From: Nibricoccus aquaticus
GTDB lineage: Bacteria; Verrucomicrobiota; Verrucomicrobiia; Opitutales; Opitutaceae
Direction of reading: 5' to 3'
DNA length: 64,000 nucleotides
Assembly: GCF_002310495.1 (NCBI RefSeq)
Contig: NZ_CP023344.1
Span: 4,543,501 to 4,607,500 of the forward strand
Positions 1 to 64,000 of this stretch are shown here, in pieces. The notes beneath the pieces are model-generated. The model had not been told where the DNA came from. It saw nothing but the letters and a program-made list of their open reading frames with translations, and searched no databases. Positions within the stretch are counted from its first letter, which is position 1. Each line of letters opens with the position of its first letter. Both the position numbers and the translations under genes were made by a program.

Positions 1-1209
1 CGCACCGTTCTCTACGGCGCGCAGCATGGCATCACCGACAAAACCCAGCTCAACGCCTCAGTCTTTTCCCCCACGTTCATCTACGAGCAAATCAAAGAGG
101 CCGGTGACGCGTCCTGCCAGAAGGGCACGAATCCCATCAACGCGCTGGAGCTCATGAAGACCAGCGGCATCGCCCGCATCGCCACCGTTCCTTATCAATG
201 CGGCGCGCCCATCACGAGCAACGCCCTCCTCGAAGCCGTCGATTACACGATCAACGACTACCAGATCCTCTTCATGCCCGACGTCACGGACTACGACACG
301 CGCGTGAACACCGTCCGCAAATCCCTCGCCGAGGGTTATCCCGTCGTCCACTGCTTCACCGTCGTCAAAAGCTTCTACAAGGCCCCGCGCATCTGGCGCT
401 CTCTGCCGACCGACGGCGGCGCCGAAGGCCAGCACGGTCGACACGCGATGCTCATCGTCGGCTACGACGACGACCTCGACGGCGGCTGTTTCCGCGTACT
501 CAACAGTTGGGGACCGACCTGGGCCGACGGCGGCTACGTCTGGATTCCGTACACCGAGTTCGTGAAATACTCGCTCGGTGCGATTCAAGTTTACGGCCCT
601 CGCGGCTCCTCCGGCCACCAGCCCGCTCCCGGAGTTACTCCCGGCAAAAGCGCCATCAAGACAGCCGACTACCAGCTCAGCGGCCGCCTCAATTTCCGCC
701 TGCGCGACGGCACCGCGATGAACGCGCACCGCATCGTCAGCAACGACTCTACGCTGAGCGCCTACAAAATGGACCAGTCGTACTCCTCCGGCACGCGCTT
801 CCGTTTCTTCGTCACGACCAACACCGAAGCTTACATCTACGCCTTCGCGACCGACACCACCGGCAAGGTGAACAAGATCCTCCCCTTCGAAGACGGCATG
901 TCCCCGCTGGTCGGCCCCAACAGCACGATCGCGTTTCCCTCCGAGAAAAAAGTCGTCCGCATGGATGAGCAAAAAGGCACCGACTACCTGCTCGTTCTCT
1001 ACACCGATCGCCCGCTCAACGTGAAACAGGTCCACGAAAAACTTAACGCCGCTTCCGGCCCGTTGCTCTCCCGTCTGCGCAGCGCCTTGGGCACGCGCAT
1101 CGTCGATCCCGCCGTCGTGAAATACTCCGCCAACGACATCGCCTTCGACGTCGAACGCGTCGCCCCCGGCGGCATCGTCCCGCTCATGGTCGAGATCACC
1201 CACGACTAA
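1..1209 (+). CDS. Papain-family (C1A) cysteine protease with DUF4384-like C-terminus, 5' truncated
   Basis: The reading frame is open from base 1, so the N-terminus and catalytic Cys lie outside the window; 402 codons are visible. The papain half ends with catalytic His148 (GRHAMLIVGYDD) and Asn168 (VLNSWGPTW), numbered from base 1, followed by the usual GGYVWIPY strand. Residues about 225-345 resemble DUF4384: a beta-rich stretch with TRFRFFVTTNTEAYIYAF, an ILPF segment and a YLLVLYTDRPL strand near the end. DUF4384 is often fused to exported proteases and kinases. The next gene starts 18 nt downstream, so this is probably the first visible gene of a protease/beta-helix operon. Export is inferred from the neighbours, since the N-terminus is not visible. 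The family call is firm; the substrate is unknown. Confidence 0.85.
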   Translation, partial: RTVLYGAQHGITDKTQLNASVFSPTFIYEQIKEAGDASCQKGTNPINALELMKTSGIARIATVPYQCGAPITSNALLEAVDYTINDYQILFMPDVTDYDTRVNTVRKSLAEGYPVVHCFTVVKSFYKAPRIWRSLPTDGGAEGQHGRHAMLIVGYDDDLDGGCFRVLNSWGPTWADGGYVWIPYTEFVKYSLGAIQVYGPRGSSGHQPAPGVTPGKSAIKTADYQLSGRLNFRLRDGTAMNAHRIVSNDSTLSAYKMDQSYSSGTRFRFFVTTNTEAYIYAFATDTTGKVNKILPFEDGMSPLVGPNSTIAFPSEKKVVRMDEQKGTDYLLVLYTDRPLNVKQVHEKLNAASGPLLSRLRSALGTRIVDPAVVKYSANDIAFDVERVAPGGIVPLMVEITHD

Positions 1210-1227
1210 CCCCGTTCCACTTTCCCC

Positions 1228-2721
1228 ATGCTCCGCTTTTCGTTCCCTGGGCGCCGCGTTCTTGCCGGCGCCTTTTGCGTTCTTCCTCTCCTCATCTCCG
1301 CCGCGACTCTCCGCGTCCCCGAAGACTACGCGCTCATTCAACGCGCCATCGCCGCCGCCGCGCCAGCCGACACCATCGTCATCGCCGCCGGCACGTATCG
1401 GGAAAATCTATTCATCAACAAACCGCTCACGTTGCGCGGCGCCGGTTCCGATAAAACCACGATCCTCGCACCCAATCGCAGCCTGGCGATTGCCCGCATT
1501 GAGTACTACGGCCCGGTGACGCTCACCGACCTCACGCTCGCCCACGAAAAACAATCCACCGCCAAAGAACCTGACGTCGCCGTTTACTCCCTCGATGTGG
1601 ACGACGCCGACATCACGCTTCGTAATCTCCACCTCGCTCGCTCCGCAGGCTACGGAATCCACTGCGTTGCCAACGCCGTCGTCATTGAAAACGTCACCGT
1701 CTCCGAAACGGCCTTCAACGCACTTTCGCTGGAAGACACCAAGCCCGGCGTGCGCGTCACCAATCTGGTGATGAACGCCGACACCGAGAATAATCCCCTG
1801 CGTCTCGAAAACGTCGTCGGCACTTTCAAAGACGTTAAATTTTCCCTGCCCGACCACGGTGAGATCCAAATCTGGGGCGCCGCTTCTGCGATCAAGTTCG
1901 AAAACTTGCCTCCGGCGCATTTTGCCAGAATCCGCTGGCTCGATGGCGCCGCCGCCGATGGCCCGAAACCCGCCACAGCCGACAGTCTCACTGAGCATCG
2001 TCTCGCCGAACGGACGGACATGCGCGCCATGCGAAAAGAAAATATCGCCGAGAAAAACGAGATGGACGTCAAACGCGCCGCCGCTGCCCGCGAGTTCGCG
2101 ACGACCTTGAAAACCGCCTCCACGCCCGAGGCCAACAAAGCCGCCGTCACCCAATACATCCGGACGCTCGTCGAGATCGACGGCGTCGATTTCAACTGGT
2201 CCAGCAACGCCCTTCCGATCCTTGGCGAACTCAGTGCCTACAGTGACCGCTTCGGCCCGCTCGCCTTGGAGGAACTCTTGCGCGAACTGCCCGCCAAAGA
2301 CGCCGAACCAGGCATGGCGGATAACTATCTTCTCTATCTCCCCGCAGCGCTGAAAAACCCGATCGCCGAAGCTCGCGCGAAAAAATCCCTCGCCAGCACA
2401 TTCGATCTTCCGGCGGTCCTCGCAAAATGGAAATCCGCCGACGGCAAAGATCCACGCGCCGCCGCGACCGCCTTCGCTGACGTAGTGAAGACCGTTTCCG
2501 AAAAAGCAGACGCCTCTTCCGCGGACGAAAAACAGATTCTGAAGTCTGCCGTCATCGCCGAAATCTCTCCCTTCATCGAGTCACGCGGTTACGCCGCCCT
2601 CAGCGCGCTGATCGACGCACTCGCCGCCAACCCTCTTGCGTTGGTCTCCGCCGACGAAGTGCGCGCCGCCATGTCGCCGACGCAGAAACGCGCCCTAGCC
2701 AAACACCTTCTCAGCGAATGA
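1228..2721 (+). CDS. Exported right-handed beta-helix protein with helical C-terminal half (copy 1)
   Basis: The 497-aa protein has a clear signal peptide (hydrophobic VLAGAFCVLPLLISA, cleavage after about residue 25). The mature part begins with the pectinesterase/pectin-lyase-like pattern LRVPEDYALIQRAI..DTIVIAAGTYREN and continues as beta-helix coils (LTLRGAG, ITLRNLHL, VVIENVTV) to about residue 240. The second half is charged and helical, with no recognised domain. No pectinesterase catalytic motifs are evident, so a binding or scaffold role is more likely than catalysis. Its last four bases overlap the next start codon (ATGA at 2718-2721), so it is probably translationally coupled to the caspase gene. 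The gene at 9551 is a paralogue with the same layout. Confidence 0.75.
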   Translation: MLRFSFPGRRVLAGAFCVLPLLISAATLRVPEDYALIQRAIAAAAPADTIVIAAGTYRENLFINKPLTLRGAGSDKTTILAPNRSLAIARIEYYGPVTLTDLTLAHEKQSTAKEPDVAVYSLDVDDADITLRNLHLARSAGYGIHCVANAVVIENVTVSETAFNALSLEDTKPGVRVTNLVMNADTENNPLRLENVVGTFKDVKFSLPDHGEIQIWGAASAIKFENLPPAHFARIRWLDGAAADGPKPATADSLTEHRLAERTDMRAMRKENIAEKNEMDVKRAAAAREFATTLKTASTPEANKAAVTQYIRTLVEIDGVDFNWSSNALPILGELSAYSDRFGPLALEELLRELPAKDAEPGMADNYLLYLPAALKNPIAEARAKKSLASTFDLPAVLAKWKSADGKDPRAAATAFADVVKTVSEKADASSADEKQILKSAVIAEISPFIESRGYAALSALIDALAANPLALVSADEVRAAMSPTQKRALAKHLLSE

Positions 2722-5700
2722 TCACGAGTCGCGCAGTTTTCCTCTTCGCCATCATCGCCTCCTGCGCATGGGCGCAACCCGTCCCAGCACCCGAACCAGA
2801 ATCCATCCGCGTGCCCGACGGAGTGCCGACGCTCTCCACCTCGCACACGCTCTCAATCGACCGCGTGCTGCTCTCGCCCGACGGCAAACGCGTCTTCACT
2901 CACGACGGCGGCAACGTTTACGCCTGGGATTTCGAGACCAGAAAAAAACTCCGCCCACTCTCCGCAGCCGCTTCCTCCAGAAAGGGAACATCACTCGCCG
3001 AGTTCCACCTCATCACCGACCAGAAGCGCCTGGTCTTCGGCAGCGACTCGGTGAACTATGAAACACTGGAGCCTTTCAAAACCTGGCCCGAACTCACACC
3101 TCAAGCATCCGCGTGGGATGCGAAACGCAAAAAACGTTTCTGGGCCCGCGGCTCCCGTGAAGAAATCATGTTCGGCGAACTGGCCGAAAGTAAACAAGCC
3201 GCCCGAGCATCACGCGCGCACGTGATCATCAAGTCGCCGCACATCGCCCAAAATCACGCCGTGTGTCACCGCTTGCTCGTGCTCGACGACGGACGGCTCC
3301 TCGCGTCCACCAACTACGGCGTCTTCTACATCGATCCCGATACCTGGACGATCACTTCTCCCGGCAGCGAACCCGAACGCCGCGTCCGTCCGCTCATGTA
3401 CATGGACGAAACCCGCGACGTGAAAACCGCCACCTTCACCCGCGAGACTCAATCCGGCGGATACGTCGAAGGCCCGCAAGGTACACTGATTCTCGCAGAG
3501 TCATCCCTCGCCACAAAGCGCACGAAGCTCTCCCTCGTTTCCGCGAAAGACATGTCGCCTCTCCGCACCGCCGAAATCGACGGCTTCCTGACCTACCTCG
3601 GCACCGACACCTTCGATCCCGCTAACAAGCAGCTCTGGTTCAAAAGCGGCCAGAACCTGATCGCCCTCGATTTCGATACGCTCGCGCCCCGCGATTCCAT
3701 CTCTGCGAAAAAGCTCCTGTTGAAAGAGCCACACGCCGCCATCGGCGACGCAGTGCCCGTGCCCGGCAGCTCACACTGGCTCATCGCCGTCGGCAAAACC
3801 CTCTGGCTTTACGACGTCGCGACCGAAACCCCGCTCGGCCAATTCGGCGACGCCGTCCCCGCCTTCACTCGTCTGGCAACTCACCCCACGAATTTCGAGT
3901 TCCTCGCCACCGACGATCAAGGTCTGGCCAAACGCGTGCGCTTCCTCCCCAACGGCATCGAAGTCACCTCGGCCAAAGGCAATTTCTCGTCCTTCGCCTA
4001 CGATCCCACCGATGGCGAAACCATCGCCCACGGAAATTCCGCCAGTCCCATCATTCATTTCAGCGACCGCCCTAAATGGCCCGTGGAAGATTTTCGCCTC
4101 CCGCAGAAAGCCGCGTCCGACACCCGCGGAGCTTCGGCGAATTTGATCTACTCGCAGGATGGCACACGCATTGTCGCCCACAGCGCTTACGGCGTGACCG
4201 CCTACAACCTCACAGACGGAAAACGGATTCTCAACCAGCCCGGCTCGCAAAAATGGCTGCCCACCGGACGCCAGATCACCGCCATTTCTCCCGACAACAA
4301 ATGGATCGTCGTTTACGACGGTGACAAAAAGCTCATCGGCTACGACAGCGAGCGTGGCGAAAAAGCCTGGGAGCAGAGCGTCGCCCAATTTCCCGTCCTG
4401 ATCTATTTCGCCGGTCCCAAAACCGTCTGCGCCCTGGTCGACGGCCAGCTCGAATACCGCTCCGCCGAGACCGGCGTGATCAAACTCTCCACTCCTTTGA
4501 ACGGCTCCTCGTTCGCCCACGCCACCGCTGTTTCCCCTGACCGAAAACTCATCGCCTGCGCGGGCTCCAGCCTCTTCGTTTACGATCCCGCGACAGAGTC
4601 TGTCGTCTTCGAAACCAAAACCTCCGGCCACATCCGCGCCGTCGCGTTCTTCGCCAACGCGCGCTATCTCGTCACAGCTGGCGCCGACAATCTGCTCCGG
4701 CTCTGGGATATTCAGGAGAAACAGGAACTCTGCTCGATCGCCCTCTTCGACGATACCAACGACTGGGTCGTCACCACGAAGAACCTCCGCTTCGACGGCT
4801 CCGAAAAAGCCATCGACACGATGTACGTCGTGAAGGGCACCGACATCATCCCGCTCGAATCGCTCTTCGAAAAACTCTACACGCCCAAACTCCTCGCCTC
4901 GCTCTTGCGAGGCGAAAAACTCGAAGCGCCGGCCGTCGATTTGAAGAAGATCGCCGCGCCGCCGCTCGTCCGTCTCGAATCAGCCGACGGCGCGCGCAAT
5001 CTGATCGTCGAAGACGACACGAACGAAAACACGCGCACTCAGGACTCGCTCAAGCTCCGCGCGCTCGCCGACGCCCGCCAGTCCACCGTCGCCGAGATCC
5101 GTCTCTTCCAAAACGGCAAACTCCTTGCCACCACCATTGGTCGCGGCGCCCAGTTCACCGAGAACTTTGAGGTCAAAATCGTCCCTGGCGAAAACATCTT
5201 CCGCGCCGTAGCCATTAACGCCGACCGCACCGAGTCCCGCCCAGCCGAAATCACCTTCACCTATCGTCCGAAAGTCTCCGCCCCCATCGCCGGTGCCTCC
5301 TCTCCGCAACCGACCGGACTTCAGCTTCACCTGCTCATCGTCGGCGTGAACACGTACAAGAATCCCAAGTACAACCTCAACTACGCCGTCGCCGACGCCA
5401 CCGCCGTCAAAGAAAAGATCGAGGCGCAGACCAAGACCATCTTCACCGGCGTAAACGTGAAATTCATCCTCAACGATCAGGCGCAAAAATCTTCCATCAC
5501 CGACGCCTTCCGCGAACTTTCCGCCAAGGCCGGCCCGCGCGACGTCTTCGTCTTCTACTACGCCGGCCACGGCGTGATGACCTCCGACGCCAAACCCGAG
5601 TTCTTCCTCGTACCGCACGACGTGCTTCAGCTCTACGGCGCTGACGACGCACTCCGTCAAAAAGGTCTCTCCAGCGCCGAACTTCTCGACCTCTCGAAGC

Positions 5701-6086
5701 TGATGCCCGCGCAGAAACAGCTCTTCATCCTCGACGCCTGCCAATCGGCCGGCGCATTGACGACCGTCGCCATGCGTGGCGCTGCCGAGGAAAAAGCCAT
5801 CGCTCAACTCGCCCGCTCCTCAGGCACACACTGGCTCACTGCCTCCGGCTCCGAGCAATTCGCCACCGAGTTCGCCACGCTCGGCCACGGCGCCTTCACA
5901 TACGCTTTGCTCGAAGGCTTGAGTGGTCGTGCCGACACCGGCGACGGCCGCATCACCGTCAACGAACTCAAAGCCTTCCTCGAATCCGAGGTTCCCGAGA
6001 TCACTCAAAAGCATAAAGGCACACCGCAGTTCCCCTCCAGCTACGGCTTCGGCCAGGACTTCCCCGTCGTCATTAAGTCCCACTAA
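2718..6086 (+). CDS. Exported WD40-propeller / caspase-like (C14) protease, copy 1
   Basis: The 1122-aa protein begins with a signal peptide (AVFLFAIIASCAWA). Residues about 40-690 form repeated WD40-like blades, for example VLLSPDGKRVFTHD and YLVTAGADNLLRLWD. An Ig-like linker (IRLFQNGKLLAT, PGENIFRAVAIN) covers about 745-860. A caspase/metacaspase domain runs from about 868 to the end, with catalytic His951 in YYAGHGVM and Cys1008 in LDACQSAGAL, both intact. A GDGRITVNEL segment near the C-terminus resembles an EF-hand loop. The start overlaps the beta-helix gene by 4 nt. Bacterial C14 proteins often cleave after basic residues and may need Ca2+; neither is shown here. The role is inferred to be proteolysis triggered by ligand binding to the propeller, in the periplasm or at the surface. 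Confidence 0.85.
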   Translation: MITSRAVFLFAIIASCAWAQPVPAPEPESIRVPDGVPTLSTSHTLSIDRVLLSPDGKRVFTHDGGNVYAWDFETRKKLRPLSAAASSRKGTSLAEFHLITDQKRLVFGSDSVNYETLEPFKTWPELTPQASAWDAKRKKRFWARGSREEIMFGELAESKQAARASRAHVIIKSPHIAQNHAVCHRLLVLDDGRLLASTNYGVFYIDPDTWTITSPGSEPERRVRPLMYMDETRDVKTATFTRETQSGGYVEGPQGTLILAESSLATKRTKLSLVSAKDMSPLRTAEIDGFLTYLGTDTFDPANKQLWFKSGQNLIALDFDTLAPRDSISAKKLLLKEPHAAIGDAVPVPGSSHWLIAVGKTLWLYDVATETPLGQFGDAVPAFTRLATHPTNFEFLATDDQGLAKRVRFLPNGIEVTSAKGNFSSFAYDPTDGETIAHGNSASPIIHFSDRPKWPVEDFRLPQKAASDTRGASANLIYSQDGTRIVAHSAYGVTAYNLTDGKRILNQPGSQKWLPTGRQITAISPDNKWIVVYDGDKKLIGYDSERGEKAWEQSVAQFPVLIYFAGPKTVCALVDGQLEYRSAETGVIKLSTPLNGSSFAHATAVSPDRKLIACAGSSLFVYDPATESVVFETKTSGHIRAVAFFANARYLVTAGADNLLRLWDIQEKQELCSIALFDDTNDWVVTTKNLRFDGSEKAIDTMYVVKGTDIIPLESLFEKLYTPKLLASLLRGEKLEAPAVDLKKIAAPPLVRLESADGARNLIVEDDTNENTRTQDSLKLRALADARQSTVAEIRLFQNGKLLATTIGRGAQFTENFEVKIVPGENIFRAVAINADRTESRPAEITFTYRPKVSAPIAGASSPQPTGLQLHLLIVGVNTYKNPKYNLNYAVADATAVKEKIEAQTKTIFTGVNVKFILNDQAQKSSITDAFRELSAKAGPRDVFVFYYAGHGVMTSDAKPEFFLVPHDVLQLYGADDALRQKGLSSAELLDLSKLMPAQKQLFILDACQSAGALTTVAMRGAAEEKAIAQLARSSGTHWLTASGSEQFATEFATLGHGAFTYALLEGLSGRADTGDGRITVNELKAFLESEVPEITQKHKGTPQFPSSYGFGQDFPVVIKSH

Positions 6087-6145
6087 CACCGCACTGAGTC
6101 ATCGCGCGTTCATCCCTTTCACCCCCGCTCACTTCTCGTTCTCCG

Positions 6146-9100
6146 ATGCTTCGCTCACTCCGTCTCTGCGCGTTATTCTTCACCCTGCTGCCCTGCCTGC
6201 TCTCCGCCGACGAAGCCGACATCCCACGCCTCGTCTTACCCACGCCCCACGGCGAATCCGTCTATCACATGACGACGATGCCCGATGGCCGCTTCGCCAT
6301 CTCCGGCACGCAATCGGGCCAGCTGAAACTCTGGGATGTTTCCACCGGCACCGAATTAAAAACCATCACCCTCGGCCTCGCCTCCGAAAAACGCCTCCTC
6401 GCGATTCTCGTCCGCAACGCGGCGCAGATATACGCCGTCACCTCCGATCGCGTCGTCATCTTCGAAATCCCCACGCTCAAAATCCTCAACACGATCGAGA
6501 GCCGGCGTGAAATTCTCCACGCAGAAGTCTCGCCCGACGGCGAATCGCTCTGGCTGGGAAGTTCCAGTGATCAAAAAAACATTCTTCAAGTCCTCCGCCG
6601 CGGACGCTTTCCCATTCGCGAAGTGATGGAGCGCGCGCGTCCCTCAGACTCCACCCGCGGCTGGGGTTTCCCCGAGGTGAGCCCCGACGGTCGCTACGCG
6701 ATCATTACCGACTCGCACAAACACCCCACGGTTATTGTCCGCACCGAAGACGCACAGGTTGTCCACACGCTGCCGAGAGGAACCGCGATTCCCAATGTCG
6801 CCGACAGCGGTCGCGCCGGGGCCGGTTGGACAGCCGACAGTCGCCTCGTCATCTCGCGCGGGATGGGACCCGACGGGAAACAAAACCTCATCGAGATCAT
6901 CAACCCCGACAGCCTTCAAGTGGAGTGGTCCACGGAACTTAAAACCGAATCTCCCTGGCAAGGCTTCGCCCTCCAGGATCACGGACGCCCCGGCGATCCG
7001 TTGATCTTCAAATCCATCGAACGCTTTTTCTTCCTCGATGGCACCACGATCGACGGCCCGTACGCGTCGTCGGGATTTACGGTAAGCCAGCTCGCCACGG
7101 TCGACTCTCGTTTCGTTGTTTGCTCAACAACGCAACTCGATCCCCAAACCAACGCGTCCACCACGCAGCTCCGCAAATTCGACCGCGCCCGAGGATCGTA
7201 TTCTTCACCGTGGTCTCCGCCGGTGCACCAGACCACTCTCTTTGCAGCCTCGTCGCGCGCAGACACAATGTTCGTCACCGGTCACGGCGGTGGCCGGCTT
7301 CTTCAACTCGATCGCGGCGGCCTCCGCATCACATACGTGCCCATCCGCAAAATCTACGACGCGCTTTTCGCACCCGACGGCCAGTCGGTGATCTTCAACG
7401 GCGGTGAACACGATGACCGCACGAGCGGCATCATTTCCCTCAACCGTCCCGATCAGCCGCGTCTATCGAAGATGCCCTTCGAAAGCGTGAGCCGCGGAGC
7501 CCGCGGCAACATCGTGCTGTCTCCTTCCGGCAAGCTCGCAGTCGACATGCGCAACGGCCAGTCGCCGGTTATCGTTTACGATCCTTACTCGGGTAATCAG
7601 CTCTGCACCTTCACCAACGGATACTATAGCTACGATCAAACCACCGGCTCCGCCGCCATCTCGCCCGACGACAAACGCATCGTCTATTATACCTCAGAGA
7701 AAGACACCTCCGGCCGCTCTGTACACTGCTACGACATCACGACCGGCGCCAAGATCTGGTCGCGCCACCAGCTCAACCACGACTTCGCGACTTTCCGCTT
7801 TTCCTCCGACGGCAAACAGATTTTCGCCGTCGGCTTCGGCTTCAATCAAAGGCTCTACGTGTTCAACGCCGACACCGGAGAAAGCATTCGCGAGCACGAG
7901 CTGCCTCAAACCAGTCAGGCCGCCCAGGCCACGTTCAATCCAACCGGCACCGAGGTCGCGCTTCCTTTCGACGACAGCATCATTTTCGCGAGCCTCGCTG
8001 ACGGCAAAGAACTCCGCCGCGCCACTTCGCCTGCGCAACGCGTCGAAAGATTGAGTTACCTTGGCGACGACCGGCTTGCGAGCGTCGGCGCAGATAAAGC
8101 GATCCGCATTTGGAACGTCACCCGCGCCGAACTCCTCGGCGCGATCTCATTCTCCGGCGACGGAAAAGAGTGGGCCTTCATTCATCCATCCGGCCGGTTC
8201 GAAGCGACGCCAGGATTCCAGGAGCAGATGTACTTTATCCAAGGCACGACGAAAGTTCCGCTCTCCGCGTATTTCGAATCCTACCACACGCCGGGCCTCA
8301 TCGGCCAGATCATGGCAGGCGAAACCATCGCCGCGCCAACGATCCAACTCAAAGATCTCACTGAACCGCCCAAAGTCTTCCTCGCGCTCGCCGGTTCCAC
8401 GCGAAACCTGACCGTCGAAGACGCGCCCGAAGAAGTCACCAGCGAGCAAGCATCACTTCGCATCACGGCCCAAAGCGAGCAGAGCAAAATCTCCGAGATC
8501 CGCCTCTACCACAACGGCAAGCTCGTCGAGTCCCGCACACGCAATCTCACCGTCGAAGACGACGTACCTGATATCGCCACGGGCAAAGCCGGTCGCACCG
8601 AAACCATCGCTGTCACACTTCTCCCCGGAGAAAACACCTTCCGCGCCGTCGCTCTGAACGAACAACGCACCGAGTCCGCCCCGGCACTTCTTTCCATCGA
8701 CTATAAAGCCCCCACATCCGCCTCACCTGCCACCGCCGCGCTCACCGGCCGCGATGGCGGCGGCATGCAACTCCACCTGCTCGTCATCGGCGTGAACACG
8801 TACCGGAATCCCAAGTACAACCTCAACTATGCCGTTCCCGACGCCACCGCCGTCCGCGACCTCGTCCAAAAAAATGCCACCGGCATTTTCACCAAGGTCA
8901 ACGTCACCACCTTCTTCAACGACAAGGCCACCCGCTCCGCCATCCTCGAATCGTTCACCACCATCGCGCAGCAATCCGGCCCGCGCGACGTCTTCGTCTT
9001 CTACTTCGCCGGCCACGGCGTGATGTCTTCCGACGCCAAGCCCGAGTTCTTCCTCGCTCCTTACGAACTTACCCAACTCTACGGCGCCGACGAACAGCTC

Positions 9101-9535
9101 CGCGCCAAAGCCATTTCCAGCGCCGAACTTCTCGCCGCCTCCGCAAAAATCTCGGCGCAAAAACAACTCTTCCTCCTCGATGCCTGCCAGTCCGCTGGCG
9201 CTCTCCAAACCGTCGCCATGCGCGGCGCCTCCGAAGAAAAAGCCGTCGCCCAACTAGCCCGCGCCTCCGGCACGCACTGGATCACCGCTTCCGGCTCGGA
9301 ACAATTCGCCACTGAGTTTGAGAAACTTGGTCACGGCACGTTCACCTACGCGCTCCTCGAAGCGCTCGGCGGCAAAGCCGACAACGGCGACGGCCGGATC
9401 ACCGTCAACGAGCTCAAAGCCTACCTCGAAACGCAGGTCCCCGAACTCACCAAGCTCCACAAAGGCACGCCGCAATACCCCGCCAGCTACGGCTTCGGGC
9501 AGGATTTCCCCCTTTCAGTCATTTCAAAAAACTAA
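6146..9535 (+). CDS. Exported WD40-propeller / caspase-like (C14) protease, copy 2
   Basis: The 1129-aa paralogue of the upstream gene has the same order: signal peptide (LCALFFTLLPCLLSA), WD40-like propeller, Ig-like linker, and caspase domain from about residue 873. The catalytic pair is His957 (YFAGHGVM) and Cys1014 (LDACQSAGAL), with the same 57-residue spacing as the other copies. The linker holds two RNLTVED segments, at about 750 and 795, where the other copies have one, suggesting a small internal duplication. The caspase domain is the most divergent of the three (for example a QKNATGIFTKVNV insertion region and LAPYELTQLYG), and the propeller is clearly different. It lies 59 nt after copy 1 and 15 nt before the second beta-helix gene. 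The domain call is firm; the biological role is unknown. Confidence 0.85.
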   Translation: MLRSLRLCALFFTLLPCLLSADEADIPRLVLPTPHGESVYHMTTMPDGRFAISGTQSGQLKLWDVSTGTELKTITLGLASEKRLLAILVRNAAQIYAVTSDRVVIFEIPTLKILNTIESRREILHAEVSPDGESLWLGSSSDQKNILQVLRRGRFPIREVMERARPSDSTRGWGFPEVSPDGRYAIITDSHKHPTVIVRTEDAQVVHTLPRGTAIPNVADSGRAGAGWTADSRLVISRGMGPDGKQNLIEIINPDSLQVEWSTELKTESPWQGFALQDHGRPGDPLIFKSIERFFFLDGTTIDGPYASSGFTVSQLATVDSRFVVCSTTQLDPQTNASTTQLRKFDRARGSYSSPWSPPVHQTTLFAASSRADTMFVTGHGGGRLLQLDRGGLRITYVPIRKIYDALFAPDGQSVIFNGGEHDDRTSGIISLNRPDQPRLSKMPFESVSRGARGNIVLSPSGKLAVDMRNGQSPVIVYDPYSGNQLCTFTNGYYSYDQTTGSAAISPDDKRIVYYTSEKDTSGRSVHCYDITTGAKIWSRHQLNHDFATFRFSSDGKQIFAVGFGFNQRLYVFNADTGESIREHELPQTSQAAQATFNPTGTEVALPFDDSIIFASLADGKELRRATSPAQRVERLSYLGDDRLASVGADKAIRIWNVTRAELLGAISFSGDGKEWAFIHPSGRFEATPGFQEQMYFIQGTTKVPLSAYFESYHTPGLIGQIMAGETIAAPTIQLKDLTEPPKVFLALAGSTRNLTVEDAPEEVTSEQASLRITAQSEQSKISEIRLYHNGKLVESRTRNLTVEDDVPDIATGKAGRTETIAVTLLPGENTFRAVALNEQRTESAPALLSIDYKAPTSASPATAALTGRDGGGMQLHLLVIGVNTYRNPKYNLNYAVPDATAVRDLVQKNATGIFTKVNVTTFFNDKATRSAILESFTTIAQQSGPRDVFVFYFAGHGVMSSDAKPEFFLAPYELTQLYGADEQLRAKAISSAELLAASAKISAQKQLFLLDACQSAGALQTVAMRGASEEKAVAQLARASGTHWITASGSEQFATEFEKLGHGTFTYALLEALGGKADNGDGRITVNELKAYLETQVPELTKLHKGTPQYPASYGFGQDFPLSVISKN

Positions 9536-9550
9536 CCGCTCACTTGCTCC

Positions 9551-11122
9551 ATGTCTCCGCGCTTATTTCTTCTCACGACCGTTTTCCTCGCCACCGACAT
9601 CGCAGCGTTCACCGCCACGCTTCGCGTCCCGCAGGACTATCCGCTCATCCAACGTGCCGCGCTCGCCGCCGCTCCCGGCGACACGCTCATCATCGCCGAG
9701 GGCACGTATGTTGAAAACGTCGTCGTCACAAAACCGCTCATCATCCAAGGCGCCGGCCCCGGTAAAACCATCTTCATCGGCAAAGACCGCGCAAACGCCG
9801 TTCTCGCGTTGAATGGCAAAGGCGGCGCGATCTCCGCCGCCAACCTAACCGTCCGCCACGAGCCCGCTGTTCAGCTGCCCGTCGATCCAAACACCACCGA
9901 GCCACCGATCGAAGACATGGCCGAGGCACTCTCGATTTTCTCCGGCGATCTCACACTCAAAAACATCGCCGTCGAAAGCAGCAGCGGCGTCGGCGTGAAC
10001 GTGGCAGACGGCAAAGCCATCGTCGAAAACGTCACCGTCAACTACGCTCAAAGCGGTGGACTCTACCTCTACAAAACACTTCCCGGCACCACGGTGACCG
10101 GCTTCGTCATTCGCGAAAATAAAGGCACCTACGACATCTCCGTCCAACAATCCGTCGCCGAATTCAAAAAGCTCCAGCTCACCCAAAAAGAAAGCGCCGT
10201 CATCCAAGTCAGCGGTACCGACTCGTCCGCCACCTTTCACGATCTCTCCGCTGATCTGAAAACAAAGATCGACTGGACCGATGGTGCCTCCGCCGACGGT
10301 CCCGCTAAAAAAACAGAAAGCACCGAAGCCCCCGCTTCCACTGAGGGAGAAGAAAACAATGTAGACCACGCCGAGGTCATGGACGCCTACTCGCAGCAGC
10401 GTCAGGCCATGCGCGACGAGCATCAACTCGCCACCGAACCCGTCCGCCGTCAGCTCGCCCGCGATCTCCAAGCCTCCATCAAAGACAAGAAAACCGCCGG
10501 AGACTACGCCGCCACGCTCGGTGTTTATTTCAAAGCGCTTCTGGAAACCTACCAGCCTGCCGAGACCGCCGACTTCGGCGTCGATCAGGCCATCACCGGC
10601 GAACTCCGCGCCTTCTATGAACGCTTCGGCGCGCAAGCGACAACCGACGCCATTCCGACCTGGCCCAAACACGCCGACTTCAACGAAGGCATGATCCAAG
10701 CCAGCTACGACTGGTCGATCACTCGCGCGATGAAAGCAGGCATCGAAAAAGCCCGCGGCGAAGCCTGGGTGAAAGCCAACAGCACAAAGCTCGACGAATA
10801 TTTTTCCGCATGGAAAAACGAGAAGAGCAAAGACCCCGCTGTTCTCGCCGCCGCCTTTCTCAAAGGCATCAATTTCACCGCCGAACTTCTCAACGCCGGG
10901 GAGTTTTCACCTGAAAATCTGATCGGCTCTCTGCGCGAGCGTACACTCAAGGAACTCAACGCCTTCATTGCTCAAGCCGGCTACCCTGCTGTCGCGCAGC
11001 TTCTCCGTCAGATCGCCGCCGACCAGGCCAACGGTCTCTTCACCGCGCCAGAACTCCAAGCGGCGCTTACGCCCGAGCAAAAGCGCGAGCTCTTCAAAGC
11101 CATGCGCGGCGGCTCCAAATAA
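9551..11122 (+). CDS. Exported right-handed beta-helix protein with helical C-terminal half (copy 2)
   Basis: The 523-aa paralogue of the 1228-2721 product has a signal peptide (LFLLTTVFLATDIAAF). It shares the TLRVPQDYPLIQRAA..DTLIIAEGTYVEN start, beta-helix coils to about residue 245, and a Glu/Lys/Ala-rich helical half containing a Q/R-rich stretch (SQQRQAMRDEHQL). The same position in copy 1 reads MRAMRKENIAEKNEM, so the C-terminal half is a shared domain and not random divergence. It is followed after 7 nt by the third caspase gene, repeating the beta-helix-then-caspase order. No catalytic residues were recognised. Confidence 0.72.
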   Translation: MSPRLFLLTTVFLATDIAAFTATLRVPQDYPLIQRAALAAAPGDTLIIAEGTYVENVVVTKPLIIQGAGPGKTIFIGKDRANAVLALNGKGGAISAANLTVRHEPAVQLPVDPNTTEPPIEDMAEALSIFSGDLTLKNIAVESSSGVGVNVADGKAIVENVTVNYAQSGGLYLYKTLPGTTVTGFVIRENKGTYDISVQQSVAEFKKLQLTQKESAVIQVSGTDSSATFHDLSADLKTKIDWTDGASADGPAKKTESTEAPASTEGEENNVDHAEVMDAYSQQRQAMRDEHQLATEPVRRQLARDLQASIKDKKTAGDYAATLGVYFKALLETYQPAETADFGVDQAITGELRAFYERFGAQATTDAIPTWPKHADFNEGMIQASYDWSITRAMKAGIEKARGEAWVKANSTKLDEYFSAWKNEKSKDPAVLAAAFLKGINFTAELLNAGEFSPENLIGSLRERTLKELNAFIAQAGYPAVAQLLRQIAADQANGLFTAPELQAALTPEQKRELFKAMRGGSK

Positions 11123-11129
11123 CACTGTC

Positions 11130-14100
11130 ATGAGCCCACGATCATTCGTCTCCGTCATCCTGCTCATCGCTTTTGCAGGCATCATTCCCACGTTTGGGCA
11201 GGACTCCAAAATGGTGACTGTGGTGGATCGAAACGCGCCACATCCGGCGGTTTCCAACGGGCATCGTGAAAACATCGTCGCCTCGTTCCTGTCGCCGGAT
11301 GGTTCGAAACTTTTCACCTCGGACTCCAAACAGCTGCGCGTCTGGGATGTCGCCAGTCGCCGGGAGCTCAGTCTCCTGCACGTCCGCACCGGCGGCTCCT
11401 CTGACTGGTTTGCCACCTTCGTGCCGGAAAAAAAGTGGCTGTTCACGATCGGCGAGCGCGGCTTCACGATCATCAACTACGAGACACTCGCGCACGTCAC
11501 GGGCGGTTCGATCTACGACGCCGTCGATGTGGTGTGGGACGCCAGGCACAACCGGTTCCTCTACGTGGACAACCGCGGTTCCGTCGGCGAGATCGTTGAA
11601 CGCGACGGCACGTGGACGGCCACACTCCAAGGCTCGCTTTCGTACCTGAACGGCTACTCCGCCAAGCCGGCCAGCCTTATCCTTCTCGCCGACGGTCGGC
11701 TGCTGATTGGCCTCGATAAAGGCCACGCCATTTTCGATCCCGTCGCGTGGAAGGAAGTTTCCCGCGTCGAGGGAGCCCGCCGCTATTTCGAGCGCGGGCC
11801 CGCCGGAACGCTCTTCGCCGTGTCCGCGCCCGACAATAAAACCAAGCCCGCCACGGTCGAAAAACTTTCCGAAACCGATATCTCAACACTCGCAACACTC
11901 ACGCTTCCATCCGGCAGCTACGTCTTCTCGCTAAGGCCCGATGCTTTTGATGCGGAAACGAACACCCTCGCCCTCACGCTCGGCAGCTCGATCGCTTTGG
12001 TTGATCTGGAGACTCTAAAAATCCGCGAGCAAATCCCCGTGGCTTCCCTGACCCCCGGAAACTCCTCGGCCTACCGGATCATTCACCACCCGGCATCGAA
12101 GGAGTGGTTTCTCATCGCTGGCCAAAACGTTCATCTCGTAGATCTCCAATCGAAACGCCATATCGCCACACTCGGCGACAACGTCTTCCAGCCCCGGCTG
12201 CTCGCCTCGAGCCCAAAGGGCTTCGAATTCGTGGTGAGCGACCGGCAGGAGAATCTCAAGCGCGTCCGCTTCACGTCTGCCGGCGTCCAGATCACCGACG
12301 CCAAATTGAGCGCGACCGCCTTACTCTACACGGCGGAGGGCGATCTCGCTTTTGGTAACAGCGCCAGCTCCGAAATCTCGTTTATCGAGCCGGCACGCTT
12401 TCCGAAACCTGAGTACAAGCTCTCAACTGGAAAAAAGCTGTGGTCCACCCCCGGCCACATCAGCGCCTCCAGCGACGGCAGTCTGATCGTCGTTCGCGCG
12501 ATCAATTCTCTGGCTGTTATTTCAACGCTCGATGGCCAAGTCGTCTTCGAAACGGAAGTGCCGAACCAATATATTGGAAACGAAAAAGGAACCGCCGCGA
12601 TCTCGCCCGATAATCGCGTGCTCGTCGTTTATTCTCCCGACGGAAACATCCTGGGCTTCGATCTGAAGACGAAGAAAGGGCTATGGACCAAGGCCGCCCC
12701 GTATGGCGTGCGCAACGGCTTCTTCTTCCTCTCCGCTGAGGTCTTCGCCTGCGTCGCTCGTCAGGCAATCGAGTACAGATCGACCGACACCGGCGACACC
12801 ATGCTCGAGGCTCCCATTTACTCTCACACGCTGGACCGCCCGCTTTCCTGCGCCATTTCCCCAGACCGCAAACGGCTCGCCATCTACGACGGCGCTTACG
12901 TGCAGGTGTTCGACGCGGAGCTCGGCGAAAAGCTCATGGAGCAATACTCCTTCGCCCAAGTCACCGATTTGGAATTCCTCGGTGACTCGCGCTACATCGT
13001 CACCGCTGGCGAAGACAACCTGCTGCGGATCGTGGATGTCGATCAACGCCGCGAGCTCTGCAGCCTCGCTCTCTTCGCCCACTCCAACGACTGGGTCGCC
13101 AGCGCACCGGATTTCCGCTTCGACGCCACCGACAAAGCCATCGACCGCATGTATGTCGTGAGCGGCGCCACCATCACCCCGCTGGAATCGCTCTTCGACA
13201 AACTCTACACGCCGAAGCTGCTCGCCGGATTGTTTACCAACGCACCCGTCGAAACACCGAAGGTTAATTTTTCCGAGCTCAGTCCGCCACCGAGCGTGCG
13301 TCTCGAATTCACCGAGCAAGCACGCAACCTCGTCGTCGAGGACGACCTTCCGCCTAACACCGTGGATCGCGACGCCATTCAAGTCCGCGCCACCGCCACC
13401 GCATCGCAAGCCGTCCTCCGTGAACTGCGCCTTTTTCAAAACGGCAAACTCGTCGCCACCACCGCCGCTCAAGGCACGAGCCAGAAGCATCCGTTCGAGG
13501 TGAAGCTCGTCCCCGGCGAAAACATCTTCCGCGCTATCGCCGTCAACGCCCAGGGCACCGAATCGCGTCCTGCCGAAGTGATCGTTACCTATCGTCCGAA
13601 AACTGCTGGAGTCGTCGCGGGTACCGCGCAACCACCCACCGGACTGCAGCTGCACCTGTTGATCGTCGGCGTGAACACCTACAAGAATCCCAAGTACAAC
13701 CTGAACTACGCCGTCGCCGACGCCACTGCCGTGAAGGACAAGATAGAGGCTCAGACCAAGACGATCTTCACCGGTGTGAACGTGAAATTCATCCTCAACG
13801 ATCAGGCGCAAAAATCCGCCATCACCGACGCCTTCAAAGAACTCACCGCCAAAGCCGGCCCGCGCGACGTCTTCGTCTTTTACTACGCCGGCCACGGTGT
13901 GATGACCTCCGACGCCAAACCCGAGTTCTATCTCGTTCCGCACGACGTCACTCAACTCTACGGTGCCGACGACGCGCTCCGGCAAAAAGGCATCTCCAGC
14001 GCCGAGCTCCTCGAACTCTCAAAGCTCATGCCCGCGCAGAAACAGCTCTTCATCCTCGACGCCTGCCAATCCGCCGGCGCACTCACAACCATCGCCATGC

Positions 14101-14414
14101 GCGGCGCCGCCGAAGAAAAAGCCATCGCTCAACTTGCCCGCTCGTCCGGCACTCACTGGCTCACCGCCTCCGGCTCCGAGCAATTCGCCACCGAGTTCGC
14201 ACAGCTCGGCCACGGCGCTTTCACCTACGCGCTCCTCGAAGGCCTCGCCGGTCGTGCCGACACAGCGGGCGACGGTCGTATCACGGTCAACGAACTCAAA
14301 GCCTTCCTCGAATCCGAAGTCCCCGAGATCACCCAGAAGCACAAAGGCACACCGCAATTCCCGTCGAGCTACGGCTTCGGCCAGGACTTCCCGATCACCG
14401 TCATCGCGAAGTAA
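11130..14414 (+). CDS. Exported WD40-propeller / caspase-like (C14) protease, copy 3
   Basis: The chosen ATG at 11130 gives a good signal peptide (SVILLIAFAGIIPTFG) and 1094 aa. The longer frame from 10968 would run back into the beta-helix gene and has no export signal at its start. The layout matches copies 1 and 2, with the caspase domain from about residue 838. Catalytic residues are His922 (YYAGHGVM) and Cys979 (LDACQSAGAL). By eye the last 260 residues match copy 1 almost residue for residue, while the propeller shares only scattered blade motifs. The EF-hand-like loop here reads DTAGDGRITVNE, one residue longer than in copy 1. It closes the block; a 56-nt gap separates it from a PL22-like gene. 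Confidence 0.85.
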   Translation: MSPRSFVSVILLIAFAGIIPTFGQDSKMVTVVDRNAPHPAVSNGHRENIVASFLSPDGSKLFTSDSKQLRVWDVASRRELSLLHVRTGGSSDWFATFVPEKKWLFTIGERGFTIINYETLAHVTGGSIYDAVDVVWDARHNRFLYVDNRGSVGEIVERDGTWTATLQGSLSYLNGYSAKPASLILLADGRLLIGLDKGHAIFDPVAWKEVSRVEGARRYFERGPAGTLFAVSAPDNKTKPATVEKLSETDISTLATLTLPSGSYVFSLRPDAFDAETNTLALTLGSSIALVDLETLKIREQIPVASLTPGNSSAYRIIHHPASKEWFLIAGQNVHLVDLQSKRHIATLGDNVFQPRLLASSPKGFEFVVSDRQENLKRVRFTSAGVQITDAKLSATALLYTAEGDLAFGNSASSEISFIEPARFPKPEYKLSTGKKLWSTPGHISASSDGSLIVVRAINSLAVISTLDGQVVFETEVPNQYIGNEKGTAAISPDNRVLVVYSPDGNILGFDLKTKKGLWTKAAPYGVRNGFFFLSAEVFACVARQAIEYRSTDTGDTMLEAPIYSHTLDRPLSCAISPDRKRLAIYDGAYVQVFDAELGEKLMEQYSFAQVTDLEFLGDSRYIVTAGEDNLLRIVDVDQRRELCSLALFAHSNDWVASAPDFRFDATDKAIDRMYVVSGATITPLESLFDKLYTPKLLAGLFTNAPVETPKVNFSELSPPPSVRLEFTEQARNLVVEDDLPPNTVDRDAIQVRATATASQAVLRELRLFQNGKLVATTAAQGTSQKHPFEVKLVPGENIFRAIAVNAQGTESRPAEVIVTYRPKTAGVVAGTAQPPTGLQLHLLIVGVNTYKNPKYNLNYAVADATAVKDKIEAQTKTIFTGVNVKFILNDQAQKSAITDAFKELTAKAGPRDVFVFYYAGHGVMTSDAKPEFYLVPHDVTQLYGADDALRQKGISSAELLELSKLMPAQKQLFILDACQSAGALTTIAMRGAAEEKAIAQLARSSGTHWLTASGSEQFATEFAQLGHGAFTYALLEGLAGRADTAGDGRITVNELKAFLESEVPEITQKHKGTPQFPSSYGFGQDFPITVIAK

Positions 14415-14470
14415 TTTAAATCCTCCATCTCGTCCTTTGCTTCGCGGAATTTTCCTTTCACCGTGAAGAG

Positions 14471-15694
14471 ATGCCTTCGCTAGAAATCGTCGCCAGCGGC
14501 CAGCCAGCTGCGGGATCCACCGCGCAGCTTCTCTATTTTACCTGCTCCAGCCTCACCGCTGACGATCGCCACCTCATCTTCGTCCGCATCAGCGACGGCA
14601 ACCCGAACCTCCACGCGCTCAACCTCCAGACACGCGAGGAGCGCCAGCTCACCTTCAACACCGAAGGTACGCTCAAATCCTACGTCTATTTCCGCGGCAC
14701 GCCGTACCGCGGTTTCGGCCGCGCCAGCATGAGCCTCGATGCCGCTCGCGGTCTCGTTTATTTCATCCAAGGCCGCGACATCTGCTGCGTCGATCTCGCG
14801 AGACGCCAGCGCACCATCGCCCGTCTTCCCGACGGACAAGTCACGGCTTTCACCCACATCAGCGCCGATGGCCGCCGCATCTGCGTCCCCACGACCGACG
14901 CTCGCGCGCTCGAAGACAACACACCACCCGCCGACGCGAAGGGCGAAAATTTAGTCGGCGGCAAACGCAACGAAGTCATCAGCGACAAGCCCACCTACGA
15001 CATCGACGAGCGCGTTCGTCGTGAAAATCTCAACTCCTACATCCGCGTCTACGACACGACTACCGGCGCCGAACTTCTCTGCGAACGCGTCCCGCAAGCG
15101 TGGATCACCCACGTACAGTTTTCTCCCACCAATCCCGACTGGATTCTCTACAACCACGAGTGGCCCTCCGACTGCGGCATCCGCCGCCTCTGGCTCTGGG
15201 ACGGCATAAATCACCGTCGTCTCCGCACGGAAGAAAACGGTCGCAGCCGAACCGACTGGAGCTGTCACGAGATGTGGACCGCGGACGGTCGTTTCATCAT
15301 CTACCACGGCAAATTCGCCGATGGCACCGCATACGTAGGTCGCGTCAGTCCCGCCGGCGGCGACAACATCGAGATCGGCCTGCCTAAGAGCTACCACCGT
15401 TACGGCCACTTCACGGCGGGCAATCTCCACAACGACTGGCTCGTCTCCGACGGCTACTGGCATCCCGATGGCGAACCCGAAAACGGTCTTTGGGGCGGCG
15501 AGTGGATCACGCTTCAGAAAATCGACTGGGCGCGCCGCCACATCGAGTGGGTTCCGCTCTGCGCGCATCACTCGTCATGGGATTGCCAGGACAGCCACCC
15601 GCATCCCGTCTACGACCACGCCGACAAGCACATCTACTTCACGACCAACTCCGGCGGCGGCCGCTCCGTCGCCCGCGTCTCCATTCGTTCCTGA
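14471..15694 (+). CDS. ogl: Oligogalacturonate lyase-like protein (PL22-type propeller)
   Basis: The 407-aa cytoplasmic-type protein has no signal peptide. It contains propeller repeats (LTADDRHLIFVRISDG, ISADGRRICVPTTD). In PL22 oligogalacturonide lyases one histidine is catalytic, and three histidines plus a glutamine bind Mn2+, the last group in a QxxHxH pattern. Here His229 (NHEW), His266 (CHEMW) and Gln373-Asp-Ser-His376-Pro-His378 fit that arrangement. The enzyme would cleave unsaturated di- or oligogalacturonates in the cytoplasm, releasing the monomer that becomes 5-keto-4-deoxyuronate. This agrees with the exported PL1 lyase encoded at 44771-47620, although the two genes are far apart. 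surE follows 12 nt later. A sugar-independent propeller role cannot be excluded. Confidence 0.8.
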   Translation: MPSLEIVASGQPAAGSTAQLLYFTCSSLTADDRHLIFVRISDGNPNLHALNLQTREERQLTFNTEGTLKSYVYFRGTPYRGFGRASMSLDAARGLVYFIQGRDICCVDLARRQRTIARLPDGQVTAFTHISADGRRICVPTTDARALEDNTPPADAKGENLVGGKRNEVISDKPTYDIDERVRRENLNSYIRVYDTTTGAELLCERVPQAWITHVQFSPTNPDWILYNHEWPSDCGIRRLWLWDGINHRRLRTEENGRSRTDWSCHEMWTADGRFIIYHGKFADGTAYVGRVSPAGGDNIEIGLPKSYHRYGHFTAGNLHNDWLVSDGYWHPDGEPENGLWGGEWITLQKIDWARRHIEWVPLCAHHSSWDCQDSHPHPVYDHADKHIYFTTNSGGGRSVARVSIRS

Positions 15695-15706
15695 TTCTTC
15701 GCCCTC

Positions 15707-16486
15707 ATGCGCCTGCTCATCACCAACGACGACAGCCTCGACTGCGTTTTCCTCCACGTCCTCGTTCACGCGCTTCGCGACGCCGGTCACGAACTCTTCG
15801 TCGTGGCGCCAAAGACCGAGCAAAGCTGGATCGGCGCCGCCAAATCCCGCCATCGTCGCGTCAAGTCAGCCGTCTCCGATCGCGGTTTCAATTGCCCCAC
15901 GTGGATGGTCGACGGCACGCCGAGCGACTGCGTGAACATCGGCCTCGCCCACCTGCTCCCCGTGAAACCCGACGCCGTCGTCAGCGGCATTAACGTCGGC
16001 CTCAACGCCTCGCTCAGTTTCATCCCCGCGAGCGGCACGATCGCGGGCGCCTGGGAGGGCGTCGTTCACGGCCTGCCCGCCATCGCGTTCTCGCAACACC
16101 TCACCTTCGGCGCCTTCGACAAATTCAAACGCGACGGCGGCCAGCCCGATTCCGAGGTCTCCGTCACACTTCGCGCCACCGCTGTACACACCGCGAAACT
16201 CGTCCCCGCGCTCGTCGCATCCACGCCTCCGCGCAGCTTCATTCTCCACAACATCAACTTCCCCTTCCCCTGCACCGCCGCAACCGAAGTCCGCCGCACC
16301 GTGCCCGCGCAGGTCATCGTCCCCGGCCTCTTCAGTCCGCAAGCCGATGACGGCACACACAGCTTCGTCTTTGCGATGGGCGACGAAATCACCCCGCCCG
16401 ATAGCCCGCTCACCGACCGTGCCGCCCTCACCGCCGGCCACATCAGCCACACCGTCCTCGACTATAAAAAACTCTGCATGCTCTAG
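15707..16486 (+). CDS. surE: SurE-family 5'/3'-nucleotidase
   Basis: The 259-aa protein starts MRLLITNDDS, the SurE metal-binding motif, usually NDDG. It continues with the phosphate-contacting serine region (VVAPKTEQSWIG) and the VVSGINVGLNASLSF segment corresponding to the family's SGIN-G-N loop. SurE proteins are divalent-metal nucleoside-monophosphate phosphatases, often linked to stationary-phase survival. The Gly-to-Ser change in the first motif and the long 100-180 region suggest a subfamily that may prefer another phosphate ester. It is probably cotranscribed with the PL22 gene 12 nt upstream and ends 20 nt from the convergent membrane-protein gene. Confidence 0.82.
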   Translation: MRLLITNDDSLDCVFLHVLVHALRDAGHELFVVAPKTEQSWIGAAKSRHRRVKSAVSDRGFNCPTWMVDGTPSDCVNIGLAHLLPVKPDAVVSGINVGLNASLSFIPASGTIAGAWEGVVHGLPAIAFSQHLTFGAFDKFKRDGGQPDSEVSVTLRATAVHTAKLVPALVASTPPRSFILHNINFPFPCTAATEVRRTVPAQVIVPGLFSPQADDGTHSFVFAMGDEITPPDSPLTDRAALTAGHISHTVLDYKKLCML

Positions 16487-16505
16487 CCGCGCTTCGGATT
16501 CCATC

Positions 16506-16919
16506 TCACGCTCGAAACGCGATCCATCCATAGAGCACCGGCAACACGCAGAAGACGACATTCGTCGTGTGATAGCCCAGCCGCCACCAGCCGTTCATCA
16601 GATACGGGCGCACATCGAGCACGCACGCCGCCACCAGCCGCACGATCCAGAACACGGCCAGAAATCCGCACACCGCACGCGCCAGCAGCGTCCCGTTCGA
16701 CAGCTCCCCGGCGAGAAACCACGTCCCACTCCCGAACGAAATCAGGCACACTCCAATAAATCCGTAGTAGATTCGAAACAGCCGCCTCCCAAACGGCGAC
16801 ATACGATCCGCCTCCGACCAGAGTCCCGTGACTAGCGGCATCAAGACGCCCGCCGCCACCAATCCGAAGTGAGTCAGTGCAGCAAGTTTCAGAGCCAGTT
16901 CTGCATTCAGTGTATTCAT
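16506..16919 (-). CDS. Small four-helix integral membrane protein, function unknown
   Basis: The 137-aa protein has four evident membrane segments: ALTHFGLVAAGVLMPLVTGL, FIGVCLISFGSGTWFLA, RAVCGFLAVFWIVRLVAACV and NVVFCVLPVLYGWIAF. Conserved-looking charged and aromatic residues sit between them (RLFRIYYG, YHTTN). I do not recognise a named family. Its ATG overlaps the TGA of a possible 71-residue upstream frame by 4 nt. No catalytic motif is visible; it may be an accessory membrane protein. Confidence 0.6.
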   Translation of the reverse strand: MNTLNAELALKLAALTHFGLVAAGVLMPLVTGLWSEADRMSPFGRRLFRIYYGFIGVCLISFGSGTWFLAGELSNGTLLARAVCGFLAVFWIVRLVAACVLDVRPYLMNGWWRLGYHTTNVVFCVLPVLYGWIAFRA

Positions 16920-17131
16920 GGCAAAATTTTTTTGAGCCTGGCAACCCTCACGCGTCCGACGAACGGTGCATGAAAAAACACTGGCTCCGATGACACGGTA
17001 ACCGCGAATGCCCCGCCAAGCGCGTCCACCACTTTACGCTCAACTCCATCCAGCGGGATCAAAGCACTGCATGATTTCATAATTTCAGTAATTTCTGAAA
17101 TTAAGATTAAGTCAATCAGCAAACCCATCAT
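16916..17131 (-). CDS. Possible 71-residue protein coupled to the membrane-protein gene
   Basis: A short minus-strand frame starts at the double ATG 17126-17131 and ends with TGA at 16916-16918, overlapping the downstream start by 4 nt as in translational coupling. The product is hydrophobic at the start (GLLIDLILISEITEIM) and has no recognised domain. Codon third positions are less GC-rich than in neighbouring genes, and a palindrome (17081-17102) lies inside it, so the interval could equally be an untranslated leader. Confidence 0.25.
   Translation of the reverse strand: MMGLLIDLILISEITEIMKSCSALIPLDGVERKVVDALGGAFAVTVSSEPVFFHAPFVGRVRVARLKKILP
17081..17102. repeat. Palindrome, 8-bp arms, 6-nt loop
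   Basis: AATTTCAG / CTGAAATT arms are separated by TAATTT in locally AT-rich DNA between the minus-strand membrane-protein gene and the plus-strand cupin pseudogene. It could be an operator for either direction. There is no T-run typical of a terminator. Confidence 0.45.
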
Positions 17132-17215
17132 CCTCCACGCACGTCGCCCGCTCGTTTGCCGGTACAGCACGCAAAGAGTCGCCTCCGCGCCATCTTCGCC
17201 GCACATCCGATCACC

Positions 17216-17687
17216 ATGGAAAAAATCAATCTCACCGCCCTTCCCTGGCATGAGGACCGCTCGCCCAAGGGCGCTCATCACTCGTTCAGCAAAAAATCTC
17301 CAAAGCCCTCGGCGCAGGCCGCAACGTCTGGCCCTAAAGCGGCACCCTTCGACCTCCTCCCTCGTGCGCGTTCCGCCCGGCAAATCCGTCTGCCCCTTCC
17401 ACAGCCACACCGCCCAGCACGAATTATTCGTCATCCTCGGCGGCGAAGACACCGTCCGCGCCGGACACGAACGCCACGCCATTAAAGCCGGTGACGCCCT
17501 CATGCACCCGCCCGGCGAAGCCCATCAGGTCATCAATACCGGCTCCGAAGAGCTGCTTTTCTACGTCGTCGCCGACAATCCCCCCGTGGACATCTCTCAC
17601 TACCCCGACTCCGGCAAATGGGGCTTTCACCCTCACGGAAATTTTTTCCGCACCACTGCCGCCGAATACTTCGATGGCGAAGAGTGA
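17216..17687 (+). pseudogene. Cupin-domain protein, broken by three frameshifts near the 5' end
   Basis: The C-terminal part (17350-17687) reads well as a small RmlC-type cupin: CPFHSHTAQHELFVIL, VRAGHERHAIKAGDALMHPPGEAHQVIN, with metal-ligand-like His and Glu residues. The N-terminal part is spread over three frames. MEKINLTALPWHEDRSPKG starts at 17216. KISKALGAGRNVWP follows in the next frame, after a short A-run near 17288. Then KAAPFDLL returns to the first frame, after a stop at about 17333, and LVRVPPGKSVCPF continues in the third frame. Together they restore a continuous cupin-like protein. Either the gene is decaying or the assembly has local indel errors. A shorter cupin starting at the ATG at 17250 would be open but would have a nonsense N-terminus. 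Confidence 0.7.
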
Positions 17688-17772
17688 TCGTTGATAATCC
17701 CACTCGCCCTAAAATCACACTCCAGCGCCGCAACCTTCGAACCGATTAACGGTCACAAGCCAGCACAAGCTC

Positions 17773-18207
17773 ATGGCGTCACAACAACGCGACTACATCC
17801 TCCGGCTCATCGAGCAGCTCCGCCAGTTCCTTAAACAGATCGTTCATCTGCGGGAAAACGGGCGCTACGACGAATCGCTCACCGCCATCGTCCGCGCCCA
17901 GGAACGCCTGCTCGGCCTGCCCGCCGAACGCTTTCTCAGTGCCAATCCCGAAGAGCATTTCAACCTCCTCACGCGCGGTGAGACACCCGCCAACGCCCGA
18001 GAAAAATGCCTAGCCCAGGCCGATCTCCTGGCAGAGGCCGCCCATATTTACTCCGATAAGGAACAGCCCGCTCTCGCCAAAGGCGCATGGCGCTTTGTTC
18101 ACGAGTTGATGGAGCTGACCGCCGCCAAATTCCCCGACACTGAGGCCCAGGATATCGGCCGCCGACTCGATGAAGCCGCACGGCAGATGATCGCTGATGC
18201 CGCCTGA
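17773..18207 (+). CDS. Small helical cytoplasmic protein (DUF6483-like?), function unknown
   Basis: The 144-aa protein is predicted almost entirely helical from its heptad-like charge pattern (YILRLIEQLRQFLKQIVHLRENGRYDESL). A middle segment (LLTRGETPANAREKCLAQADLLAEAAHIY) is followed by TPR-like helices (ALAKGAWRFVHELMEL). The N-terminal QRDYILRLIEQL resembles what I recall of DUF6483 proteins; that link is from memory and tentative. There is no signal peptide or membrane segment. Hairpins at 18245-18310 follow the gene. Confidence 0.55.
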   Translation: MASQQRDYILRLIEQLRQFLKQIVHLRENGRYDESLTAIVRAQERLLGLPAERFLSANPEEHFNLLTRGETPANAREKCLAQADLLAEAAHIYSDKEQPALAKGAWRFVHELMELTAAKFPDTEAQDIGRRLDEAARQMIADAA

Positions 18208-18244
18208 TTCAGAGCTGCGCGGGAATCCTCCGCTTGCGATGGAT

Positions 18245-18310
18245 GGCGCTGCTTCGTCAGCGCCGTAACCGTTGAAAACATGCCCGGCTCAGTAAGAGAA
18301 CAGCCGGGCA
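18245..18310. terminator. Two hairpins between convergent genes
   Basis: GGCGCTG/CAGCGCC (18245-18264) is followed by a second stem TGCCCGGCT/AGCCGGGCA (18281-18310) in the 122-bp gap between the helical-protein gene and deaD, which converge. Neither has a long T-run, so termination efficiency is uncertain. Confidence 0.45.
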
Positions 18311-18329
18311 CGTCTTCCTAAACACCGGC

Positions 18330-20123
18330 TTATTCAGTCGTCCGATTCGCCTCAGTCGCGATCGCCGGCTTGAGCGTTTCGCCCTTCACGCGAATCCCCG
18401 CCAGCCGCGTGATCACCAGCTCCGCATGCTCTGAAATGACATCCACCAGCGCATGACGCTGATGAATATCCACCGCGCCGACGATATTAGCGGGTAACCG
18501 CGTCACCCCGGCGATCTTGCCGACTATGTCTCCCGGGGTGATCAACTCCTTGCGGCCCACATTAACGAAAATCGTCGTGTAACCCGCCTCTTTGCCCGTG
18601 CGCCCCGGACGCTCGTACTTCTGCTTCGAAGCACGTGGCCGATCATCATCATGTGTACTCGCTTCTTTCAAGGGCTCGGCCCGGCGCGGTGGCGCTTCTT
18701 CGCGATACGCCGCCTTCTTAAATGAACCCGCATCAGGTTCGTGCGAGTGCGTCGGACGGGCGGGAGCAGCCGCCGCAGGTAATGCTTTAACCGGTGCCGC
18801 TTTCGCAGCAGGCGCCGCGTCCGGTTTATCGCCCCCACCCTGCTGCATCATGTGCAACAATGCCGAGCAAATGTCCGTGCTCGCATAGCCCTGCTCCAGC
18901 AACCGGTCGATGATGCGATCCTGTTTCTTGAACTTCGCCTCTTGCAGCGTCGTGCGCAGCTTCTCGAAAAACACATTCTCTCGCGCCTCCTCGACTTGAT
19001 CGAGCGACGGCACGTTCTCGCGGCGAATCTTGATCTTCGCGAAGCGGACCATGCCTTGAAGTTTGTAGAGCTCGCGTCCCGAAACGAACGTGAACGCCCG
19101 GCCCTCTTTGCCCGCGCGTCCCGTGCGACCCACCCGATGCGTATAATCCTCGGCGTCGTTCGGCAGATCGAAATTAAACACCACTTCAAGGTCGTCCACA
19201 TCGAGGCCGCGAGCCGCCACATCTGTCGCGATCAGGAACTCAAACCCGCGCCGGCGGAATTTCTCCATCACCCGGTTGCGCTGCGTCTGTGTGATGTCGC
19301 CGTGCAAACGATCCACCGCATAACCGCGCGCGTGCAGGTGCTCGTCGAGCTCATCGACCATGATCTTCGTGCTGCAAAAAATGATGCCGAAGCGAAAGTC
19401 GTAGAGATCGATCAGGCGCGTGAGCACTTCCAGTTTCGAGCGGCGATCCACCTCGAAATAAACCTGGTCCACCTTCGGCGCGTTCTGCGCAGAGGACTCT
19501 ACCTTGATCCAGGCCGGATTGCGTGTGAACCGCTTGATAAGCGATTGAATCGCCGGCGGCATCGTCGCCGAGAAAAACAGCAACTGCCGCTCCTCGGGCA
19601 CTGCCGAAAGGATCTTCTCGATGTCGTCGCGAAAGCCCATGTCCAGCATCCGGTCCGCCTCGTCGAGAATCACCAGCTTCAGCGCATCCAGCTTCAAAGT
19701 ACCGCGCTCCATGTGATCCATCACGCGGCCCGGCGTGCCAATGACGACCTGCACACCCGACTCCAGCGCGCGAAACTGCCGGTCATAGGATTGCCCGCCG
19801 TAGATCGGCGTCGCCTGGAGCCCGCGTTTGAACAGCGACAACTTGCCAACCTCCTCCGCAACCTGCACCGCGAGCTCGCGCGTGGGACATAGGATCAGCA
19901 CCTGCACTTTGCGCACCTGCGTATCGACCTTCTCGATCGCCGGGATCGCGAACGCCGCCGTCTTGCCTGAGCCCGTGGAGGATTGGCCGATCACATCGCG
20001 GCCTTCCAGAATCGTCGGGATCACCGCTGTCTGAATCGGCGAGGCCTCTTCAAAACCCATCTTATCGACGGCCTTGAGGATCTCGGGCGAAAGGCCCAGC
20101 TCGGCAAATTTAAGTTTTTCCAT
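18330..20123 (-). CDS. deaD: DEAD-box RNA helicase with DbpA-type RNA-binding tail
   Basis: The 597-aa protein has the full helicase core: Q-motif (GFEEASPIQTAVIPTILEGRD), motif I SSTGSGKT, PTRELA, TPGR, DEAD in VILDEADRMLDMGF, SAT, and the C-terminal HRVGRTGRAGKEG. A low-complexity Ala/Pro/charged linker (about 430-510) leads to a DbpA/CsdA-like RNA-binding domain (YTTIFVNVGRKELITPGDIV..IVGAVDIHQRHALVDV). Such proteins unwind RNA during ribosome assembly and cold adaptation. The gene is divergent from rhlE-like 20259-21533 with 135 bp between starts. The family call is secure; deaD is chosen over dbpA because of the length and linker. Confidence 0.9.
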   Translation of the reverse strand: MEKLKFAELGLSPEILKAVDKMGFEEASPIQTAVIPTILEGRDVIGQSSTGSGKTAAFAIPAIEKVDTQVRKVQVLILCPTRELAVQVAEEVGKLSLFKRGLQATPIYGGQSYDRQFRALESGVQVVIGTPGRVMDHMERGTLKLDALKLVILDEADRMLDMGFRDDIEKILSAVPEERQLLFFSATMPPAIQSLIKRFTRNPAWIKVESSAQNAPKVDQVYFEVDRRSKLEVLTRLIDLYDFRFGIIFCSTKIMVDELDEHLHARGYAVDRLHGDITQTQRNRVMEKFRRRGFEFLIATDVAARGLDVDDLEVVFNFDLPNDAEDYTHRVGRTGRAGKEGRAFTFVSGRELYKLQGMVRFAKIKIRRENVPSLDQVEEARENVFFEKLRTTLQEAKFKKQDRIIDRLLEQGYASTDICSALLHMMQQGGGDKPDAAPAAKAAPVKALPAAAAPARPTHSHEPDAGSFKKAAYREEAPPRRAEPLKEASTHDDDRPRASKQKYERPGRTGKEAGYTTIFVNVGRKELITPGDIVGKIAGVTRLPANIVGAVDIHQRHALVDVISEHAELVITRLAGIRVKGETLKPAIATEANRTTE

Positions 20124-20258
20124 CCCGCACCGTGTCTCAGAGATTCCGAAAAGCAGAGGACAAAATCCAACCGTACCTGTTCACGCTTGCCTCACCGCCT
20201 CCGGCTCGCCGGGAAATTTGCCCTCGCGTTCACCTTCGCGCGTAACGCTAATACGCGA

Positions 20259-21533
20259 ATGCCGTTCTCAAAACTCGGGCTCTATTCCAGCCTCGTCAAA
20301 GGTACTCAAGCCATGGGGTACACCGATCCCACGCCCATCCAGCAGCGTGCGATCCCAGTCGTTCTTTCGGGCAAAGACCTGATCGCCTCAGCTCAGACCG
20401 GCACCGGTAAAACCGCCGCCTTCGCCCTTCCTGTTCTTAACCGCCTCGGGCCCCACAAGCCCGGCAGCCCCCGCGTCCTCGTCCTCGAGCCAACGCGCGA
20501 ACTCGCTGCTCAGGTCGAAACCGCTTTCCGCGACTTCGGCCGCTTCACCGACATCAGCGCTACCGTGCTCCATGGCGGCGTCGGCTATGGCAAACAACGC
20601 GGCGACCTTCGCGCGGGCGTCGATATCGTCATCGCGACCGTCGGCCGCCTCATGGATTTCATCCAGGAAAAATCCATGCGCCTCGATAAAATCGAGATCC
20701 TCATCCTAGACGAAGTGGACCGCATGCTGGACATGGGCTTCATCAAAGACGTGAAACGCATCGTCGAGATGTGCCCCAAGAGCCGCCAGACGCTCTTCTT
20801 CTCCGCCACCGTCCCGCCCGAGATCGAAGAGATGGCCCGCTTCGCCCTCAAGAATCCCGAGCGCATCGAGATCGGCCGGCAACGCTCGGTAAACGAATCC
20901 GTCAACCACGCGATCTACACCGTCTCCCACCCGCTCAAATTCGACCTCCTCCTCGCCCTCCTCGAAAAGACCGACTTCCAGAGCGTCATCGTTTTCTCCC
21001 GCACCAAACACGGTGCCGATAAAATCGCCCGCAAGCTCAAGTCCGCCAACCACACCGTCGCCGTCCTCCACGCCAACCGTTCCCAGAACCAGCGCATGGA
21101 AGCCCTCGATGGCTTCAAGAAGGGCCGCTACGAGATCATGGTCGCCACCGACATCGCCGCCCGCGGCATCGACGTCGCCGGCGTGTCTCACGTCATCAAC
21201 TACGACGTCCCCGAAAATCCCGAGGACTACGTTCACCGCATCGGTCGCACCGGCCGCGCCATGTCGGTTGGTGATGCCTTCATGCTCGCCACCCCCGAAG
21301 ATGTGAAAGACGTCCGCGACATCGAACGCTTCATCGGCGCGAAAATCCCGCAGCTCACCCTCGAGGGCTTCGACTACAAATCCCGCCCAATCGTATCCTC
21401 GACTGACCGCCCTCACCTCAAAGACATCCCGCGCGACCCGATGAATAACCCGCGCGCCTTCGGTGGCGGCAATCCGCATCACCACCCGCAAGGCAAACCC
21501 GGCTCCCACTGGCGTAATCGCCGCAGTCGCTGA
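20259..21533 (+). CDS. rhlE: RhlE-type DEAD-box RNA helicase with DEVD motif II
   Basis: Starting at the ATG of MPFSKLGLYSSLVKG (20259) gives 424 aa beginning at the usual RhlE Q-motif region (GYTDPTPIQQRAIPV). The longer frame from 19983 would overlap deaD. Motifs are AQTGTGKT, PTRELA, TVGR, SAT and HRIGRTGRA. Motif II reads DEVD (ILILDEVDRMLDMGF) instead of DEAD; Asp and Glu, which coordinate Mg and act in hydrolysis, are kept. The C-terminus is short and basic/Gly-His-rich (PHHHPQGKPGSHWRNRRSR), likely an RNA-contacting tail. A strong bidirectional terminator follows at 21571. Confidence 0.88.
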   Translation: MPFSKLGLYSSLVKGTQAMGYTDPTPIQQRAIPVVLSGKDLIASAQTGTGKTAAFALPVLNRLGPHKPGSPRVLVLEPTRELAAQVETAFRDFGRFTDISATVLHGGVGYGKQRGDLRAGVDIVIATVGRLMDFIQEKSMRLDKIEILILDEVDRMLDMGFIKDVKRIVEMCPKSRQTLFFSATVPPEIEEMARFALKNPERIEIGRQRSVNESVNHAIYTVSHPLKFDLLLALLEKTDFQSVIVFSRTKHGADKIARKLKSANHTVAVLHANRSQNQRMEALDGFKKGRYEIMVATDIAARGIDVAGVSHVINYDVPENPEDYVHRIGRTGRAMSVGDAFMLATPEDVKDVRDIERFIGAKIPQLTLEGFDYKSRPIVSSTDRPHLKDIPRDPMNNPRAFGGGNPHHHPQGKPGSHWRNRRSR

Positions 21534-21570
21534 GCCTGTGTAGAGCGCGAGCTTGCTCGCCACTTCCGAA

Positions 21571-21598
21571 AAAGCCGCGTCTCACTCGACGCGGCTTT
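21571..21598. terminator. Bidirectional intrinsic terminator
   Basis: An 11-bp stem AAAGCCGCGTC / GACGCGGCTTT with a 6-nt loop sits between convergent rhlE and the alpha/beta hydrolase gene, with A/T tails on both sides. A second small hairpin, GCGAGC-TT-GCTCGC, lies just upstream at 21547-21560. Confidence 0.8.
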
Positions 21599-21625
21599 CT
21601 TGTGCCCGCCTCAAGACATCTTCCG

Positions 21626-22396
21626 TCACCCCAGCACCGCCCGCACAAACGCCTCACGCGTCTCCATGTGCGGATTATGCCCTGACTCCGCGATCACCTC
21701 CAACGCCGACTGCGGGAAATGCCGCTCAATCCCCTCCCAATCCGTCGGCACCACATAGCGCGACTTCCCGCCCGTCACGAATAACACCGGTCCCGCGAAA
21801 CGATCTCCGTCAGCCAGCGGCGTCTTCTCCAGCGCAGGCAACGCCGCCGTTAGCACGGGCAAATTGACCAGCCACCGCCACGCGCCGCTCTCCGCATCCC
21901 GCTCCAGATTCGTCGTGAGAAACTTCCGCATCGCCCAGTCGCCCACCCGCGCTTCGAACTTCATCTCGGCCTCGCCGCGCGATTGCAGCGGCCGCAAATC
22001 CAGCTCGTTCATCGCCGCAAATTCCGACCGGTGCGCCGCTGAGTTATAGTCCTTCGGTGCGATGTCCACGACGACCAGCCGCTCCACCCGCTCCGAATGT
22101 CGGCACGCGAGCAACATCGCCACCTTCCCACCCATGCTGTGCCCCATGAGCGACGCCTTCGCGATCCCCTGCCCGTCCATCCACGCAATCACATCCGCCA
22201 CCATCGCCTCATAGCTCATCTCCGCCTCATGCGGCGACCGCCCATGATTCCGCAGATCCAGCGCCCACACCTGATAACGCGCCGCGAGATCGCCTCCGGT
22301 CGATTGCCAGTTGCGCGACGACCCGAGCAATCCATGGAGAACAACCAGCGCCGGCTTGCCTGTACCACCTAGATCACGATGAAAAAGTTGAGCCAC
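21626..22396 (-). CDS. Alpha/beta hydrolase, YbfF-like esterase
   Basis: The 256-aa protein has the alpha/beta-hydrolase pattern: oxyanion-loop HGLLGSSRNW, DLRNHGRSP, nucleophile elbow GHSMGG (Ser87), the KDY helix region, and catalytic His240 in ESGHNPHMETREAF. This matches the small YbfF/menaquinone-hydrolase-like esterases acting on acyl esters. There is no signal peptide. It lies 30 nt downstream of the glycosyltransferase-like gene on the same strand. Specific substrate unknown. Confidence 0.82.
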   Translation of the reverse strand: MAQLFHRDLGGTGKPALVVLHGLLGSSRNWQSTGGDLAARYQVWALDLRNHGRSPHEAEMSYEAMVADVIAWMDGQGIAKASLMGHSMGGKVAMLLACRHSERVERLVVVDIAPKDYNSAAHRSEFAAMNELDLRPLQSRGEAEMKFEARVGDWAMRKFLTTNLERDAESGAWRWLVNLPVLTAALPALEKTPLADGDRFAGPVLFVTGGKSRYVVPTDWEGIERHFPQSALEVIAESGHNPHMETREAFVRAVLG

Positions 22397-22426
22397 GCAA
22401 AAACGGGAAGTGTCCAGAGGGACTTT

Positions 22427-23434
22427 TCAACGCTGTTCTTCCACCGTTTTCAGAAAACGCTCCGCCGTTGGCCGGGGTGTATAATGCTTGAGCGCCCAGT
22501 CACGTCCATTCGCCGCAATCTGCTCCCACCTGGCGTCATTCTCCATCAACCGGGTAACGACACCCAACGGATCGCTCAAATCGATCGGGACGTAATGTAT
22601 CCAGGGTTCGGGTGCCACCGGCAGTAGCATTCCATACTTCTCGAAGTCCAAGTGAAAGGTAAGACAGCCGGATGCGAGAGACTCCCACCATCGCCAGCTA
22701 TCCCATCTCAAAATCACGGGGTCCTGCTTAAAGCGCACCTGCCCAAACCAATGCTTTGCCGACGCACTTGCCGGCAAATTCAACAGATAGGGGTTATGTT
22801 TTAAGTCCGCTTTGTAAGCACCGCCATATGCGAGACACCCCAAACAGCTTTGCAGTCGGGCATAGTGATCGCCCGCGTTTATCTCCCGATCGATGACGAA
22901 GTGTTTTTCCAGATTAGGCACCAACGCGAAATCCAGGGATTCACGGATGGATTGGTTACCCGACGGTCGAAAATTGCGCAGGATGACTTTCTTGCGCTCA
23001 CCAAACTGCACCGATCCCCCACACGCCGAGATTCTCTCCCGACTAAGACCAAATGCCCATGGGAGGCGTCGTCCAGGCACCTCCAGGAATCGATTCTCGT
23101 GCGAGAAAAACGCGGGCGTGGATTGCGGCGTCATCATCGTGCTCGAGGTGTCGGACATGCTCAATATGACCTTCACACCTGGGCGGAAGTCATTGATCGC
23201 AGCCATCAGTTGCTCGCTGTAAACGTCTTCGGTGACCGAAAACACCATCAGACCCTCCTTAAACTGTCCTACCTCCCGCTGGCTGAATCGTGAATCAGCC
23301 ACGTTGGAATAAACAGCATAGCCGAGTTCCTTCAGACCTTCGGCCAGCGCCACCGCACCATAGTGGCGGAAATTCGGGTCAATTTGCTTTTCTGGGAAGT
23401 AGATAAAGACGCCGTGTTTTTTGAAGTAGCTCAT
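22427..23434 (-). CDS. Glycosyltransferase-like protein (exostosin-like pattern)
   Basis: The 335-aa cytoplasmic protein begins KKHGVFIYFPEKQIDPNFRHYG. It ends with a pattern typical of nucleotide-sugar-binding C-terminal domains: DSWRWWESLASGCLTFHLDFEKYGMLLP, then PWIHYVPIDLSDPLGVVTRL and DWALKHYTPRPTAERFLKTV. That arrangement (R-x-WESLA-GC, HY-P-DLSD) is seen in exostosin and GT4-like glycosyltransferases. I cannot name a family more exactly. No other cell-envelope glycosylation genes are adjacent. Confidence 0.6.
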   Translation of the reverse strand: MSYFKKHGVFIYFPEKQIDPNFRHYGAVALAEGLKELGYAVYSNVADSRFSQREVGQFKEGLMVFSVTEDVYSEQLMAAINDFRPGVKVILSMSDTSSTMMTPQSTPAFFSHENRFLEVPGRRLPWAFGLSRERISACGGSVQFGERKKVILRNFRPSGNQSIRESLDFALVPNLEKHFVIDREINAGDHYARLQSCLGCLAYGGAYKADLKHNPYLLNLPASASAKHWFGQVRFKQDPVILRWDSWRWWESLASGCLTFHLDFEKYGMLLPVAPEPWIHYVPIDLSDPLGVVTRLMENDARWEQIAANGRDWALKHYTPRPTAERFLKTVEEQR

Positions 23435-23585
23435 CGTTGTTCGGGATAAGGCTCGAAGCTCCAGCCATCCTCAATTCAGAAACACCACCAGACAATCTCA
23501 CCTGCTCGCTTCGAGCTTTTGCATGCCTTCCGAACGCCTTTTTCTACTCGCTACCAGTTACTCACTACTCGCTACTTCTCCGTCC

Positions 23586-23720
23586 ATGTCCGACGCCAAA
23601 CTGACCCCGATGATGCAGCAGTACTTCGAGGTGAAATCAAAGCAATGCGACCTGATTGGACATGTATTTGGACTTCAACGACATTCAGAGGAAAAGCTGG
23701 GGCGATTACCATCCCGATAG
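23586..23720 (+). pseudogene. mutS: 5' remnant of mutS (first ~19 codons), then unrelated sequence
   Basis: The frame begins MSDAKLTPMMQQYFEVKSK, the characteristic N-terminus of MutS, whose mismatch-binding domain starts with TPMM-QY-x-K. It should continue into the LLLFRLGDFYEMF region. Instead, similarity stops at about 23641 and a stop codon comes at 23718. No other part of mutS is in the window. The start codon is intact, and the 150 bp upstream, with short repeats of TACTCGCTAC, could be the original promoter. Either the gene was cut by an insertion or rearrangement, or this is the displaced 5' end left at an element boundary. Confidence 0.75.
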
Positions 23721-23738
23721 CCCTCAGAAAGCACCATT

Positions 23739-23772
23739 TTATACCCTCCCGGGTATAAGAAAGTGGGTATAA
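23739..23772. repeat. Inverted repeat plus an extra direct copy of one arm
   Basis: TTATACCC (23739-23746) and GGGTATAA (23751-23758) form a perfect 8-bp stem with a TCCC loop. A second GGGTATAA follows at 23765-23772. Three copies of an 8-mer in 34 bp just after the mutS break suggest a protein-binding or element-end sequence. Confidence 0.6.
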
Positions 23773-24518
23773 GTGAGCGAGTTCTTCGGGGCCCCATCGC
23801 CAATCACCAAAATATCTGTCCGACGAGGGGCGAGCAGAGACACCACGAACAGGTAGCTCGCACAGCTGCACTCCTTGTCGTTTCGCAGCTTAACTACGGC
23901 AGGCGTTGGAATTTTCGATAGTGGTGCGCCGAGCACAGCTTGGGATTAAACTAATCTTCCGGCGATTCGGCTTGGGCGGCATGAAAACTCCGCGGCTGAG
24001 AGCGCACCGCGGAACTTGTCGGAATCGAACGCGGTTAGCTACCAGCCAGCCCCCGCACAGTTCGCTAGCAAGTACACTGTACAGATCGCGTCCGGAATCC
24101 AAATACGAGCAATCCATTTCGCTTTTACGAGGCTTGGCCAGCCGTGCTCGATATTCGCCAGGTAAGTGAAATCCCCCATAAACGCGTAACTGGCATAAAC
24201 TCATCCTGCGCCCTTTCGCGTAGTTCTCAGAGGAGCCCAGTTCCGCCTATGCATCGGAACGATGGATACACACTGCCCGCCATATGGCTAATTTTGGGGG
24301 GATCACCGAGGATTGAGTCCCATATGCGTTTCTTGTCCCCAAAACCACTCGGAGAGCTGCAAGCTCACTAAATTCGGCGCCGTAGACACGCAGGTCTCAG
24401 AAATCGAAAACACAATTTTTCCGATTTTGCCCTGATGTTTCAGACTCCTATTTCAGAGGTAAAATTGATTGATTCCTGCTTCCTCTTGTTTCCTAAAACA
24501 CCTTCAGTTTTGGAAAAG

Positions 24519-24539
24519 GTGTAGAAAGAAGTGTAGAAA
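24519..24539 (+). repeat. Direct repeat GTGTAGAAA x2
   Basis: Two 9-bp copies at 24519-24527 and 24531-24539 are spaced 12 bp start to start. They lie immediately before the tRNA-like relic. Repeats in this position resemble integrase arm-type sites beside tRNA attachment cores. Confidence 0.5.
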
Positions 24540-24545
24540 AAACTC

Positions 24546-24588
24546 AGGCTCATAACGTAAAGTTCGTTGATCAAATCCCCTCCACCAA
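24546..24588 (+). other. tRNA-Met(CAU) 3'-half-like relic, possible attachment site
   Basis: GGCTCATAAC has the look of a CAU anticodon loop. It is followed at tRNA-like spacing by TTCGTTGATCAAATCC, a degraded T-arm, and CTCCACCA, an acceptor/CCA-like end. The anticodon stem does not pair and no 5' half exists, so this is not a functional tRNA. It resembles the att core that tyrosine-integrase elements leave when they integrate at tRNA 3' ends. Confidence 0.35.
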
Positions 24589-24946
24589 AGCGCTCCAAGT
24601 ACTTCGACTTAAGTACTCACTCGATTGCTAGAGAAAAGCGGGGTTGAACGAAATAAGATGGTAGCAACGCCCGGAAAATAGTCACCACCGCCCAGTGTCC
24701 CTATGCTACTCGAGGCCTTCTCTTACGTGGTCAAACGGAAGGATTTTTCAGAATAGACATCAGCGCTTCAGCACTAAGCGATATCTTCATGGGAATTTTT
24801 GAGGAGCTATCGACTCTGAACCTCACGGTCGTATGGCTCGATCCTGGCTACCCTCATTGACTGAGCAGATTTTGTACATGCGATGACCCTGTATAAACGA
24901 GGGCACATCGGCTGCGGGCCGCGCTATGCAGCCCGAGCCCGATCCA

Positions 24947-24962
24947 GACCGTTAAAACGGTC
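24947..24962. repeat. Perfect palindrome GACCGTT-AA-AACGGTC
   Basis: A 7-bp perfect inverted repeat with a 2-nt centre lies inside the gene-poor region. It is operator-like in size and has no T-run. Confidence 0.4.
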
Positions 24963-25164
24963 GCGACGGAGCGATGTCGAAGTGCTGCACAGTCGCGCAA
25001 AGTGAAGCGCCGCACCGATAGTAAATTTAGACGCGCAGACCGCCAGCCGTCGTAGGTTCTAGGCAAAGTAGACGCCGCGGCAACCCATCCCGAATAAGTT
25101 TAGAGGCTGAATACCGTGCGCTTTACAGCCCATCATGGCACACTCTTGGAAATGAAGAAGCAGA

Positions 25165-26040
25165 TCACGATGCGTCAGGTACCGCTTCACCACTCGGTGA
25201 AAGAATGGCTGTCACGGGCTTGCTGCGGAGCGCTTTCAAACCCGCCACGACCTGCATGGCGTTGAACTCCGCGCCGGCGGCATTGGTGTGAACGTAGTCT
25301 TTTGGAAAAAATTCCTTCTTGAGCCAATCCTCACCGCGCCGCTGGTACTCCTGAGCGATGAGTTGCGTCGCATCGACGAAGTCGATCCCCGCCTCTGCCG
25401 CCAGCGCCCGGTTCCACTCCTGATAACCCGCTGGTCCCTGCTCCACCTTTCCATCCGTCCAAAGATTCCGCACGGTCGGTGAGATCAGCATGGGCGTCGC
25501 GCCTTTTGCCTTCACGTCAGTGATCATCCGCCGGATATACCAGCCGAAGGTGTGCACGATCTCATGTTTCTTCGTCAGCACATTATCGATCGCTTCCGTT
25601 TCTTCGCCCAATCCCGGCAGCGTACCGCGTGCGCGCAAGGGACGATCCGAGTCCGGCGGCGGCGCGTTGACGAAGTCAGCGTCGTTGTGCGCGAACTGTA
25701 TCAGGACAATATCGCCCGACTTCAAATCAGCTATCAGCGCGTCCCACAGTCCCTCGTTGATGAAGGTGCGGCTGCTGCGTCCGCCCTTGGCGCGATTGTC
25801 CACATTGACTTTGGCCGGATCGAAAAACGCCGCAAAGGGAGCGCCCCACCCTTGCTGCAAAGGATGATCCACCGTCGCCGCTGTCGAATCGCCCGCGATG
25901 AAAATCGTGGGAAGCGCCGGATTAAGCGTACTTGGCACGCTCGACTGCGTATCCAAAGACTGGGCGAGGCCCGGCGTCAGTAACGACAGGGGAAACAGAA
26001 GAACGAGTGGGACAATTCGGAGTAACGATTTCGCGATCAT
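25165..26040 (-). CDS. Rhamnogalacturonan acetylesterase-like SGNH hydrolase (CE12-like)
   Basis: The 291-aa protein has a signal peptide (RIVPLVLLFPLSLLTPGLA). SGNH blocks are present: IFIAGDSTAA (Ser52), NRAKGGRSSRTF (block II Gly), QFAHNDAD (block III Asn) and Asp248-x-x-His251 in KDYVHTN. The pattern matches fungal and bacterial RGAE/CE12 enzymes that remove acetyl groups from rhamnogalacturonan. It sits 6 nt downstream of a Gfo/Idh/MocA oxidoreductase gene on the same strand and borders the scar region on its 3' side. Export and family are well supported. The pectin target is inferred from family and from the PL1/PL22 genes nearby. Confidence 0.85.
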   Translation of the reverse strand: MIAKSLLRIVPLVLLFPLSLLTPGLAQSLDTQSSVPSTLNPALPTIFIAGDSTAATVDHPLQQGWGAPFAAFFDPAKVNVDNRAKGGRSSRTFINEGLWDALIADLKSGDIVLIQFAHNDADFVNAPPPDSDRPLRARGTLPGLGEETEAIDNVLTKKHEIVHTFGWYIRRMITDVKAKGATPMLISPTVRNLWTDGKVEQGPAGYQEWNRALAAEAGIDFVDATQLIAQEYQRRGEDWLKKEFFPKDYVHTNAAGAEFNAMQVVAGLKALRSKPVTAILSPSGEAVPDAS

Positions 26041-26046
26041 AAAATA

Positions 26047-27087
26047 TCAGACTAGTTCGGTTTTCTGTGAGCGCTCAGCTCGAGCCATGGCGGCAACGAC
26101 TTCCACGGTGCCCATGATTTCCTCGAACGGCATTTCCAACACGCGACGCTTCGTCACCGCATCGTGGAAGACCGACCACGCGTATTCACCGGATACCTCC
26201 GCCGACTGCCATTCTTGTGAAATCACGTGGTCTTTGCCTCGCACCGCCGTGAGCCGGAGCCGCGAGGTGCGCTCGGCTTCGCCGTAAGCGACGGGAAACA
26301 CGTTGCGGTGAATCGTGCCGCGCTCGTAGTGCAGCGTGAGCGAGTTGGCGTAGTGCTGGCCGTCATCGACGCAGAAGCTCGCGTGAATGCTGCCAAGAGC
26401 GCCGTTTTCGAAGAGGAGACCCAGCTCCGCATTGTCTGCCGTAGGTCGTCCAGTGAAGAGCCGGCTGCTCATCACCTGCACGCTCTGCACACGCCCGAAG
26501 AGCCGCAGCAGATCGCTCAACGAATAAATGCCGATGCGGAACAACGGCGCCGCGGGACACAGCTTTGGATCATCAAACCAGCGTCCGTCGGCTTTCTCAC
26601 GGTAGGAAATCAGCATCTCACCGCGGCAGCTAACCGGACGACCAAGATCGAATTCGCGCTGCCACGCCAGGATCTGACGGACGTATTGCGGCGGCTCGGC
26701 CGGAGGCGAATTGAGGTGAATCACGCGTCCAAGACGCTGCGCTTCCGCCAGGACATCGCGCGCCGCAACCGGATCGAGTTCGAACGGCTTCGTGGTCATC
26801 ACGTCCTTCCCCGCGCGAATAATCCTCAGGAGCAACTCCGACCGACCGACCGGACCGCTGAAAAGTCCGACGACCGGAATAGACTCGTCCCCCAACAAAT
26901 CGTCCAGCGAGACATAACCTTTGATGCCGTACCGGCCGCAGAAATCCTGTAACTTCACAGGATCAGCGTCGCAGGCGGCAGTCACCCGAAACAAATCACA
27001 TGCCGGCCCTTTCATCAGCGCTTGCGCGACCGTGGCTCCAAATCCCAACCCAACAAAACCTATCGCCAAGGGCGGGCACGGACTCAT
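26047..27087 (-). CDS. Gfo/Idh/MocA-family NAD(P)-dependent oxidoreductase
   Basis: The 346-aa protein begins with a Rossmann motif (IGFVGLGFGATVAQ) and has the AACDADPVKLQDFCGRYG segment of the family. The catalytic-lysine motif reads TTKPFE (family EKP). A sugar-binding C-terminal alpha/beta domain contains FRIGIYSLSDLLRLFG. Such enzymes oxidise or reduce hydroxyl groups of sugars, sugar acids or inositols. It forms a two-gene operon with the CE12-like esterase. There is no export signal, so it is cytoplasmic. Substrate not assignable. Confidence 0.85.
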   Translation of the reverse strand: MSPCPPLAIGFVGLGFGATVAQALMKGPACDLFRVTAACDADPVKLQDFCGRYGIKGYVSLDDLLGDESIPVVGLFSGPVGRSELLLRIIRAGKDVMTTKPFELDPVAARDVLAEAQRLGRVIHLNSPPAEPPQYVRQILAWQREFDLGRPVSCRGEMLISYREKADGRWFDDPKLCPAAPLFRIGIYSLSDLLRLFGRVQSVQVMSSRLFTGRPTADNAELGLLFENGALGSIHASFCVDDGQHYANSLTLHYERGTIHRNVFPVAYGEAERTSRLRLTAVRGKDHVISQEWQSAEVSGEYAWSVFHDAVTKRRVLEMPFEEIMGTVEVVAAMARAERSQKTELV

Positions 27088-27423
27088 GTGCGAATTCCCA
27101 AGAATGCCTGGTGTGAGCCAGAGCGATATCGTCTCCCCAACCCAGCACCCGTCGTGACACTCCAGGACAACAGCCTCCCATCACAATTCCGCAACGCCCG
27201 ACTGAATTGGTGTAGATACCCATATCCAGCGTCTATTTTCCGATTGAAGGAGTCGCAGAGCATAAACGCTTTTCGGATTGGAGAATTAAAACAATCATTT
27301 CACTAGGCAAATCGAATATCTCTTTTGGTAAAATAAAAAGGTAATGAATCATCATCGATTGCCTATCAAAGCGGCGGGCATCATAGCCGTAAAAACAGCC
27401 CGTTGTCCGGCAGCTCCATATTT
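27088..27423. other. Divergent intergenic region, no gene
   Basis: About 335 bp separate the starts of the oxidoreductase (minus) and the formylglycine-generating enzyme (plus). The half nearest the plus gene (27280-27350) is AT-rich and probably holds promoters. I found no copy of the IclR-type operator described elsewhere in this window. Confidence 0.5.
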
Positions 27424-28551
27424 ATGTTCTGCTTTCCCAAGACTTTCGTTGTGAGACTGATTTCCCGCGTCTTTCAGACTCTGATATTTTCGCTCTTCCT
27501 GTTTTTTTCCGGATGTTTTCGCGAGCCGACACCAGAGCCCGCACAGGAACGGAGTTCACTTCCGCCCCTCCCACCCGCCGGCATGGCACTCATTCCAAGT
27601 GGCACGTTTTCGATGGGAAGCGACGCTGCCTATTCTTTCATCAACGAAAGACCCTCTCATGAAGTGACAGTCCGCGCGTTTTTCATCGCGATTAACGATG
27701 TAACAAATGCTCAGTTCGCAAAATTTGTAACAGAAACGCACTACGTCACAGTCGCGGAACGCCCGATCAACTGGGAGGAAATGAAAAAACAAGTACCTCC
27801 CGGCACACCGAAGCCGAGAGATGAAGACCTTCAGCCTGGATCTCTGGTGTTCAAAACCACCGAAGGTCCTGTCGATCTGAGCAACATGGCGAATTGGTGG
27901 GTCTGGACGCTCGGCGCTTCCTGGAAGCACCCAGAAGGCCCTGACTCAACTCTGGAAGGCCGGGAAAATCACCCCGTCGTCCACATCGCGTACGAGGATG
28001 CCGTGGCCTATGCCAAGTGGGCCAAAGGGCGCCTGCCGACCGAGGCAGAATGGGAGTTTGCAGCGCGCGGCGGACTCGTCCGTGCGCGTTTCGCGTGGGG
28101 CGATGGCAATCCACATCCCGCGGCCGGCAGGCATCGAGCCAACACGTGGACCGGCAATTTCCCCTGGCGCAACACCACTGATGATGGCTATGCGGGCACC
28201 TCGCCTGCCGGATCATTCCCACCCAACAGTTACGGGCTTTATGACATGGGCGGGAACGTGTGGAACTGGTGTTCCGATATTTATGCCGCGGATACTTATA
28301 CCCAACGCGCCGACCATCCCGAATTTTGCAGCAATCCGTCTGGCCCTTCCGCCAGCGCCGGGCGTCAATGGATTGTCGGCGATCCCTCCCCCGCTGCCGT
28401 GCCGGGGGAACTCAGGCACGTGATCAAAGGCGGATCTTTTCTTTGCGCGCCCTCCTACTGCGAAAGCTATCGCCCGTCCGCCCGGCGCGGCAGTCCACCA
28501 GATACGAGCACCAGTCACATCGGTTTCCGCATCGTCATGGATCTGCCGTAA
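27424..28551 (+). CDS. Lipoprotein formylglycine-generating enzyme (sulfatase-activating)
   Basis: The ATG at 27424 gives 375 aa; a TTG at 27403 is also in frame. A lipobox (LFLFFSGC, about residues 21-28) marks it as a lipoprotein. The FGE-sulfatase domain is complete: GTFSMGSDA, HPVVHIAYEDAVAYAKWAKGRLPTEAEWEFAARGG in two adjoining segments, YDMGGNVWNWCSDIY and GFRIVMD. The catalytic, copper-binding cysteine pair is present in GGSFLCAPSYCESYR as Cys341 and Cys346, the five-residue spacing of true aerobic FGEs, so this is not merely a structural relative. It would convert the Cys (or related) residue of sulfatases to formylglycine. A sulfatase is encoded at the right end of the window. A periplasmic-side lipoprotein location is unusual, since many FGEs act in the cytoplasm. 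Confidence 0.83.
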   Translation: MFCFPKTFVVRLISRVFQTLIFSLFLFFSGCFREPTPEPAQERSSLPPLPPAGMALIPSGTFSMGSDAAYSFINERPSHEVTVRAFFIAINDVTNAQFAKFVTETHYVTVAERPINWEEMKKQVPPGTPKPRDEDLQPGSLVFKTTEGPVDLSNMANWWVWTLGASWKHPEGPDSTLEGRENHPVVHIAYEDAVAYAKWAKGRLPTEAEWEFAARGGLVRARFAWGDGNPHPAAGRHRANTWTGNFPWRNTTDDGYAGTSPAGSFPPNSYGLYDMGGNVWNWCSDIYAADTYTQRADHPEFCSNPSGPSASAGRQWIVGDPSPAAVPGELRHVIKGGSFLCAPSYCESYRPSARRGSPPDTSTSHIGFRIVMDLP

Positions 28552-28579
28552 GTCTCCACCATCCCGCAGCGAGACGGCG

Positions 28580-28969
28580 TCAGCTTTCCTTAACGACTGC
28601 CACGCATTCGATTTCGTAGTGTAGCGCCACCGGAAGACAGTTGGTGATCGTTGTGCGCGCAGGAAACGGCTCCGAGAAATACTCGCGATACAATTCATTG
28701 TACCGGCTGAGATTGGCATCGTCCCGGAGATAATTCCTCGTCTGCACAACGTGCTTCAATCCGCTGCCAGCAGATTCCAGGATTTTGCGGAGGTTCTCAA
28801 GCGAGCGGCGAAACTCCCCCTCGAAAGTATCAGGCACCAGTTTCCCCGTGGCATCGACCGAGGCCTGGCCGGAAACGAAGATCAAATTCCCGACGCGCAC
28901 CGCCGGGCTGAAGGGCAGGTGCGAAACAGGCGTATTCGCGTCTTTTGGATAAGAGATGTCAGTTTTCAT
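28580..28969 (-). CDS. RidA/YjgF-family enamine/imine deaminase
   Basis: The ATG at 28969 gives 129 aa, normal for RidA; a longer start at 29011 lies inside the upstream gene. Family motifs are VGNLIFVSGQAS, RRSLENLRKILESAG, NYLRDDANLSRYNELYREYF, and PARTTITNCLP, in which the Arg normally binds the substrate carboxylate. RidA proteins hydrolyse reactive enamines or imines made by PLP enzymes. It overlaps the MlrC-like gene by 4 nt and is the last gene of the aminotransferase-MlrC-RidA operon, which fits detoxification of intermediates of that aminotransferase. Confidence 0.88.
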   Translation of the reverse strand: MKTDISYPKDANTPVSHLPFSPAVRVGNLIFVSGQASVDATGKLVPDTFEGEFRRSLENLRKILESAGSGLKHVVQTRNYLRDDANLSRYNELYREYFSEPFPARTTITNCLPVALHYEIECVAVVKES

Positions 28970-30495
28970 GTAAATTCGCAGCTGAGAGTTTCGACCGCAT
29001 CGACTGGCCACACCGGCCTCCGAAGCTTTGCCCAGGGCAGCCGGGCCAGATTGCCCGTGCAGGGACCGGGCGTATCCACATAATAGGACGCGCGGGCTAT
29101 CTTGTCGTAAGCCCGCCGGTGGGCGACCGCCGCCTTCACGCCAATCACGGCAAATGCTGCGGGATCGAGTCCCTGGCTTCGAAACTGCCCCAGATCAAAA
29201 GGCGGCGTTTTCCTGCTCGTCAGCAAGATCGTGATCCCTCCGCTGCGAATCACCGCGCACGGTCCCATTTCAAACCGGCTGCCACCCATGGCCACAAGAT
29301 GACTTTGCGGATCTTCCACATCAAAGCGTCCATCGCTGCGCGAAATGAGTGTGGCCTCGAGCAGGACCGGGCCTTCGTCGAGTTTTGATCCACGACCACC
29401 CACGTTTAGCTGGTGCGTGCTGCCAGTGGGCGCATCCGTCAGAGACGCCACCGTCAGCGGGTCGTTGATCGCGAGCAGTCCACCTTCGATGCCCTGCTTG
29501 ATCAACGCGCGCAACACCCCGGTGCCATCGCCCGGCGCGCCACCGCCAATATTGTCGGATGGCTCCACCAACAAAACAGGACCGCCCATTTTCCCAGCGA
29601 TGATCTCACGCGACAACGTTTCCACCACCGCATTCACCGGCGGTAGCACTTGATTTCCTCTTTCACGTAGCGACCACGCGAGTTCGGCCGCCTGCTGAAG
29701 ATATCGCCTGTCGTCGTCCTTATCAGAAATCGAAATAAGGCTGAATGACACACCGGTATCCGGCGTGTCGGAAAACGAAAACCCCGCGGCAACGTTGCAA
29801 ACCCAGATGTCTGGATTCTCCTCCTCCACTTTCCGCGCAAACCGCTTTAGCGAAAGCATCGGATCGTCTGCCGTGCCCGTCGCAGGCGGAGACCACATCA
29901 AATGCGGCCGTCCCCACGACATATGCGGAATCATTTTTTCGCGCAGACTGCGCGCCAAAAGCTGAGTCGCACGCTGCCCCGCCTGCTTTGCATCCGTATG
30001 CGGATTTTCCCGATAGCAAACGAGTCCATTGGCATGACGGCACATCAGCGCCGTCACGTTCGCATGCAGATCCAGCACGCCAAAAACCGGCAGCTTCGCC
30101 GCACCCGGTAATGCACGGATTCGCGCCAGTAATTCGCCCTCGGGATCTGGATGCGTCGGAGTCGCCATCGCTCCGTGCAAAACCAGAAAGATCCCTTCGA
30201 TGCCGTAAATCAGCGCAGGCAGCGCCTGCGTCTCAAACTCGCGCCAAAATTGTTCGAAGGCGTCATCCTGCACCATTCCTCCGGGAAGAGCCCAGGCATC
30301 GATCGTTGGGATGACCTCCAGGCCCAAAGATTTCGCTTCTTCCAAAAAACCATCCGTGACTGACGCGTCGCCGAGCTTCGAGAAAATCGCTTTGCCGCGC
30401 AGGACCTGAAAATCACTCCAACGCGTGCTTCCATCCACGAAACTATGCGTCTCGTGGAAAAGGCCTGCGTACAAAATGCGCGGCTTCATCCTCAA
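28966..30495 (-). CDS. M81-family (MlrC-like) metallopeptidase/amidohydrolase
   Basis: The 509-aa cytoplasmic protein has MlrC features: ILYAGLFHETHSF near the start (metal-binding His and Glu), FLVLHGAMATPTHPDPEGELLARIR, VLDLHANVTALM and the CYRENPHTDAKQAG motif. The second half (LLVEPSDNIGGGAPGDGTGVLRAL) is also characteristic. MlrC opens small peptides in microcystin degradation, but the wider family occurs in many catabolic operons and probably hydrolyses amide-type bonds of other substrates. The start overlaps the upstream aminotransferase stop by 4 nt and the end overlaps ridA by 4 nt. Confidence 0.87.
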   Translation of the reverse strand: MRMKPRILYAGLFHETHSFVDGSTRWSDFQVLRGKAIFSKLGDASVTDGFLEEAKSLGLEVIPTIDAWALPGGMVQDDAFEQFWREFETQALPALIYGIEGIFLVLHGAMATPTHPDPEGELLARIRALPGAAKLPVFGVLDLHANVTALMCRHANGLVCYRENPHTDAKQAGQRATQLLARSLREKMIPHMSWGRPHLMWSPPATGTADDPMLSLKRFARKVEEENPDIWVCNVAAGFSFSDTPDTGVSFSLISISDKDDDRRYLQQAAELAWSLRERGNQVLPPVNAVVETLSREIIAGKMGGPVLLVEPSDNIGGGAPGDGTGVLRALIKQGIEGGLLAINDPLTVASLTDAPTGSTHQLNVGGRGSKLDEGPVLLEATLISRSDGRFDVEDPQSHLVAMGGSRFEMGPCAVIRSGGITILLTSRKTPPFDLGQFRSQGLDPAAFAVIGVKAAVAHRRAYDKIARASYYVDTPGPCTGNLARLPWAKLRRPVWPVDAVETLSCEFT

Positions 30496-31856
30496 CGTGC
30501 CAGTGCCGCCGCAGCAACCGGCCCCTGCCAGGCGGCCGCATGACGGCGAAACGCCAGGGCTGCGCGCCGCAGCGTCTCGTCAATATCCGCCTCGTTGTGC
30601 GCAAGGCTGATCGACCACAAACCGCGCTCGATCGCACGAACGCCTTCTTCGAGCAGACAGCGCCGCAGATTGGCCCAGCGGGGCGCATCGTGACGCCGCA
30701 CATAATCGCGATAATTGAGCACAGTGCCTTCCGGGGCGTCGGGCTTTAGCATGACAGTGTGGAAAATCAGTCCCGGGCCTTGCGGACGCAAGGGCACACC
30801 GTGCTCCTGCGCGAGATCCAGCAACCCCTTCATCAAACGATTCCCCAGCTTCTGAATATTCGCCGGATGCGTGGGACCGAGCTTCAGCACCTGATCGAGG
30901 CTCCACTTGCTCGCGACGAGGCACAGTGGGTTCGCGTTCAACGTTCCCGCATGCACAACTTCGCCAGAAATAATCGGCGCCATCGCCGCCTTGGTGCCAG
31001 CGAGCGCGGCAAACGGCGTACCGCCGCCCAATGCCTTGCCCAAAATAGTGAGATCGGGCTTGTATCCGTAATAACCTTGCGCACCGGCGGCGCCAAAACG
31101 AAGTCCCGTAATCGTCTCGTCCGAGATCATCAACATGCCATCTCGATCGCAGAGCTCGCGAATAGTCGACATGAGTTGCGCCACTGGCTCGATGCAGCTC
31201 GTGTTGCACAGCACCGGTTCAAAAATAATTGCGGCGATCTTGCCGCGAAACTGATCCACGCGGCGCCGCAGATGCTCGGGATCGTTCCACTGCGCCACCA
31301 CGATTTTATCCATCACCTCCGGAATGACTCCCTTGCTTGGATGAATGCTGGCAGGACTCTCCTCTTCGCCCCAGTTGCCCGCCGGATTGGCGAAACCCGT
31401 CAGCCCCTCATCGCTCCAGCCGTGATAATGACCTTCGAAACGCAGGATCAAAGGCCGCTTGGTGAGCGCACGAGCCAGACGAAAAGCCGACAGCACGACT
31501 TCGGTGGCCGAGTTGTTGAATCGCACGAGTTCCGCAGACGGAATCATCTGTTGGATACGTTCAGCCACCTCGATTTCGAGTTCGCATTGCGCAGCCCAGT
31601 GCAGCCCCAGGCGGGCCTGTACCGCCAGGGCATCGGCCATCTCCGCCGGCGCGTGGCCGTAGAGCAGCGCGCCCTGCCCCAGTTGAAAATCAAGATAGTG
31701 ATTGCCGTCGGCATCCCAGAGATTCGCGCCACTGCCATGGGAAAAATAGACCGGCACCGGAACCTCCAGCTTGCGGATGCCGCTGTTGACGCCACCAGCA
31801 ATGCTTTTTTGCGCACGCTGAAACAACTCTTGAGAACGGGAAAATGTATAAGACAT
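30492..31856 (-). CDS. Class-III PLP aminotransferase, glutamate-1-semialdehyde aminomutase-like
   Basis: The start at 31856 (MSYTFSRSQELFQRAQ) gives 454 aa; a start four codons earlier is possible. HemL-like motifs: SIAGGVNSGIRK, DADGNHYLDFQLGQG, VRFNNSATEVVLSAFRLAR, FEGHYHGWSDEG, IFEPVLCN, MLMISDETITGLRFG, and the PLP lysine at about 274 in ILGKALGGGTPFAAL. The tetrapyrrole enzyme itself would not be expected in a catabolic operon. This paralogue more likely transaminates another amino acid or semialdehyde. It is the first gene of the minus arm and lies directly downstream of the tandem IclR-type operator. Confidence 0.85.
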   Translation of the reverse strand: MSYTFSRSQELFQRAQKSIAGGVNSGIRKLEVPVPVYFSHGSGANLWDADGNHYLDFQLGQGALLYGHAPAEMADALAVQARLGLHWAAQCELEIEVAERIQQMIPSAELVRFNNSATEVVLSAFRLARALTKRPLILRFEGHYHGWSDEGLTGFANPAGNWGEEESPASIHPSKGVIPEVMDKIVVAQWNDPEHLRRRVDQFRGKIAAIIFEPVLCNTSCIEPVAQLMSTIRELCDRDGMLMISDETITGLRFGAAGAQGYYGYKPDLTILGKALGGGTPFAALAGTKAAMAPIISGEVVHAGTLNANPLCLVASKWSLDQVLKLGPTHPANIQKLGNRLMKGLLDLAQEHGVPLRPQGPGLIFHTVMLKPDAPEGTVLNYRDYVRRHDAPRWANLRRCLLEEGVRAIERGLWSISLAHNEADIDETLRRAALAFRRHAAAWQGPVAAAALAR

Positions 31857-31925
31857 GGAAGGAAGCACGGCGAAATTCAGCTGACTTTTTCGGAACGGGT
31901 TTGGGAATTCGGCCGCCGCACATTT

Positions 31926-31964
31926 GTTTCACAATGTGAACTTACTATTTCGTCAAACAAAATA
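31926..31964 (-). promoter_or_regulatory. Tandem IclR-type operator in the divergon promoter
   Basis: Two palindromes are centred 21 bp apart. GTTTCACAATGTGAAC (31926-31941) contains a perfect TTCACA-A-TGTGAA. ATTTCGTCAAACAAAAT (31947-31963) follows. Read on the minus strand, the second gives ATTTTGTTTGACGAAAT, in which TTGACG could serve as a -35 for the aminotransferase operon, so binding would block it. The same arrangement recurs at 52173-52211 and, weaker, at 38377-38414. Confidence 0.75.
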
Positions 31965-32056
31965 CTTGAAGGCTTATAAATTTCTCCCGAACGTCACTAC
32001 AACAGAGCAAATCCCCGGGTATTTCGTCTCTCTTTTAGACCCGGACCGCAAAAACC

Positions 32057-33031
32057 ATGCTTATCGACTGTCACAATCACCTCGGGACAGATCTATTTTT
32101 CTACCTGAACGGTTTCTACCCCTACGCGCAGGACCTGAACGCGCTTGCGACCGAAGGTGGACGCCACGGCATCGACCGTTGGGTGGTCTTCCCGATGGTG
32201 TCCAACGCATGGTTCGACGTAGCCGCAATGCGCACCGGCCAGTTGAAACCGGGCGGGCCGGAAGCCGTTCCTTACGCTTTCGAAAACGAGCGGATGCTTC
32301 GCGAGATCTACGAGCAGTTCCCGGATCTCGGTCGGCGGACGATTCCTTTCGTCATCCTGGATCCGATGCGTGAAGCCGCCGCTCAAGTGAAGCAGCTGCG
32401 CGCGCTGCATCGGCAGTTCCCCTTCTACGGCCTGAAGATTCAGGCGACCATGATTCAAGCCGATGCCGGCGCGCTGCTGACCACCGGGCGTTGCTTCCTG
32501 GAACTCGCCGAGGAGCTCAACCTCCCCTTTCTCATTCACTCGAGCGTAGTGGCGAACGATCCGTGGTCGGAAGCCGGGCTCTTGTTGCGCATCGCCGAAG
32601 CGGCTCCGCAGGTCCGGTTCTGCCTCGCGCATTCCTGCCGCTTCGACCGCGTGTATCTTGACCGGATCGCCGAGCTGCCAAACACGTGGTTCGATTGCTC
32701 CGCGCACATTATCCACTGCAAAGGGACCGCTGCTGAAATGGGCTTCACTGCGGCACCGGCGCGAAGATTCGCCGCCGACTACCGCGATCCCGCCGCCGTG
32801 CTTAGAGCGCTCGCCGAAACCTATCCCACGAAAATGCTCTGGGGCTCGGACACGCCTTTCGAAAGTTTTGTCGGTCAGGGCGAGTCCGGCCTCGTCTCGC
32901 TTCGCGCCACCTACGAGGAGGAAATCGCCTGCGTGAAAGCCCTGCCGGGAAAACTGCGCGACGCCGTCGGCTGCAACAACCTCCTCTCCCTGCTTCAACT
33001 CAAAGATGAAAACATTCTCACTCGCGGGTAA
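32057..33031 (+). CDS. Amidohydrolase-2-type metal-dependent hydrolase
   Basis: The 324-aa TIM-barrel protein starts [10 protein letters not shown] (HxH metal site) and continues with [17 protein letters not shown] (metal His), [12 protein letters not shown] (His) and [10 protein letters not shown] (catalytic Asp). This is the amidohydrolase-2 / ACMSD-like family of decarboxylases and lactone or amide hydrolases. It is the first gene of the plus arm of the divergon, and the SDR gene overlaps it by 26 nt. It is cytoplasmic. The substrate could be a lactone or a carboxylic acid intermediate of the same pathway. Confidence 0.83.
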
Positions 33032-33761
33032 CGCCGCCCTCGTCACGGGCTCGTCCAAGGGCATCGGTTACGCGATCGCCAACGGACTCGCCGAGTCGGG
33101 CGCGCAGGTCGTTTACCACGGTAGCACCACCCAGCCGCGCCAACTGCCCGCGGGGGCCGCGTTCGTGCAAGCCGATCTTCAGCAACCGGACGCTGCTGAA
33201 AAACTCATTGCGACCGCCGTCGAGCAAAAGCCCGGTCTCGATCTGCTCGTGTGCAACGCAGGCAGCTTCTTCGATGTACCGTTTCTCCAGATGAGCGTGG
33301 CCGATTGGGAGCGAACGATGAACCTGAACGTGCGCGCCGCATACTTCCTCGTACAAAGCTTCGCCCGTGCCCTGCTCGCGCGCAACCGGCCGGGCTCGGT
33401 GGTCATCGTTTCGTCAACGAATGGCTTCCAGTCCGAAGAGGACTCCACCGCTTACGACACGTCAAAAGGCGCGCTGGTCATGATGACGCGCTCGCTCGCC
33501 CAGGCACTCGCGCCGCAGCGCATCCGCGTGAACGGGCTCGCTCCCGGTCTCATTCGCACACCGCTCACCGCTCCGTGGATCGACCAGCAGCACGACAAGC
33601 GAAAGCACTACGAAAAAAAAATCCTGCTGGAACGCATCGGCGAGCCGGAAGATTGCGCCGGTGCCGCGGCCTTTCTTCTGTCGCCCGCTGCTAACTACAT
33701 TACCGGTCAGGTCATCGTCGTGGATGGCGGCCTGACGGTCGGTCAGATCGGCCGGATGTGA
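33006..33761 (+). CDS. Short-chain dehydrogenase/reductase (FabG-like)
   Basis: The 251-aa classical SDR has cofactor loop TGSSKGIG (14-21), NAG (84-86), catalytic Ser137, Tyr150 and Lys154 in the YDTSK motif, and the [16 protein letters not shown] and [13 protein letters not shown] signatures. The start lies inside the last codons of the amidohydrolase gene, so the genes are probably coupled. It would oxidise or reduce a hydroxyl group of a pathway intermediate with NAD(P)H. Followed after 10 nt by the aldolase-like gene. Confidence 0.88.
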
Positions 33762-33771
33762 TGCTTTCGCC

Positions 33772-34860
33772 ATGAATTCGGTCGACGATCTTCCCACGCC
33801 GGCGCTGCTTGTGAACCAGTCCCGGCTGGTGAAAAACATCCGCGCGATGCAGTCCGTGTGTGATGCTCATGGCGTTGAACTTCGTCCGCACATCAAGACG
33901 CACAAGTCCGCCGAGATCGCGCATCTTCAACTGGCCAATGGTGCACGCGGTCTGACCTGCGCCAAATTAAGCGAAGCGGAGGCGATACTTCCGTCGGGTG
34001 TGCGCAGCCTTTTTATCGCTCATTCGCTCGTCGATCTGCGTCTGACCTCCCGCCTGAACGCGCTCGCGGAAAAACTGGAAGACTTGCGCCTGGCCGTGAC
34101 CAGCGAGGCGCACCTGGAGGCTTTCGAACGTCTCGCCGCGAAGCTCTCGGGAAAAGTCCAGGTGATGCTGGCGCTCGACACCGGACTGGGCCGCGAAGGC
34201 GCGCGCGATCAATCGTCCGCACAAGCTCTCGCCGCAAAAATTTCCCGGTATCGTCACCTGCAACTTCGGGGCTTCTACACCCACGAAGGTCATTTCTACG
34301 GCCACCCGCTCGCCGATCAGACCGCGCGGCTGAATCAATTTATCGAAAGACTCCTCCAAATCCGGGACGCGATTGATCCTTCGTTGCCTCTGTGGCCCGG
34401 CTGCAGTGTCACCGCGAAATCAATCGCGGCCGCTACCAGCGGAAAAATCCAGTCTGTGCGTCCGGGCGCATATGTTTTCGGCGATCTCGCGCTCACGGAA
34501 GTCACCGGGGTGATGCAGTCCGATGAGGTGGCGCTTCATGTGCTCGCGAGCGTCGTGGACAAACCAGCGCCGGGACTCGCGCTGATCGACGCCGGCTCAA
34601 AAACATTCTCCTCGGATCGCACGCCCGCAGGGATTTTTGCCAGGGCCGCAGATGGACGCGATCTCACCGTCGTTCGCGTAAACGAGGAGCATGGCTACGT
34701 CACCGGTCAGTCCGTGGATCAACTCAAGATCGGCGAGCGAGTCGCTTTCACTCCCGCCCACGTCTGCACGGTCGTGAATCTTGCGAGCAAGTTGGTCGTG
34801 ACCGAAGGCGGCGAGATTCACGCGATCTGGCCGGTCGATGCCCGCGGTTGCTCTCAATGA
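33772..34860 (+). CDS. D-threonine aldolase / D-serine dehydratase-like PLP enzyme
   Basis: The 362-aa alanine-racemase-fold protein has the PLP-lysine segment RPHIKTHKSAEIAHLQLANGARGLTCAKLSEAEAIL (in two adjoining blocks), LALDTGLGREG, LRGFYTHEGH, the barrel strand SVRPGAYVFGD and a C-terminal HVCTVVNLA with the metal-binding His-x-Cys of the DSD1 type. These enzymes split D-3-hydroxy amino acids into glycine plus aldehyde, or dehydrate D-serine. Placed next to glcD/glcF and an IclR gene, it resembles the beta-hydroxyaspartate aldolase (BhcC) subgroup in context, but the other bhc genes are absent. Confidence 0.82.
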   Translation: MNSVDDLPTPALLVNQSRLVKNIRAMQSVCDAHGVELRPHIKTHKSAEIAHLQLANGARGLTCAKLSEAEAILPSGVRSLFIAHSLVDLRLTSRLNALAEKLEDLRLAVTSEAHLEAFERLAAKLSGKVQVMLALDTGLGREGARDQSSAQALAAKISRYRHLQLRGFYTHEGHFYGHPLADQTARLNQFIERLLQIRDAIDPSLPLWPGCSVTAKSIAAATSGKIQSVRPGAYVFGDLALTEVTGVMQSDEVALHVLASVVDKPAPGLALIDAGSKTFSSDRTPAGIFARAADGRDLTVVRVNEEHGYVTGQSVDQLKIGERVAFTPAHVCTVVNLASKLVVTEGGEIHAIWPVDARGCSQ

Positions 34861-35552
34861 ATAAAACCGCCGCTGCCGCACCGGCGCTCTGGCCGGTGCC
34901 TTATTGCCACGATCTCATCACGCCTCTTCCGTTTGCCATCGAGGCGCGGGATGACAGCTGGCGGCCACTCCATCAGGCCTGGAGAACGGAGCCCGAAACT
35001 GGATTTCAGCCCGGCTGGGCGCGCGTCCTCTGGCAGTCTCGTCATCTCGTCTTTGAGGCTCTGTTCGCCGGCAAATCGCTCAGGAACTCCGCGCGTAAGT
35101 TCAATGAGCGCACGTGGGAATCAGGCGACGTCTGCGAAGTATTTCTCGAAGACACCACCGCCCCTCATTACATCGAGATTCACGTCACGCCGGAAAACCA
35201 ACGCCTGCAACTGCGCTTCCCGCATGACGGACTCGAAGCCGTTCGCAGCGGGCGCGCGCAGCTGGAGGAATTCATGATCCACGACGCCGACTGGGTGCAG
35301 ACAGAAACGGTTTTAACGAAAGACCACCTGAGTGTGCGTGTAATTATCCCGTCCAGCATTCTTGGTGGCGATCAACCGATCCTAAATTGCACTCGAAATT
35401 TCCGCGCCGCCGTTTGCCGATACGACTATCGCGCGCGCAGCGATAATCCCATTCTTTCGTCTACTGCGCCGCTCAACGGCCCCCTATTTCACCAACGTGA
35501 TGCCTGGGCACCGCTCAAGTTGGGCCCCAAAAATTCCGGGGATGCTTTGTGA
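34857..35552 (+). CDS. CBM9-like domain protein without signal peptide
   Basis: The ATG at 34857 overlaps the preceding stop (ATGA) and gives 231 aa. The body resembles family-9 carbohydrate-binding or cellobiose-dehydrogenase-cytochrome-like sandwiches: LPFAIEARDDSWRPLHQAW, RHLVFEALF, ESGDVCEVFLED, HYIEIHVTPENQRLQLRF. No export signal is visible, unusual for a carbohydrate-binding module and placing it in the cytoplasm with the operon's enzymes. The next gene (GTG start) overlaps it by 4 nt. It may be a small-molecule sensor or an uncharacterised enzyme. Confidence 0.6.
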   Translation: MNKTAAAAPALWPVPYCHDLITPLPFAIEARDDSWRPLHQAWRTEPETGFQPGWARVLWQSRHLVFEALFAGKSLRNSARKFNERTWESGDVCEVFLEDTTAPHYIEIHVTPENQRLQLRFPHDGLEAVRSGRAQLEEFMIHDADWVQTETVLTKDHLSVRVIIPSSILGGDQPILNCTRNFRAAVCRYDYRARSDNPILSSTAPLNGPLFHQRDAWAPLKLGPKNSGDAL

Positions 35553-36958
35553 GCGCAGAATTGATCAGCGAGCTCGTCGCATTGCTCGGACCTGCACGGG
35601 TTTTGACGAAGAAGGAAGACCTGATCCCCTACGGATTTGATGGCACTGCCGCATTGAACCAGTTGCCGCGAGCGGTGGTATTTCCCGACAATGCGGCCGA
35701 AGTCAGCGCCCTCGTGAAGATCGCTCGCGCCCGGCGGATGCCCGTGGTCACTCGAGGCAGCGGCACCGGATTGTCGGGTGGCAGCGTTCCCGTGGAAAAC
35801 GCACTCGTAGCGTGCCTGACCGGCATGAACCGGATTCGAGAGCTGGATACACGCAATCTGACATTGCGAGCGGACGCCGGCGTCATCACGCAGAAGATTT
35901 TCGAGACTGCCGATGCCGCCGGATTGTTTTATCCGCCCGATCCGGGCTCGATGAAGATATCCACCATCGGAGGCAATGTCGCCGAAAACTCCGGCGGCCT
36001 CCGCGGGCTCAAGTATGGCGTCACCCGTGACTACGTCATGGGCATGGAGGTCGTTCTCGCCGACGGATCCATCTGCTGGCTCGGAAACAAATGCGTGAAA
36101 GACGTGGCGGGCTATAACCTCCGCGATCTTTTTATCGGCAGCGAAGGAACGCTCGGGATCGTCACCCAGGTCCTGCTCAAACTCCTTCCCAAGCCCGCCG
36201 CACGGCAGACCTTGCTTGCGACGTATGCGTCGATGGACGCGGCTGCGGAAACGGTTTCCGCCATCATCGCCGCCAAAATCATCCCGTGCACGCTGGAGTT
36301 CCTCGACCGAAAGACCGTGCAATGCGTGGAAGACTACGCGCGCGTGAATCTGCCCCTCGATTCCGAAGCCGTGCTTTTGATCGAGACTGATGGTCACCCC
36401 TCCGCGGTAGCCGACGAAGCGCAACAGATCGAACAGATCGCCCGCGCCAACGGCGCACTCACCGTTCGCAAGGCACGCGACGCCGCTGAGGCCGCGCAAC
36501 TCGCGACAGCCAGGCGCAGCGCGTTCTCCGCGCTGGCACGAAGGCGGCCGACGACAATCCTTGAGGATGTCACCGTTCCGCGCAGCGAACTGGCGAAGAT
36601 GATCCGCGCCGTACAGGCCATCGCGCTCAAGCACTCGCTGGATATCGCGGTCTTCGGACATTTCGGCGACGGCAACCTGCACCCGACAATCCTCACCGAC
36701 GAACGCAACGCCGCAGAAATGCACCGCGTGGAGCTAGCGCTGAAGGACATCGTGGATGCCGCGCTCGGTCTCGGCGGCACGATCACGGGAGAGCACGGTG
36801 TCGGTGTGGCCAAGAAGCCATTTCTTAAACAGCAACTCGGAGAAAATTCCCACGCACTTCTAAAAATGATCAAGCAGTCGCTCGATCCCCTCGGCCTGCT
36901 CAATCCGGGAAAGATCTTCGACTTTCCAGTGCAGGAAAATCATACGCCGAAAACCTGA
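35549..36958 (+). CDS. glcD: Glycolate oxidase FAD subunit (GlcD-like)
   Basis: The GTG start at 35549, overlapping the previous stop, gives 469 aa. FAD-binding motifs of the GlcD/D-lactate dehydrogenase family are present: VVTRGSGTGLSGGS, YPPDPGSMKISTIGGNVAENSGG with GLKYGVTRDYV, DLFIGSEGTLGIVT, and C-terminal VFGHFGDGNLHP and TGEHGVGVAKK. It oxidises glycolate, or another 2-hydroxy acid, with electrons passed to the GlcF iron-sulfur subunit encoded 5 nt downstream. No separate GlcE is present; two-subunit forms are common. Confidence 0.88.
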   Translation: MSAELISELVALLGPARVLTKKEDLIPYGFDGTAALNQLPRAVVFPDNAAEVSALVKIARARRMPVVTRGSGTGLSGGSVPVENALVACLTGMNRIRELDTRNLTLRADAGVITQKIFETADAAGLFYPPDPGSMKISTIGGNVAENSGGLRGLKYGVTRDYVMGMEVVLADGSICWLGNKCVKDVAGYNLRDLFIGSEGTLGIVTQVLLKLLPKPAARQTLLATYASMDAAAETVSAIIAAKIIPCTLEFLDRKTVQCVEDYARVNLPLDSEAVLLIETDGHPSAVADEAQQIEQIARANGALTVRKARDAAEAAQLATARRSAFSALARRRPTTILEDVTVPRSELAKMIRAVQAIALKHSLDIAVFGHFGDGNLHPTILTDERNAAEMHRVELALKDIVDAALGLGGTITGEHGVGVAKKPFLKQQLGENSHALLKMIKQSLDPLGLLNPGKIFDFPVQENHTPKT

Positions 36959-36963
36959 CATGC

Positions 36964-38337
36964 ATGACTCCCCGTCTTACTCCTGATGATCCGGGCGCTG
37001 AATCGAGCGCGCACCCTCACTCAGGCAAAACCAGCCTCGCCTCGCTGGATTACTCCGTTTTGCAGCAGTGCATGCACTGCGGCATGTGCCTGCCTACCTG
37101 CCCGACCTACGCTGAAACAGGTCGCGAGCGAAATTCTCCCCGGGGACGCATCGCACTCATGCGCGCAGTCGCTGATCGGGAATTGAACGTAACGACCAGC
37201 TTCGCCGAGGAAATGAGCTACTGCCTAGGCTGCCTCGCCTGCACCACCGCCTGTCCCGCAGGTGTGGACTACACGACTCTTCTTGAAACAGCGCGTGCGC
37301 ACGTTGAAAGCAGCGGAATCACTGCCACGCCTAAGCGAACCTTCGTGCGCTGGTTCACCATGGGCTGGCTGTTCAAGAAGCCACGGCTTCTGCGCCTCGC
37401 CGGACGGCTCCTCTGGCTGTATCAGGTAACGGGATTTCAGCGGGCATTCAGAAAACTACGGCTCACTTCGCTCCTGCCAAAACGCATCCGCGAGCTGGAG
37501 CCATCGACTCCGAAGATTCAGCGCCACTTTTCCGACACGCTTATCCCCGAGATCACACTCGCGCGCGGAGAAAAGCGGTACCGAGTCGCACTACTCACCG
37601 GTTGCGTGCAAGACCTCGTTTTCAGCGATGTGAATCACGCCACCGCTCAAGTCCTGGCCGAGAACGGATGCGAAGTGGTGACACCGCGCACGCAATTTTG
37701 CTGCGGCTCCCTGCACGCTCACAACGGCGACCAGGAGAATGCACATATTCTCGCACGACGGCAGATCGACACGATCGATCCGGAGAGATTTGACGCCATC
37801 ATCAGCAACGCCGCCGGCTGCGGATCGCATCTGAAGCATTATGACCGGCTGCTGGCCGAGGATCCTCGATACGCTGCTCGCGCGAAAGCATGGTCCCTGA
37901 AAGTCCGCGACGTCTCCGAATGGTTGATCGAGATCGGCTTTCGAAAGCCTCACGCAGGAACTGGCGCAACCGCGCCACACATCGTCACGTACCACGAAGC
38001 CTGCCATCTCTGCCACGGGCAAAAAATCTCCAAGCAGCCGCGAGAAATCCTAAGAGCCATTTCGAACGTAGAACTACGCGAGTGCGCCGAATCCACCTGG
38101 TGCTGCGGCAGCGCCGGGATTTATAATATCACGCAACCCAGCACTTCCGCCTGGCTGCAAATGCGGAAGCTCGGTCATCTCAAAGCCACAGGTGCGACCC
38201 TCGTGACCACGGCCAATCCTGGCTGCCACTTGCAGATAGAAAATGGCCTCCGAGCGACCGGTGATACTCAAATCGAAGTTGTTCATCCGGTCGTTCTCCT
38301 TGCCAAAGCCTACCGGACCGAAATTGCTCGCAGATAA
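36964..38337 (+). CDS. glcF: Glycolate oxidase iron-sulfur subunit (GlcF-like)
   Basis: The 457-aa protein carries two 4Fe-4S motifs (CMHCGMCLPTCP and CLGCLACTTACP) and two CCG-type cysteine-rich domains (VALLTGCVQDLVF..QFCCGSLHAHNG; HEACHLCHGQ..WCCGSAGIYN). This is the layout of GlcF/LutA-type subunits that accept electrons from the flavin subunit. It follows glcD by 5 nt. The iclR gene begins 84 bp downstream behind its own operator, so glcF is probably the last enzyme gene of the plus arm. Confidence 0.9.
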   Translation: MTPRLTPDDPGAESSAHPHSGKTSLASLDYSVLQQCMHCGMCLPTCPTYAETGRERNSPRGRIALMRAVADRELNVTTSFAEEMSYCLGCLACTTACPAGVDYTTLLETARAHVESSGITATPKRTFVRWFTMGWLFKKPRLLRLAGRLLWLYQVTGFQRAFRKLRLTSLLPKRIRELEPSTPKIQRHFSDTLIPEITLARGEKRYRVALLTGCVQDLVFSDVNHATAQVLAENGCEVVTPRTQFCCGSLHAHNGDQENAHILARRQIDTIDPERFDAIISNAAGCGSHLKHYDRLLAEDPRYAARAKAWSLKVRDVSEWLIEIGFRKPHAGTGATAPHIVTYHEACHLCHGQKISKQPREILRAISNVELRECAESTWCCGSAGIYNITQPSTSAWLQMRKLGHLKATGATLVTTANPGCHLQIENGLRATGDTQIEVVHPVVLLAKAYRTEIARR

Positions 38338-38376
38338 CCTGCGCCCGAAGGCCGCCGACGCCGATGTAAAGATTAC

Positions 38377-38414
38377 ATTTCGTTTGACGAAACGGATGAC
38401 TCACCACGTAGAAT
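38377..38414 (+). promoter_or_regulatory. IclR-type operator and promoter of the regulator gene
   Basis: ATTTCGTTTGACGAAAC (38377-38393) contains a perfect TTTCGT-TTG-ACGAAA palindrome and matches 14 of 17 positions shared with the two other sites. A degenerate second element (TCAC-CAC-GTAGAA, 38401-38413) is centred 21 bp away, as in the other sites. TTGACG (38384-38389) and TAGAAT (38409-38414) could be -35 and -10, with a long 19-bp spacer. Autoregulation is inferred. Confidence 0.65.
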
Positions 38415-38421
38415 TTCGTTC

Positions 38422-39180
38422 ATGGCAATTGCCGTCATCGACAAGGCGTTTTCTATTCTGGAGGTACTGGCGCGGACCGGGCGTCCGCTCAGTCTCGCGG
38501 AACTGGCGGAGGAAACGCGCCAGCCCAAGCCGAGCGCTTTTCGCATTCTTCGCAGCCTGAGAGATCTCGGCTACGTCGATCAAACGGAGGAACGCGGGAA
38601 TTACAGACTCTCCGAACGCTTGAAGTCCCTGCACGAATACGGACGCGACGAAGCTCTCCGTGAAAAGGCGCTTCCCGTCATGCAGAAGATCCATGGAATT
38701 TTCGACGAAACGGTGAACCTCGGAGCGCTCGAAGGTGTTTATATCCGCTATGCCCACGTCGTGGAAACGACGCAGGCGCTCCGCTCGATTGTGAAGCCCG
38801 GGGCGCGCGACGCGTTTCATACCACCGCGCTGGGACGCGCCGTGGCAGCCTACCTGCCCGAGGTGCAGCAAACCCGCCTTGTGGACAAAGCCTGCGCCAT
38901 GGAGCCCGCATCCCGCCGCAAGGCCATCCGCGCCCGCCTGGAGACAGAGCTCGAAGCCACGCGCAAACGCGGCTGTGCCATTGAGGAAGAGGAAACGGTT
39001 CCCGGCGTCATGTGCGTTGCCATTCCTCTTCTTGAACTGGGCGAACCGCTCGCGGCGATCAGCGTGTCCGTCCCGATTCATCGATTCCCACCCGCGCGCC
39101 GCCTCGAGCTTCAGCAAACTTTGCTAGAATGCCGCCGGACCGCGCTCAATCCACGCAAAGTGGCCGCGGGCAACGCTTGA
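38422..39180 (+). CDS. IclR-family transcriptional regulator
   Basis: The 252-aa protein has an N-terminal winged helix (VIDKAFSILEVLARTGRPLSLAELAEETRQPKPSAFRILRSL, in two adjoining segments) and the IclR effector domain (VNLGALEGVYIRYAHVVETTQALRSIVKPG, AFHTTALGRAVAAYLP, GCAIEEEETVPGVMCVAIPLLE). IclR proteins bind 13-17-bp palindromes as dimers or tetramers and sense small organic acids. Matching tandem operators lie upstream of its own gene, the aminotransferase/amidohydrolase divergon and the TonB receptor, which suggests it controls both uptake and catabolism. Confidence 0.88.
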   Translation: MAIAVIDKAFSILEVLARTGRPLSLAELAEETRQPKPSAFRILRSLRDLGYVDQTEERGNYRLSERLKSLHEYGRDEALREKALPVMQKIHGIFDETVNLGALEGVYIRYAHVVETTQALRSIVKPGARDAFHTTALGRAVAAYLPEVQQTRLVDKACAMEPASRRKAIRARLETELEATRKRGCAIEEEETVPGVMCVAIPLLELGEPLAAISVSVPIHRFPPARRLELQQTLLECRRTALNPRKVAAGNA

Positions 39181-39208
39181 GCCGCTCGGTCGATTCTCGG
39201 CGACATTA

Positions 39209-40372
39209 TCAGCCGGAGGTCGATTTGGCCGGCGGACTGCCTGGCACTCCTGCGTGACGACGAATCCATCTTGCCGCAAACCGGGCTGCCGCAAGTTCAA
39301 GCGTCTCAGTTGCACGCTTCACTGCGACCTCCGCTGAGGTTTCGCGATCAACCATCGGCACAATCTCGGCGAACAAACCTTGCTCGTCAGCGCCTGCCTC
39401 TAGTTGCCCGCAAAAGGCCACCACCGGCTTCGCGTGGCTCGCCGCCATTTTCGCCAGCGCTGCCGGTCCTTTTCCGAACAATGTCTGGCGATCAATCCGC
39501 CCTTCCCCAGTAATCACGAGATCGCTTCCAGCAATGGCCTCAGAGATTCCCAGCAGGTCGGCGATCGTCTCGAAGCCCGGTGCGAGTCGCGCACAGGCAA
39601 ATGTCAGTAAACCATAGCCGAGCCCCCCGGCGGCTCCTGCGCCAGGCTGGTTTCTGTAATCCAGTCCGCTCTGCTTTGCCACGAGATCCGCGATACGCGC
39701 CATCTCTGCATCCATCCGCACCGGCTCGGCCAATCCCTTCTGTGGTCCATAAACCAGCGAGGCGCCATCGGCGCCGAGCAGTGGATTGTTCACATCGCAA
39801 AGCCCGACCACTTCTACCGCGAAGGCCTTTTCAGGCGGCACTAATTTTTGGATAAACGCGAAATTCACGGGGAGCGGATCCACCGGATGACCGCTCTCAT
39901 CCATGAATATCCAACCAAGAGCGGCCGCCAGACCGAGGCCCGCGTCATTCGTCGCACTTCCTCCCAGTCCCACGAATATCTTTTTCGCTCCGCGAGCAGC
40001 CAGGTCACGCAACAGCAGGCCCAGTCCGCGGGAAGACGCTTTCCATGGATCACGCAGAGCAGGCTCGATAATTACCAACCCGAGCGGAGAGGCGCTTTCG
40101 CAAACAGAGACGTCTCTTAGCACAACCACATCCGCGTTTCTCGGGCGACCGTAAGCATCCATCGTTGGCACACGGTGCATGCTCGCGGAACCCTGCACCG
40201 ACGCCAGCGCCTCAACAGTGCCTTCCCCGCCATCTGCGATCGGTAGGATCGTGATTTCGCTATTCGCAAATTCGCACCGCAAACCTCGCGCTATGGCTTC
40301 AGCGGCCTGACGCGCAGTCAGCGTGCCCTTGAATTTATCGGGCGAAATCAGGATGCGATGAGGAGGCAACAC
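39209..40372 (-). CDS. glxK: Glycerate kinase (GarK/GlxK family)
   Basis: The 387-aa protein has family motifs ILISPDKFKGTLTARQAAEAIARG, ILPIADGGEGTVEAL, IFVGLGGSATNDAGLGLAAALG, PGAGAAGGLGYGLL and VITGEGRIDRQTLFGKGPAALA. Such kinases phosphorylate D-glycerate to 2- or 3-phosphoglycerate, the entry of glyoxylate/tartronate-semialdehyde carbon into glycolysis. It converges with iclR (28-bp gap) and has no clear IclR operator in its own upstream sequence. The location next to glcDF supports a glycolate-to-glycerate route, although glyoxylate carboligase and tartronate-semialdehyde reductase are not obvious here; the SDR could supply a reductase. Confidence 0.9.
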   Translation of the reverse strand: MLPPHRILISPDKFKGTLTARQAAEAIARGLRCEFANSEITILPIADGGEGTVEALASVQGSASMHRVPTMDAYGRPRNADVVVLRDVSVCESASPLGLVIIEPALRDPWKASSRGLGLLLRDLAARGAKKIFVGLGGSATNDAGLGLAAALGWIFMDESGHPVDPLPVNFAFIQKLVPPEKAFAVEVVGLCDVNNPLLGADGASLVYGPQKGLAEPVRMDAEMARIADLVAKQSGLDYRNQPGAGAAGGLGYGLLTFACARLAPGFETIADLLGISEAIAGSDLVITGEGRIDRQTLFGKGPAALAKMAASHAKPVVAFCGQLEAGADEQGLFAEIVPMVDRETSAEVAVKRATETLELAAARFAARWIRRHAGVPGSPPAKSTSG

Positions 40373-40438
40373 GTTGGATTAGAGGAGCAATTTCAAACAG
40401 AGTCTCGGCAATCGGGGAGTCTAGATACGTAAAATAAA

Positions 40439-40470
40439 ATTGCGCCCGAACCGCGAGATTCGGGCGCAAT
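40439..40470 (-). terminator. Intrinsic terminator after the DUF4838 gene
   Basis: A 12-bp perfect stem ATTGCGCCCGAA/TTCGGGCGCAAT with an 8-nt loop is followed on the minus strand by TTTTATTTTA. It begins 12 bp after the stop codon at 40482. Confidence 0.88.
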
Positions 40471-40481
40471 GTTGGGGAGCT

Positions 40482-43400
40482 TTACGGATTGGCGAAGATA
40501 TATTGCCAATAAGCCTGCATGCCAGGGATGGCGCTTTCGCGATCGATCATCCATTCGCGCCACAGCGTAAACGAACCGGCCTGACTGTCGCGATAGGTCA
40601 GGAGATCGCGCATCGCGGTTTCAGCCTGGGCATTGTAAGGCAACGCGGTGCTTGGATCGACGAGACGGATCGCCTTCGCGGTCAGACGTCCGTTGGTGCA
40701 CGCAGCCCTAAGGAAATCCAGGCGGGCCAGCGCTGCGGTTTCACCCGGAGCGAGCAGGGCTTGGGCATCATCAAGGATTTGCTCCGCTCCATCGAATGCC
40801 GCGTCGCTGTAGGTCGATCCATAGGCATTCATGCCTGAGGACCAGCCGAGGATCGTGGTATTCCCGTTGTCCGCTTCGTTGTAGATGAAGTTTTCCCAGT
40901 ACGTGAAGTAGTCACGCACGCGGGTGGACGCACTGCCAAAGCCCGAGCAGTACTCGTCGACAACCGCCTCTACATCGATTTCCGGGCGGGCCATCTGGCG
41001 CGCCATCAGATAATAGTAGAGACCAAAGCTCGCATAGCTGCCGCAAGCACTGTCGGAGTCCATGCCGAGGAGATAACCGCCGGCGAGCATCTCCTTGAAG
41101 TGATTCCCCAGGCGATGGGTCGGCCAGAATGGCCCTGCGTGCGCGGACAACATCCAGTTTGGACGGAGATACATCTGCGTGCAGCCCGCCGCGATCCAAC
41201 CGAGTACGTCGGTCTGAGTCTCCGCGATTTGATCGAGGAGCACATCACTGGGCGCACCGGGGATATAAGCGATCGCCACGTTCGAAGGCAGCGTGGCCAC
41301 CTGCGGGGCGTTCTTGTAGGTGTCGTAAGCGTAACCGTACACCGTCGCGCTAGGGTTGATGGCCGCCACGCGTGTAGCGACTTCCGAATACCAGCGTGCG
41401 TAACGATCGCCGAGCAGGGCATCGCTGCTTCCAAAGACTACATTGGCGGCTTGCGATGGGTAATCCCATGCAAGGCAGCTTGCGCACACGCAGAAGGATC
41501 GGCTGTCGTTCGGACACAGATTCAGGCTGTTTGGCGAACCTGCGGCGACCCACGCGTCCACACGGGCCTGAATCGTGTCGGCTCCGCTCACATGCAGTTT
41601 CACCAGCGTCGTCGATGGATCAGGATGGGAATGGCCCGGCAGCAACGTCGCGAAATATTCGGGATGCGTCGCACCATAGGTTGCCCACCACGCGGTCTCG
41701 GAGTGACCGAAGGCGGGATTTTTGCGTTGGCCCATGAATTGCCGGCGCTGCCACAGCACTTCTTCGTCCGCGAGCGCGGTGCGGGTTGTGCCACTCGCGG
41801 GCAGAACAGGAATCCCAAATCCGTACGTCGTGGAACCGCCCTTGTAGAGGCCAACACGCGGATTCCGGTACTTGCGCTGCACCATGTGCGGCCCGGTCGT
41901 GATGTTGAGCGACGGAAGGTCGAGCGTGCTCGACGCATTCACCACGATGCCGTCGTCTCCCGGCCAGAGCCAGCGGACGTCCATGACTTCTCCTAGGAGA
42001 TAATAAACGCCGAAAAGCGTCGCAGGCTGGCAGCCCGACAGATCCGTCCAGTCGTTGTTGCCACCGTCCTTGCCGACGATGTGGAGATTTGCGCCGACCG
42101 TGCGGATGATAAAGTACTCTGTGGAGAGCGCGCTTGTATCGACTCCCGCGGACGTGCTCGCGGTGTTCGCGCCGAGATAGATGAATTTCTTTCCCGGATA
42201 ACTACCTTCGTTGCCGACCGTCGAAATCGTGACTGTCGCGCCCGTGATCAGCTGCAGATGCTTTTGCAATTCCTGCGCCGCCTTCGTGACCGATGCGATT
42301 GGACTCGGCTTCGTCATGAGGACGACCTGCGACGTGCCGCTGGAGACGAGCGTCATCTTCGGAACGACCGTGACGGTGCCGGATCCCGAGGCAAATCCGG
42401 CAACACCGAATAGCGTATTCAGATCGGAGGCCGTGTAGGTGCCAGGAGTGTTCAGCACGGTCGTCATCGAGGACGATTCAAACGCACCACCGTAGCCAAG
42501 CTGGCCTGGCAATACCGTGACGTTCGCCGAGAGATTCAGGAAGCCCACCGTCGCGGATCCACCAACCGTCGTCGGGAAGTGAATGATCGCGGTGGGATTG
42601 GTCGCGGAGAAATCGATGTTACCCGCAAATCCAAGCGTGTGCTTGTGGATGGCCTTGATCGAAGCACCGCGCCATCCTGTCAGATCCTGGAACGACGTCA
42701 TCAGCCAGCCGTTCATTTGCGAGCCGCCGGACGGGCCATCGCGGAGGAGGATGTTACCCGTGCCGGTCACCGGAGACTTAATGACAAAGTGAACGTCATT
42801 GGTATTGGCCCAGAAGACCGTGTCGCCATTGAGCGTCAGCGCACCGTCGAGCGTGGTGCGGCCGGTATCGGCACGGAGATAACGCACGGCGCCACTCGAG
42901 GTCGGCGCGGTTACGATGTCCGCAATGTACGTGCCGCGGGTAGTGGTGTTCGTGCCGTCGCCCGCGCGGGGACCGACCATGGCATCGCTGCCGGCACCGG
43001 TGTTCGCGAGTTGGAACCAGAGCGTGCCGTTGGTGGCGTTCGAAGTTACGCCGGAGGTTGCGCTATAGGCATCGATCACCAGCTCATCGCCCGCGAAGGT
43101 CGAATAAGGCTCGGGACCGCTGGCAACCGTGCCTCCCGTCGGACTGCCGATGCGGCCGCCTTTGACGGTATATCCGTTAGTATGATACGTCACACCGGAT
43201 GTCGCCGTGGTGTAGGTAACGCCGGCATCGGACGTCCATTTGTACGCTGTGCCACTGGTGGCATCGTTCCAGCCGTTGGCTGTGGCGGCCGCACCGCTTC
43301 CGCCCGCCCAGCCGTTTGTGACCGTCGGCGCCGCGGCGATGGTTATCGCCAGTGCACGCGTGCCGCTGCCCGCACCGTTTGTCGCGCTGACCGTGAGATT

Positions 43401-44573
43401 CGTCGTGCCCGCAGTCGAAGGAGTACCGCTGATCATGCCGGTGCTCGCGTTAATGCTGAGTCCCGCCGGAAGCGATGATGCCCCAAATGTCGCGGTCTCC
43501 CCAACGGCAGTCACCAGATAGTTGAACGGTACGCCTACCCTGCCAGAAGCCGTGGTGAGGCTCGTGATTGCGGGAGCAATCGCAGCCGCCGGTTTAACCG
43601 TGAGCGTTCCCGAGCCGGCTGCAAAGGCCTGCGTCGCGTAGCCGCCGGTGTTCCAAAGCGCATTCAGTTGCGACGCCGTGTAAGTGCCGTCCGGAAGCAC
43701 GCTCGCGCCGTAGGTCACCTTGCCCGACGCAAAGGAAACATTGGCGCCGAGATTCAGAAAGCCAACCGATGTCGTCGAAGGAAACGTCAGCGCCGCGCCC
43801 GGATTGGTTACCGTGAAATCAACCGCGCTGGTGAAGCTGATCGTGTGTTTGTTGGTGACGGAAATACTAGCGCCCGTCCAACCGGAGAGATTTTCGAACT
43901 CCCAAGTCACGTAACCGTTGGCCGTTCCGCTGCCGGCCGAGCCACCGCTGATCTCGATGCTCCCCGTGCCCAGGACGGTGGATTTGACGGTGAACAGCAT
44001 GTCGTTGACGCCGGAAGGCACGCTCAACGTGGTCTTGCCGTTCAAACGCAGCGTGCCGTTGAGCGTGGTCACGCCGGTCGATCCGCGAATCGTGCGGGTC
44101 GATCCCGGTGTGCCGCCAATCGCATCGGTAGCGATGTTGGCCACGTAATTCGCCTTGGTGGACGTGCTCGGACTTCCCAAACGCGGCCCGGTGGCGCTAC
44201 TCGCCAGTTCGAAGAGCAGGATGCCGCCTCCGCCTGCGGAACCATCCGTCAAAGTGGAAGCGCTGCTGAATCCGTCGATGACGAGAAGCTGTCCGGAAAA
44301 GTTATATGGATTGGGACTGCCTCCCGTCGTGTTGCCGACCCGGCCCGCGCGCAGCGTGTATCCGTTCGTATGATAGACGTTGCCGGCCGTGCCGGAGGCA
44401 CCGACATAAGTCGAGCCGCTGGTCGTCCATTTTACATTGGCATTGGTCGAGTTCCAGTTGTCCGAACTTCCGGCACTCGCATTGACGTAGTAGTTTGTCT
44501 GGGCGAAACCGCCAGCGGCCAGGCTCACGAAGAGCGCAGCCGCGGAACACCGCATTGCGGATAATTTAGTCAT
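40482..44573 (-). CDS. Large exported DUF4838 protein with two unrecognised ~300-aa modules
   Basis: The 1363-aa protein has a signal peptide (AALFVSLAAGGFAQ) and a good Shine-Dalgarno (AAGGAG). Residues about 25-330 and 415-735 are two copies of a beta-rich module with hallmarks VYHTNGYT..GRVG/GRIG, LLVIDGFSS / LVIDAYSA, GPRLG / GPRAG, LNGT-LRLNG, GSIEISGGSAGS, W-F-NL-GW-GASI and KHTISF. A putative Ig (He_PIG-like) domain (AGTTNLTVSATNGAGSGT) separates them. From about 750 the protein matches DUF4838: an alpha-glucuronidase-like N-domain (AAQELQKHLQLITGATV, FIYLGANT) and a TIM-barrel region (LCPNDSRSFCVCASCLAWD, NPSATVYGYAYDTYKNAP). The action is probably on glucuronate-containing polysaccharide outside the cytoplasm; no activity is proven for DUF4838. 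Confidence 0.78.
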   Translation of the reverse strand: MTKLSAMRCSAAALFVSLAAGGFAQTNYYVNASAGSSDNWNSTNANVKWTTSGSTYVGASGTAGNVYHTNGYTLRAGRVGNTTGGSPNPYNFSGQLLVIDGFSSASTLTDGSAGGGGILLFELASSATGPRLGSPSTSTKANYVANIATDAIGGTPGSTRTIRGSTGVTTLNGTLRLNGKTTLSVPSGVNDMLFTVKSTVLGTGSIEISGGSAGSGTANGYVTWEFENLSGWTGASISVTNKHTISFTSAVDFTVTNPGAALTFPSTTSVGFLNLGANVSFASGKVTYGASVLPDGTYTASQLNALWNTGGYATQAFAAGSGTLTVKPAAAIAPAITSLTTASGRVGVPFNYLVTAVGETATFGASSLPAGLSINASTGMISGTPSTAGTTNLTVSATNGAGSGTRALAITIAAAPTVTNGWAGGSGAAATANGWNDATSGTAYKWTSDAGVTYTTATSGVTYHTNGYTVKGGRIGSPTGGTVASGPEPYSTFAGDELVIDAYSATSGVTSNATNGTLWFQLANTGAGSDAMVGPRAGDGTNTTTRGTYIADIVTAPTSSGAVRYLRADTGRTTLDGALTLNGDTVFWANTNDVHFVIKSPVTGTGNILLRDGPSGGSQMNGWLMTSFQDLTGWRGASIKAIHKHTLGFAGNIDFSATNPTAIIHFPTTVGGSATVGFLNLSANVTVLPGQLGYGGAFESSSMTTVLNTPGTYTASDLNTLFGVAGFASGSGTVTVVPKMTLVSSGTSQVVLMTKPSPIASVTKAAQELQKHLQLITGATVTISTVGNEGSYPGKKFIYLGANTASTSAGVDTSALSTEYFIIRTVGANLHIVGKDGGNNDWTDLSGCQPATLFGVYYLLGEVMDVRWLWPGDDGIVVNASSTLDLPSLNITTGPHMVQRKYRNPRVGLYKGGSTTYGFGIPVLPASGTTRTALADEEVLWQRRQFMGQRKNPAFGHSETAWWATYGATHPEYFATLLPGHSHPDPSTTLVKLHVSGADTIQARVDAWVAAGSPNSLNLCPNDSRSFCVCASCLAWDYPSQAANVVFGSSDALLGDRYARWYSEVATRVAAINPSATVYGYAYDTYKNAPQVATLPSNVAIAYIPGAPSDVLLDQIAETQTDVLGWIAAGCTQMYLRPNWMLSAHAGPFWPTHRLGNHFKEMLAGGYLLGMDSDSACGSYASFGLYYYLMARQMARPEIDVEAVVDEYCSGFGSASTRVRDYFTYWENFIYNEADNGNTTILGWSSGMNAYGSTYSDAAFDGAEQILDDAQALLAPGETAALARLDFLRAACTNGRLTAKAIRLVDPSTALPYNAQAETAMRDLLTYRDSQAGSFTLWREWMIDRESAIPGMQAYWQYIFANP

Positions 44574-44591
44574 AATACTCCTTCACATTCT

Positions 44592-44606
44592 CCCTGAATT
44601 TCAGGG
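44592..44606. repeat. Perfect palindrome CCCTGAA-T-TTCAGGG
   Basis: A 7-1-7 perfect inverted repeat sits 19 bp upstream of the DUF4838 start codon, next to the Shine-Dalgarno. It could act as an operator or an RNA leader hairpin controlling this gene. Confidence 0.5.
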
Positions 44607-44725
44607 TCCCATGGGGTACATGGGTATGATCAATCGATTCGGACTGTACAGGCACCTCCTGCCTCAGCGAATAAAGCGCTGAATACAGGGAGGCGCTGCG
44701 GCCGAACCGCCTGTTGGACTAACAA

Positions 44726-44751
44726 AAAGTGCCGTACTACGACGGCACTTT
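44726..44751 (-). terminator. Intrinsic terminator after the pectate lyase gene
   Basis: A 10-bp perfect stem AAAGTGCCGT/ACGGCACTTT with a 6-nt loop reads on the minus strand as GGCACTTTTTGTT. It starts 20 bp after the stop at 44771 and separates this gene from the DUF4838 gene. Confidence 0.85.
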
Positions 44752-44770
44752 GAAATAATCACCGGAAAGT

Positions 44771-47620
44771 TCAGCGGCTCTTTTTCCTCGAGAGCACGAC
44801 ACGTAACGCCGTGGTCGACGCGAGCAAACCGAGGAACCAGAGCGAGGGTGAGCCACCACCACCGCGCTGTGTTTGCACTTCAGGAGCAAGCCCTGTGGTA
44901 GCACCATTGGAGACGGGGACGCTCGAATTCAAAAAGATCGTCGCCGGCGCACTGACGACCATATTTCCGCCGGCGCGGCCCAAGGCCACCGTGTAGGCAC
45001 CGGCGTTGGCGGCGAAGCCGTTGGCCACGCTGTAGGTGATGTTCGTCGCTCCAGGGATCTCGATGTTATTCAGTCTCCACTGATAAGACGTAGCCGTGAA
45101 ACCGGCCGGCACAGCAGTGAGCGTAAACGGATCGCCGATCAGCAATCGCGTTGTGGGTGCGGTGATTGTTGCGGAAGCACTCGTAGCATTCGCGGTCCAT
45201 GCGCCATCGATGTTGCCCGCCTGGATACCCGTCGTCGCGGCCACCTGCGCGGTCGGAATCATTTCGTACGAATAGGGCGGCGTGAACACGACATCCGTAC
45301 CCACATCGAGCGGTGTGCCCGAGGAGACCGTAAACGTCGTGTCGATAATGCGGAGCTTTCCGGCAGGCAGGCTGGTGTTCACATTCTGCTTCGAGAGCGG
45401 GTTCGCCATGGGCGAGTAAAGACTTCTCTCCACGAGGAACTGCGCACCGTCACTCGCAACGCCACCGGAAGTGTTACCGGTCGTATTGAAGTAGTTATTG
45501 AATTGATGCACATAACCGTAGCTCGAAAACGGCATGCGCTGGTCCACAAGCGATGACCACCAGTTGCCCTGGAGCGTGACACGCATCGGATTGGTCTCGG
45601 CCCCCGCCTGGCCGATCGTCATCGCGTAACGATGCGCGGTCTGCGCGGAGGTGTAATAGAATTCGCACCAAGAGACAGTGATATTGTCCGAGCCGCCGCT
45701 GATCTCGATCAGTTCGTCGGCGCAGTTAAAGAGGGTGCAATGCGTGATATAAACCTTGGAGGCATTCCGCACCTTGATGCCGTCTCCGCCATCCGGATAG
45801 ACGCCGCTTACTGGAGTCGTTCCGGGGTTGGTGATATTGAGGCCGCGGATAACCACGTTGGTGACCCCGCCGTTACTCAGATCCAGACAGCCCACGATGG
45901 TGGCATCGCCGTTCATGCCTTGAATGGTCTTGTTTGAAGCGACACGCACGCTGCCGCCGACGCTCGCCAGAGATATCTGCCCGAGAACTGTGACGGTACT
46001 TGCGGAGGAAGACTCTGCAGCCGCTTTGAAATCAGCCGCGTTGGTCACAAGCACCTCTGCCCCGTTGGCGCCGCCCGTTGTCGTGGCGGCAAAACCGGAG
46101 GCAACCGGCGCCGGGGCCACTGTGATCGTCAAGGTGACGGCATTGCTGAAGACACTGCTCATGGAGCTCGAAACCTTGACGCGATACTGGCCGGCGTTCG
46201 CCGATTGGGCATTTGGAACTGACAGTGTTGCCGAGTTCGAATTTGCGATGGGCTGGCCGTTCCGCTGCCACTCGTAAGTAAACGGACCGTCGCCGGTCGC
46301 CACCACGGAGAAGGAGGCCGTCCCGCCGATGATGACAGTCTGCGCAACCGGTTGGGTCGTGATGTTCACAAAGCCCGGAGGCTGCACCGTCAAAGTCGCG
46401 GCTGAGCTGAGTGTGTTGCCGCCTGCGTTGGACACCTTCACGCGATACTGGCCCGCGGATGACATCTGCGCGTTGGTGACGGCATAGGTTGCCGAGTTTG
46501 AATTCGAAATCGCAAAACCATCCTTCTGCCACTCGTACGTAAAGGGACCTTCGCCAGTCGCGGTGACAGAGAAGGAGGCGGTTCCACCTTCAGACACCAC
46601 TTGATCCGAGGGCTGGCTCGAGATGCCGGGAGGCAGCAACGGCGCAACCGTCAACGTGCCGGAGCCGCTCGCAAACGGCAGTGTGGCATAGCCGCCGGTT
46701 TTCCAGAGAGCGTTCAACTGAGCCGCTGTGTACGTGCCGTCAGGAAGAATATTTGTGCCCCACGAAACTTTGCTCGAATCGAATTTCACATTCGCGGAAA
46801 GATTCAGGAATCCAATCGAGGTCGCCCCAAACGTCAGCGCCGCCCTCGAGTTCGTGATGCGAAAATCGATATCCCGCGTGAAGCTGATCGTGTGCTTGTG
46901 CTGGACGAGGATCGTACTTCCGGTCCACCCCCGCAGATCTTCAAAAGCCCACATCACCCAACCGTTGGCGACCGCACTGCCCGCGCTGCCACCGCTTACC
47001 TCAATATCTCCGTTTCCGATGACCGCAGATTTTATTGTTACCAGAACATCCGTCACGCTGTTGGGAATAGAGAAATTAGTATAGCCGTTGGCCGCCAAAG
47101 TACCCTGCAACACGGTCACGCCCGTGGAGAAACGCAGATGTTGAGTTCCCGCTGTTGTAGATGTGCCCGTGGCAATATTGGCCGAATAACTTCCCTGCGT
47201 GACGGAGCCTGGCACGCCCAATCGCGGTCCTGTCGACGTTGCCGCCAGTTCGAAAAGAAGGATGGCGCTGCCACTCGATGCTCCGGTGAGACCCGAGGTC
47301 GAGCTGAAGGCATCCACAACGAGTTTTTCACCCAAAAATACAGAAGAGGCGGTCCCATCCGTAGTGCCGATGCGTCCAGCGCGCACAGTATATCCGTTGG
47401 TGTGATACACATTTCCCGGAGTCGCGCTGGCGTCCACATACGACGCACCGCCGGCGGGCGCCCACATGTATGTATTGGCCGCTAGATTCCATTTATTTTC
47501 CAGCGACGGTGCATCTGCCGAGCCCGGGCTCTTGTTGGCATAATAATTCACCTGCGCGCTGACGTTGACCGCCATCGATAAGAGGGCCGCTAAAGCGAAA
47601 GCTGTGTATCGTAGTTTCAT
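44771..47620 (-). CDS. Exported multidomain PL1 pectate lyase with C-terminal sorting-like signal
   Basis: The 949-aa protein starts with a signal peptide (FALAALLSMAVNVSAQ). It then has one copy of the ~300-aa module shared with the DUF4838 protein (about 24-340) and two Ig-like domains (YEWQKDGFAISNSNSATY and YEWQRNGQPIANSNSATL). A PL1 pectate lyase domain covers about 515-800. Its parallel beta-helix includes calcium-site residues (DGGDGIKVRNASKVYITHC, CADELIEISGG) and DQRMPFSSYGYVHQFNNYF with the PL1 catalytic Arg region. After another Ig-like domain, the end is GGGGSPSLWFLGLLAS, a hydrophobic helix and RKKSR, resembling GlyGly-CTERM/PEP-CTERM-type tripartite signals. It would release oligogalacturonates outside the cell. 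Confidence 0.85.
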   Translation of the reverse strand: MKLRYTAFALAALLSMAVNVSAQVNYYANKSPGSADAPSLENKWNLAANTYMWAPAGGASYVDASATPGNVYHTNGYTVRAGRIGTTDGTASSVFLGEKLVVDAFSSTSGLTGASSGSAILLFELAATSTGPRLGVPGSVTQGSYSANIATGTSTTAGTQHLRFSTGVTVLQGTLAANGYTNFSIPNSVTDVLVTIKSAVIGNGDIEVSGGSAGSAVANGWVMWAFEDLRGWTGSTILVQHKHTISFTRDIDFRITNSRAALTFGATSIGFLNLSANVKFDSSKVSWGTNILPDGTYTAAQLNALWKTGGYATLPFASGSGTLTVAPLLPPGISSQPSDQVVSEGGTASFSVTATGEGPFTYEWQKDGFAISNSNSATYAVTNAQMSSAGQYRVKVSNAGGNTLSSAATLTVQPPGFVNITTQPVAQTVIIGGTASFSVVATGDGPFTYEWQRNGQPIANSNSATLSVPNAQSANAGQYRVKVSSSMSSVFSNAVTLTITVAPAPVASGFAATTTGGANGAEVLVTNAADFKAAAESSSASTVTVLGQISLASVGGSVRVASNKTIQGMNGDATIVGCLDLSNGGVTNVVIRGLNITNPGTTPVSGVYPDGGDGIKVRNASKVYITHCTLFNCADELIEISGGSDNITVSWCEFYYTSAQTAHRYAMTIGQAGAETNPMRVTLQGNWWSSLVDQRMPFSSYGYVHQFNNYFNTTGNTSGGVASDGAQFLVERSLYSPMANPLSKQNVNTSLPAGKLRIIDTTFTVSSGTPLDVGTDVVFTPPYSYEMIPTAQVAATTGIQAGNIDGAWTANATSASATITAPTTRLLIGDPFTLTAVPAGFTATSYQWRLNNIEIPGATNITYSVANGFAANAGAYTVALGRAGGNMVVSAPATIFLNSSVPVSNGATTGLAPEVQTQRGGGGSPSLWFLGLLASTTALRVVLSRKKSR

Positions 47621-47643
47621 ATTAGAATAGTTTTGCTGGGGTA

Positions 47644-48453
47644 CTAAGCTTCGAGGGCGACCGGATTGGTCAGCGCACCGATCTTCTCAATTTCGATGGT
47701 CACGACGTCGCCGGCCTTGAGCCAGCGTGGTGGCCGGGCAGCCATGCCCACGCCATGCGGAGTGCCGGTGAGTATCACCGTGCCAGGCAGCAATGTGGAG
47801 CTGGCGCTCAGGAACTCGATCAACGCCGGCACATCGAAAATCATGTCGTTGGTATTCCAGTCCTGAACAACGTCCCCGTTCAGGCGCGTGCCGATGCGGA
47901 GCGCGTTGGGATTGGGAATCTCATCCGCCGTGACCAGGCAGGGACCGAGCGGGCAAAATGTGTCGAACGACTTTCCGCGGCTCCACTGGCCTCCGCCCCG
48001 CTTGAGCTGCCAGTCGCGTGCGCTGACATCATTAGCCGCCGTGTATCCGAGAATGTAATCCAGCGCGTTTTGACGCGTCGCGTTCTTGCAGGTTTTTCCG
48101 ATGACGACCGCCAGTTCGCACTCGTAGTCGACCTCGTCACTTGGCAGCTTCGTAGGAAGCTGAATCGGTTCTCCCGGATGCTGGAGAGTATTTAAACTCT
48201 TGGAGAAGAGTACCGGAAACTCGGGAACCTTCGCGCCGCTTTCCTCGGCATGACGACGATAGTTCAAGCCGATGCCAAGGATCGCCACTGGATCCACAGG
48301 CGCGAGAAGACTAAGAGGCGGCTGGACTATGTGGCCGGTGCGCTCCAGCCCGGTGTAAAGATCGCCGCGGAGCACTTCGATCGCGCCACCTTCGTAAACA
48401 GGCATGCCGAAAACCGTTTTCCCTTCCGCGTTTTTGAATCGAATGACGCGCAT
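47644..48453 (-). CDS. Fumarylacetoacetate hydrolase-family enzyme
   Basis: The 269-aa protein has the FAH fold motifs ILGIGLNYRRHAEE, FPVLFSKSLNTLQHPGEPI, metal ligands Glu111, Glu113 and Asp142 in DYECELAVVIG and NDVSARD, QWSRGKSFDTFCPLGPCLV, and GTVILTGTPHGVGM. Members hydrolyse C-C bonds of diketo acids such as 2,4-diketo-3-deoxy sugar acids. Its place between the TonB receptor and pectate lyase genes suggests a sugar-acid intermediate. The pectate lyase gene starts 23 nt downstream, and a hairpin (48500-48533) separates it from the receptor gene. Confidence 0.87.
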   Translation of the reverse strand: MRVIRFKNAEGKTVFGMPVYEGGAIEVLRGDLYTGLERTGHIVQPPLSLLAPVDPVAILGIGLNYRRHAEESGAKVPEFPVLFSKSLNTLQHPGEPIQLPTKLPSDEVDYECELAVVIGKTCKNATRQNALDYILGYTAANDVSARDWQLKRGGGQWSRGKSFDTFCPLGPCLVTADEIPNPNALRIGTRLNGDVVQDWNTNDMIFDVPALIEFLSASSTLLPGTVILTGTPHGVGMAARPPRWLKAGDVVTIEIEKIGALTNPVALEA

Positions 48454-48499
48454 TAGGTTTATGAGCTGGATCGAGCCTTAAAATCGCTCTGATGGGAAA

Positions 48500-48533
48500 G
48501 CCGCCCGGCTATGTCCCTAAAAGGCCGGGCGGC
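48500..48533 (-). terminator. Strong hairpin after the TonB receptor gene
   Basis: A 10-bp GC-rich stem GCCGCCCGGC/GCCGGGCGGC with a 14-nt loop lies 20-50 bp downstream of the receptor stop and upstream of the FAH-family gene. The minus-strand tail is TTTCCC, a weak T-run, so it may be a partial terminator or an mRNA-stabilising hairpin that adjusts receptor versus enzyme levels. Confidence 0.7.
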
Positions 48534-48551
48534 AACTAACCCAAACAAAGC

Positions 48552-51500
48552 TTAGAAATCGAAGGTGGAGGTGAAGATGAACAGCCGTGGATCGATGATG
48601 CGGTAGGCGCTCGGCGTTCCGTCTGGAAATGCGGATACAGGCTGCAACCGGGTCGAGTCTTCCTGGATATTACTGACGTTGATCTGGAAGTTGGCCCGAA
48701 TCCGCTTGGAGATCTTCGTCTTATAGCCGATGCCAATGTCCGCATAAAAGCGGGCTTTGTCATAAACCGGACGATTGCCATCGAGGTCGCGATAGATACC
48801 GCCCGCATCGGGAATACCGTAGTAGCCGATGGCTGCTTTATCCGCCCAACGGGCGGAGGCGCTAATATTGAAACCTTTCAGAATCTTGTTCTCGGTGATA
48901 CCTGCCAGCTGGAAATTGGTAGAGTACTTGACGCTGTATTTTCTGATCTGCGGCAGCGTTTTGCCCTCCTTCGACAATGCCAGCCTAAGCGGTGCTGCTA
49001 CAGTGCCTAGATAGAAGGCACTGGGCGTGGTGCTATTGACGCCATTGTACTGGCTGGTCCACCAGTTGGCTCCAGTACGTGTGTCGATCAGGCTCTGCCA
49101 GACCGGTAGGCGCTCTTCGATGTAGCTGAGCAACGCTGGTGACAGATTTCCCTGCACAGATTCCTGCTGGGTGACGTTGGCTTTCATGCGCCAGTACCAA
49201 ACAGGCTCGTAGTTGAGCTCGATTTCAGTTCCCCGCGCCTGCACGTCTTCGGTTTCGGCGAGAAGCACATCCGAACTGTCGATTAGCGACCTGATTCGCT
49301 GCTCATCCAGCTGCATGAGCTGGGCGGTTTGAGTGAACAGTTGATCGGGAGGCAACATGCCGCCGGCCGCCGCCTGTATCCATTGAGACGCCTGATTAGT
49401 GAGCGCAAAGTTACGCGATTGCGCCTGGTCATCCCAGATATCCAGACGGGCGGCAGCGCGCGCGATTGTCGCCGAAACACCACTACGACTGTTCAACTGC
49501 TCGTTCTCATAGCGGTTCACACGCAGGGTGAACTTGTTATCGAAAAACTTCAGCAGGATGCCCCAGTCCTTTCCTTTGCCGGTAGGATTGGGAAGATTTT
49601 GGCCATGCAGATCGATTGCGGGATCGGCAGGCAGAAAGCTGTCCGATTTATTTCCGTAAATATTGAGCCACGAGAGCGCTTTCCAGACCGCGCCGATCGT
49701 TTCTGTCGTGCCGCGGGTTTCTATAGGTTGCGCCCACTGATCATCCCACTGGAAATCGTGGTTCAACGCATCTGGCATCAACCGGGGCACGACACCGTAA
49801 GTATTGGAGAGACGATCCTCGCGCAGACCCAGCGTGGTCACCAGCCGCCCCTTCAGCCAGTGGCTTTGCAAAACTACGCCTGCGGTTTTCTGCTCTTTGA
49901 GCAGATTCGCCCTGCCGCCCGTGCCATCGAGGCTACCGGCTAGACCCAGCTGGGTCGGTTCGTAATTAAATACGCCAGTCACTGCATTGCCCCAAGCGTA
50001 GTTGTAGATTCCTGGAGACACAGCGCCCGGGGCATAGTCCACATTAGTGCCATTGGCGTCGCCCACATAATAGAAGTTATAGTTACGCGTGCCGGTGGAT
50101 GAAGCGAGATTGTAGGGGTCCGTTCCATACTGGCTGTTGGTGGTTCCTCGCGGCGTTCCTGATGGAAGCCATGTGTGATTATCGATCATCGCATAGCGAT
50201 AATTGAAGTTCTGGCGCATGAATTCCTTATACTCAAAATAGGGAACCGCTTGATGAACGCCCAGCCAGCGCGACAGCCCCTTGTCGCGGCTGAAATCGAG
50301 TTTGTAGGCGATCTGTGCGCGATACGTGTCGTTCAGCAGTGGAGAATCCGAGGCATAGGCGTCGCTGATCGCGATGTAGGGACGCAGGTAGTTAGGGTTC
50401 GCCGTTCCATCGAGACGACGGCGATTGACGTCTACCGCTAGAAACCCGCCGGTAGGACCGGAAGAATTTGGCCGGCCACTGAGAAGATTTTGGAAACGTG
50501 ATGAATCCTCGCGAAACCAGCCAAGCTGGAGCGCCAGCATCTGCTTCGGTGTTTCAATCACCGTCTGCGTCGCCTGGACAAGGAAGGTGTCTGTCTTGTC
50601 CACAACGTAGTTTCCCGATGCCACATTGATGGAACTCCAGTCGTACAGGGCTTTGTCACTTACCGCACCATCGCTTGTGAACAGCGGCTGCGTCAGTCGG
50701 TTCGTCTGGGGATTCAAAATCACATAATTGTACGCAGCCTGATTCGGCGTGAGGGGATTGTCGCTGCTCGTACCGCGAGGAGCGGCCCAATAATTAACCC
50801 CTGAAGGATCTACGAAAATGAGGGAGGACCCGCGTCCCGAATTCTGCCATCCCGTCACAAATCCATAGGCAGACATGCTGGAGCTGACGATCTGATCATC
50901 GACATAAACCCGCGCTGTTAGTGGATCCCACGTAGGCGATCCACGCCCCAGCCACGGCGTGATGCCGTCTCGCGGAGTCACACTGTTCGGACGATTCCCT
51001 TTCAATTCATAGTACTGATAGGATGCGCTCAGCGTCGTCTTTTTGAACGGCTGATACTTCAGCATAAAGTTGTACCGCTCCGTGTCCGTCCCAGATGGCT
51101 TAAGCCTGTATTTAGTGTCCTGATAAACCTGGCTGAATCGGAACGCCAATTTGTTCTTTATGAGAACCCGGTTCACATCGAGGTGCTCCCGGAAACCGCC
51201 AATGCTATCGAAGCGAACCTGCGCCTGATTCTTATTTTTGTTCAGGTTTCCCGTGGCCGCCACCATGTTCACGGTGCCGGAAGGATTACCGAGACCGAAT
51301 ATCGTCGAGCTGGGCCCGCGGCTGATCTCGACACCTTCAATACCGATGCGATCCACGGGGACGCGACCGCTGGTTTCAAAATTTCCCAAAGAAATATTCG
51401 CAGAACCCATGCCGCGGATACGATTGGCGCTCGTTGGATCGGCCATATTGCCGTCGATCGGATTGCCGCTGTTGTTCACCGAAAAATCGGTGTATGTTCC

Positions 51501-51995
51501 CATGCCTTCCGTACCCGCTTCGTATGTGAAGATGTCGTTGAGATCGAGCATCGCAAAATCATCCATCTGATCGAGTGTGACCACGGTGACTGACGCCGGG
51601 ATGTCCTCGACCGTCGAGTTGATGCGCGTGCCTGCCTGCGTGCTCGACGCATAGTAGCCGGTGCGCTGTTCATTCACCTCGAACACCGACATCTCTATCG
51701 GCTCCTCTGACATGAATTGTTCTGTTTTTTCGACAGGCTTTTTTACGGCGTCGACACGATCCGCTTCGCGTTTTGCCTGTTCGGCGGAATCAAGGACTCC
51801 GTCTTTGTTCGTGTCATATTTCGCGAGCACGGCGGCATCCAGCACCTCGGGCGCCACCGCCTGTGCGAACGTCAGCGTCGTTGGCAACGCCAACGTACAG
51901 GCAGGAAGCAGCAGGCGACCCAACAATGACCCGGATTTGAATTTAGGTCCTACGGTCTGACGACGGTTTTCGATTCTGGCCGGATGAGAAGTCAT
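48552..51995 (-). CDS. TonB-dependent outer-membrane receptor with N-terminal EF-hand
   Basis: The chosen start (MTSHPARIENRRQTVG, 51995) gives 1147 aa; a frame from 52070 adds 25 unlikely residues. A signal segment (LLPACTLALPTTLTFA) is followed by a canonical EF-hand loop DTNKDGVLDSAE and a short charged linker. The plug domain then contains INSTVEDIPASVTVVTLDQMDDF, RGMGSANISLGN and GVEISRGPSSTIFGLGNPSGTVNM. The rest is a beta-barrel ending in aromatic FTSTFDF. It is a large SusC-like importer without an STN signalling domain, probably for pectin- or uronate-derived oligosaccharides given the neighbours. The tandem IclR-type operator lies 178 bp upstream of the start. Confidence 0.88.
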   Translation of the reverse strand: MTSHPARIENRRQTVGPKFKSGSLLGRLLLPACTLALPTTLTFAQAVAPEVLDAAVLAKYDTNKDGVLDSAEQAKREADRVDAVKKPVEKTEQFMSEEPIEMSVFEVNEQRTGYYASSTQAGTRINSTVEDIPASVTVVTLDQMDDFAMLDLNDIFTYEAGTEGMGTYTDFSVNNSGNPIDGNMADPTSANRIRGMGSANISLGNFETSGRVPVDRIGIEGVEISRGPSSTIFGLGNPSGTVNMVAATGNLNKNKNQAQVRFDSIGGFREHLDVNRVLIKNKLAFRFSQVYQDTKYRLKPSGTDTERYNFMLKYQPFKKTTLSASYQYYELKGNRPNSVTPRDGITPWLGRGSPTWDPLTARVYVDDQIVSSSMSAYGFVTGWQNSGRGSSLIFVDPSGVNYWAAPRGTSSDNPLTPNQAAYNYVILNPQTNRLTQPLFTSDGAVSDKALYDWSSINVASGNYVVDKTDTFLVQATQTVIETPKQMLALQLGWFREDSSRFQNLLSGRPNSSGPTGGFLAVDVNRRRLDGTANPNYLRPYIAISDAYASDSPLLNDTYRAQIAYKLDFSRDKGLSRWLGVHQAVPYFEYKEFMRQNFNYRYAMIDNHTWLPSGTPRGTTNSQYGTDPYNLASSTGTRNYNFYYVGDANGTNVDYAPGAVSPGIYNYAWGNAVTGVFNYEPTQLGLAGSLDGTGGRANLLKEQKTAGVVLQSHWLKGRLVTTLGLREDRLSNTYGVVPRLMPDALNHDFQWDDQWAQPIETRGTTETIGAVWKALSWLNIYGNKSDSFLPADPAIDLHGQNLPNPTGKGKDWGILLKFFDNKFTLRVNRYENEQLNSRSGVSATIARAAARLDIWDDQAQSRNFALTNQASQWIQAAAGGMLPPDQLFTQTAQLMQLDEQRIRSLIDSSDVLLAETEDVQARGTEIELNYEPVWYWRMKANVTQQESVQGNLSPALLSYIEERLPVWQSLIDTRTGANWWTSQYNGVNSTTPSAFYLGTVAAPLRLALSKEGKTLPQIRKYSVKYSTNFQLAGITENKILKGFNISASARWADKAAIGYYGIPDAGGIYRDLDGNRPVYDKARFYADIGIGYKTKISKRIRANFQINVSNIQEDSTRLQPVSAFPDGTPSAYRIIDPRLFIFTSTFDF

Positions 51996-52172
51996 GGAAT
52001 GATGTAGCAACGGGGATCGGGAGCGGTGCTTGCCGGAAGGCGTCAGCCTCGCATTGGGCGAAAGTCCCAAGGGCTCGAAATGTCGCGCGACGTCTTCGGG
52101 GTGATACGTTTTCCGGAGAAACCGGGAGCGAAAAAGGCGAGGACGGGGGACATTTCTCGTCAGGGACTATGC

Positions 52173-52211
52173 GTTTCACAATACGAACTGAATGTTTCGT
52201 CAATCAAAATA
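52173..52211 (-). promoter_or_regulatory. Tandem IclR-type operator upstream of the TonB receptor
   Basis: GTTTCACAATACGAAC (52173-52188) and GTTTCGTCAATCAAAAT (52194-52210) have centres 21 bp apart, exactly as at 31926-31964. Minus-strand reading gives ATTTTGATTGACGAAAC with TTGACG as a possible -35 of the receptor gene. The 52212-52476 stretch up to the plus-strand ferritin-like gene holds no other feature I can support. Confidence 0.75.
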
Positions 52212-52476
52212 GTAAAACAGTTCGGGATTTCTCCGCTAAAATGGTCGGTCACGTGAAAATTGCGCGGGCGATAACACTGATTCATCAAAAGAATTTCCTC
52301 TGAACAGGATGAAAATTGGACAGTTGGGTTATACGTCCGAAAAAAGAAATGCCTCTGATAATCGCTGCCTTCAGGAGAGTAATACACGCAGCTCCGGATC
52401 ACTCCTCCCGTTTCCTCTTCCTTGAAGCCGGAGTGGCTCCGAAAAGCGTCCAGCAAATCGGATCAGAAGCGGGAAT

Positions 52477-53850
52477 ATGCAGCCTGTTTCCCTTTGGCTG
52501 ACCAACCGCCGGACGCAGCCTCCGGACATGGTAATTACCACTCCTCCCGCCAATCCCCGCACGCAACTAACGGTCACTCAGTCGGCGGTCATCCTGAAGC
52601 GGTTCTTTTTTCTCGAACGTGAATTGATCTACCTAAAAGCAGGCTGGCTGCCCGGAACCTCTCACTGGGAATCCAAGCTTTTGCTCCCGGAAATCGCCTG
52701 GGAGAGCTCACTGCTCGCAAAGGAACTTCGTCAGCGCGTGCTTGAGTTGCGCTATCCCGAACGACGGATCGCGATAGAAGGCGAAGAGCCGCTGGTGGCG
52801 TTTTTCCGTCGCTGCGGAGATGCTCCAACCGCCGTCGCGTTTCTGACCGGCCTGGCGTTCGTGGTTAAGCCCCGGATACTGGAAATTTACCGCCTCTATC
52901 GATCACTCTCCGATCAATTGGATGACGGCCCCACCCAGCGTTTTCTCTGTCATGGAATAAGCGACCTGGAACGTCAGATAGCGCGACTCCAGCTCACCAC
53001 CCGGACCGCGATGGATTCCATGCCGGAGCAGGCAGATGGCGCACGTCAATGGGAGCGAGCCCTGGCCGCCCTATTTAGTCAGCTGCCGATCGATGCGCTT
53101 TTCTCTGACGAACCGATGACAGATAACAGCGAAGCAAGCCCTCTGTCCGGCCGGCTTTTCGCCATGGCACGAATTGGTGCGCGCGATCCACGTTTTCAAC
53201 GCGCGGCCTTCGCCTGGCCCGACCGGCACACTCCATCCGATCCCGGCCAGGGCCTTCAACTTCAGGCCAGACAGGCCGTGCACCACATTAACGAAGTCTG
53301 GGCTGCGGAAATGGCCGCCGCCTGCATTTGGGATCTCGGACCGACGGCGCCACATGAGTTTTTGGACGACGCGGCGCGTTGGTGTTATGACGAGATACGC
53401 CACTGCCGCATGGGCTACGAACGGCTTAAAGAATGGGGCTTCGCCGATCACGAGATTCCACTCGATTCATTCTCCTACGATAGCGGGCAGTTTCTAGATC
53501 CGCTGACTCGCCTAGGCATCATTTTTTATTTCGAAGCCACTTACATCCATACAAAGAAGGAAAGGACGCTGATCTTTGCCGAGTTGGGCGACCGGCTTAG
53601 TTCGCATGACATGGATTTCGATTGGGCCGACGAATTGATCCACACCTACTACGGCAAGCGCTGGCTGGAAGAACTTCTCAAACAACACGGGAGCCGGAGG
53701 AAACTAAGCGACGTCAAAGAGGACGCCAAAGCCGCTGTCATTGCGAAGATCGCGGAGGCCAGCGAGCAGGAGAAATTGCTGACGAAAGAAATCTTCGACC
53801 GCGTCATGAAAAAAATGATGACCATTCAGGAGAGCACCCTTGCGGAATAA
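52477..53850 (+). CDS. Ferritin-like (DUF455-like) protein
   Basis: The 457-aa cytoplasmic protein has no signal peptide. An ATG 17 codons in is an alternative start, but the first one has a better upstream GCGGGA. Residues about 275-345 (VHHINEVWAAEMAAACIWDLG, DAARWCYDEIRHCRMGYERL) look like the ferritin-like DUF455 pattern, with carboxylate/His ligands in Glu-x-x-His; a third helix (FYFEATYIHTKKERTLIF) carries more candidates. The N-terminal part (FFFLERELIYLKAGWLP, PRILEIYRLYRSLSDQL) is helical with no name. It diverges from the TonB receptor across the shared operator region, so it may be co-regulated. The function could be a di-iron oxidase acting on a sugar or amino compound; this is not established. 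Confidence 0.65.
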   Translation: MQPVSLWLTNRRTQPPDMVITTPPANPRTQLTVTQSAVILKRFFFLERELIYLKAGWLPGTSHWESKLLLPEIAWESSLLAKELRQRVLELRYPERRIAIEGEEPLVAFFRRCGDAPTAVAFLTGLAFVVKPRILEIYRLYRSLSDQLDDGPTQRFLCHGISDLERQIARLQLTTRTAMDSMPEQADGARQWERALAALFSQLPIDALFSDEPMTDNSEASPLSGRLFAMARIGARDPRFQRAAFAWPDRHTPSDPGQGLQLQARQAVHHINEVWAAEMAAACIWDLGPTAPHEFLDDAARWCYDEIRHCRMGYERLKEWGFADHEIPLDSFSYDSGQFLDPLTRLGIIFYFEATYIHTKKERTLIFAELGDRLSSHDMDFDWADELIHTYYGKRWLEELLKQHGSRRKLSDVKEDAKAAVIAKIAEASEQEKLLTKEIFDRVMKKMMTIQESTLAE

Positions 53851-54137
53851 TCAGCGGCGTTGATTCGCCTCGCATATCACACCTCGTTCCCGGTGCTGAT
53901 CGTACAGACTGACAAGCAATTTACCGCATCGATAAATTTCCGCTGGCAAAAACAGGTTGCCCGGCATTCCTCCGCAACAATCCTCGCCGCCGCTCACACG
54001 CTTGATCGCCTGCGCTCACAGACGATTCAAGCGCTGGCTGCCGAAGAGCGTTCGCGAAACGTCTTCAAACTCGCAACCGGTCCGAGCGCCAACGCCCTCA
54101 CCTCCCTCGCCAGCAGTCACCTCCTCCCATCGCAATC

Positions 54138-56171
54138 ATGTCCGGCCTGCACTTTTTGGATTTCCTCATCATCGGCGGTTATTTTGTCGTCATTATCGTC
54201 CTTGGAAAAATGGCCGTGAAGGAAGCCTCCACCGGTGAAGGTTTTTTTCTGGCGGGCCGGAAACTCGGCAAGGTCTATCAGTTCTTCCTGAACTTCGGTA
54301 ACTCTGCCGCCGCCAGCGACGCGGTCAGCACCGCGAGCATTGTCTATCAACAGGGCATTTCGGGCATCTGGATTGGATTTCAGATGATCTTCCTGAATCC
54401 CTACTACTGGTTCATGTATCCGTGGTATCGGCGTGTCAGGCTCACAACCACCGCGGATATTTTTAAGGATCGTCTCGGCAGCACGCGTCTCGCGGTCTTC
54501 TACGCCGCCTTCACAATCGTCTCCGCCGTCGCCGTGACCATGGCGTTTGGAAATCTGGTCTCGTACAAAATCTCGTCCGCCCTCGTCACCAAATCCGAGG
54601 AGTCATGGACACCCGCCGAGCGACAATCGGTCGCCGATTACCGCGAGCTCCGGCAGATGGAAACGCTCTCGGTCAAAGGCGAACTGCCCGAAGAGAGTCG
54701 CGGAAAACTGTCCGTGCTGCGCGAGCGGCAAGCACGTGGCGAACTCAGCAATTTCGTCACCGCACTCAAGCCCTGGCCTTTCTACATCATCTACACGCTT
54801 ACCATCGGCGCCTATATCGTGATGGGCGGCATGGCGGCCACCGCGTTTGCCGAGGCGTTTCAGGGAATTCTTATTGTCGTCTTCTCGGTCATCCTGATTC
54901 CCGCAGGAGTCGCTGCGGCGGGGGGCTGGGATCAACTCGGCCAGCGACTGCCTGCGGAGGCGCTGCAACTTTTCGGCTCAGGTGCCGGCCTTTCTCAATT
55001 CACCGGATGGACCATCGCCGCCGTTTTCCTCGCCACACTGATGCAGGCTCATGCGATGCCTGGCAATATGTCGATCGCCAGCTCGGCCAAGAACGAATTC
55101 GCCGCGCGCTTCGGAGCAGTCTCCGGCACCTTCGGCAAACGTCTCGTCACGATCACGTGGGCATTCTGCGGTTTGATCGCCATCGCGCTCTACTCCGGCA
55201 CCGACGCACTCGCCGATGCCGATATGGTCTGGGGCACGATGTCCCGCCAGTTACTCGGGCCCGGCCTGCTCGGCCTGATGTTCGCCGGCGTGATCGCCTC
55301 TAATATGTCGACGATCGCCGCCAAGGCCATGTCGGTTTCCGCGTTGTTCGCGCACAATATCTATCGTGGCTTCCGCCCAAATGCATCGGACAAAGATCTG
55401 GTGCGGGCCGGTCGCTGGACACTCGTCGTGGTGCTGCTGGTCGGCGTGGTTGTCTCCAGTCAGCTGTCGAATGTCTACACCGTGCTCCAATTCGCCATGA
55501 CCATCAACGTGCCCTTCGGCGCGGCACTCTTACTGATGTTCATCTGGCGCCGGGTGACTGTCGCCGCGGTCTGGACCGCCGTCGCGGGATCGGCGCTGAT
55601 CAATATCATCTTCCCGATGACGGCCCAGCACTTCTCCGGCATCACCACTGAACCATCACTGATCGTCCGCGTTGTGGACACAGAAGGCAGGCCCGTCCCG
55701 GTATACTTCGAATCCGTCGTCCGCTCGAATCCCGAAGATCACGACAGTCCGCTCGAGGGACGCGGCCGCCTCCACACCGAGCTGGTCCTTTTGAATGCCG
55801 TGGGCGTCGATGTGCAGGGACTTTCTTCCGGCGGACGTCTCGCCGGACGGTTCTTCGTGGATGCGCTGCTGCCCTTCGCGCTTATCCTCGTGACGTCTCT
55901 GATCACACGCAATCCTTCGCGTGAACGGGTCGATCAATTTTTCGGCAAAATGAAAACGCCGGTCGGCGACACACCGGAACTGGATGCAGCCGCCATGCTG
56001 GCCACTGAACGTGATCCCCACCGTTTTGACGACCGGAAGCTTTGGAGAAAATCTTCCTGGGAGTTCACACGCTGGGACCGAGTGGATACAATCGGTTTCC
56101 TCGTCAGCTGCGTAATCACGCTCGGGATCATCGGACTCCTTTGGGTCGTGGTGCACACGGTTTCGGCCTGA
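54138..56171 (+). CDS. Sodium:solute symporter family transporter (SSS)
   Basis: The 677-aa membrane protein begins HFLDFLIIGGYFVVIIVLGKMA and carries SSS signatures (FLAGRKLGKVYQFFLNFGNSAAASDAVS, YWFMYPWYRRVRLTTTADIFKDRLGS, MPGNMSIASSAKNEFAARFG), with about 13 hydrophobic segments. Two soluble insertions are unusual: a charged loop of about 50 residues near 150-205 and a periplasmic-looking domain at about 500-590 (SLIVRVVDTEGRPVPVYFES). It would import a sugar or organic acid with Na+. The alpha-glucuronidase-like gene follows 13 nt downstream, suggesting a uronate-containing substrate. Upstream 53851-54137 contains no gene. Confidence 0.88.
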   Translation: MSGLHFLDFLIIGGYFVVIIVLGKMAVKEASTGEGFFLAGRKLGKVYQFFLNFGNSAAASDAVSTASIVYQQGISGIWIGFQMIFLNPYYWFMYPWYRRVRLTTTADIFKDRLGSTRLAVFYAAFTIVSAVAVTMAFGNLVSYKISSALVTKSEESWTPAERQSVADYRELRQMETLSVKGELPEESRGKLSVLRERQARGELSNFVTALKPWPFYIIYTLTIGAYIVMGGMAATAFAEAFQGILIVVFSVILIPAGVAAAGGWDQLGQRLPAEALQLFGSGAGLSQFTGWTIAAVFLATLMQAHAMPGNMSIASSAKNEFAARFGAVSGTFGKRLVTITWAFCGLIAIALYSGTDALADADMVWGTMSRQLLGPGLLGLMFAGVIASNMSTIAAKAMSVSALFAHNIYRGFRPNASDKDLVRAGRWTLVVVLLVGVVVSSQLSNVYTVLQFAMTINVPFGAALLLMFIWRRVTVAAVWTAVAGSALINIIFPMTAQHFSGITTEPSLIVRVVDTEGRPVPVYFESVVRSNPEDHDSPLEGRGRLHTELVLLNAVGVDVQGLSSGGRLAGRFFVDALLPFALILVTSLITRNPSRERVDQFFGKMKTPVGDTPELDAAAMLATERDPHRFDDRKLWRKSSWEFTRWDRVDTIGFLVSCVITLGIIGLLWVVVHTVSA

Positions 56172-56184
56172 TCATCCCAGCGCC

Positions 56185-58269
56185 ATGATGCCGCTATCAG
56201 AAAAGGGCCCGCCGGAAATCACCTGGTCCATCATGCATCCGACTCAACCGGATGCCGCCTACATGCGCAGGATCATCGCCGAGGCCGCGCACTATCACGT
56301 GGATAGTTTCGAGATTTGCGGAGATGCCCACGGCGCCAGCGGCAATCTTGATGGGGCCATCTTTTTTCGCGACTACCCGGAAGCGGCCCGGCATGTGGAT
56401 CGCGCAGCCGTTGAGAAGAACATCCAGACGCTTCGTGAAGTCGCCGAACTCGCCCATCAGTCCAACCGTCCCGTCTATTACTGGCATCGCGAAGTCATGG
56501 TACCGCGGAAAATCGTGGAGACCATTAACGGCCTTCTCGATGAAGATGGCGAATTCAACCTCTTCGGCCAAGTCTATCACGATCTGCTGCGCTCCAAGTT
56601 GCGGGAGTTTTTTCAAAACGTCCCGGAAATGGACGGCGTCGTTCTGACGGTGACTGAATCGGACTACTCGGTTATTCATAACTCAAATCCCGAGCGATAC
56701 CCGCCAGCGCAGGTGATAAAAGCGATCATCACCACACTGGCCGATGAACTCAAACGCCTGAAACGCCGGTTCATCCTCCGCAGCTTCGGATCCATCGCCC
56801 AGGACTACGAAGACATCCTCGAAGGAGCGCGCCTGGCCGGGACCGATTTCGATTTTGAAATCGAAACGAAAATCACGCCTTACGATTTCAGTCCGTTTCT
56901 TCCGCTTAACCCTTACTTGAATAAGACCGGCTCATTCGCGCTGTCCGCCGAGTACGATTCCATCGGCGAATTTCTGGGCGCAGGCTATCTGCCTGCAGCG
57001 CATCCCGAGCGGGTGCTGGAATGCGTGGCGCACGCCACCCGCATGGGCGTGAGCCGGCATGTGATCCGGATCGATCGCATAGGACATCCGACATTTTCAT
57101 CCGCTCAAGCGATTCACCTGCTTGCGTTTGATCGGGCCATCCGTTTCCCGGACACAAAGCCCGATACGGTCTGGAAAGAATGGGCCGCAATCCACTGGCC
57201 CGCATGCGCCGAAAAGATGATCCGCTTGATGCAGCTCAGCATCGAGATGACCGGAAAGACGCACTTCATCGATGGGCACGTCATTTTCCACGCATTCCCC
57301 ATCGATGCCGGACTGAAGTGGATCAAGGCCTGCGGAATCCTCTCGGTGTTCACACCCGATATCGACCTCGGCATTCATCAGGGGATGTGGGGCATCCTGC
57401 CAAAGAAAACGCCCTCACGATCCGCTCTTCTTGCGGAAAAAGAATCCGCCGTGCGCATCGCCGATGAGTGCCTGCAAGGGCTGCGCGGCCTGCAGTCACT
57501 CCTCTCCCCCGACGAATATCGCACACTCGAAACAGCCTGGAAAAATGCCTCTGCGGTCACCCGGCTCGTCCGCAACTGGTGCCGGTGCATCTGTGCCTAT
57601 CTCGACGACCTGCAAGCACTGGGCCCGCACCATCCGAACCTCGACCGGGCGATTTTTGAAAGCAGGCAGGACTTCGAGCGCATCACAGGCACATCGCTGC
57701 CACTCAGCGCCACGGCCGAATCCAAAACCCAAAAGACTCCAGGTAACGAATACGGCGGCTACGATCACGGATGCGACAACATCGAAGACGCCTATGCCCA
57801 CCCGCTTTGGAAAATGATCCTGTCCCTGCCCGCCGAATATGCAGGCGAGCGCTCCGAAAGGCTTCGCTGGAATACTCTCCCCTCCCTGATCGACGCGGTC
57901 GTCTGCGGCGGCATCGCCGATGATCATCGCGTGCAGCGCTACATGCATGCGAGTCACGCCACGCTGATCGACGGCCGGCCCGCGAGGGCAGCGGGAAACC
58001 GCGTTTTCCCCAATGGATATATCCAATGCGAACTCCGCGCACCGGAATCATCCGATTGCGTGTTTATCGTCCGGGGAGATCCTGCCAAATCGAGGGGACT
58101 GCGCATCACGATAAACGGCCAGACCCAGAACGTGGAATACACAGCGGACGGCACCTATTCATGTCCGCTCCCCGCTGACGGGCGTAAAACAATCACCGTT
58201 CGTATTCAAAAAACAGGGGCCGACTATCCCTCGATCTACGGACTGGCCACAGCGTCAAAAGCCACGTGA
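56185..58269 (+). CDS. Alpha-glucuronidase-like (GH67-like) cytoplasmic glycoside hydrolase
   Basis: The 694-aa protein lacks a signal peptide. The central TIM-barrel resembles GH67/GH115-like folds: AHYHVDSFEICGDAHG, DGVVLTVTESDYSVIHN with acidic residues at a strand end, RRFILRSFGSIAQDYEDILEGARLAG and DFEIETKITPYDFSPFLPLNPYL. C-terminal helices and a small beta-domain (CELRAPESSDCVFIVRG, LPADGRKTITVRIQ) follow. GH67 removes 4-O-methylglucuronate from xylo-oligosaccharides, usually inside the cell after uptake, fitting the transporter 13 nt upstream. Similarity is by pattern only, and I cannot confirm catalytic residues. Confidence 0.6.
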   Translation: MMPLSEKGPPEITWSIMHPTQPDAAYMRRIIAEAAHYHVDSFEICGDAHGASGNLDGAIFFRDYPEAARHVDRAAVEKNIQTLREVAELAHQSNRPVYYWHREVMVPRKIVETINGLLDEDGEFNLFGQVYHDLLRSKLREFFQNVPEMDGVVLTVTESDYSVIHNSNPERYPPAQVIKAIITTLADELKRLKRRFILRSFGSIAQDYEDILEGARLAGTDFDFEIETKITPYDFSPFLPLNPYLNKTGSFALSAEYDSIGEFLGAGYLPAAHPERVLECVAHATRMGVSRHVIRIDRIGHPTFSSAQAIHLLAFDRAIRFPDTKPDTVWKEWAAIHWPACAEKMIRLMQLSIEMTGKTHFIDGHVIFHAFPIDAGLKWIKACGILSVFTPDIDLGIHQGMWGILPKKTPSRSALLAEKESAVRIADECLQGLRGLQSLLSPDEYRTLETAWKNASAVTRLVRNWCRCICAYLDDLQALGPHHPNLDRAIFESRQDFERITGTSLPLSATAESKTQKTPGNEYGGYDHGCDNIEDAYAHPLWKMILSLPAEYAGERSERLRWNTLPSLIDAVVCGGIADDHRVQRYMHASHATLIDGRPARAAGNRVFPNGYIQCELRAPESSDCVFIVRGDPAKSRGLRITINGQTQNVEYTADGTYSCPLPADGRKTITVRIQKTGADYPSIYGLATASKAT

Positions 58270-58320
58270 GCCATCCTGCGCCGAAAAATCGACGAGTCAG
58301 CCACCTCGCAATTCCCACTT

Positions 58321-59334
58321 ATGAAATCCCAGCTCTCACCCTTCACTTTTCTACGGGCCCGCGCTCTCGCTGTTCTCGCATGCGGCCTCATTTCAATTCC
58401 CGCGGCGATCGCACAGACCGACTTCTACGCAGCCTCGTCGAAAGCCAACAACAACGACCGCTGGAACAATGCCGACGCACCGCGCAAATGGACCTCGGAC
58501 GGAAAAACCTGGGTCGGCGCCAAGACAGGAAACGTCTATCACACCAACGGCTATCAGATCAAAGCGGGTAACATCGGCACCAGCGGTGGCGCAAAACCAG
58601 TGTCATCCAGCTTCAATGGCGCCAAACTCATCATCGACGGCTTCTCGTCTACCTCCGGCGTGAGCGCTGAAGGCGCGGGCGATGGAGAAATCGTTTTCGA
58701 CCTGAAAAGCGGCGGAGCCGTGGGACCGCGAGCAGGTGGATCCAAGAACGCCACCTTGGGCGGCTACCGCGCGGACATCGTCACCGCAGTCACTCTTGGA
58801 GCAGAAAAGCGCACACTGCGCGCCGCCGTGGGAGTGGCTGTCCTCGACGGCACACTCACGCTCAATGGAAATACCCGGTTCACCACCGGCAGTCTGAACG
58901 ACATGCGGTTCATCATCCGCTCGGCTGTCACCGGCAGCGGAAACATCGAGATCAATGGCGGCTCAAGCGGCAGCAAGATCGCGAACGGTTTCCTGACGTG
59001 GGAATTCAAAAATCTTTCCGGCTGGCGCGGCACCTCCATCGCCGTCGCCAACAAACACACGATCAGTTTTTCCAGCCCCACGGATTTCGCCCAGATCAAT
59101 CCAGCGGCCAGCCTGAGCTTCTCCTCCGCCGCGACCGGATTCATCAATCTCTCCGCAGACGTGTCGGTGGCCTCGGGTAAATTTTCGTTCGGCGATCACG
59201 TGCTCGAAGACGGCGTGTACACCGCCGATCAGTTAAATGAGCTTCACGTCAGCAAGTGGAACGGCTCTAAAGACTATCCTTTTGCGAGCGGCAAAAGCCG
59301 CTTGTTTGTCGGACGATCGATCAGCGCTCCTTGA
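58321..59334 (+). CDS. Exported stand-alone copy of the ~300-aa VYHTNGY module
   Basis: The 337-aa protein has a signal peptide (LAVLACGLISIPAAIAQ) and consists almost wholly of the module found twice in the DUF4838 protein and once in the pectate lyase: RWNNADAPRKWTSDGKTW, VYHTNGYQIKAGNIG, LIIDGFSST, GPRAGG, TLRAAVGVAVLDGTLTLNG, GSGNIEINGGSSGS, WEFKNLSGWRGTSIAVANKHTISF, and DGVYTADQLNELH. It lies 51 nt after the GH67-like gene. A role as surface binding protein or scaffold is a guess. Confidence 0.75.
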   Translation: MKSQLSPFTFLRARALAVLACGLISIPAAIAQTDFYAASSKANNNDRWNNADAPRKWTSDGKTWVGAKTGNVYHTNGYQIKAGNIGTSGGAKPVSSSFNGAKLIIDGFSSTSGVSAEGAGDGEIVFDLKSGGAVGPRAGGSKNATLGGYRADIVTAVTLGAEKRTLRAAVGVAVLDGTLTLNGNTRFTTGSLNDMRFIIRSAVTGSGNIEINGGSSGSKIANGFLTWEFKNLSGWRGTSIAVANKHTISFSSPTDFAQINPAASLSFSSAATGFINLSADVSVASGKFSFGDHVLEDGVYTADQLNELHVSKWNGSKDYPFASGKSRLFVGRSISAP

Positions 59335-59350
59335 GCGAATGACTCGCTCA
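59332..59350. terminator. Hairpin between convergent operons
   Basis: TGAGCGA/TCGCTCA, a 7-bp stem with a 5-nt loop, covers the stop of the module gene and the gap to the convergent unknown exported-protein gene. There is no T-run, so terminator function is uncertain. Confidence 0.4.
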
Positions 59351-59361
59351 TCAGCCGGAAA

Positions 59362-60180
59362 TCACGGTTTCGGCTGTGCGGGCGTTTCGACGGGAGCAGG
59401 AGGTTTTGGATCGTCAGGAATCACCACCACGTCACCCAGCCGCACCTCTGCCTTCCGGATTTTCGTAGGATCGATAAACTCCACGGACTTCGTCTCCTTC
59501 CCATAGAAGGGGCCGCCGCTCGTGACCAACGTCGCCATCACATCGTCCATCGAAACACCTGCAGACGGCAGACTGATTCGCGTGAACCAGAGCGGCTTTT
59601 TCTCCTTCTTAACCGCCGTGGCCGCGTCATAGGCACTGACGAAGAGAAAGAAGCGGTCCTCGACCGCCTCCTGCATCACCCTCGCCTGCTCTGAATTGAT
59701 CCAGCCATTCTGCGTAAATTTACTCCCGCCGACGATCATGAGCATCTGCTTCTTGTTATGCTCCGAAATTTCGACCCCGACATTTTCGTCTTCGTGAAAT
59801 CCCAGTTCCGTGGTCGCACCGGGATTCATCGTTCCCCACCACGCCGCCACGATGATCGTTGGCGGCGGCGTCTCCTTGGTGGCACGCAGATAGTGCCGTT
59901 TTTCCAACGCCTTCGCCAGCAATTGCTCGATCCGCTCGGGACTCGGCCGCTTTTCATTCGCGATCACTTCGCCAAGCTCTCGAAAACCACCCGGCTTGTA
60001 GTAGTAATAAACCGGCTTCTCCGCAGTAGGCTGCGTCAGCGCCTTTCCATCGGGCGTCACATCTGTGACCACCAGTGCGTCCGGCTCAAGTTCGCCGAGC
60101 AGCAAGGCTTTCAGATCCGCTCGTGAGACAACCGGCCAGTTCAGAAGCAAAACGCATCCCAGCAAAGTCAGTCGTTTCAT
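59362..60180 (-). CDS. Exported protein of unknown function, last gene of the sulfatase operon
   Basis: The start at 60180 (MKRLTLLGCVLLLNW) gives 272 aa with a signal peptide; the longer frame to 60270 lies inside the upstream gene. The body contains YYYYKPGGFRELGEVIANEKRPSPERIEQLLAKAL, TIIVAAWWGTMNPG and EDRFFLFVSAYDAATAV. A Pro-rich tail (PPAPVETPAQPKP) ends it. I do not recognise the family. It is 7 nt downstream of the esterase gene, so it belongs to the sulfatase-PhoD-esterase operon. Confidence 0.65.
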   Translation of the reverse strand: MKRLTLLGCVLLLNWPVVSRADLKALLLGELEPDALVVTDVTPDGKALTQPTAEKPVYYYYKPGGFRELGEVIANEKRPSPERIEQLLAKALEKRHYLRATKETPPPTIIVAAWWGTMNPGATTELGFHEDENVGVEISEHNKKQMLMIVGGSKFTQNGWINSEQARVMQEAVEDRFFLFVSAYDAATAVKKEKKPLWFTRISLPSAGVSMDDVMATLVTSGGPFYGKETKSVEFIDPTKIRKAEVRLGDVVVIPDDPKPPAPVETPAQPKP

Positions 60181-60187
60181 AAAAAGA

Positions 60188-61399
60188 TCAGGGCGTCTTT
60201 TGTGCGCCGAGGTTTCGGTCCAGCCAGTCAAACGCCTCCGCCTGCATGGCACGCGTGAATACATGGCCACCGTCCCAGCTCTTGGTGATCAACTGGTCTC
60301 CTGCCCCTTGCGAATCCCAGATCGCGTGCATCCTGGCATACGCGCGCTCCACGCCTTCTTGTGGAAAAAGATCATCGCTGCGTCCGTTGAAAAACAGCAT
60401 CGGCTTGGGACACGCCAGGCTGGCGACATCGGAATAATCGAGTTTGTCGAGCAGGCCGGGATGAACCGTGGTGAATGCCGAATGCGACTGAGTCTGATTG
60501 TTCGGCGGAGTCATCAGGCTTTCGACCGTCGTCATCCAGCAGATCGAAACCGAGGCGGAAATTCTGTCCGAAAGAGCGGCCACCTGCCAGGCACGATAAG
60601 CGCCCATGGACATTCCCACTGCCGCGACACGCTTGGGATCGATCTCCGGTTGCGCGGCGAGAAACTCTGCCGCCCGCAAATCCTCCCAGGCGATCAAACC
60701 GGCCAGCGACATGCCCAGGTGAAGCAGATTGGACGCAAGCTGGGCCTGCCCCGCGTAAGCTCCACCGCCACGATCCGACCAGTTGAGCGCGTCGGTCGAG
60801 AAGCAGACATAACCACGTTCTGCGAGTGCATCGCCGATGAAGACACCGTCGTACTCTTTCGCCACCAGCGCTTCCGCCGACGCCAGCTTTTCCGAGGGAA
60901 CTCCCCACGGCCGGATCACCTTCTCTTTTCCAATATCAAATTTTCCGCTGTGCGAGTGCAGCAAAAGCACGGCAGGGAACGGTCCTTTGCCTTTCGGCAC
61001 CGTCATGTAAGCCAGCACGTGGCTGTCGCCGGTCAGGTTAAAAATGATTTTTCGGACGACATAATTTCCGCGGTCTTCCTCGCCAACAATCACAGGCTCC
61101 CAAGCACCTGCGTCCGCGGGAGGTGCGAGCAGCCTGAGAATGACTTCTTTCCTAGCAGTTGTCCGCCATTGTTGAAAATCGGAGAAGCGGCCGCTCAACC
61201 AGGAAAGCGGATAGGCCGTCCGGGCTTTCACCGTTTGGTAGAAAACCGGCATCTGCTTCGTGACGCCGGAAGTCTGATACGCGCTTCCCGCGGCCGGCGC
61301 ATCGGACCCGCCGGCGACACTGAGGCCGCTCAGCAAACACGAAAGCCAGATCAGCCGCCGCAAAGCCCGGCGCGTTTCCGATTTGATAAGGAAAACCAT
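60188..61399 (-). CDS. Exported alpha/beta hydrolase (acetyl-xylan-esterase-like, abhydrolase_7-like)
   Basis: The 403-aa protein has a signal region (LIWLSCLLSGLSVAGG). A large alpha/beta-hydrolase domain follows: AYMTVPKGKGPFPAVLLLHSHSG (oxyanion region), GYVCFSTDALNWSDRGGG, RVAAVGMSMGAYRAW with the nucleophile Ser in GMSMG, CPKPMLFFNGRSDDLFP (Asp) and SWDGGHVF (His). Similar to large carbohydrate esterases that remove acetyl or feruloyl groups. The upstream phoD-like gene ends 19 nt before this start. Confidence 0.78.
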   Translation of the reverse strand: MVFLIKSETRRALRRLIWLSCLLSGLSVAGGSDAPAAGSAYQTSGVTKQMPVFYQTVKARTAYPLSWLSGRFSDFQQWRTTARKEVILRLLAPPADAGAWEPVIVGEEDRGNYVVRKIIFNLTGDSHVLAYMTVPKGKGPFPAVLLLHSHSGKFDIGKEKVIRPWGVPSEKLASAEALVAKEYDGVFIGDALAERGYVCFSTDALNWSDRGGGAYAGQAQLASNLLHLGMSLAGLIAWEDLRAAEFLAAQPEIDPKRVAAVGMSMGAYRAWQVAALSDRISASVSICWMTTVESLMTPPNNQTQSHSAFTTVHPGLLDKLDYSDVASLACPKPMLFFNGRSDDLFPQEGVERAYARMHAIWDSQGAGDQLITKSWDGGHVFTRAMQAEAFDWLDRNLGAQKTP

Positions 61400-61418
61400 G
61401 GACCGCTTGCTCCGGGCA

Positions 61419-62942
61419 TCACGGTGCGGTCAGCACGTCTTCATACTGAATCTTCCCATCGACATCATAATGGCGAAAGATCGCCCGTGCGCCTGATGCC
61501 GAAGGCTCGACCGTGACGGAGAGGAAGCCGCCCTTGATCCGAAGAAACCGGTGAGGCGCGGAACGATCGGCCTCACTGAAACCACTCGCGTGCGCATCGG
61601 AACTGGGGCCGGCAGAGTACTCACGAAGTCCGGTTTCGGGATCGACCGATGCGTACTGCCAGTGACGGTCGCCGCAGACGATGACCATGTTTTTCTGACT
61701 CGCGATGAACTGGCGCAGCTCGGCGCCCTCATGGGCAAAAGCCTTGTTCGAGTGGTTGTCGCCTTTCGTGTCCCTGTCCGGTCCTTCGATGGGCGTGGGG
61801 CTGATCAAAACACGGAAAGTGGCGTCCGAATTTTTCACCGTCTCATAAAACCACTTCTTTTGCTCAGCGCCCCAGATGGATTTCTCCGGTCCATCCGGCA
61901 TGTCGTTTGGACTGCGAAACTCGCGGCCTTCCACGAGCCAGATTTGCACATGCTTCCCCCAACGGATAGTCCGGTACGGCTTCTCGCCGATGGGAACTTG
62001 CTCGCGAAACAGAGCCAGCCCCTGGTCCCACGTCAGCTCACCGTAGACCTGCCCCATCCACGCATCGTCCTTCAACGTGTCGTGGTCGTCCTTCATGAAG
62101 TAGTTGGAGATCTCGCGGTGAAAAGCCCGCTGAAAGGGCAGCGCAAAGATGCGGTTCCACTTGAAACGGGCCAGCGCCACCGTGGTCGCGAGCGGACTTG
62201 GCTTGTCGTAGTATTCGAGATCTCCGGTGTGGATGAAAAAGTCCGGGTGCAATGCGCCCATCTGCGGATAGATCTTGTGCCCGTTTGCCGGGTCGTCGCG
62301 CCGCGCGTAGTCCTGGCAGTTGGCGACCGTGAAGGTGACTTTGGCGGAAGCCGCTGCATCGGGCGCGGTCTTGAACGAACCGTAAGCTGTGGCCGCGACT
62401 GTATCATTACCCGGCTGTCCTGCTTCAAAACGGTACCGATAGCGCGTGTCGGGTCGAAGATCGCGCAAGGCCACTTGATGCGTGAAGTCAGTCCCGGCCT
62501 CCACCTGTTTGATCGGTGTTTTCAGTGCATCCGCTTCGGTGCTCTCCGCAGGCCAGTAAGCAACGCGCACCCAGCCCGCTTTTCCGGGCACCGCTCCCTC
62601 CATCTCTTCAAGCGAGTGTCCCTGCAGTTGCGCCTCCTGCGAAACAGGCTCGCTGACCATCAGGGCATTCAGTTCGTAAGCGGTTTTGGAAGCGTCGCCA
62701 GGAGCCGCTGCTCTCGGCTCGCGTTTGATTTTCGGAAACGGAATTCCCGGAATCACTCGCTCGGGATCACGCGTCAGTCGCGTCCAAAGAATCGCCGTAG
62801 TCTGCGTGACCTCAGCGGCTTTGACGCCGTCGGCCATATGGATGTCCGCAGCATTCGCGAGTGAACCGCTGCCTGAAAAAGCCAGTGCGGCTGCCAACAG
62901 GCCGAGCCACGTTTTCGATCGCGAACGGAAGATTGTTTTCAT
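61419..62942 (-). CDS. phoD: Exported PhoD-like phosphodiesterase/phosphatase
   Basis: The ATG at 62942, overlapping the sulfatase stop by 4 nt, gives 507 aa with a signal region (LGLLAAALAFSGSGSLANAA). PhoD/metallophosphatase motifs are present: VANCQDY, FIHTGDLEYYD, MKDDHDTLKDDAW, ISPTPIEG and VICGDRHWQYA. An N-terminal Ig-like domain precedes them (TTAILWTRLTRDP, RDLRPDTRYRYRFEAGQ). The family hydrolyses phosphodiesters or alkylphosphates with Ca/Fe. In an operon with a sulfatase, it may instead serve to strip phosphate or related esters from a polysaccharide. Confidence 0.85.
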   Translation of the reverse strand: MKTIFRSRSKTWLGLLAAALAFSGSGSLANAADIHMADGVKAAEVTQTTAILWTRLTRDPERVIPGIPFPKIKREPRAAAPGDASKTAYELNALMVSEPVSQEAQLQGHSLEEMEGAVPGKAGWVRVAYWPAESTEADALKTPIKQVEAGTDFTHQVALRDLRPDTRYRYRFEAGQPGNDTVAATAYGSFKTAPDAAASAKVTFTVANCQDYARRDDPANGHKIYPQMGALHPDFFIHTGDLEYYDKPSPLATTVALARFKWNRIFALPFQRAFHREISNYFMKDDHDTLKDDAWMGQVYGELTWDQGLALFREQVPIGEKPYRTIRWGKHVQIWLVEGREFRSPNDMPDGPEKSIWGAEQKKWFYETVKNSDATFRVLISPTPIEGPDRDTKGDNHSNKAFAHEGAELRQFIASQKNMVIVCGDRHWQYASVDPETGLREYSAGPSSDAHASGFSEADRSAPHRFLRIKGGFLSVTVEPSASGARAIFRHYDVDGKIQYEDVLTAP

Positions 62943-64000
62943 TCGTAGTTCCACTTGCTGATCCACGGATCCTTGGACGCCGCCTGAAACGCTTTCAGTT
63001 TTTCGATCAAGCCGGCTTTCACCGTCTGCAACGCAGGATCATCCGCGAGATTCACGATCTCATCGGGATCCTTTTTCAGATCGTACAATTCAAACTGCGG
63101 GCGATGCAGGTATTGCTCGATCGTGCGACGGCCGATGACCGTCCCTCCCTCGCGAACAACACTGATCCACGTGGGCGACTGGATGAGGTCTCTCGCCGAG
63201 GGAAAGGTCAGGCCGCTCGCGAGATTGTAGATCAACTTGTAGTCGCGTGTCCTCACGACACGCATCGGATAGTACATCGTGATCTGGTGAAACGTGTGTG
63301 AGGCAAAAATCTCGTCCCATCCTTGCACCCGCGCGCCGGCGAGCGCCGCCCGAAACGAACGCCCATCCATCTCGTAATTTTTAAGACTGATCCCGGCGAC
63401 ATCGAGCAGCGTGGGCATGATGTCCGCCCAGGTGATCATCGCATCCTGTGTAACACCGCCGCGAGCTCGGCCCGGACTGCGGATGATGCACGGCAGTTTC
63501 ATGCCGGAGTCGTAGAGTGTCGTCTTCGCGTTTGGGAAAGCCGCGCCGTTGTCGGAGATATAAATGATCAGCGTGTTTTCATACTGACCGGATTTTTTCA
63601 GGATCTCGATCAACCGCCCGACGCCCTGGTCCAGCCGGGAAACCGCCTGATAATACTGCGCCAGCTCGGCGCGTGCGACAGGAGTGTCCGGCAAAAATGG
63701 CGGCACAATGACTTCATCCGGACGATAAGTGACCGGCGTGATTCCGGTGTAACCCGCTTTCCGATTCCCAAAACTATTGGGCTCCGGATAGGTTTCAAAG
63801 GTAGGCTTTCCATTGGGAAGCACGGCATTCGCGCGATGCGGATCATCCGTCGCGTAATAGAGGAAAAACGGTTTCTCGTCTTTCTTTTCGATGACGCCGC
63901 GAGCGAGTTCAGCCATTTCGACCGGACTGCGACCGATGGTCGCAGGATCGTTCGCCGCACCTTGCGACAGGACCGTCTGAAACGAATAGACCGAGTCCGG
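62939..64000 (-). CDS. Sulfatase, 5' part beyond window edge
   Basis: The frame stays open to base 64000, so the N-terminus and the formylglycine (Cys/Ser-x-Pro/Ala-x-Arg) motif are not visible; 353 codons are. Visible sulfatase features: FFLYYATDDPHRANAVLPNG, VARAELAQYYQAVSRLDQGVGRLIEIL, YISDNGAAFPNAKTTLYDSGMKLPCIIRSPG (metal Asp-Asn) and DIMPTLLDVAGI. The C-terminal subdomain (YYPMRVVRTRDYKLIYNLASG) is of the N-sulfoglucosamine-sulfohydrolase type. Overlapping phoD by 4 nt, it heads this part of the operon. Its activation could need the FGE encoded at 27424-28551. Confidence 0.87.
   Translation of the reverse strand, partial: PDSVYSFQTVLSQGAANDPATIGRSPVEMAELARGVIEKKDEKPFFLYYATDDPHRANAVLPNGKPTFETYPEPNSFGNRKAGYTGITPVTYRPDEVIVPPFLPDTPVARAELAQYYQAVSRLDQGVGRLIEILKKSGQYENTLIIYISDNGAAFPNAKTTLYDSGMKLPCIIRSPGRARGGVTQDAMITWADIMPTLLDVAGISLKNYEMDGRSFRAALAGARVQGWDEIFASHTFHQITMYYPMRVVRTRDYKLIYNLASGLTFPSARDLIQSPTWISVVREGGTVIGRRTIEQYLHRPQFELYDLKKDPDEIVNLADDPALQTVKAGLIEKLKAFQAASKDPWISKWNYE

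Follow-up and report, generated by a model that had tools for sequence, protein, structure and literature searches.

The stretch of DNA analysed here (the window) is 64,000 bp long and corresponds to positions 4543501-4607500 of the single contig (C1) of the 4.73 Mb Nibricoccus aquaticus genome (G000). A block of six plus-strand genes extends from 270 bp before the window to position 14414, in the order papain-DUF4384, beta-helix BH1, WD40-C14 caspase A, WD40-C14 caspase B, beta-helix BH2 and WD40-C14 caspase C, with intergenic distances of +18, -4, +59, +15 and +7 bp (59 bp at most). The gene for the papain-type (C1A) protease occupies 1-1209 and is open at the window edge, and is whole in the genome (L005:13731-15209, with an ATG at L005:13731), coding for a 492-residue protein with a signal peptide. 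It is followed by BH1 (1228-2721; 497 aa), the partner of caspase A by position, and then by caspase A (2718-6086; 1122 aa), caspase B (6146-9535; 1129 aa), BH2 (9551-11122; 523 aa), which is directly 5' of caspase C, and caspase C itself (11130-14414, with an ATG at 11130; 1094 aa). The catalytic dyads are His951 and Cys1008 in caspase A (5568-5741), His957 (9014) and Cys1014 (9185) in caspase B, and His922 (13893) and Cys979 (14064) in caspase C. A simple signal-peptide rule is satisfied by all six proteins of the block, whereas five neighbouring housekeeping controls fail it; a possible lipobox is present in two of the caspases. A sequence-only reading of the window had described six consecutive plus-strand genes with small gaps or overlaps, signal peptides on the complete products and three intact caspase dyads, and all of this is borne out. 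A fourth C14 gene in the same genome is located away from the block (C1:926079) and codes for a 649-residue protein with no visible signal peptide.

A promoter and terminator scan of the block gave nothing exceeding chance. There is no terminator-like plus-strand site in 14415-14470, and an oligogalacturonate-lyase-like gene (PF14583; 14471-15694), which starts 56 bp past caspase C and codes for a product without a signal peptide, may therefore share a transcript with the block. A SurE-like gene (15707-16486) lies 12 bp beyond it. Elsewhere in the window there are two close, divergent DEAD-box-like RNA helicase genes (18330-20123, minus strand, and 19983-21533, plus strand), and neighbouring genes for a large DUF4838/He_PIG protein (40482-47620, minus strand) and an Ig-domain pectate lyase (54138-56171, plus strand), close to which there is a sodium:solute symporter; these are probably polysaccharide-use genes.

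The papain and the caspases are tightly linked across genomes. Papain matches with E<1e-200 and WD40-C14 matches with E<1e-140 occur in an identical set of five of 388 Verrucomicrobiota genomes, and beyond those five the next-best matches are 1e-38 and 1e-21, respectively. The chance of an identical set is about 1 in 7e10 with kinship ignored, two of the five genomes sharing a genus. Among 120 same-family relatives such caspase arrays are found in three genomes (G007, G019 and G088) besides that of the window, and a papain gene adjoins each. When 84,980 species genomes were scanned for the papain, nine loci with a close match were found, belonging to Planctomycetota, Bacteroidota and Verrucomicrobiota, and all of those that reach far enough have one to four WD40-C14 genes nearby; one locus (L071) is cut off and incomplete, and in another (L075) four other genes intervene between the papain and WD40-C14 genes. 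Close WD40-C14 matches are present in four of 150 Saprospiraceae genomes, three of which have a close papain and the fourth a papain fragment at a contig edge, and the only one of 199 Planctomycetota genomes with a close match has both proteins. When eight module genomes were searched whole, every close WD40-C14 gene was inside the cluster. In the Saprospiraceae, the more remote members of both families (papain-DUF4384 proteins and WD40-C14 arrays) occur separately, so that the coupling holds for this subfamily only. Chance clustering is ruled out by the co-occurrence and adjacency, and the recurrence of the papain-caspase core in three phyla indicates a real protease module, which bears out the exported multi-protease part of the earlier inference; we consider it very likely that this is a single functional module.

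The core of the module consists of one papain and one to four tandem-propeller caspases; the beta-helix is optional and most loci lack it. Most loci have the papain followed by one or more caspases, including a two-gene version in Paraflavitalea sp. CAU 1676 (L070), although the papain follows two caspases in G019, and in Planctomycetota the order is papain, caspase, beta-helix, caspase. A conserved six-gene order is thus rejected; of the ordered set that was to be looked for in relatives, the adjacency of papain and WD40-C14 holds and the six-gene order does not. Two Saprospiraceae loci (G585:C36:6949-22994 and G479:C104:63469-76251) each have around five WD40-C14 genes in tandem, which are more distant in sequence and lack a close papain, and in G019 the papain and two caspases lie beside a WD40 protein without a recognised caspase domain (L059:2001-4607, minus strand) and a TPR-CHAT protein, a caspase-like protease, with an apparent signal peptide (L059:4624-7347, minus strand).

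All three window caspases match the C14 Pfam family at about 1e-15 (56-58 bits against a cut-off of 21.4), placing them in family C14, and also give WD40/propeller Pfam matches. Caspase A has a signal peptide, two propellers (residues ~40-690), an Ig-like domain (~750-850) and the C14 domain (869-1119), and an AlphaFold model of it (14-sequence alignment, mean pLDDT 74) has two beta-propellers, one Ig-like domain and a C14 domain, with the propellers matching solved WD40 proteins, including Apaf-1, at Z ~24. The His-Cys dyad is kept in all 28 module caspases, and the same 28 are invariant for an Arg-Gly-Ala twelve residues past the Cys and for AQLAR and GTHW. In caspase A this Arg-Gly-Ala (R1020; 5775-5783, plus strand) adjoins a low-confidence loop of the model (1010-1019). 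A second motif, R[G/N]LxVE[D/E], has two sites, which are separated by about 48 residues and lie between the propellers and the protease, in the Ig-like region. Of the 28 caspases 21 have it at one site or at both, and the other seven lack the VEDD motif; in caspase A it is represented by RNLIVEDD (4992-5018, plus strand), within another low-confidence loop (759-770). Orthocaspases cleave after basic residues, according to PMC6426788, which makes R1020 a candidate self-processing site and R[G/N]LxVE[D/E] a candidate second processing site. The Arg-Gly conservation may have a structural cause instead. We also considered calcium control through an EF-hand-like loop (ADxGDGxITxxEL) and rejected it, as its acidic residues are lost in several classes.

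Export is a general property of the module. Nearly all of the module proteases have an export signal, and the few relatives that failed the signal-peptide rule did so on technical points; the catalytic residues are intact in every one of the proteases. The previous reading had regarded C14 proteins with WD40 repeats as usually cytoplasmic, which is partly right, and a 2012 survey (Asplund-Samuelsson et al., PMC3501461) lists 46 bacterial metacaspases with one N-terminal helix that is perhaps a signal peptide.

Caspases A and C are 94% identical in the caspase domain and 30% identical in the propellers. In other Verrucomicrobiota the caspase paralogs fall into orthologous propeller classes that are kept across genera, which shows that the copies are old and distinct and do not represent recent redundancy, and the propellers of caspase B cluster with the class whose gene is last in the operon of those genomes. 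The caspase tree joins caspase B to A and C (87/89), whereas the propeller tree joins it to another class (87/95); an AU test gave p = 0.255 for placing B with its propeller class and p = 0.045 for placing A and C with the Planctomycetota class. The synonymous distance of the linker neighbouring the caspase domain is as low as that of the caspase domain, and synonymous distances in the propellers rest on poor alignment. The contrast in identity and the conflict between the trees suggest that the window caspase domains may have undergone gene conversion, although fast propeller divergence is an equally good explanation.

BH1 and BH2 share 30% identity over their full length. In the AlphaFold model of BH2 (4 sequences, pLDDT 78) a right-handed beta-helix leads into a domain made up wholly of helices, and the same architecture is assigned to BH1 from its likeness to BH2. 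The beta-helix matches solved right-handed beta-helices at Z ~20 over ~210 residues, among them alginate and pectin enzymes and phage tailspikes, and so has the fold of carbohydrate-active beta-helix enzymes of the pectin esterase, PL6 and AlgE types; searches with the complete model yielded no clear fold match for the helical domain. No Pfam or NCBIfam catalytic family matches BH1 or BH2 over cut-off, and the Pfam beta-helix matches are themselves sub-cut-off, and a role for the beta-helix as an enzyme is rejected on this basis.

Full-length beta-helix relatives are found only in module genomes, with two in the window, one free-standing gene in each of the two Planctomycetota MAGs (L068:7495-8946 and L069:14670-16121) and one in G164, where an almost complete beta-helix protein forms the N-terminal part of a caspase fusion (L143:4223-8068, 1281 aa). 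Among 256 genomes of the class they occur in G000 and G164 alone. The block thereby survives a test set beforehand, the co-occurrence of beta-helix and caspase genes in relatives, which is seen in the two Planctomycetota genomes and in the G164 fusion. All four of the free-standing beta-helix genes are directly upstream of a caspase, and the caspases that they precede (A, C and those of L068 and L069) group together as one propeller-tree clade (95/96), from which caspase B, with no beta-helix gene before it, is excluded. Nothing argues more strongly for a specific partnership than this match between the beta-helix genes and a single propeller clade. The beta-helix proteins had been proposed as substrates, anchors or regulators, and the one-clade pairing together with the G164 fusion favours an anchor or regulator over a substrate. 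We note that other exported fusions of a long right-handed beta-helix to a C14 domain are present in G007 (L061:8352-10394) and G056 (L062:3587-5932). These belong to another C14 subfamily (with an SGHG/DSC dyad), lie near an alaS-like gene in both genomes, and are an independent link between beta-helices and caspases.

The window papain has Pfam matches to C1 (5e-10) and DUF4384 (8e-11), and the active site residues Gln75, Cys81, His238 and Asn258 are present, as in C1A members. An N-terminal inhibitory propeptide is typical of C1A papains although not universal. No propeptide profile matched the window papain, in which the Cys is at residue 81 and the signal peptide takes up about 22 residues, and without a long propeptide it may need no activation. 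Module papains form a single clade (100/100) apart from other C1A-DUF4384 proteins, within which the window papain groups with Planctomycetota (90/85) and not with other Verrucomicrobiota. This grouping suggests that the module was transferred between phyla. Among mobile elements, two plasmids carry relatives of the papain, all of them distant, and phages yielded no caspase relative of full length. In several Verrucomicrobiota there are two small genes without a Pfam match 5' of the papain, coding for products of ~150 aa and ~185 aa, the latter with hydrophobic segments (e.g. G164, L143:2182-2643; G156, L144:5253-6278; L073:8379-9402; also G470 and G007), and these may belong to the module in those genomes.

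The gene set of a papain and tandem-propeller caspases is apparently undescribed. No account of papain-DUF4384 with tandem-propeller caspases was found among open-licence PMC papers, which agrees with the earlier remark that no named system is known to have this composition. However, exported caspase homologs and multi-caspase operons are already catalogued: PMC3501461 reports 20 multi-metacaspase operons, with up to three metacaspases per operon, and WD40 as the commonest partner domain of prokaryotic caspase homologs. The metacaspases and orthocaspases described there share with the module the C14 p20-type domain, the His-Cys dyad, WD40 repeats and, in some, presumed signal peptides, whereas in the module there are two propellers before the caspase, export is the rule, NACHT and other NTPase domains are absent, and there is a tie to papain-DUF4384 and at times to a beta-helix. 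The EACC1-caspase two-gene conflict system (Kaur et al. 2020, PMC7159879) is likewise a compact caspase-based gene set, and the module caspases match NCBIfam NF047832 at 1e-25 to 1e-27, although at 89-94 bits against a cut-off of 140. By gene identity there is no counterpart of the EACC1 5' transmembrane gene, the genes 5' of module caspases being papain and beta-helix; nor is there a variable effector, and the module caspase domain is C-terminal and exported. Apaf-1 and the NACHT-WD40 caspases also use tandem WD40 propellers with caspase chemistry, but the module proteins have no CARD or NB-ARC/NACHT, their propellers are fused straight to the caspase and they are exported from the cytoplasm; the propeller likeness to Apaf-1 implies no functional kinship. 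TPR-CHAT proteases, as in Craspase, similarly join a clan CD caspase-like protease to a recognition domain, but the module has no CRISPR component and is exported. As a catalogued anti-phage defence the block is rejected, since the sole PADLOC match is to a generic caspase model, of which 130 of 453 positions are covered, and papain and beta-helix have none.

We tentatively favour an interpretation, plausible though short of probable, in which this is an exported sensor-protease module, with the propellers and beta-helix recognising, the caspase as the effector and the papain as a constant second protease. Each caspase would be a protease under regulation, located in the periplasm or at the cell surface, with two propellers that bind a target or partner, and in the A/C type the beta-helix subunit, of a fold that is common among carbohydrate-binding proteins, would add a second recognition surface. 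On engagement the caspase would cut after Arg, first at its own Arg-Gly/Asn loops (R1020 and R[G/N]LxVEDD) and then in other exported proteins. The papain, as the constant single-copy partner, would most likely process the caspases or be activated by them, and the propeller classes would supply several recognition specificities per cell, all feeding one catalytic chemistry.

Among the alternatives, the one that fares best, although we regard it as unlikely, is that the papain and caspases are a maturation or envelope-processing machine that trims or ligates exported proteins in normal growth, with the propellers and beta-helix as docking scaffolds and neither a cascade nor killing. Every component is exported with its catalytic residues intact, propellers often serve as docking scaffolds, the module loci show no gene of toxin-like, pore-forming or NTPase type, and paralog classes are kept across genera as housekeeping specificities would be; but the patchy distribution (5 of 388) and apparent inter-phylum transfer fit an accessory function better, and the propellers of caspases A and C are strongly diverged. 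Rather less likely is an extracytoplasmic two-protease cascade in which an external ligand would switch on the caspases through their propeller/beta-helix receptors, and these would act through a dedicated papain or be activated by it, giving a complement-like surveillance system that moved between phyla. We are a little more doubtful of a conflict or cell-death system, in which exported caspases, on sensing rivals, predators or phage at the surface, would kill the cell itself or its neighbours, a fratricide-type role having been suggested for exported metacaspases (PMC3501461). The sporadic distribution across phyla, the diversified recognition domains on a conserved effector and the kinship between the caspase domain and the EACC1-type caspases found in conflict systems all speak for this, although the loci have no visible immunity, effector or lysis gene and no NTPase switch, the PADLOC match is generic, and export sets the module apart from known cytoplasmic caspase defences. 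Finally, it is improbable that these are nutrient-acquiring proteases that digest external protein while beta-helix and propellers bind particulate or polysaccharide-bound matter, for although two cysteine-protease types occur together and the window contains the oligogalacturonate-lyase-like neighbour and polysaccharide-use genes, these neighbours do not accompany the module in other genomes, caspase-type enzymes are specific and not digestive, and bulk digestion needs no fixed papain with several old caspase classes.

Most discussion of bacterial caspase homologs treats them as proteases of the cytoplasm that serve in cell death or defence. Here the caspases are exported, have double propellers and travel with one papain-type protease, as a compact set that has apparently moved between phyla. 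The two-gene version in Paraflavitalea sp. CAU 1676 offers a simple case for the exported caspase-papain pair and for the targets of its propellers. If the cascade is real, regulated caspase-type signalling would also work outside the bacterial cytoplasm.

Follow-up and report, generated by a model that had tools for sequence, protein, structure and literature searches.

Four copies of an exported module of about 305 residues lie in three proteins of one sugar-polymer-degradation gene cluster of Nibricoccus aquaticus. The cluster was found in the window, that is, the whole analysed stretch of 64,000 nucleotides, and its genes form two divergent same-strand runs. The minus-strand run consists of a TonB-dependent receptor, a fumarylacetoacetate-hydrolase (FAH) family enzyme, a pectate lyase with one module and a DUF4838 protein with two modules. 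The plus-strand run consists of a DUF455 protein, a symporter, a 694-residue protein and a stand-alone module. The features are as follows, where G048 is the genome of a second genus described below.

40482..44573, minus strand: DUF4838 protein gene, encoding a signal peptide, copy A1, a He_PIG domain (Pfam E 4e-12), copy A2 and a DUF4838 domain (Pfam E 1e-18)
42339..43316, minus strand: module copy A2, in the DUF4838 protein, with He_PIG on one side and the DUF4838 part on the other
43590..44501, minus strand: module copy A1, the mature N-terminus of the DUF4838 protein, after a signal-peptide-like stretch ending GGFAQ
44771..47620, minus strand: pectate lyase gene, encoding a signal peptide, copy B1, two Ig domains, Pectate_lyase_4 (Pfam E 3e-17) and a Gly-rich tail with a hydrophobic stretch and a basic end
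46637..47560, minus strand: module copy B1, the mature N-terminus of the pectate lyase
47644..48453, minus strand: FAH family enzyme (Pfam E 8e-76), between the receptor and lyase genes on the same strand
48552..52070, minus strand: TonB-dependent receptor (Pfam); a relative lies near the modules of G048 (48% over 1249 columns)
52477..53850, plus strand: DUF455 protein (Pfam), 56% identical to one encoded near the modules of G048
54138..56171, plus strand: sodium:solute symporter (Pfam SSF E 1.5e-23), 13 bases ahead of the gene of the 694-residue protein
56185..58269, plus strand: 694-residue protein, 51 bases ahead of the stand-alone module gene, with a 56% identical relative near the G048 locus
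58321..59334, plus strand: stand-alone module gene, encoding a signal peptide and copy C only
58405..59331, plus strand: module copy C, almost all of the stand-alone exported protein

The copies are 304 to about 326 residues in length and share 41-57% pairwise identity over 289-325 columns (BLASTP), with E-values of about 1e-57 to 1e-112, well past chance. A search of the whole N. aquaticus genome returned exactly four modules, all within the window. These results bear out the first-pass annotation, which had placed four copies in these three proteins. Copy A1 is 57% identical to B1 and 49% to C, and A2 is the most diverged among the four. The motifs that had been listed for the module are present in the proposed order, with several departures in A2 (TYHTNGY, AYSATS, DGPSGG, and KHTLGF) and with ANG in B1 where the others have LNG. 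The module opens with a W/N-rich N-terminal segment (WN...YHTNGY...F-G-xL-x-ID) and closes with a C-terminal cap, in which an L-DGTYTAxxLN helix is followed by the final strand. Pfam confirms DUF4838 and Pectate_lyase_4 as the partners, in agreement with the claim that the module occurs both on different catalytic domains and alone. In one study (PMC9870897), a DUF4838 protein is labelled GH163. It was also observed that the DUF4838 protein (40482-44573, minus strand) matches the GH67 N-terminal domain below threshold (14.6 bits against a cut-off of 24.3), which may be a distant tie to alpha-glucuronidase-type enzymes.

Is this module common in related bacteria? Only two of 252 genomes of the family have it; outside N. 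aquaticus, full-length copies were found in G048, which has three of them in two proteins.

L009:4581-8741: Ig-repeat protein of 1386 residues with two modules at its front
L009:14249-15394: stand-alone module with a PEP-CTERM tail (TIGR02595, 17.4 bits against a cut-off of 16)

Since Pfam finds no catalytic domain in the Ig-repeat protein, enzyme fusion is not the rule. Relatives of the receptor (48%), the DUF455 protein (56%), the DUF4838 protein (29-32%), and the 694-residue protein (56%) are encoded within 50 kb of the G048 modules, as is a GH28-type protein, the pectin-type enzyme of that locus as the pectate lyase is in the window. Thus, the company of the module with a TonB receptor, a DUF4838 protein, and a pectin-type enzyme recurs in two genera, and the two loci match in part. 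A tree of the seven modules does not settle their branching and gives no order of duplication. The 694-residue protein, which has no Pfam match and no NCBIfam match above cut-off, is an uncharacterised conserved protein of the locus; its relatives of 57-59% identity over nearly the full length occur in six other genomes of the family. Obligate co-travel of the module and this neighbour was considered and rejected, because the protein is present in five other family genomes where the search found no module. Thus, the two can be inherited separately, and the locus is independent of the module. No relative of the module was found in two genome-contig scans and a viral-contig scan at E 1e-3 or among plasmids by tblastn, and a PHROGs search gave noise only.

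All three window proteins start with a signal-peptide-like stretch, as read by eye, and the module follows directly. The C-terminus of the lyase (GGGGSPSLWFLGLLA...RKKSR) is Gly-rich, hydrophobic, and basic. A tail of this kind (44771-44930, minus strand in the lyase), with GGGG(S/A)PSxWF, a hydrophobic stretch, and a basic end, recurs in roughly eight further large frames of N. aquaticus. NCBIfam models do not match the Gly-rich tail; since it ends several other large proteins, it is probably a C-terminal sorting signal specific to this lineage. The PEP-CTERM cut-off of TIGR02595 is reached by none of the three window proteins. Exosortase-like PF09721 matches over cut-off number six in N. aquaticus and six in G048. 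Haft et al. (PMC1569441) proposed, then without experiment, that extracellular material gains a protein component from PEP-CTERM proteins. In the window, no C-terminal anchor can be recognised in the stand-alone protein or in the DUF4838 protein, both of which may therefore be freely secreted.

The position of the module directly after the signal peptide in three of three window proteins could mean that the module itself fixes enzymes to the cell's own surface or exopolysaccharide, and the Gly-rich hydrophobic tail on the lyase and the PEP-CTERM tail on one G048 copy can be read along the same lines. However, the lyase bears both the module and the tail, which makes an anchoring role of the module redundant there, and a stand-alone module that carries a PEP-CTERM tail is itself cargo rather than an anchor. 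Such an anchor is therefore improbable.

An AlphaFold2 model of copy C, built on an alignment of seven rows, is a right-handed parallel beta-helix (pLDDT 85, pTM 0.87). Foldseek gave no significant match in the PDB (best E 1.7) and nothing significant among viral models. When the Foldseek candidates were aligned with VIA-align, right-handed beta-helix proteins occupied nearly all top rows. They included a K2-2 phage tailspike in complex with an oligosaccharide (Z 10.5 over 223 residues), Jun a 1 (10.3), pectate lyase A (9.9), the Awp1 adhesin (9.9), a Caldicellulosiruptor adhesin (8.8), and a tapirin domain (7.8); Z-scores near 8-10 are only moderately above the tool's stated typical best of 7-8 for models without a clear match. 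The right-handed parallel beta-helix is strongly predicted for the module. The structure prediction suggested in the first-pass annotation, which was to look for a binding groove, yielded a fold and identified no binding residue; the beta-helix assignment alone carries no information on the function of the module. The earlier proposal of a cell-surface module fits the signal peptides, the sorting tails, and the predicted fold.

The module had been described as matching no known domain, and this holds for Pfam, NCBIfam, and PDB sequences. Pfam has no match over any of the four copies even at E up to 10, NCBIfam has nothing over the four modules, and the module profile has no match among PDB sequences. 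A single-sequence match to PDB 7on6 (E 8e-5) spanned 25 residues of the chain SAKe6AE and disappeared when the profile was used. The profile search that had been proposed as a check thus returned no already described family with known function in these three databases. Literature searches gave no description of such a module.

Relatives were nevertheless reached through profiles. In a larger sample of the order and phylum, the matches of the seven-row profile were all short and weak; the scan scored only the best few candidates per genome and may have missed rare weak relatives. One of the weak matches (G590, E 8e-4) led to a two-module protein, which in turn led to exported beta-helix proteins that stand alone in G627 and G700. 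In hhalign, each E-value being that of a single comparison, the seven modules match these relatives at E 5e-10 over 232 columns, seven relatives at E 1.4e-11, and five stand-alone proteins at E 2e-9 when the bridging sequence is left out; the controls (18 column-shuffled, 2 reversed) gave E 0.15 to 0.84. A combined 11-row profile added full-length members in G081 and G298, from two other families of the order, and matched 15 of 288 genomes at E 0.001, several by a partial match only; five of the 15 had themselves supplied rows of the profile. Weak partial matches at L018, L019, L025, and L029 were set aside as chance-like, the proteins there being unrelated or the frame not a gene.

The relatives (loci L034, L035, L066, L067, and L068, and the two-module L024) show colinear profile homology over most of their length and are, like the module, unnamed in Pfam. 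They are likewise exported, with a beta-helix model, the N-terminal WN...F-G-xL and the C-terminal GTYTAxxLN...GTGSLTV. In contrast, they are about 50 residues shorter, the YHTNG, GPR, and KHT motifs are missing, and no enzyme fusion occurs among those read. The separate model of one relative is again a beta-helix and ends in the same helix and strand (pLDDT 84.6, pTM 0.85); it resembles the UpaB autotransporter (closest, Z 12.8), the PfbA adhesin, and tapirin. Given the hhalign homology and this model, the module belongs to a family of beta-helix proteins that is unnamed and thinly spread in the phylum; the window subfamily is longer and adds the YHTNG, GPR, and KHT motifs. The first-pass annotation had called the module one of this lineage, which needs correction: the window version occurs in the two family genomes mentioned above, and homologous stand-alone beta-helix/PEP-CTERM proteins are thinly spread in other families of the order and elsewhere in the phylum.

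The positions kept in both the subfamily and the wider family are N21, F70, G72, L75, G149, G177, G186, G209, Y272, T273, and N278; they are mostly glycines and are likely fold positions. This pattern fits a role of the module as a structural spacer or matrix protein, a ligand-free beta-helix that lifts enzymes off the surface or builds an extracellular sheath, with the stand-alone forms as matrix proteins. It also accords with this possibility that most of the relatives read in the rest of the phylum are small PEP-CTERM proteins that stand alone, with no enzyme attached, and that two G048 modules sit on a multi-Ig protein. On the other hand, YHTNG, GPR, H218, W207, and D166, which lie outside the general pattern, are chemically active and invariant in the seven-copy subfamily, which is more than a spacer seems to require. 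A spacer is to be taken most seriously among the spacer, anchor, and catalytic alternatives, with perhaps one chance in four.

The invariant residues of the subfamily include His, Arg, and Asp (H46, D78, R109, D166, H218, and D227), and the fold resembles that of pectate lyases (Z about 9-10). Might the module then be a divergent polysaccharide lyase or hydrolase, so that the fused proteins are bifunctional? Pfam finds no lyase or hydrolase match over the module, hhalign gave E 0.09 against the window's own lyase domain and 0.27 against the GH28-like protein of G048, the wider family does not keep most of the polar residues, and the module is joined to separate enzyme domains. Catalysis by the module is thus hardly to be expected.

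What was computed, namely the homologous copies, the fold prediction, the homology to beta-helix/PEP-CTERM proteins, the partly conserved locus in a second genus, and the PEP-CTERM tail on one G048 copy, leads me to favour another role. Considering the mature N-terminal position, the company of lyase, DUF4838 protein, TonB receptor, and symporter, and the fold together, I infer that the module is a surface-displayed, non-catalytic beta-helix rod that holds plant polysaccharide or the cell's own matrix near the enzymes by adhesion or presentation, with a probability of roughly 0.55. The secreted module would form a rod on the cell surface or outside the cell, either by itself or as the N-terminal part of a larger enzyme. 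This rod would keep plant polysaccharide (pectin-like or uronic-acid-bearing) or the matrix close to two enzymes, the pectate lyase and the DUF4838 protein, and their products would then enter the cell through the TonB receptor and the symporter. The gene context makes substrate binding plausible, and glycan binding is the most likely role of the module. A more specific version, less likely than not, is offered tentatively: exosortase-sorted surface proteins may have been recruited to the N-termini of extracellular enzymes for binding, and the module would then represent a new family of carbohydrate-binding beta-helices directed at pectin-type glycans, with YHTNG, GPR, and KHT as a subfamily-specific glycan site.

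PEP-CTERM proteins and large beta-helix surface proteins of unknown role are many in bacteria of this kind. The fusion to, and co-encoding with, pectin-type enzymes and uptake genes provides a testable substrate hypothesis for at least one branch of such proteins. If binding is true, a beta-helix family would join the known non-catalytic modules of polysaccharide degraders, and it would hint at how exosortase-sorted surface proteins enter nutrient capture.

Several known systems can be compared with the module. Carbohydrate-binding modules have an accessory place beside the catalytic domains of polysaccharide-active proteins, as the window module does. Attachment to carbohydrate-active catalytic domains was found in the window (pectate lyase and DUF4838), and the G048 copies are on an Ig protein or alone. 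Common carbohydrate-binding modules are beta-sandwiches, in contrast to the predicted beta-helix of the module, and the module has no match to such a family in Pfam. The pectate lyases and related beta-helix enzymes (PL1, GH28) have the predicted fold in common with the module, which is without a lyase family match and, by the hhalign comparisons above, without a sequence link to them.

Proteins with the 30-residue autotransporter-associated beta-strand repeat (PATR, PF12951) are beta-helix surface proteins as well. The two genera differ widely in these autotransporter-type surface repeats, with 14 matches in the N. aquaticus genome and 81 in G048. The module is not a PATR repeat, as it has no Pfam match at E up to 10, and hhalign against 12 PATR units and their proteins stayed at noise level (units E 0.05), one reversed control having reached E 0.002, which is the noise level for single long repetitive sequences. 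The tapirins and the C-terminal domains of Caldicellulosiruptor adhesins (PDB 6n2c, 4wa0) are, like the module, secreted beta-helices, with Z-scores of 7.8 and 8.8, although no sequence match to the module was found. They come from a different phylum. Tapirins attach cells to lignocellulose (PMC9933333). In this comparison, the module adds one new branch to a well-known type of surface protein and does not amount to a system of a new type.
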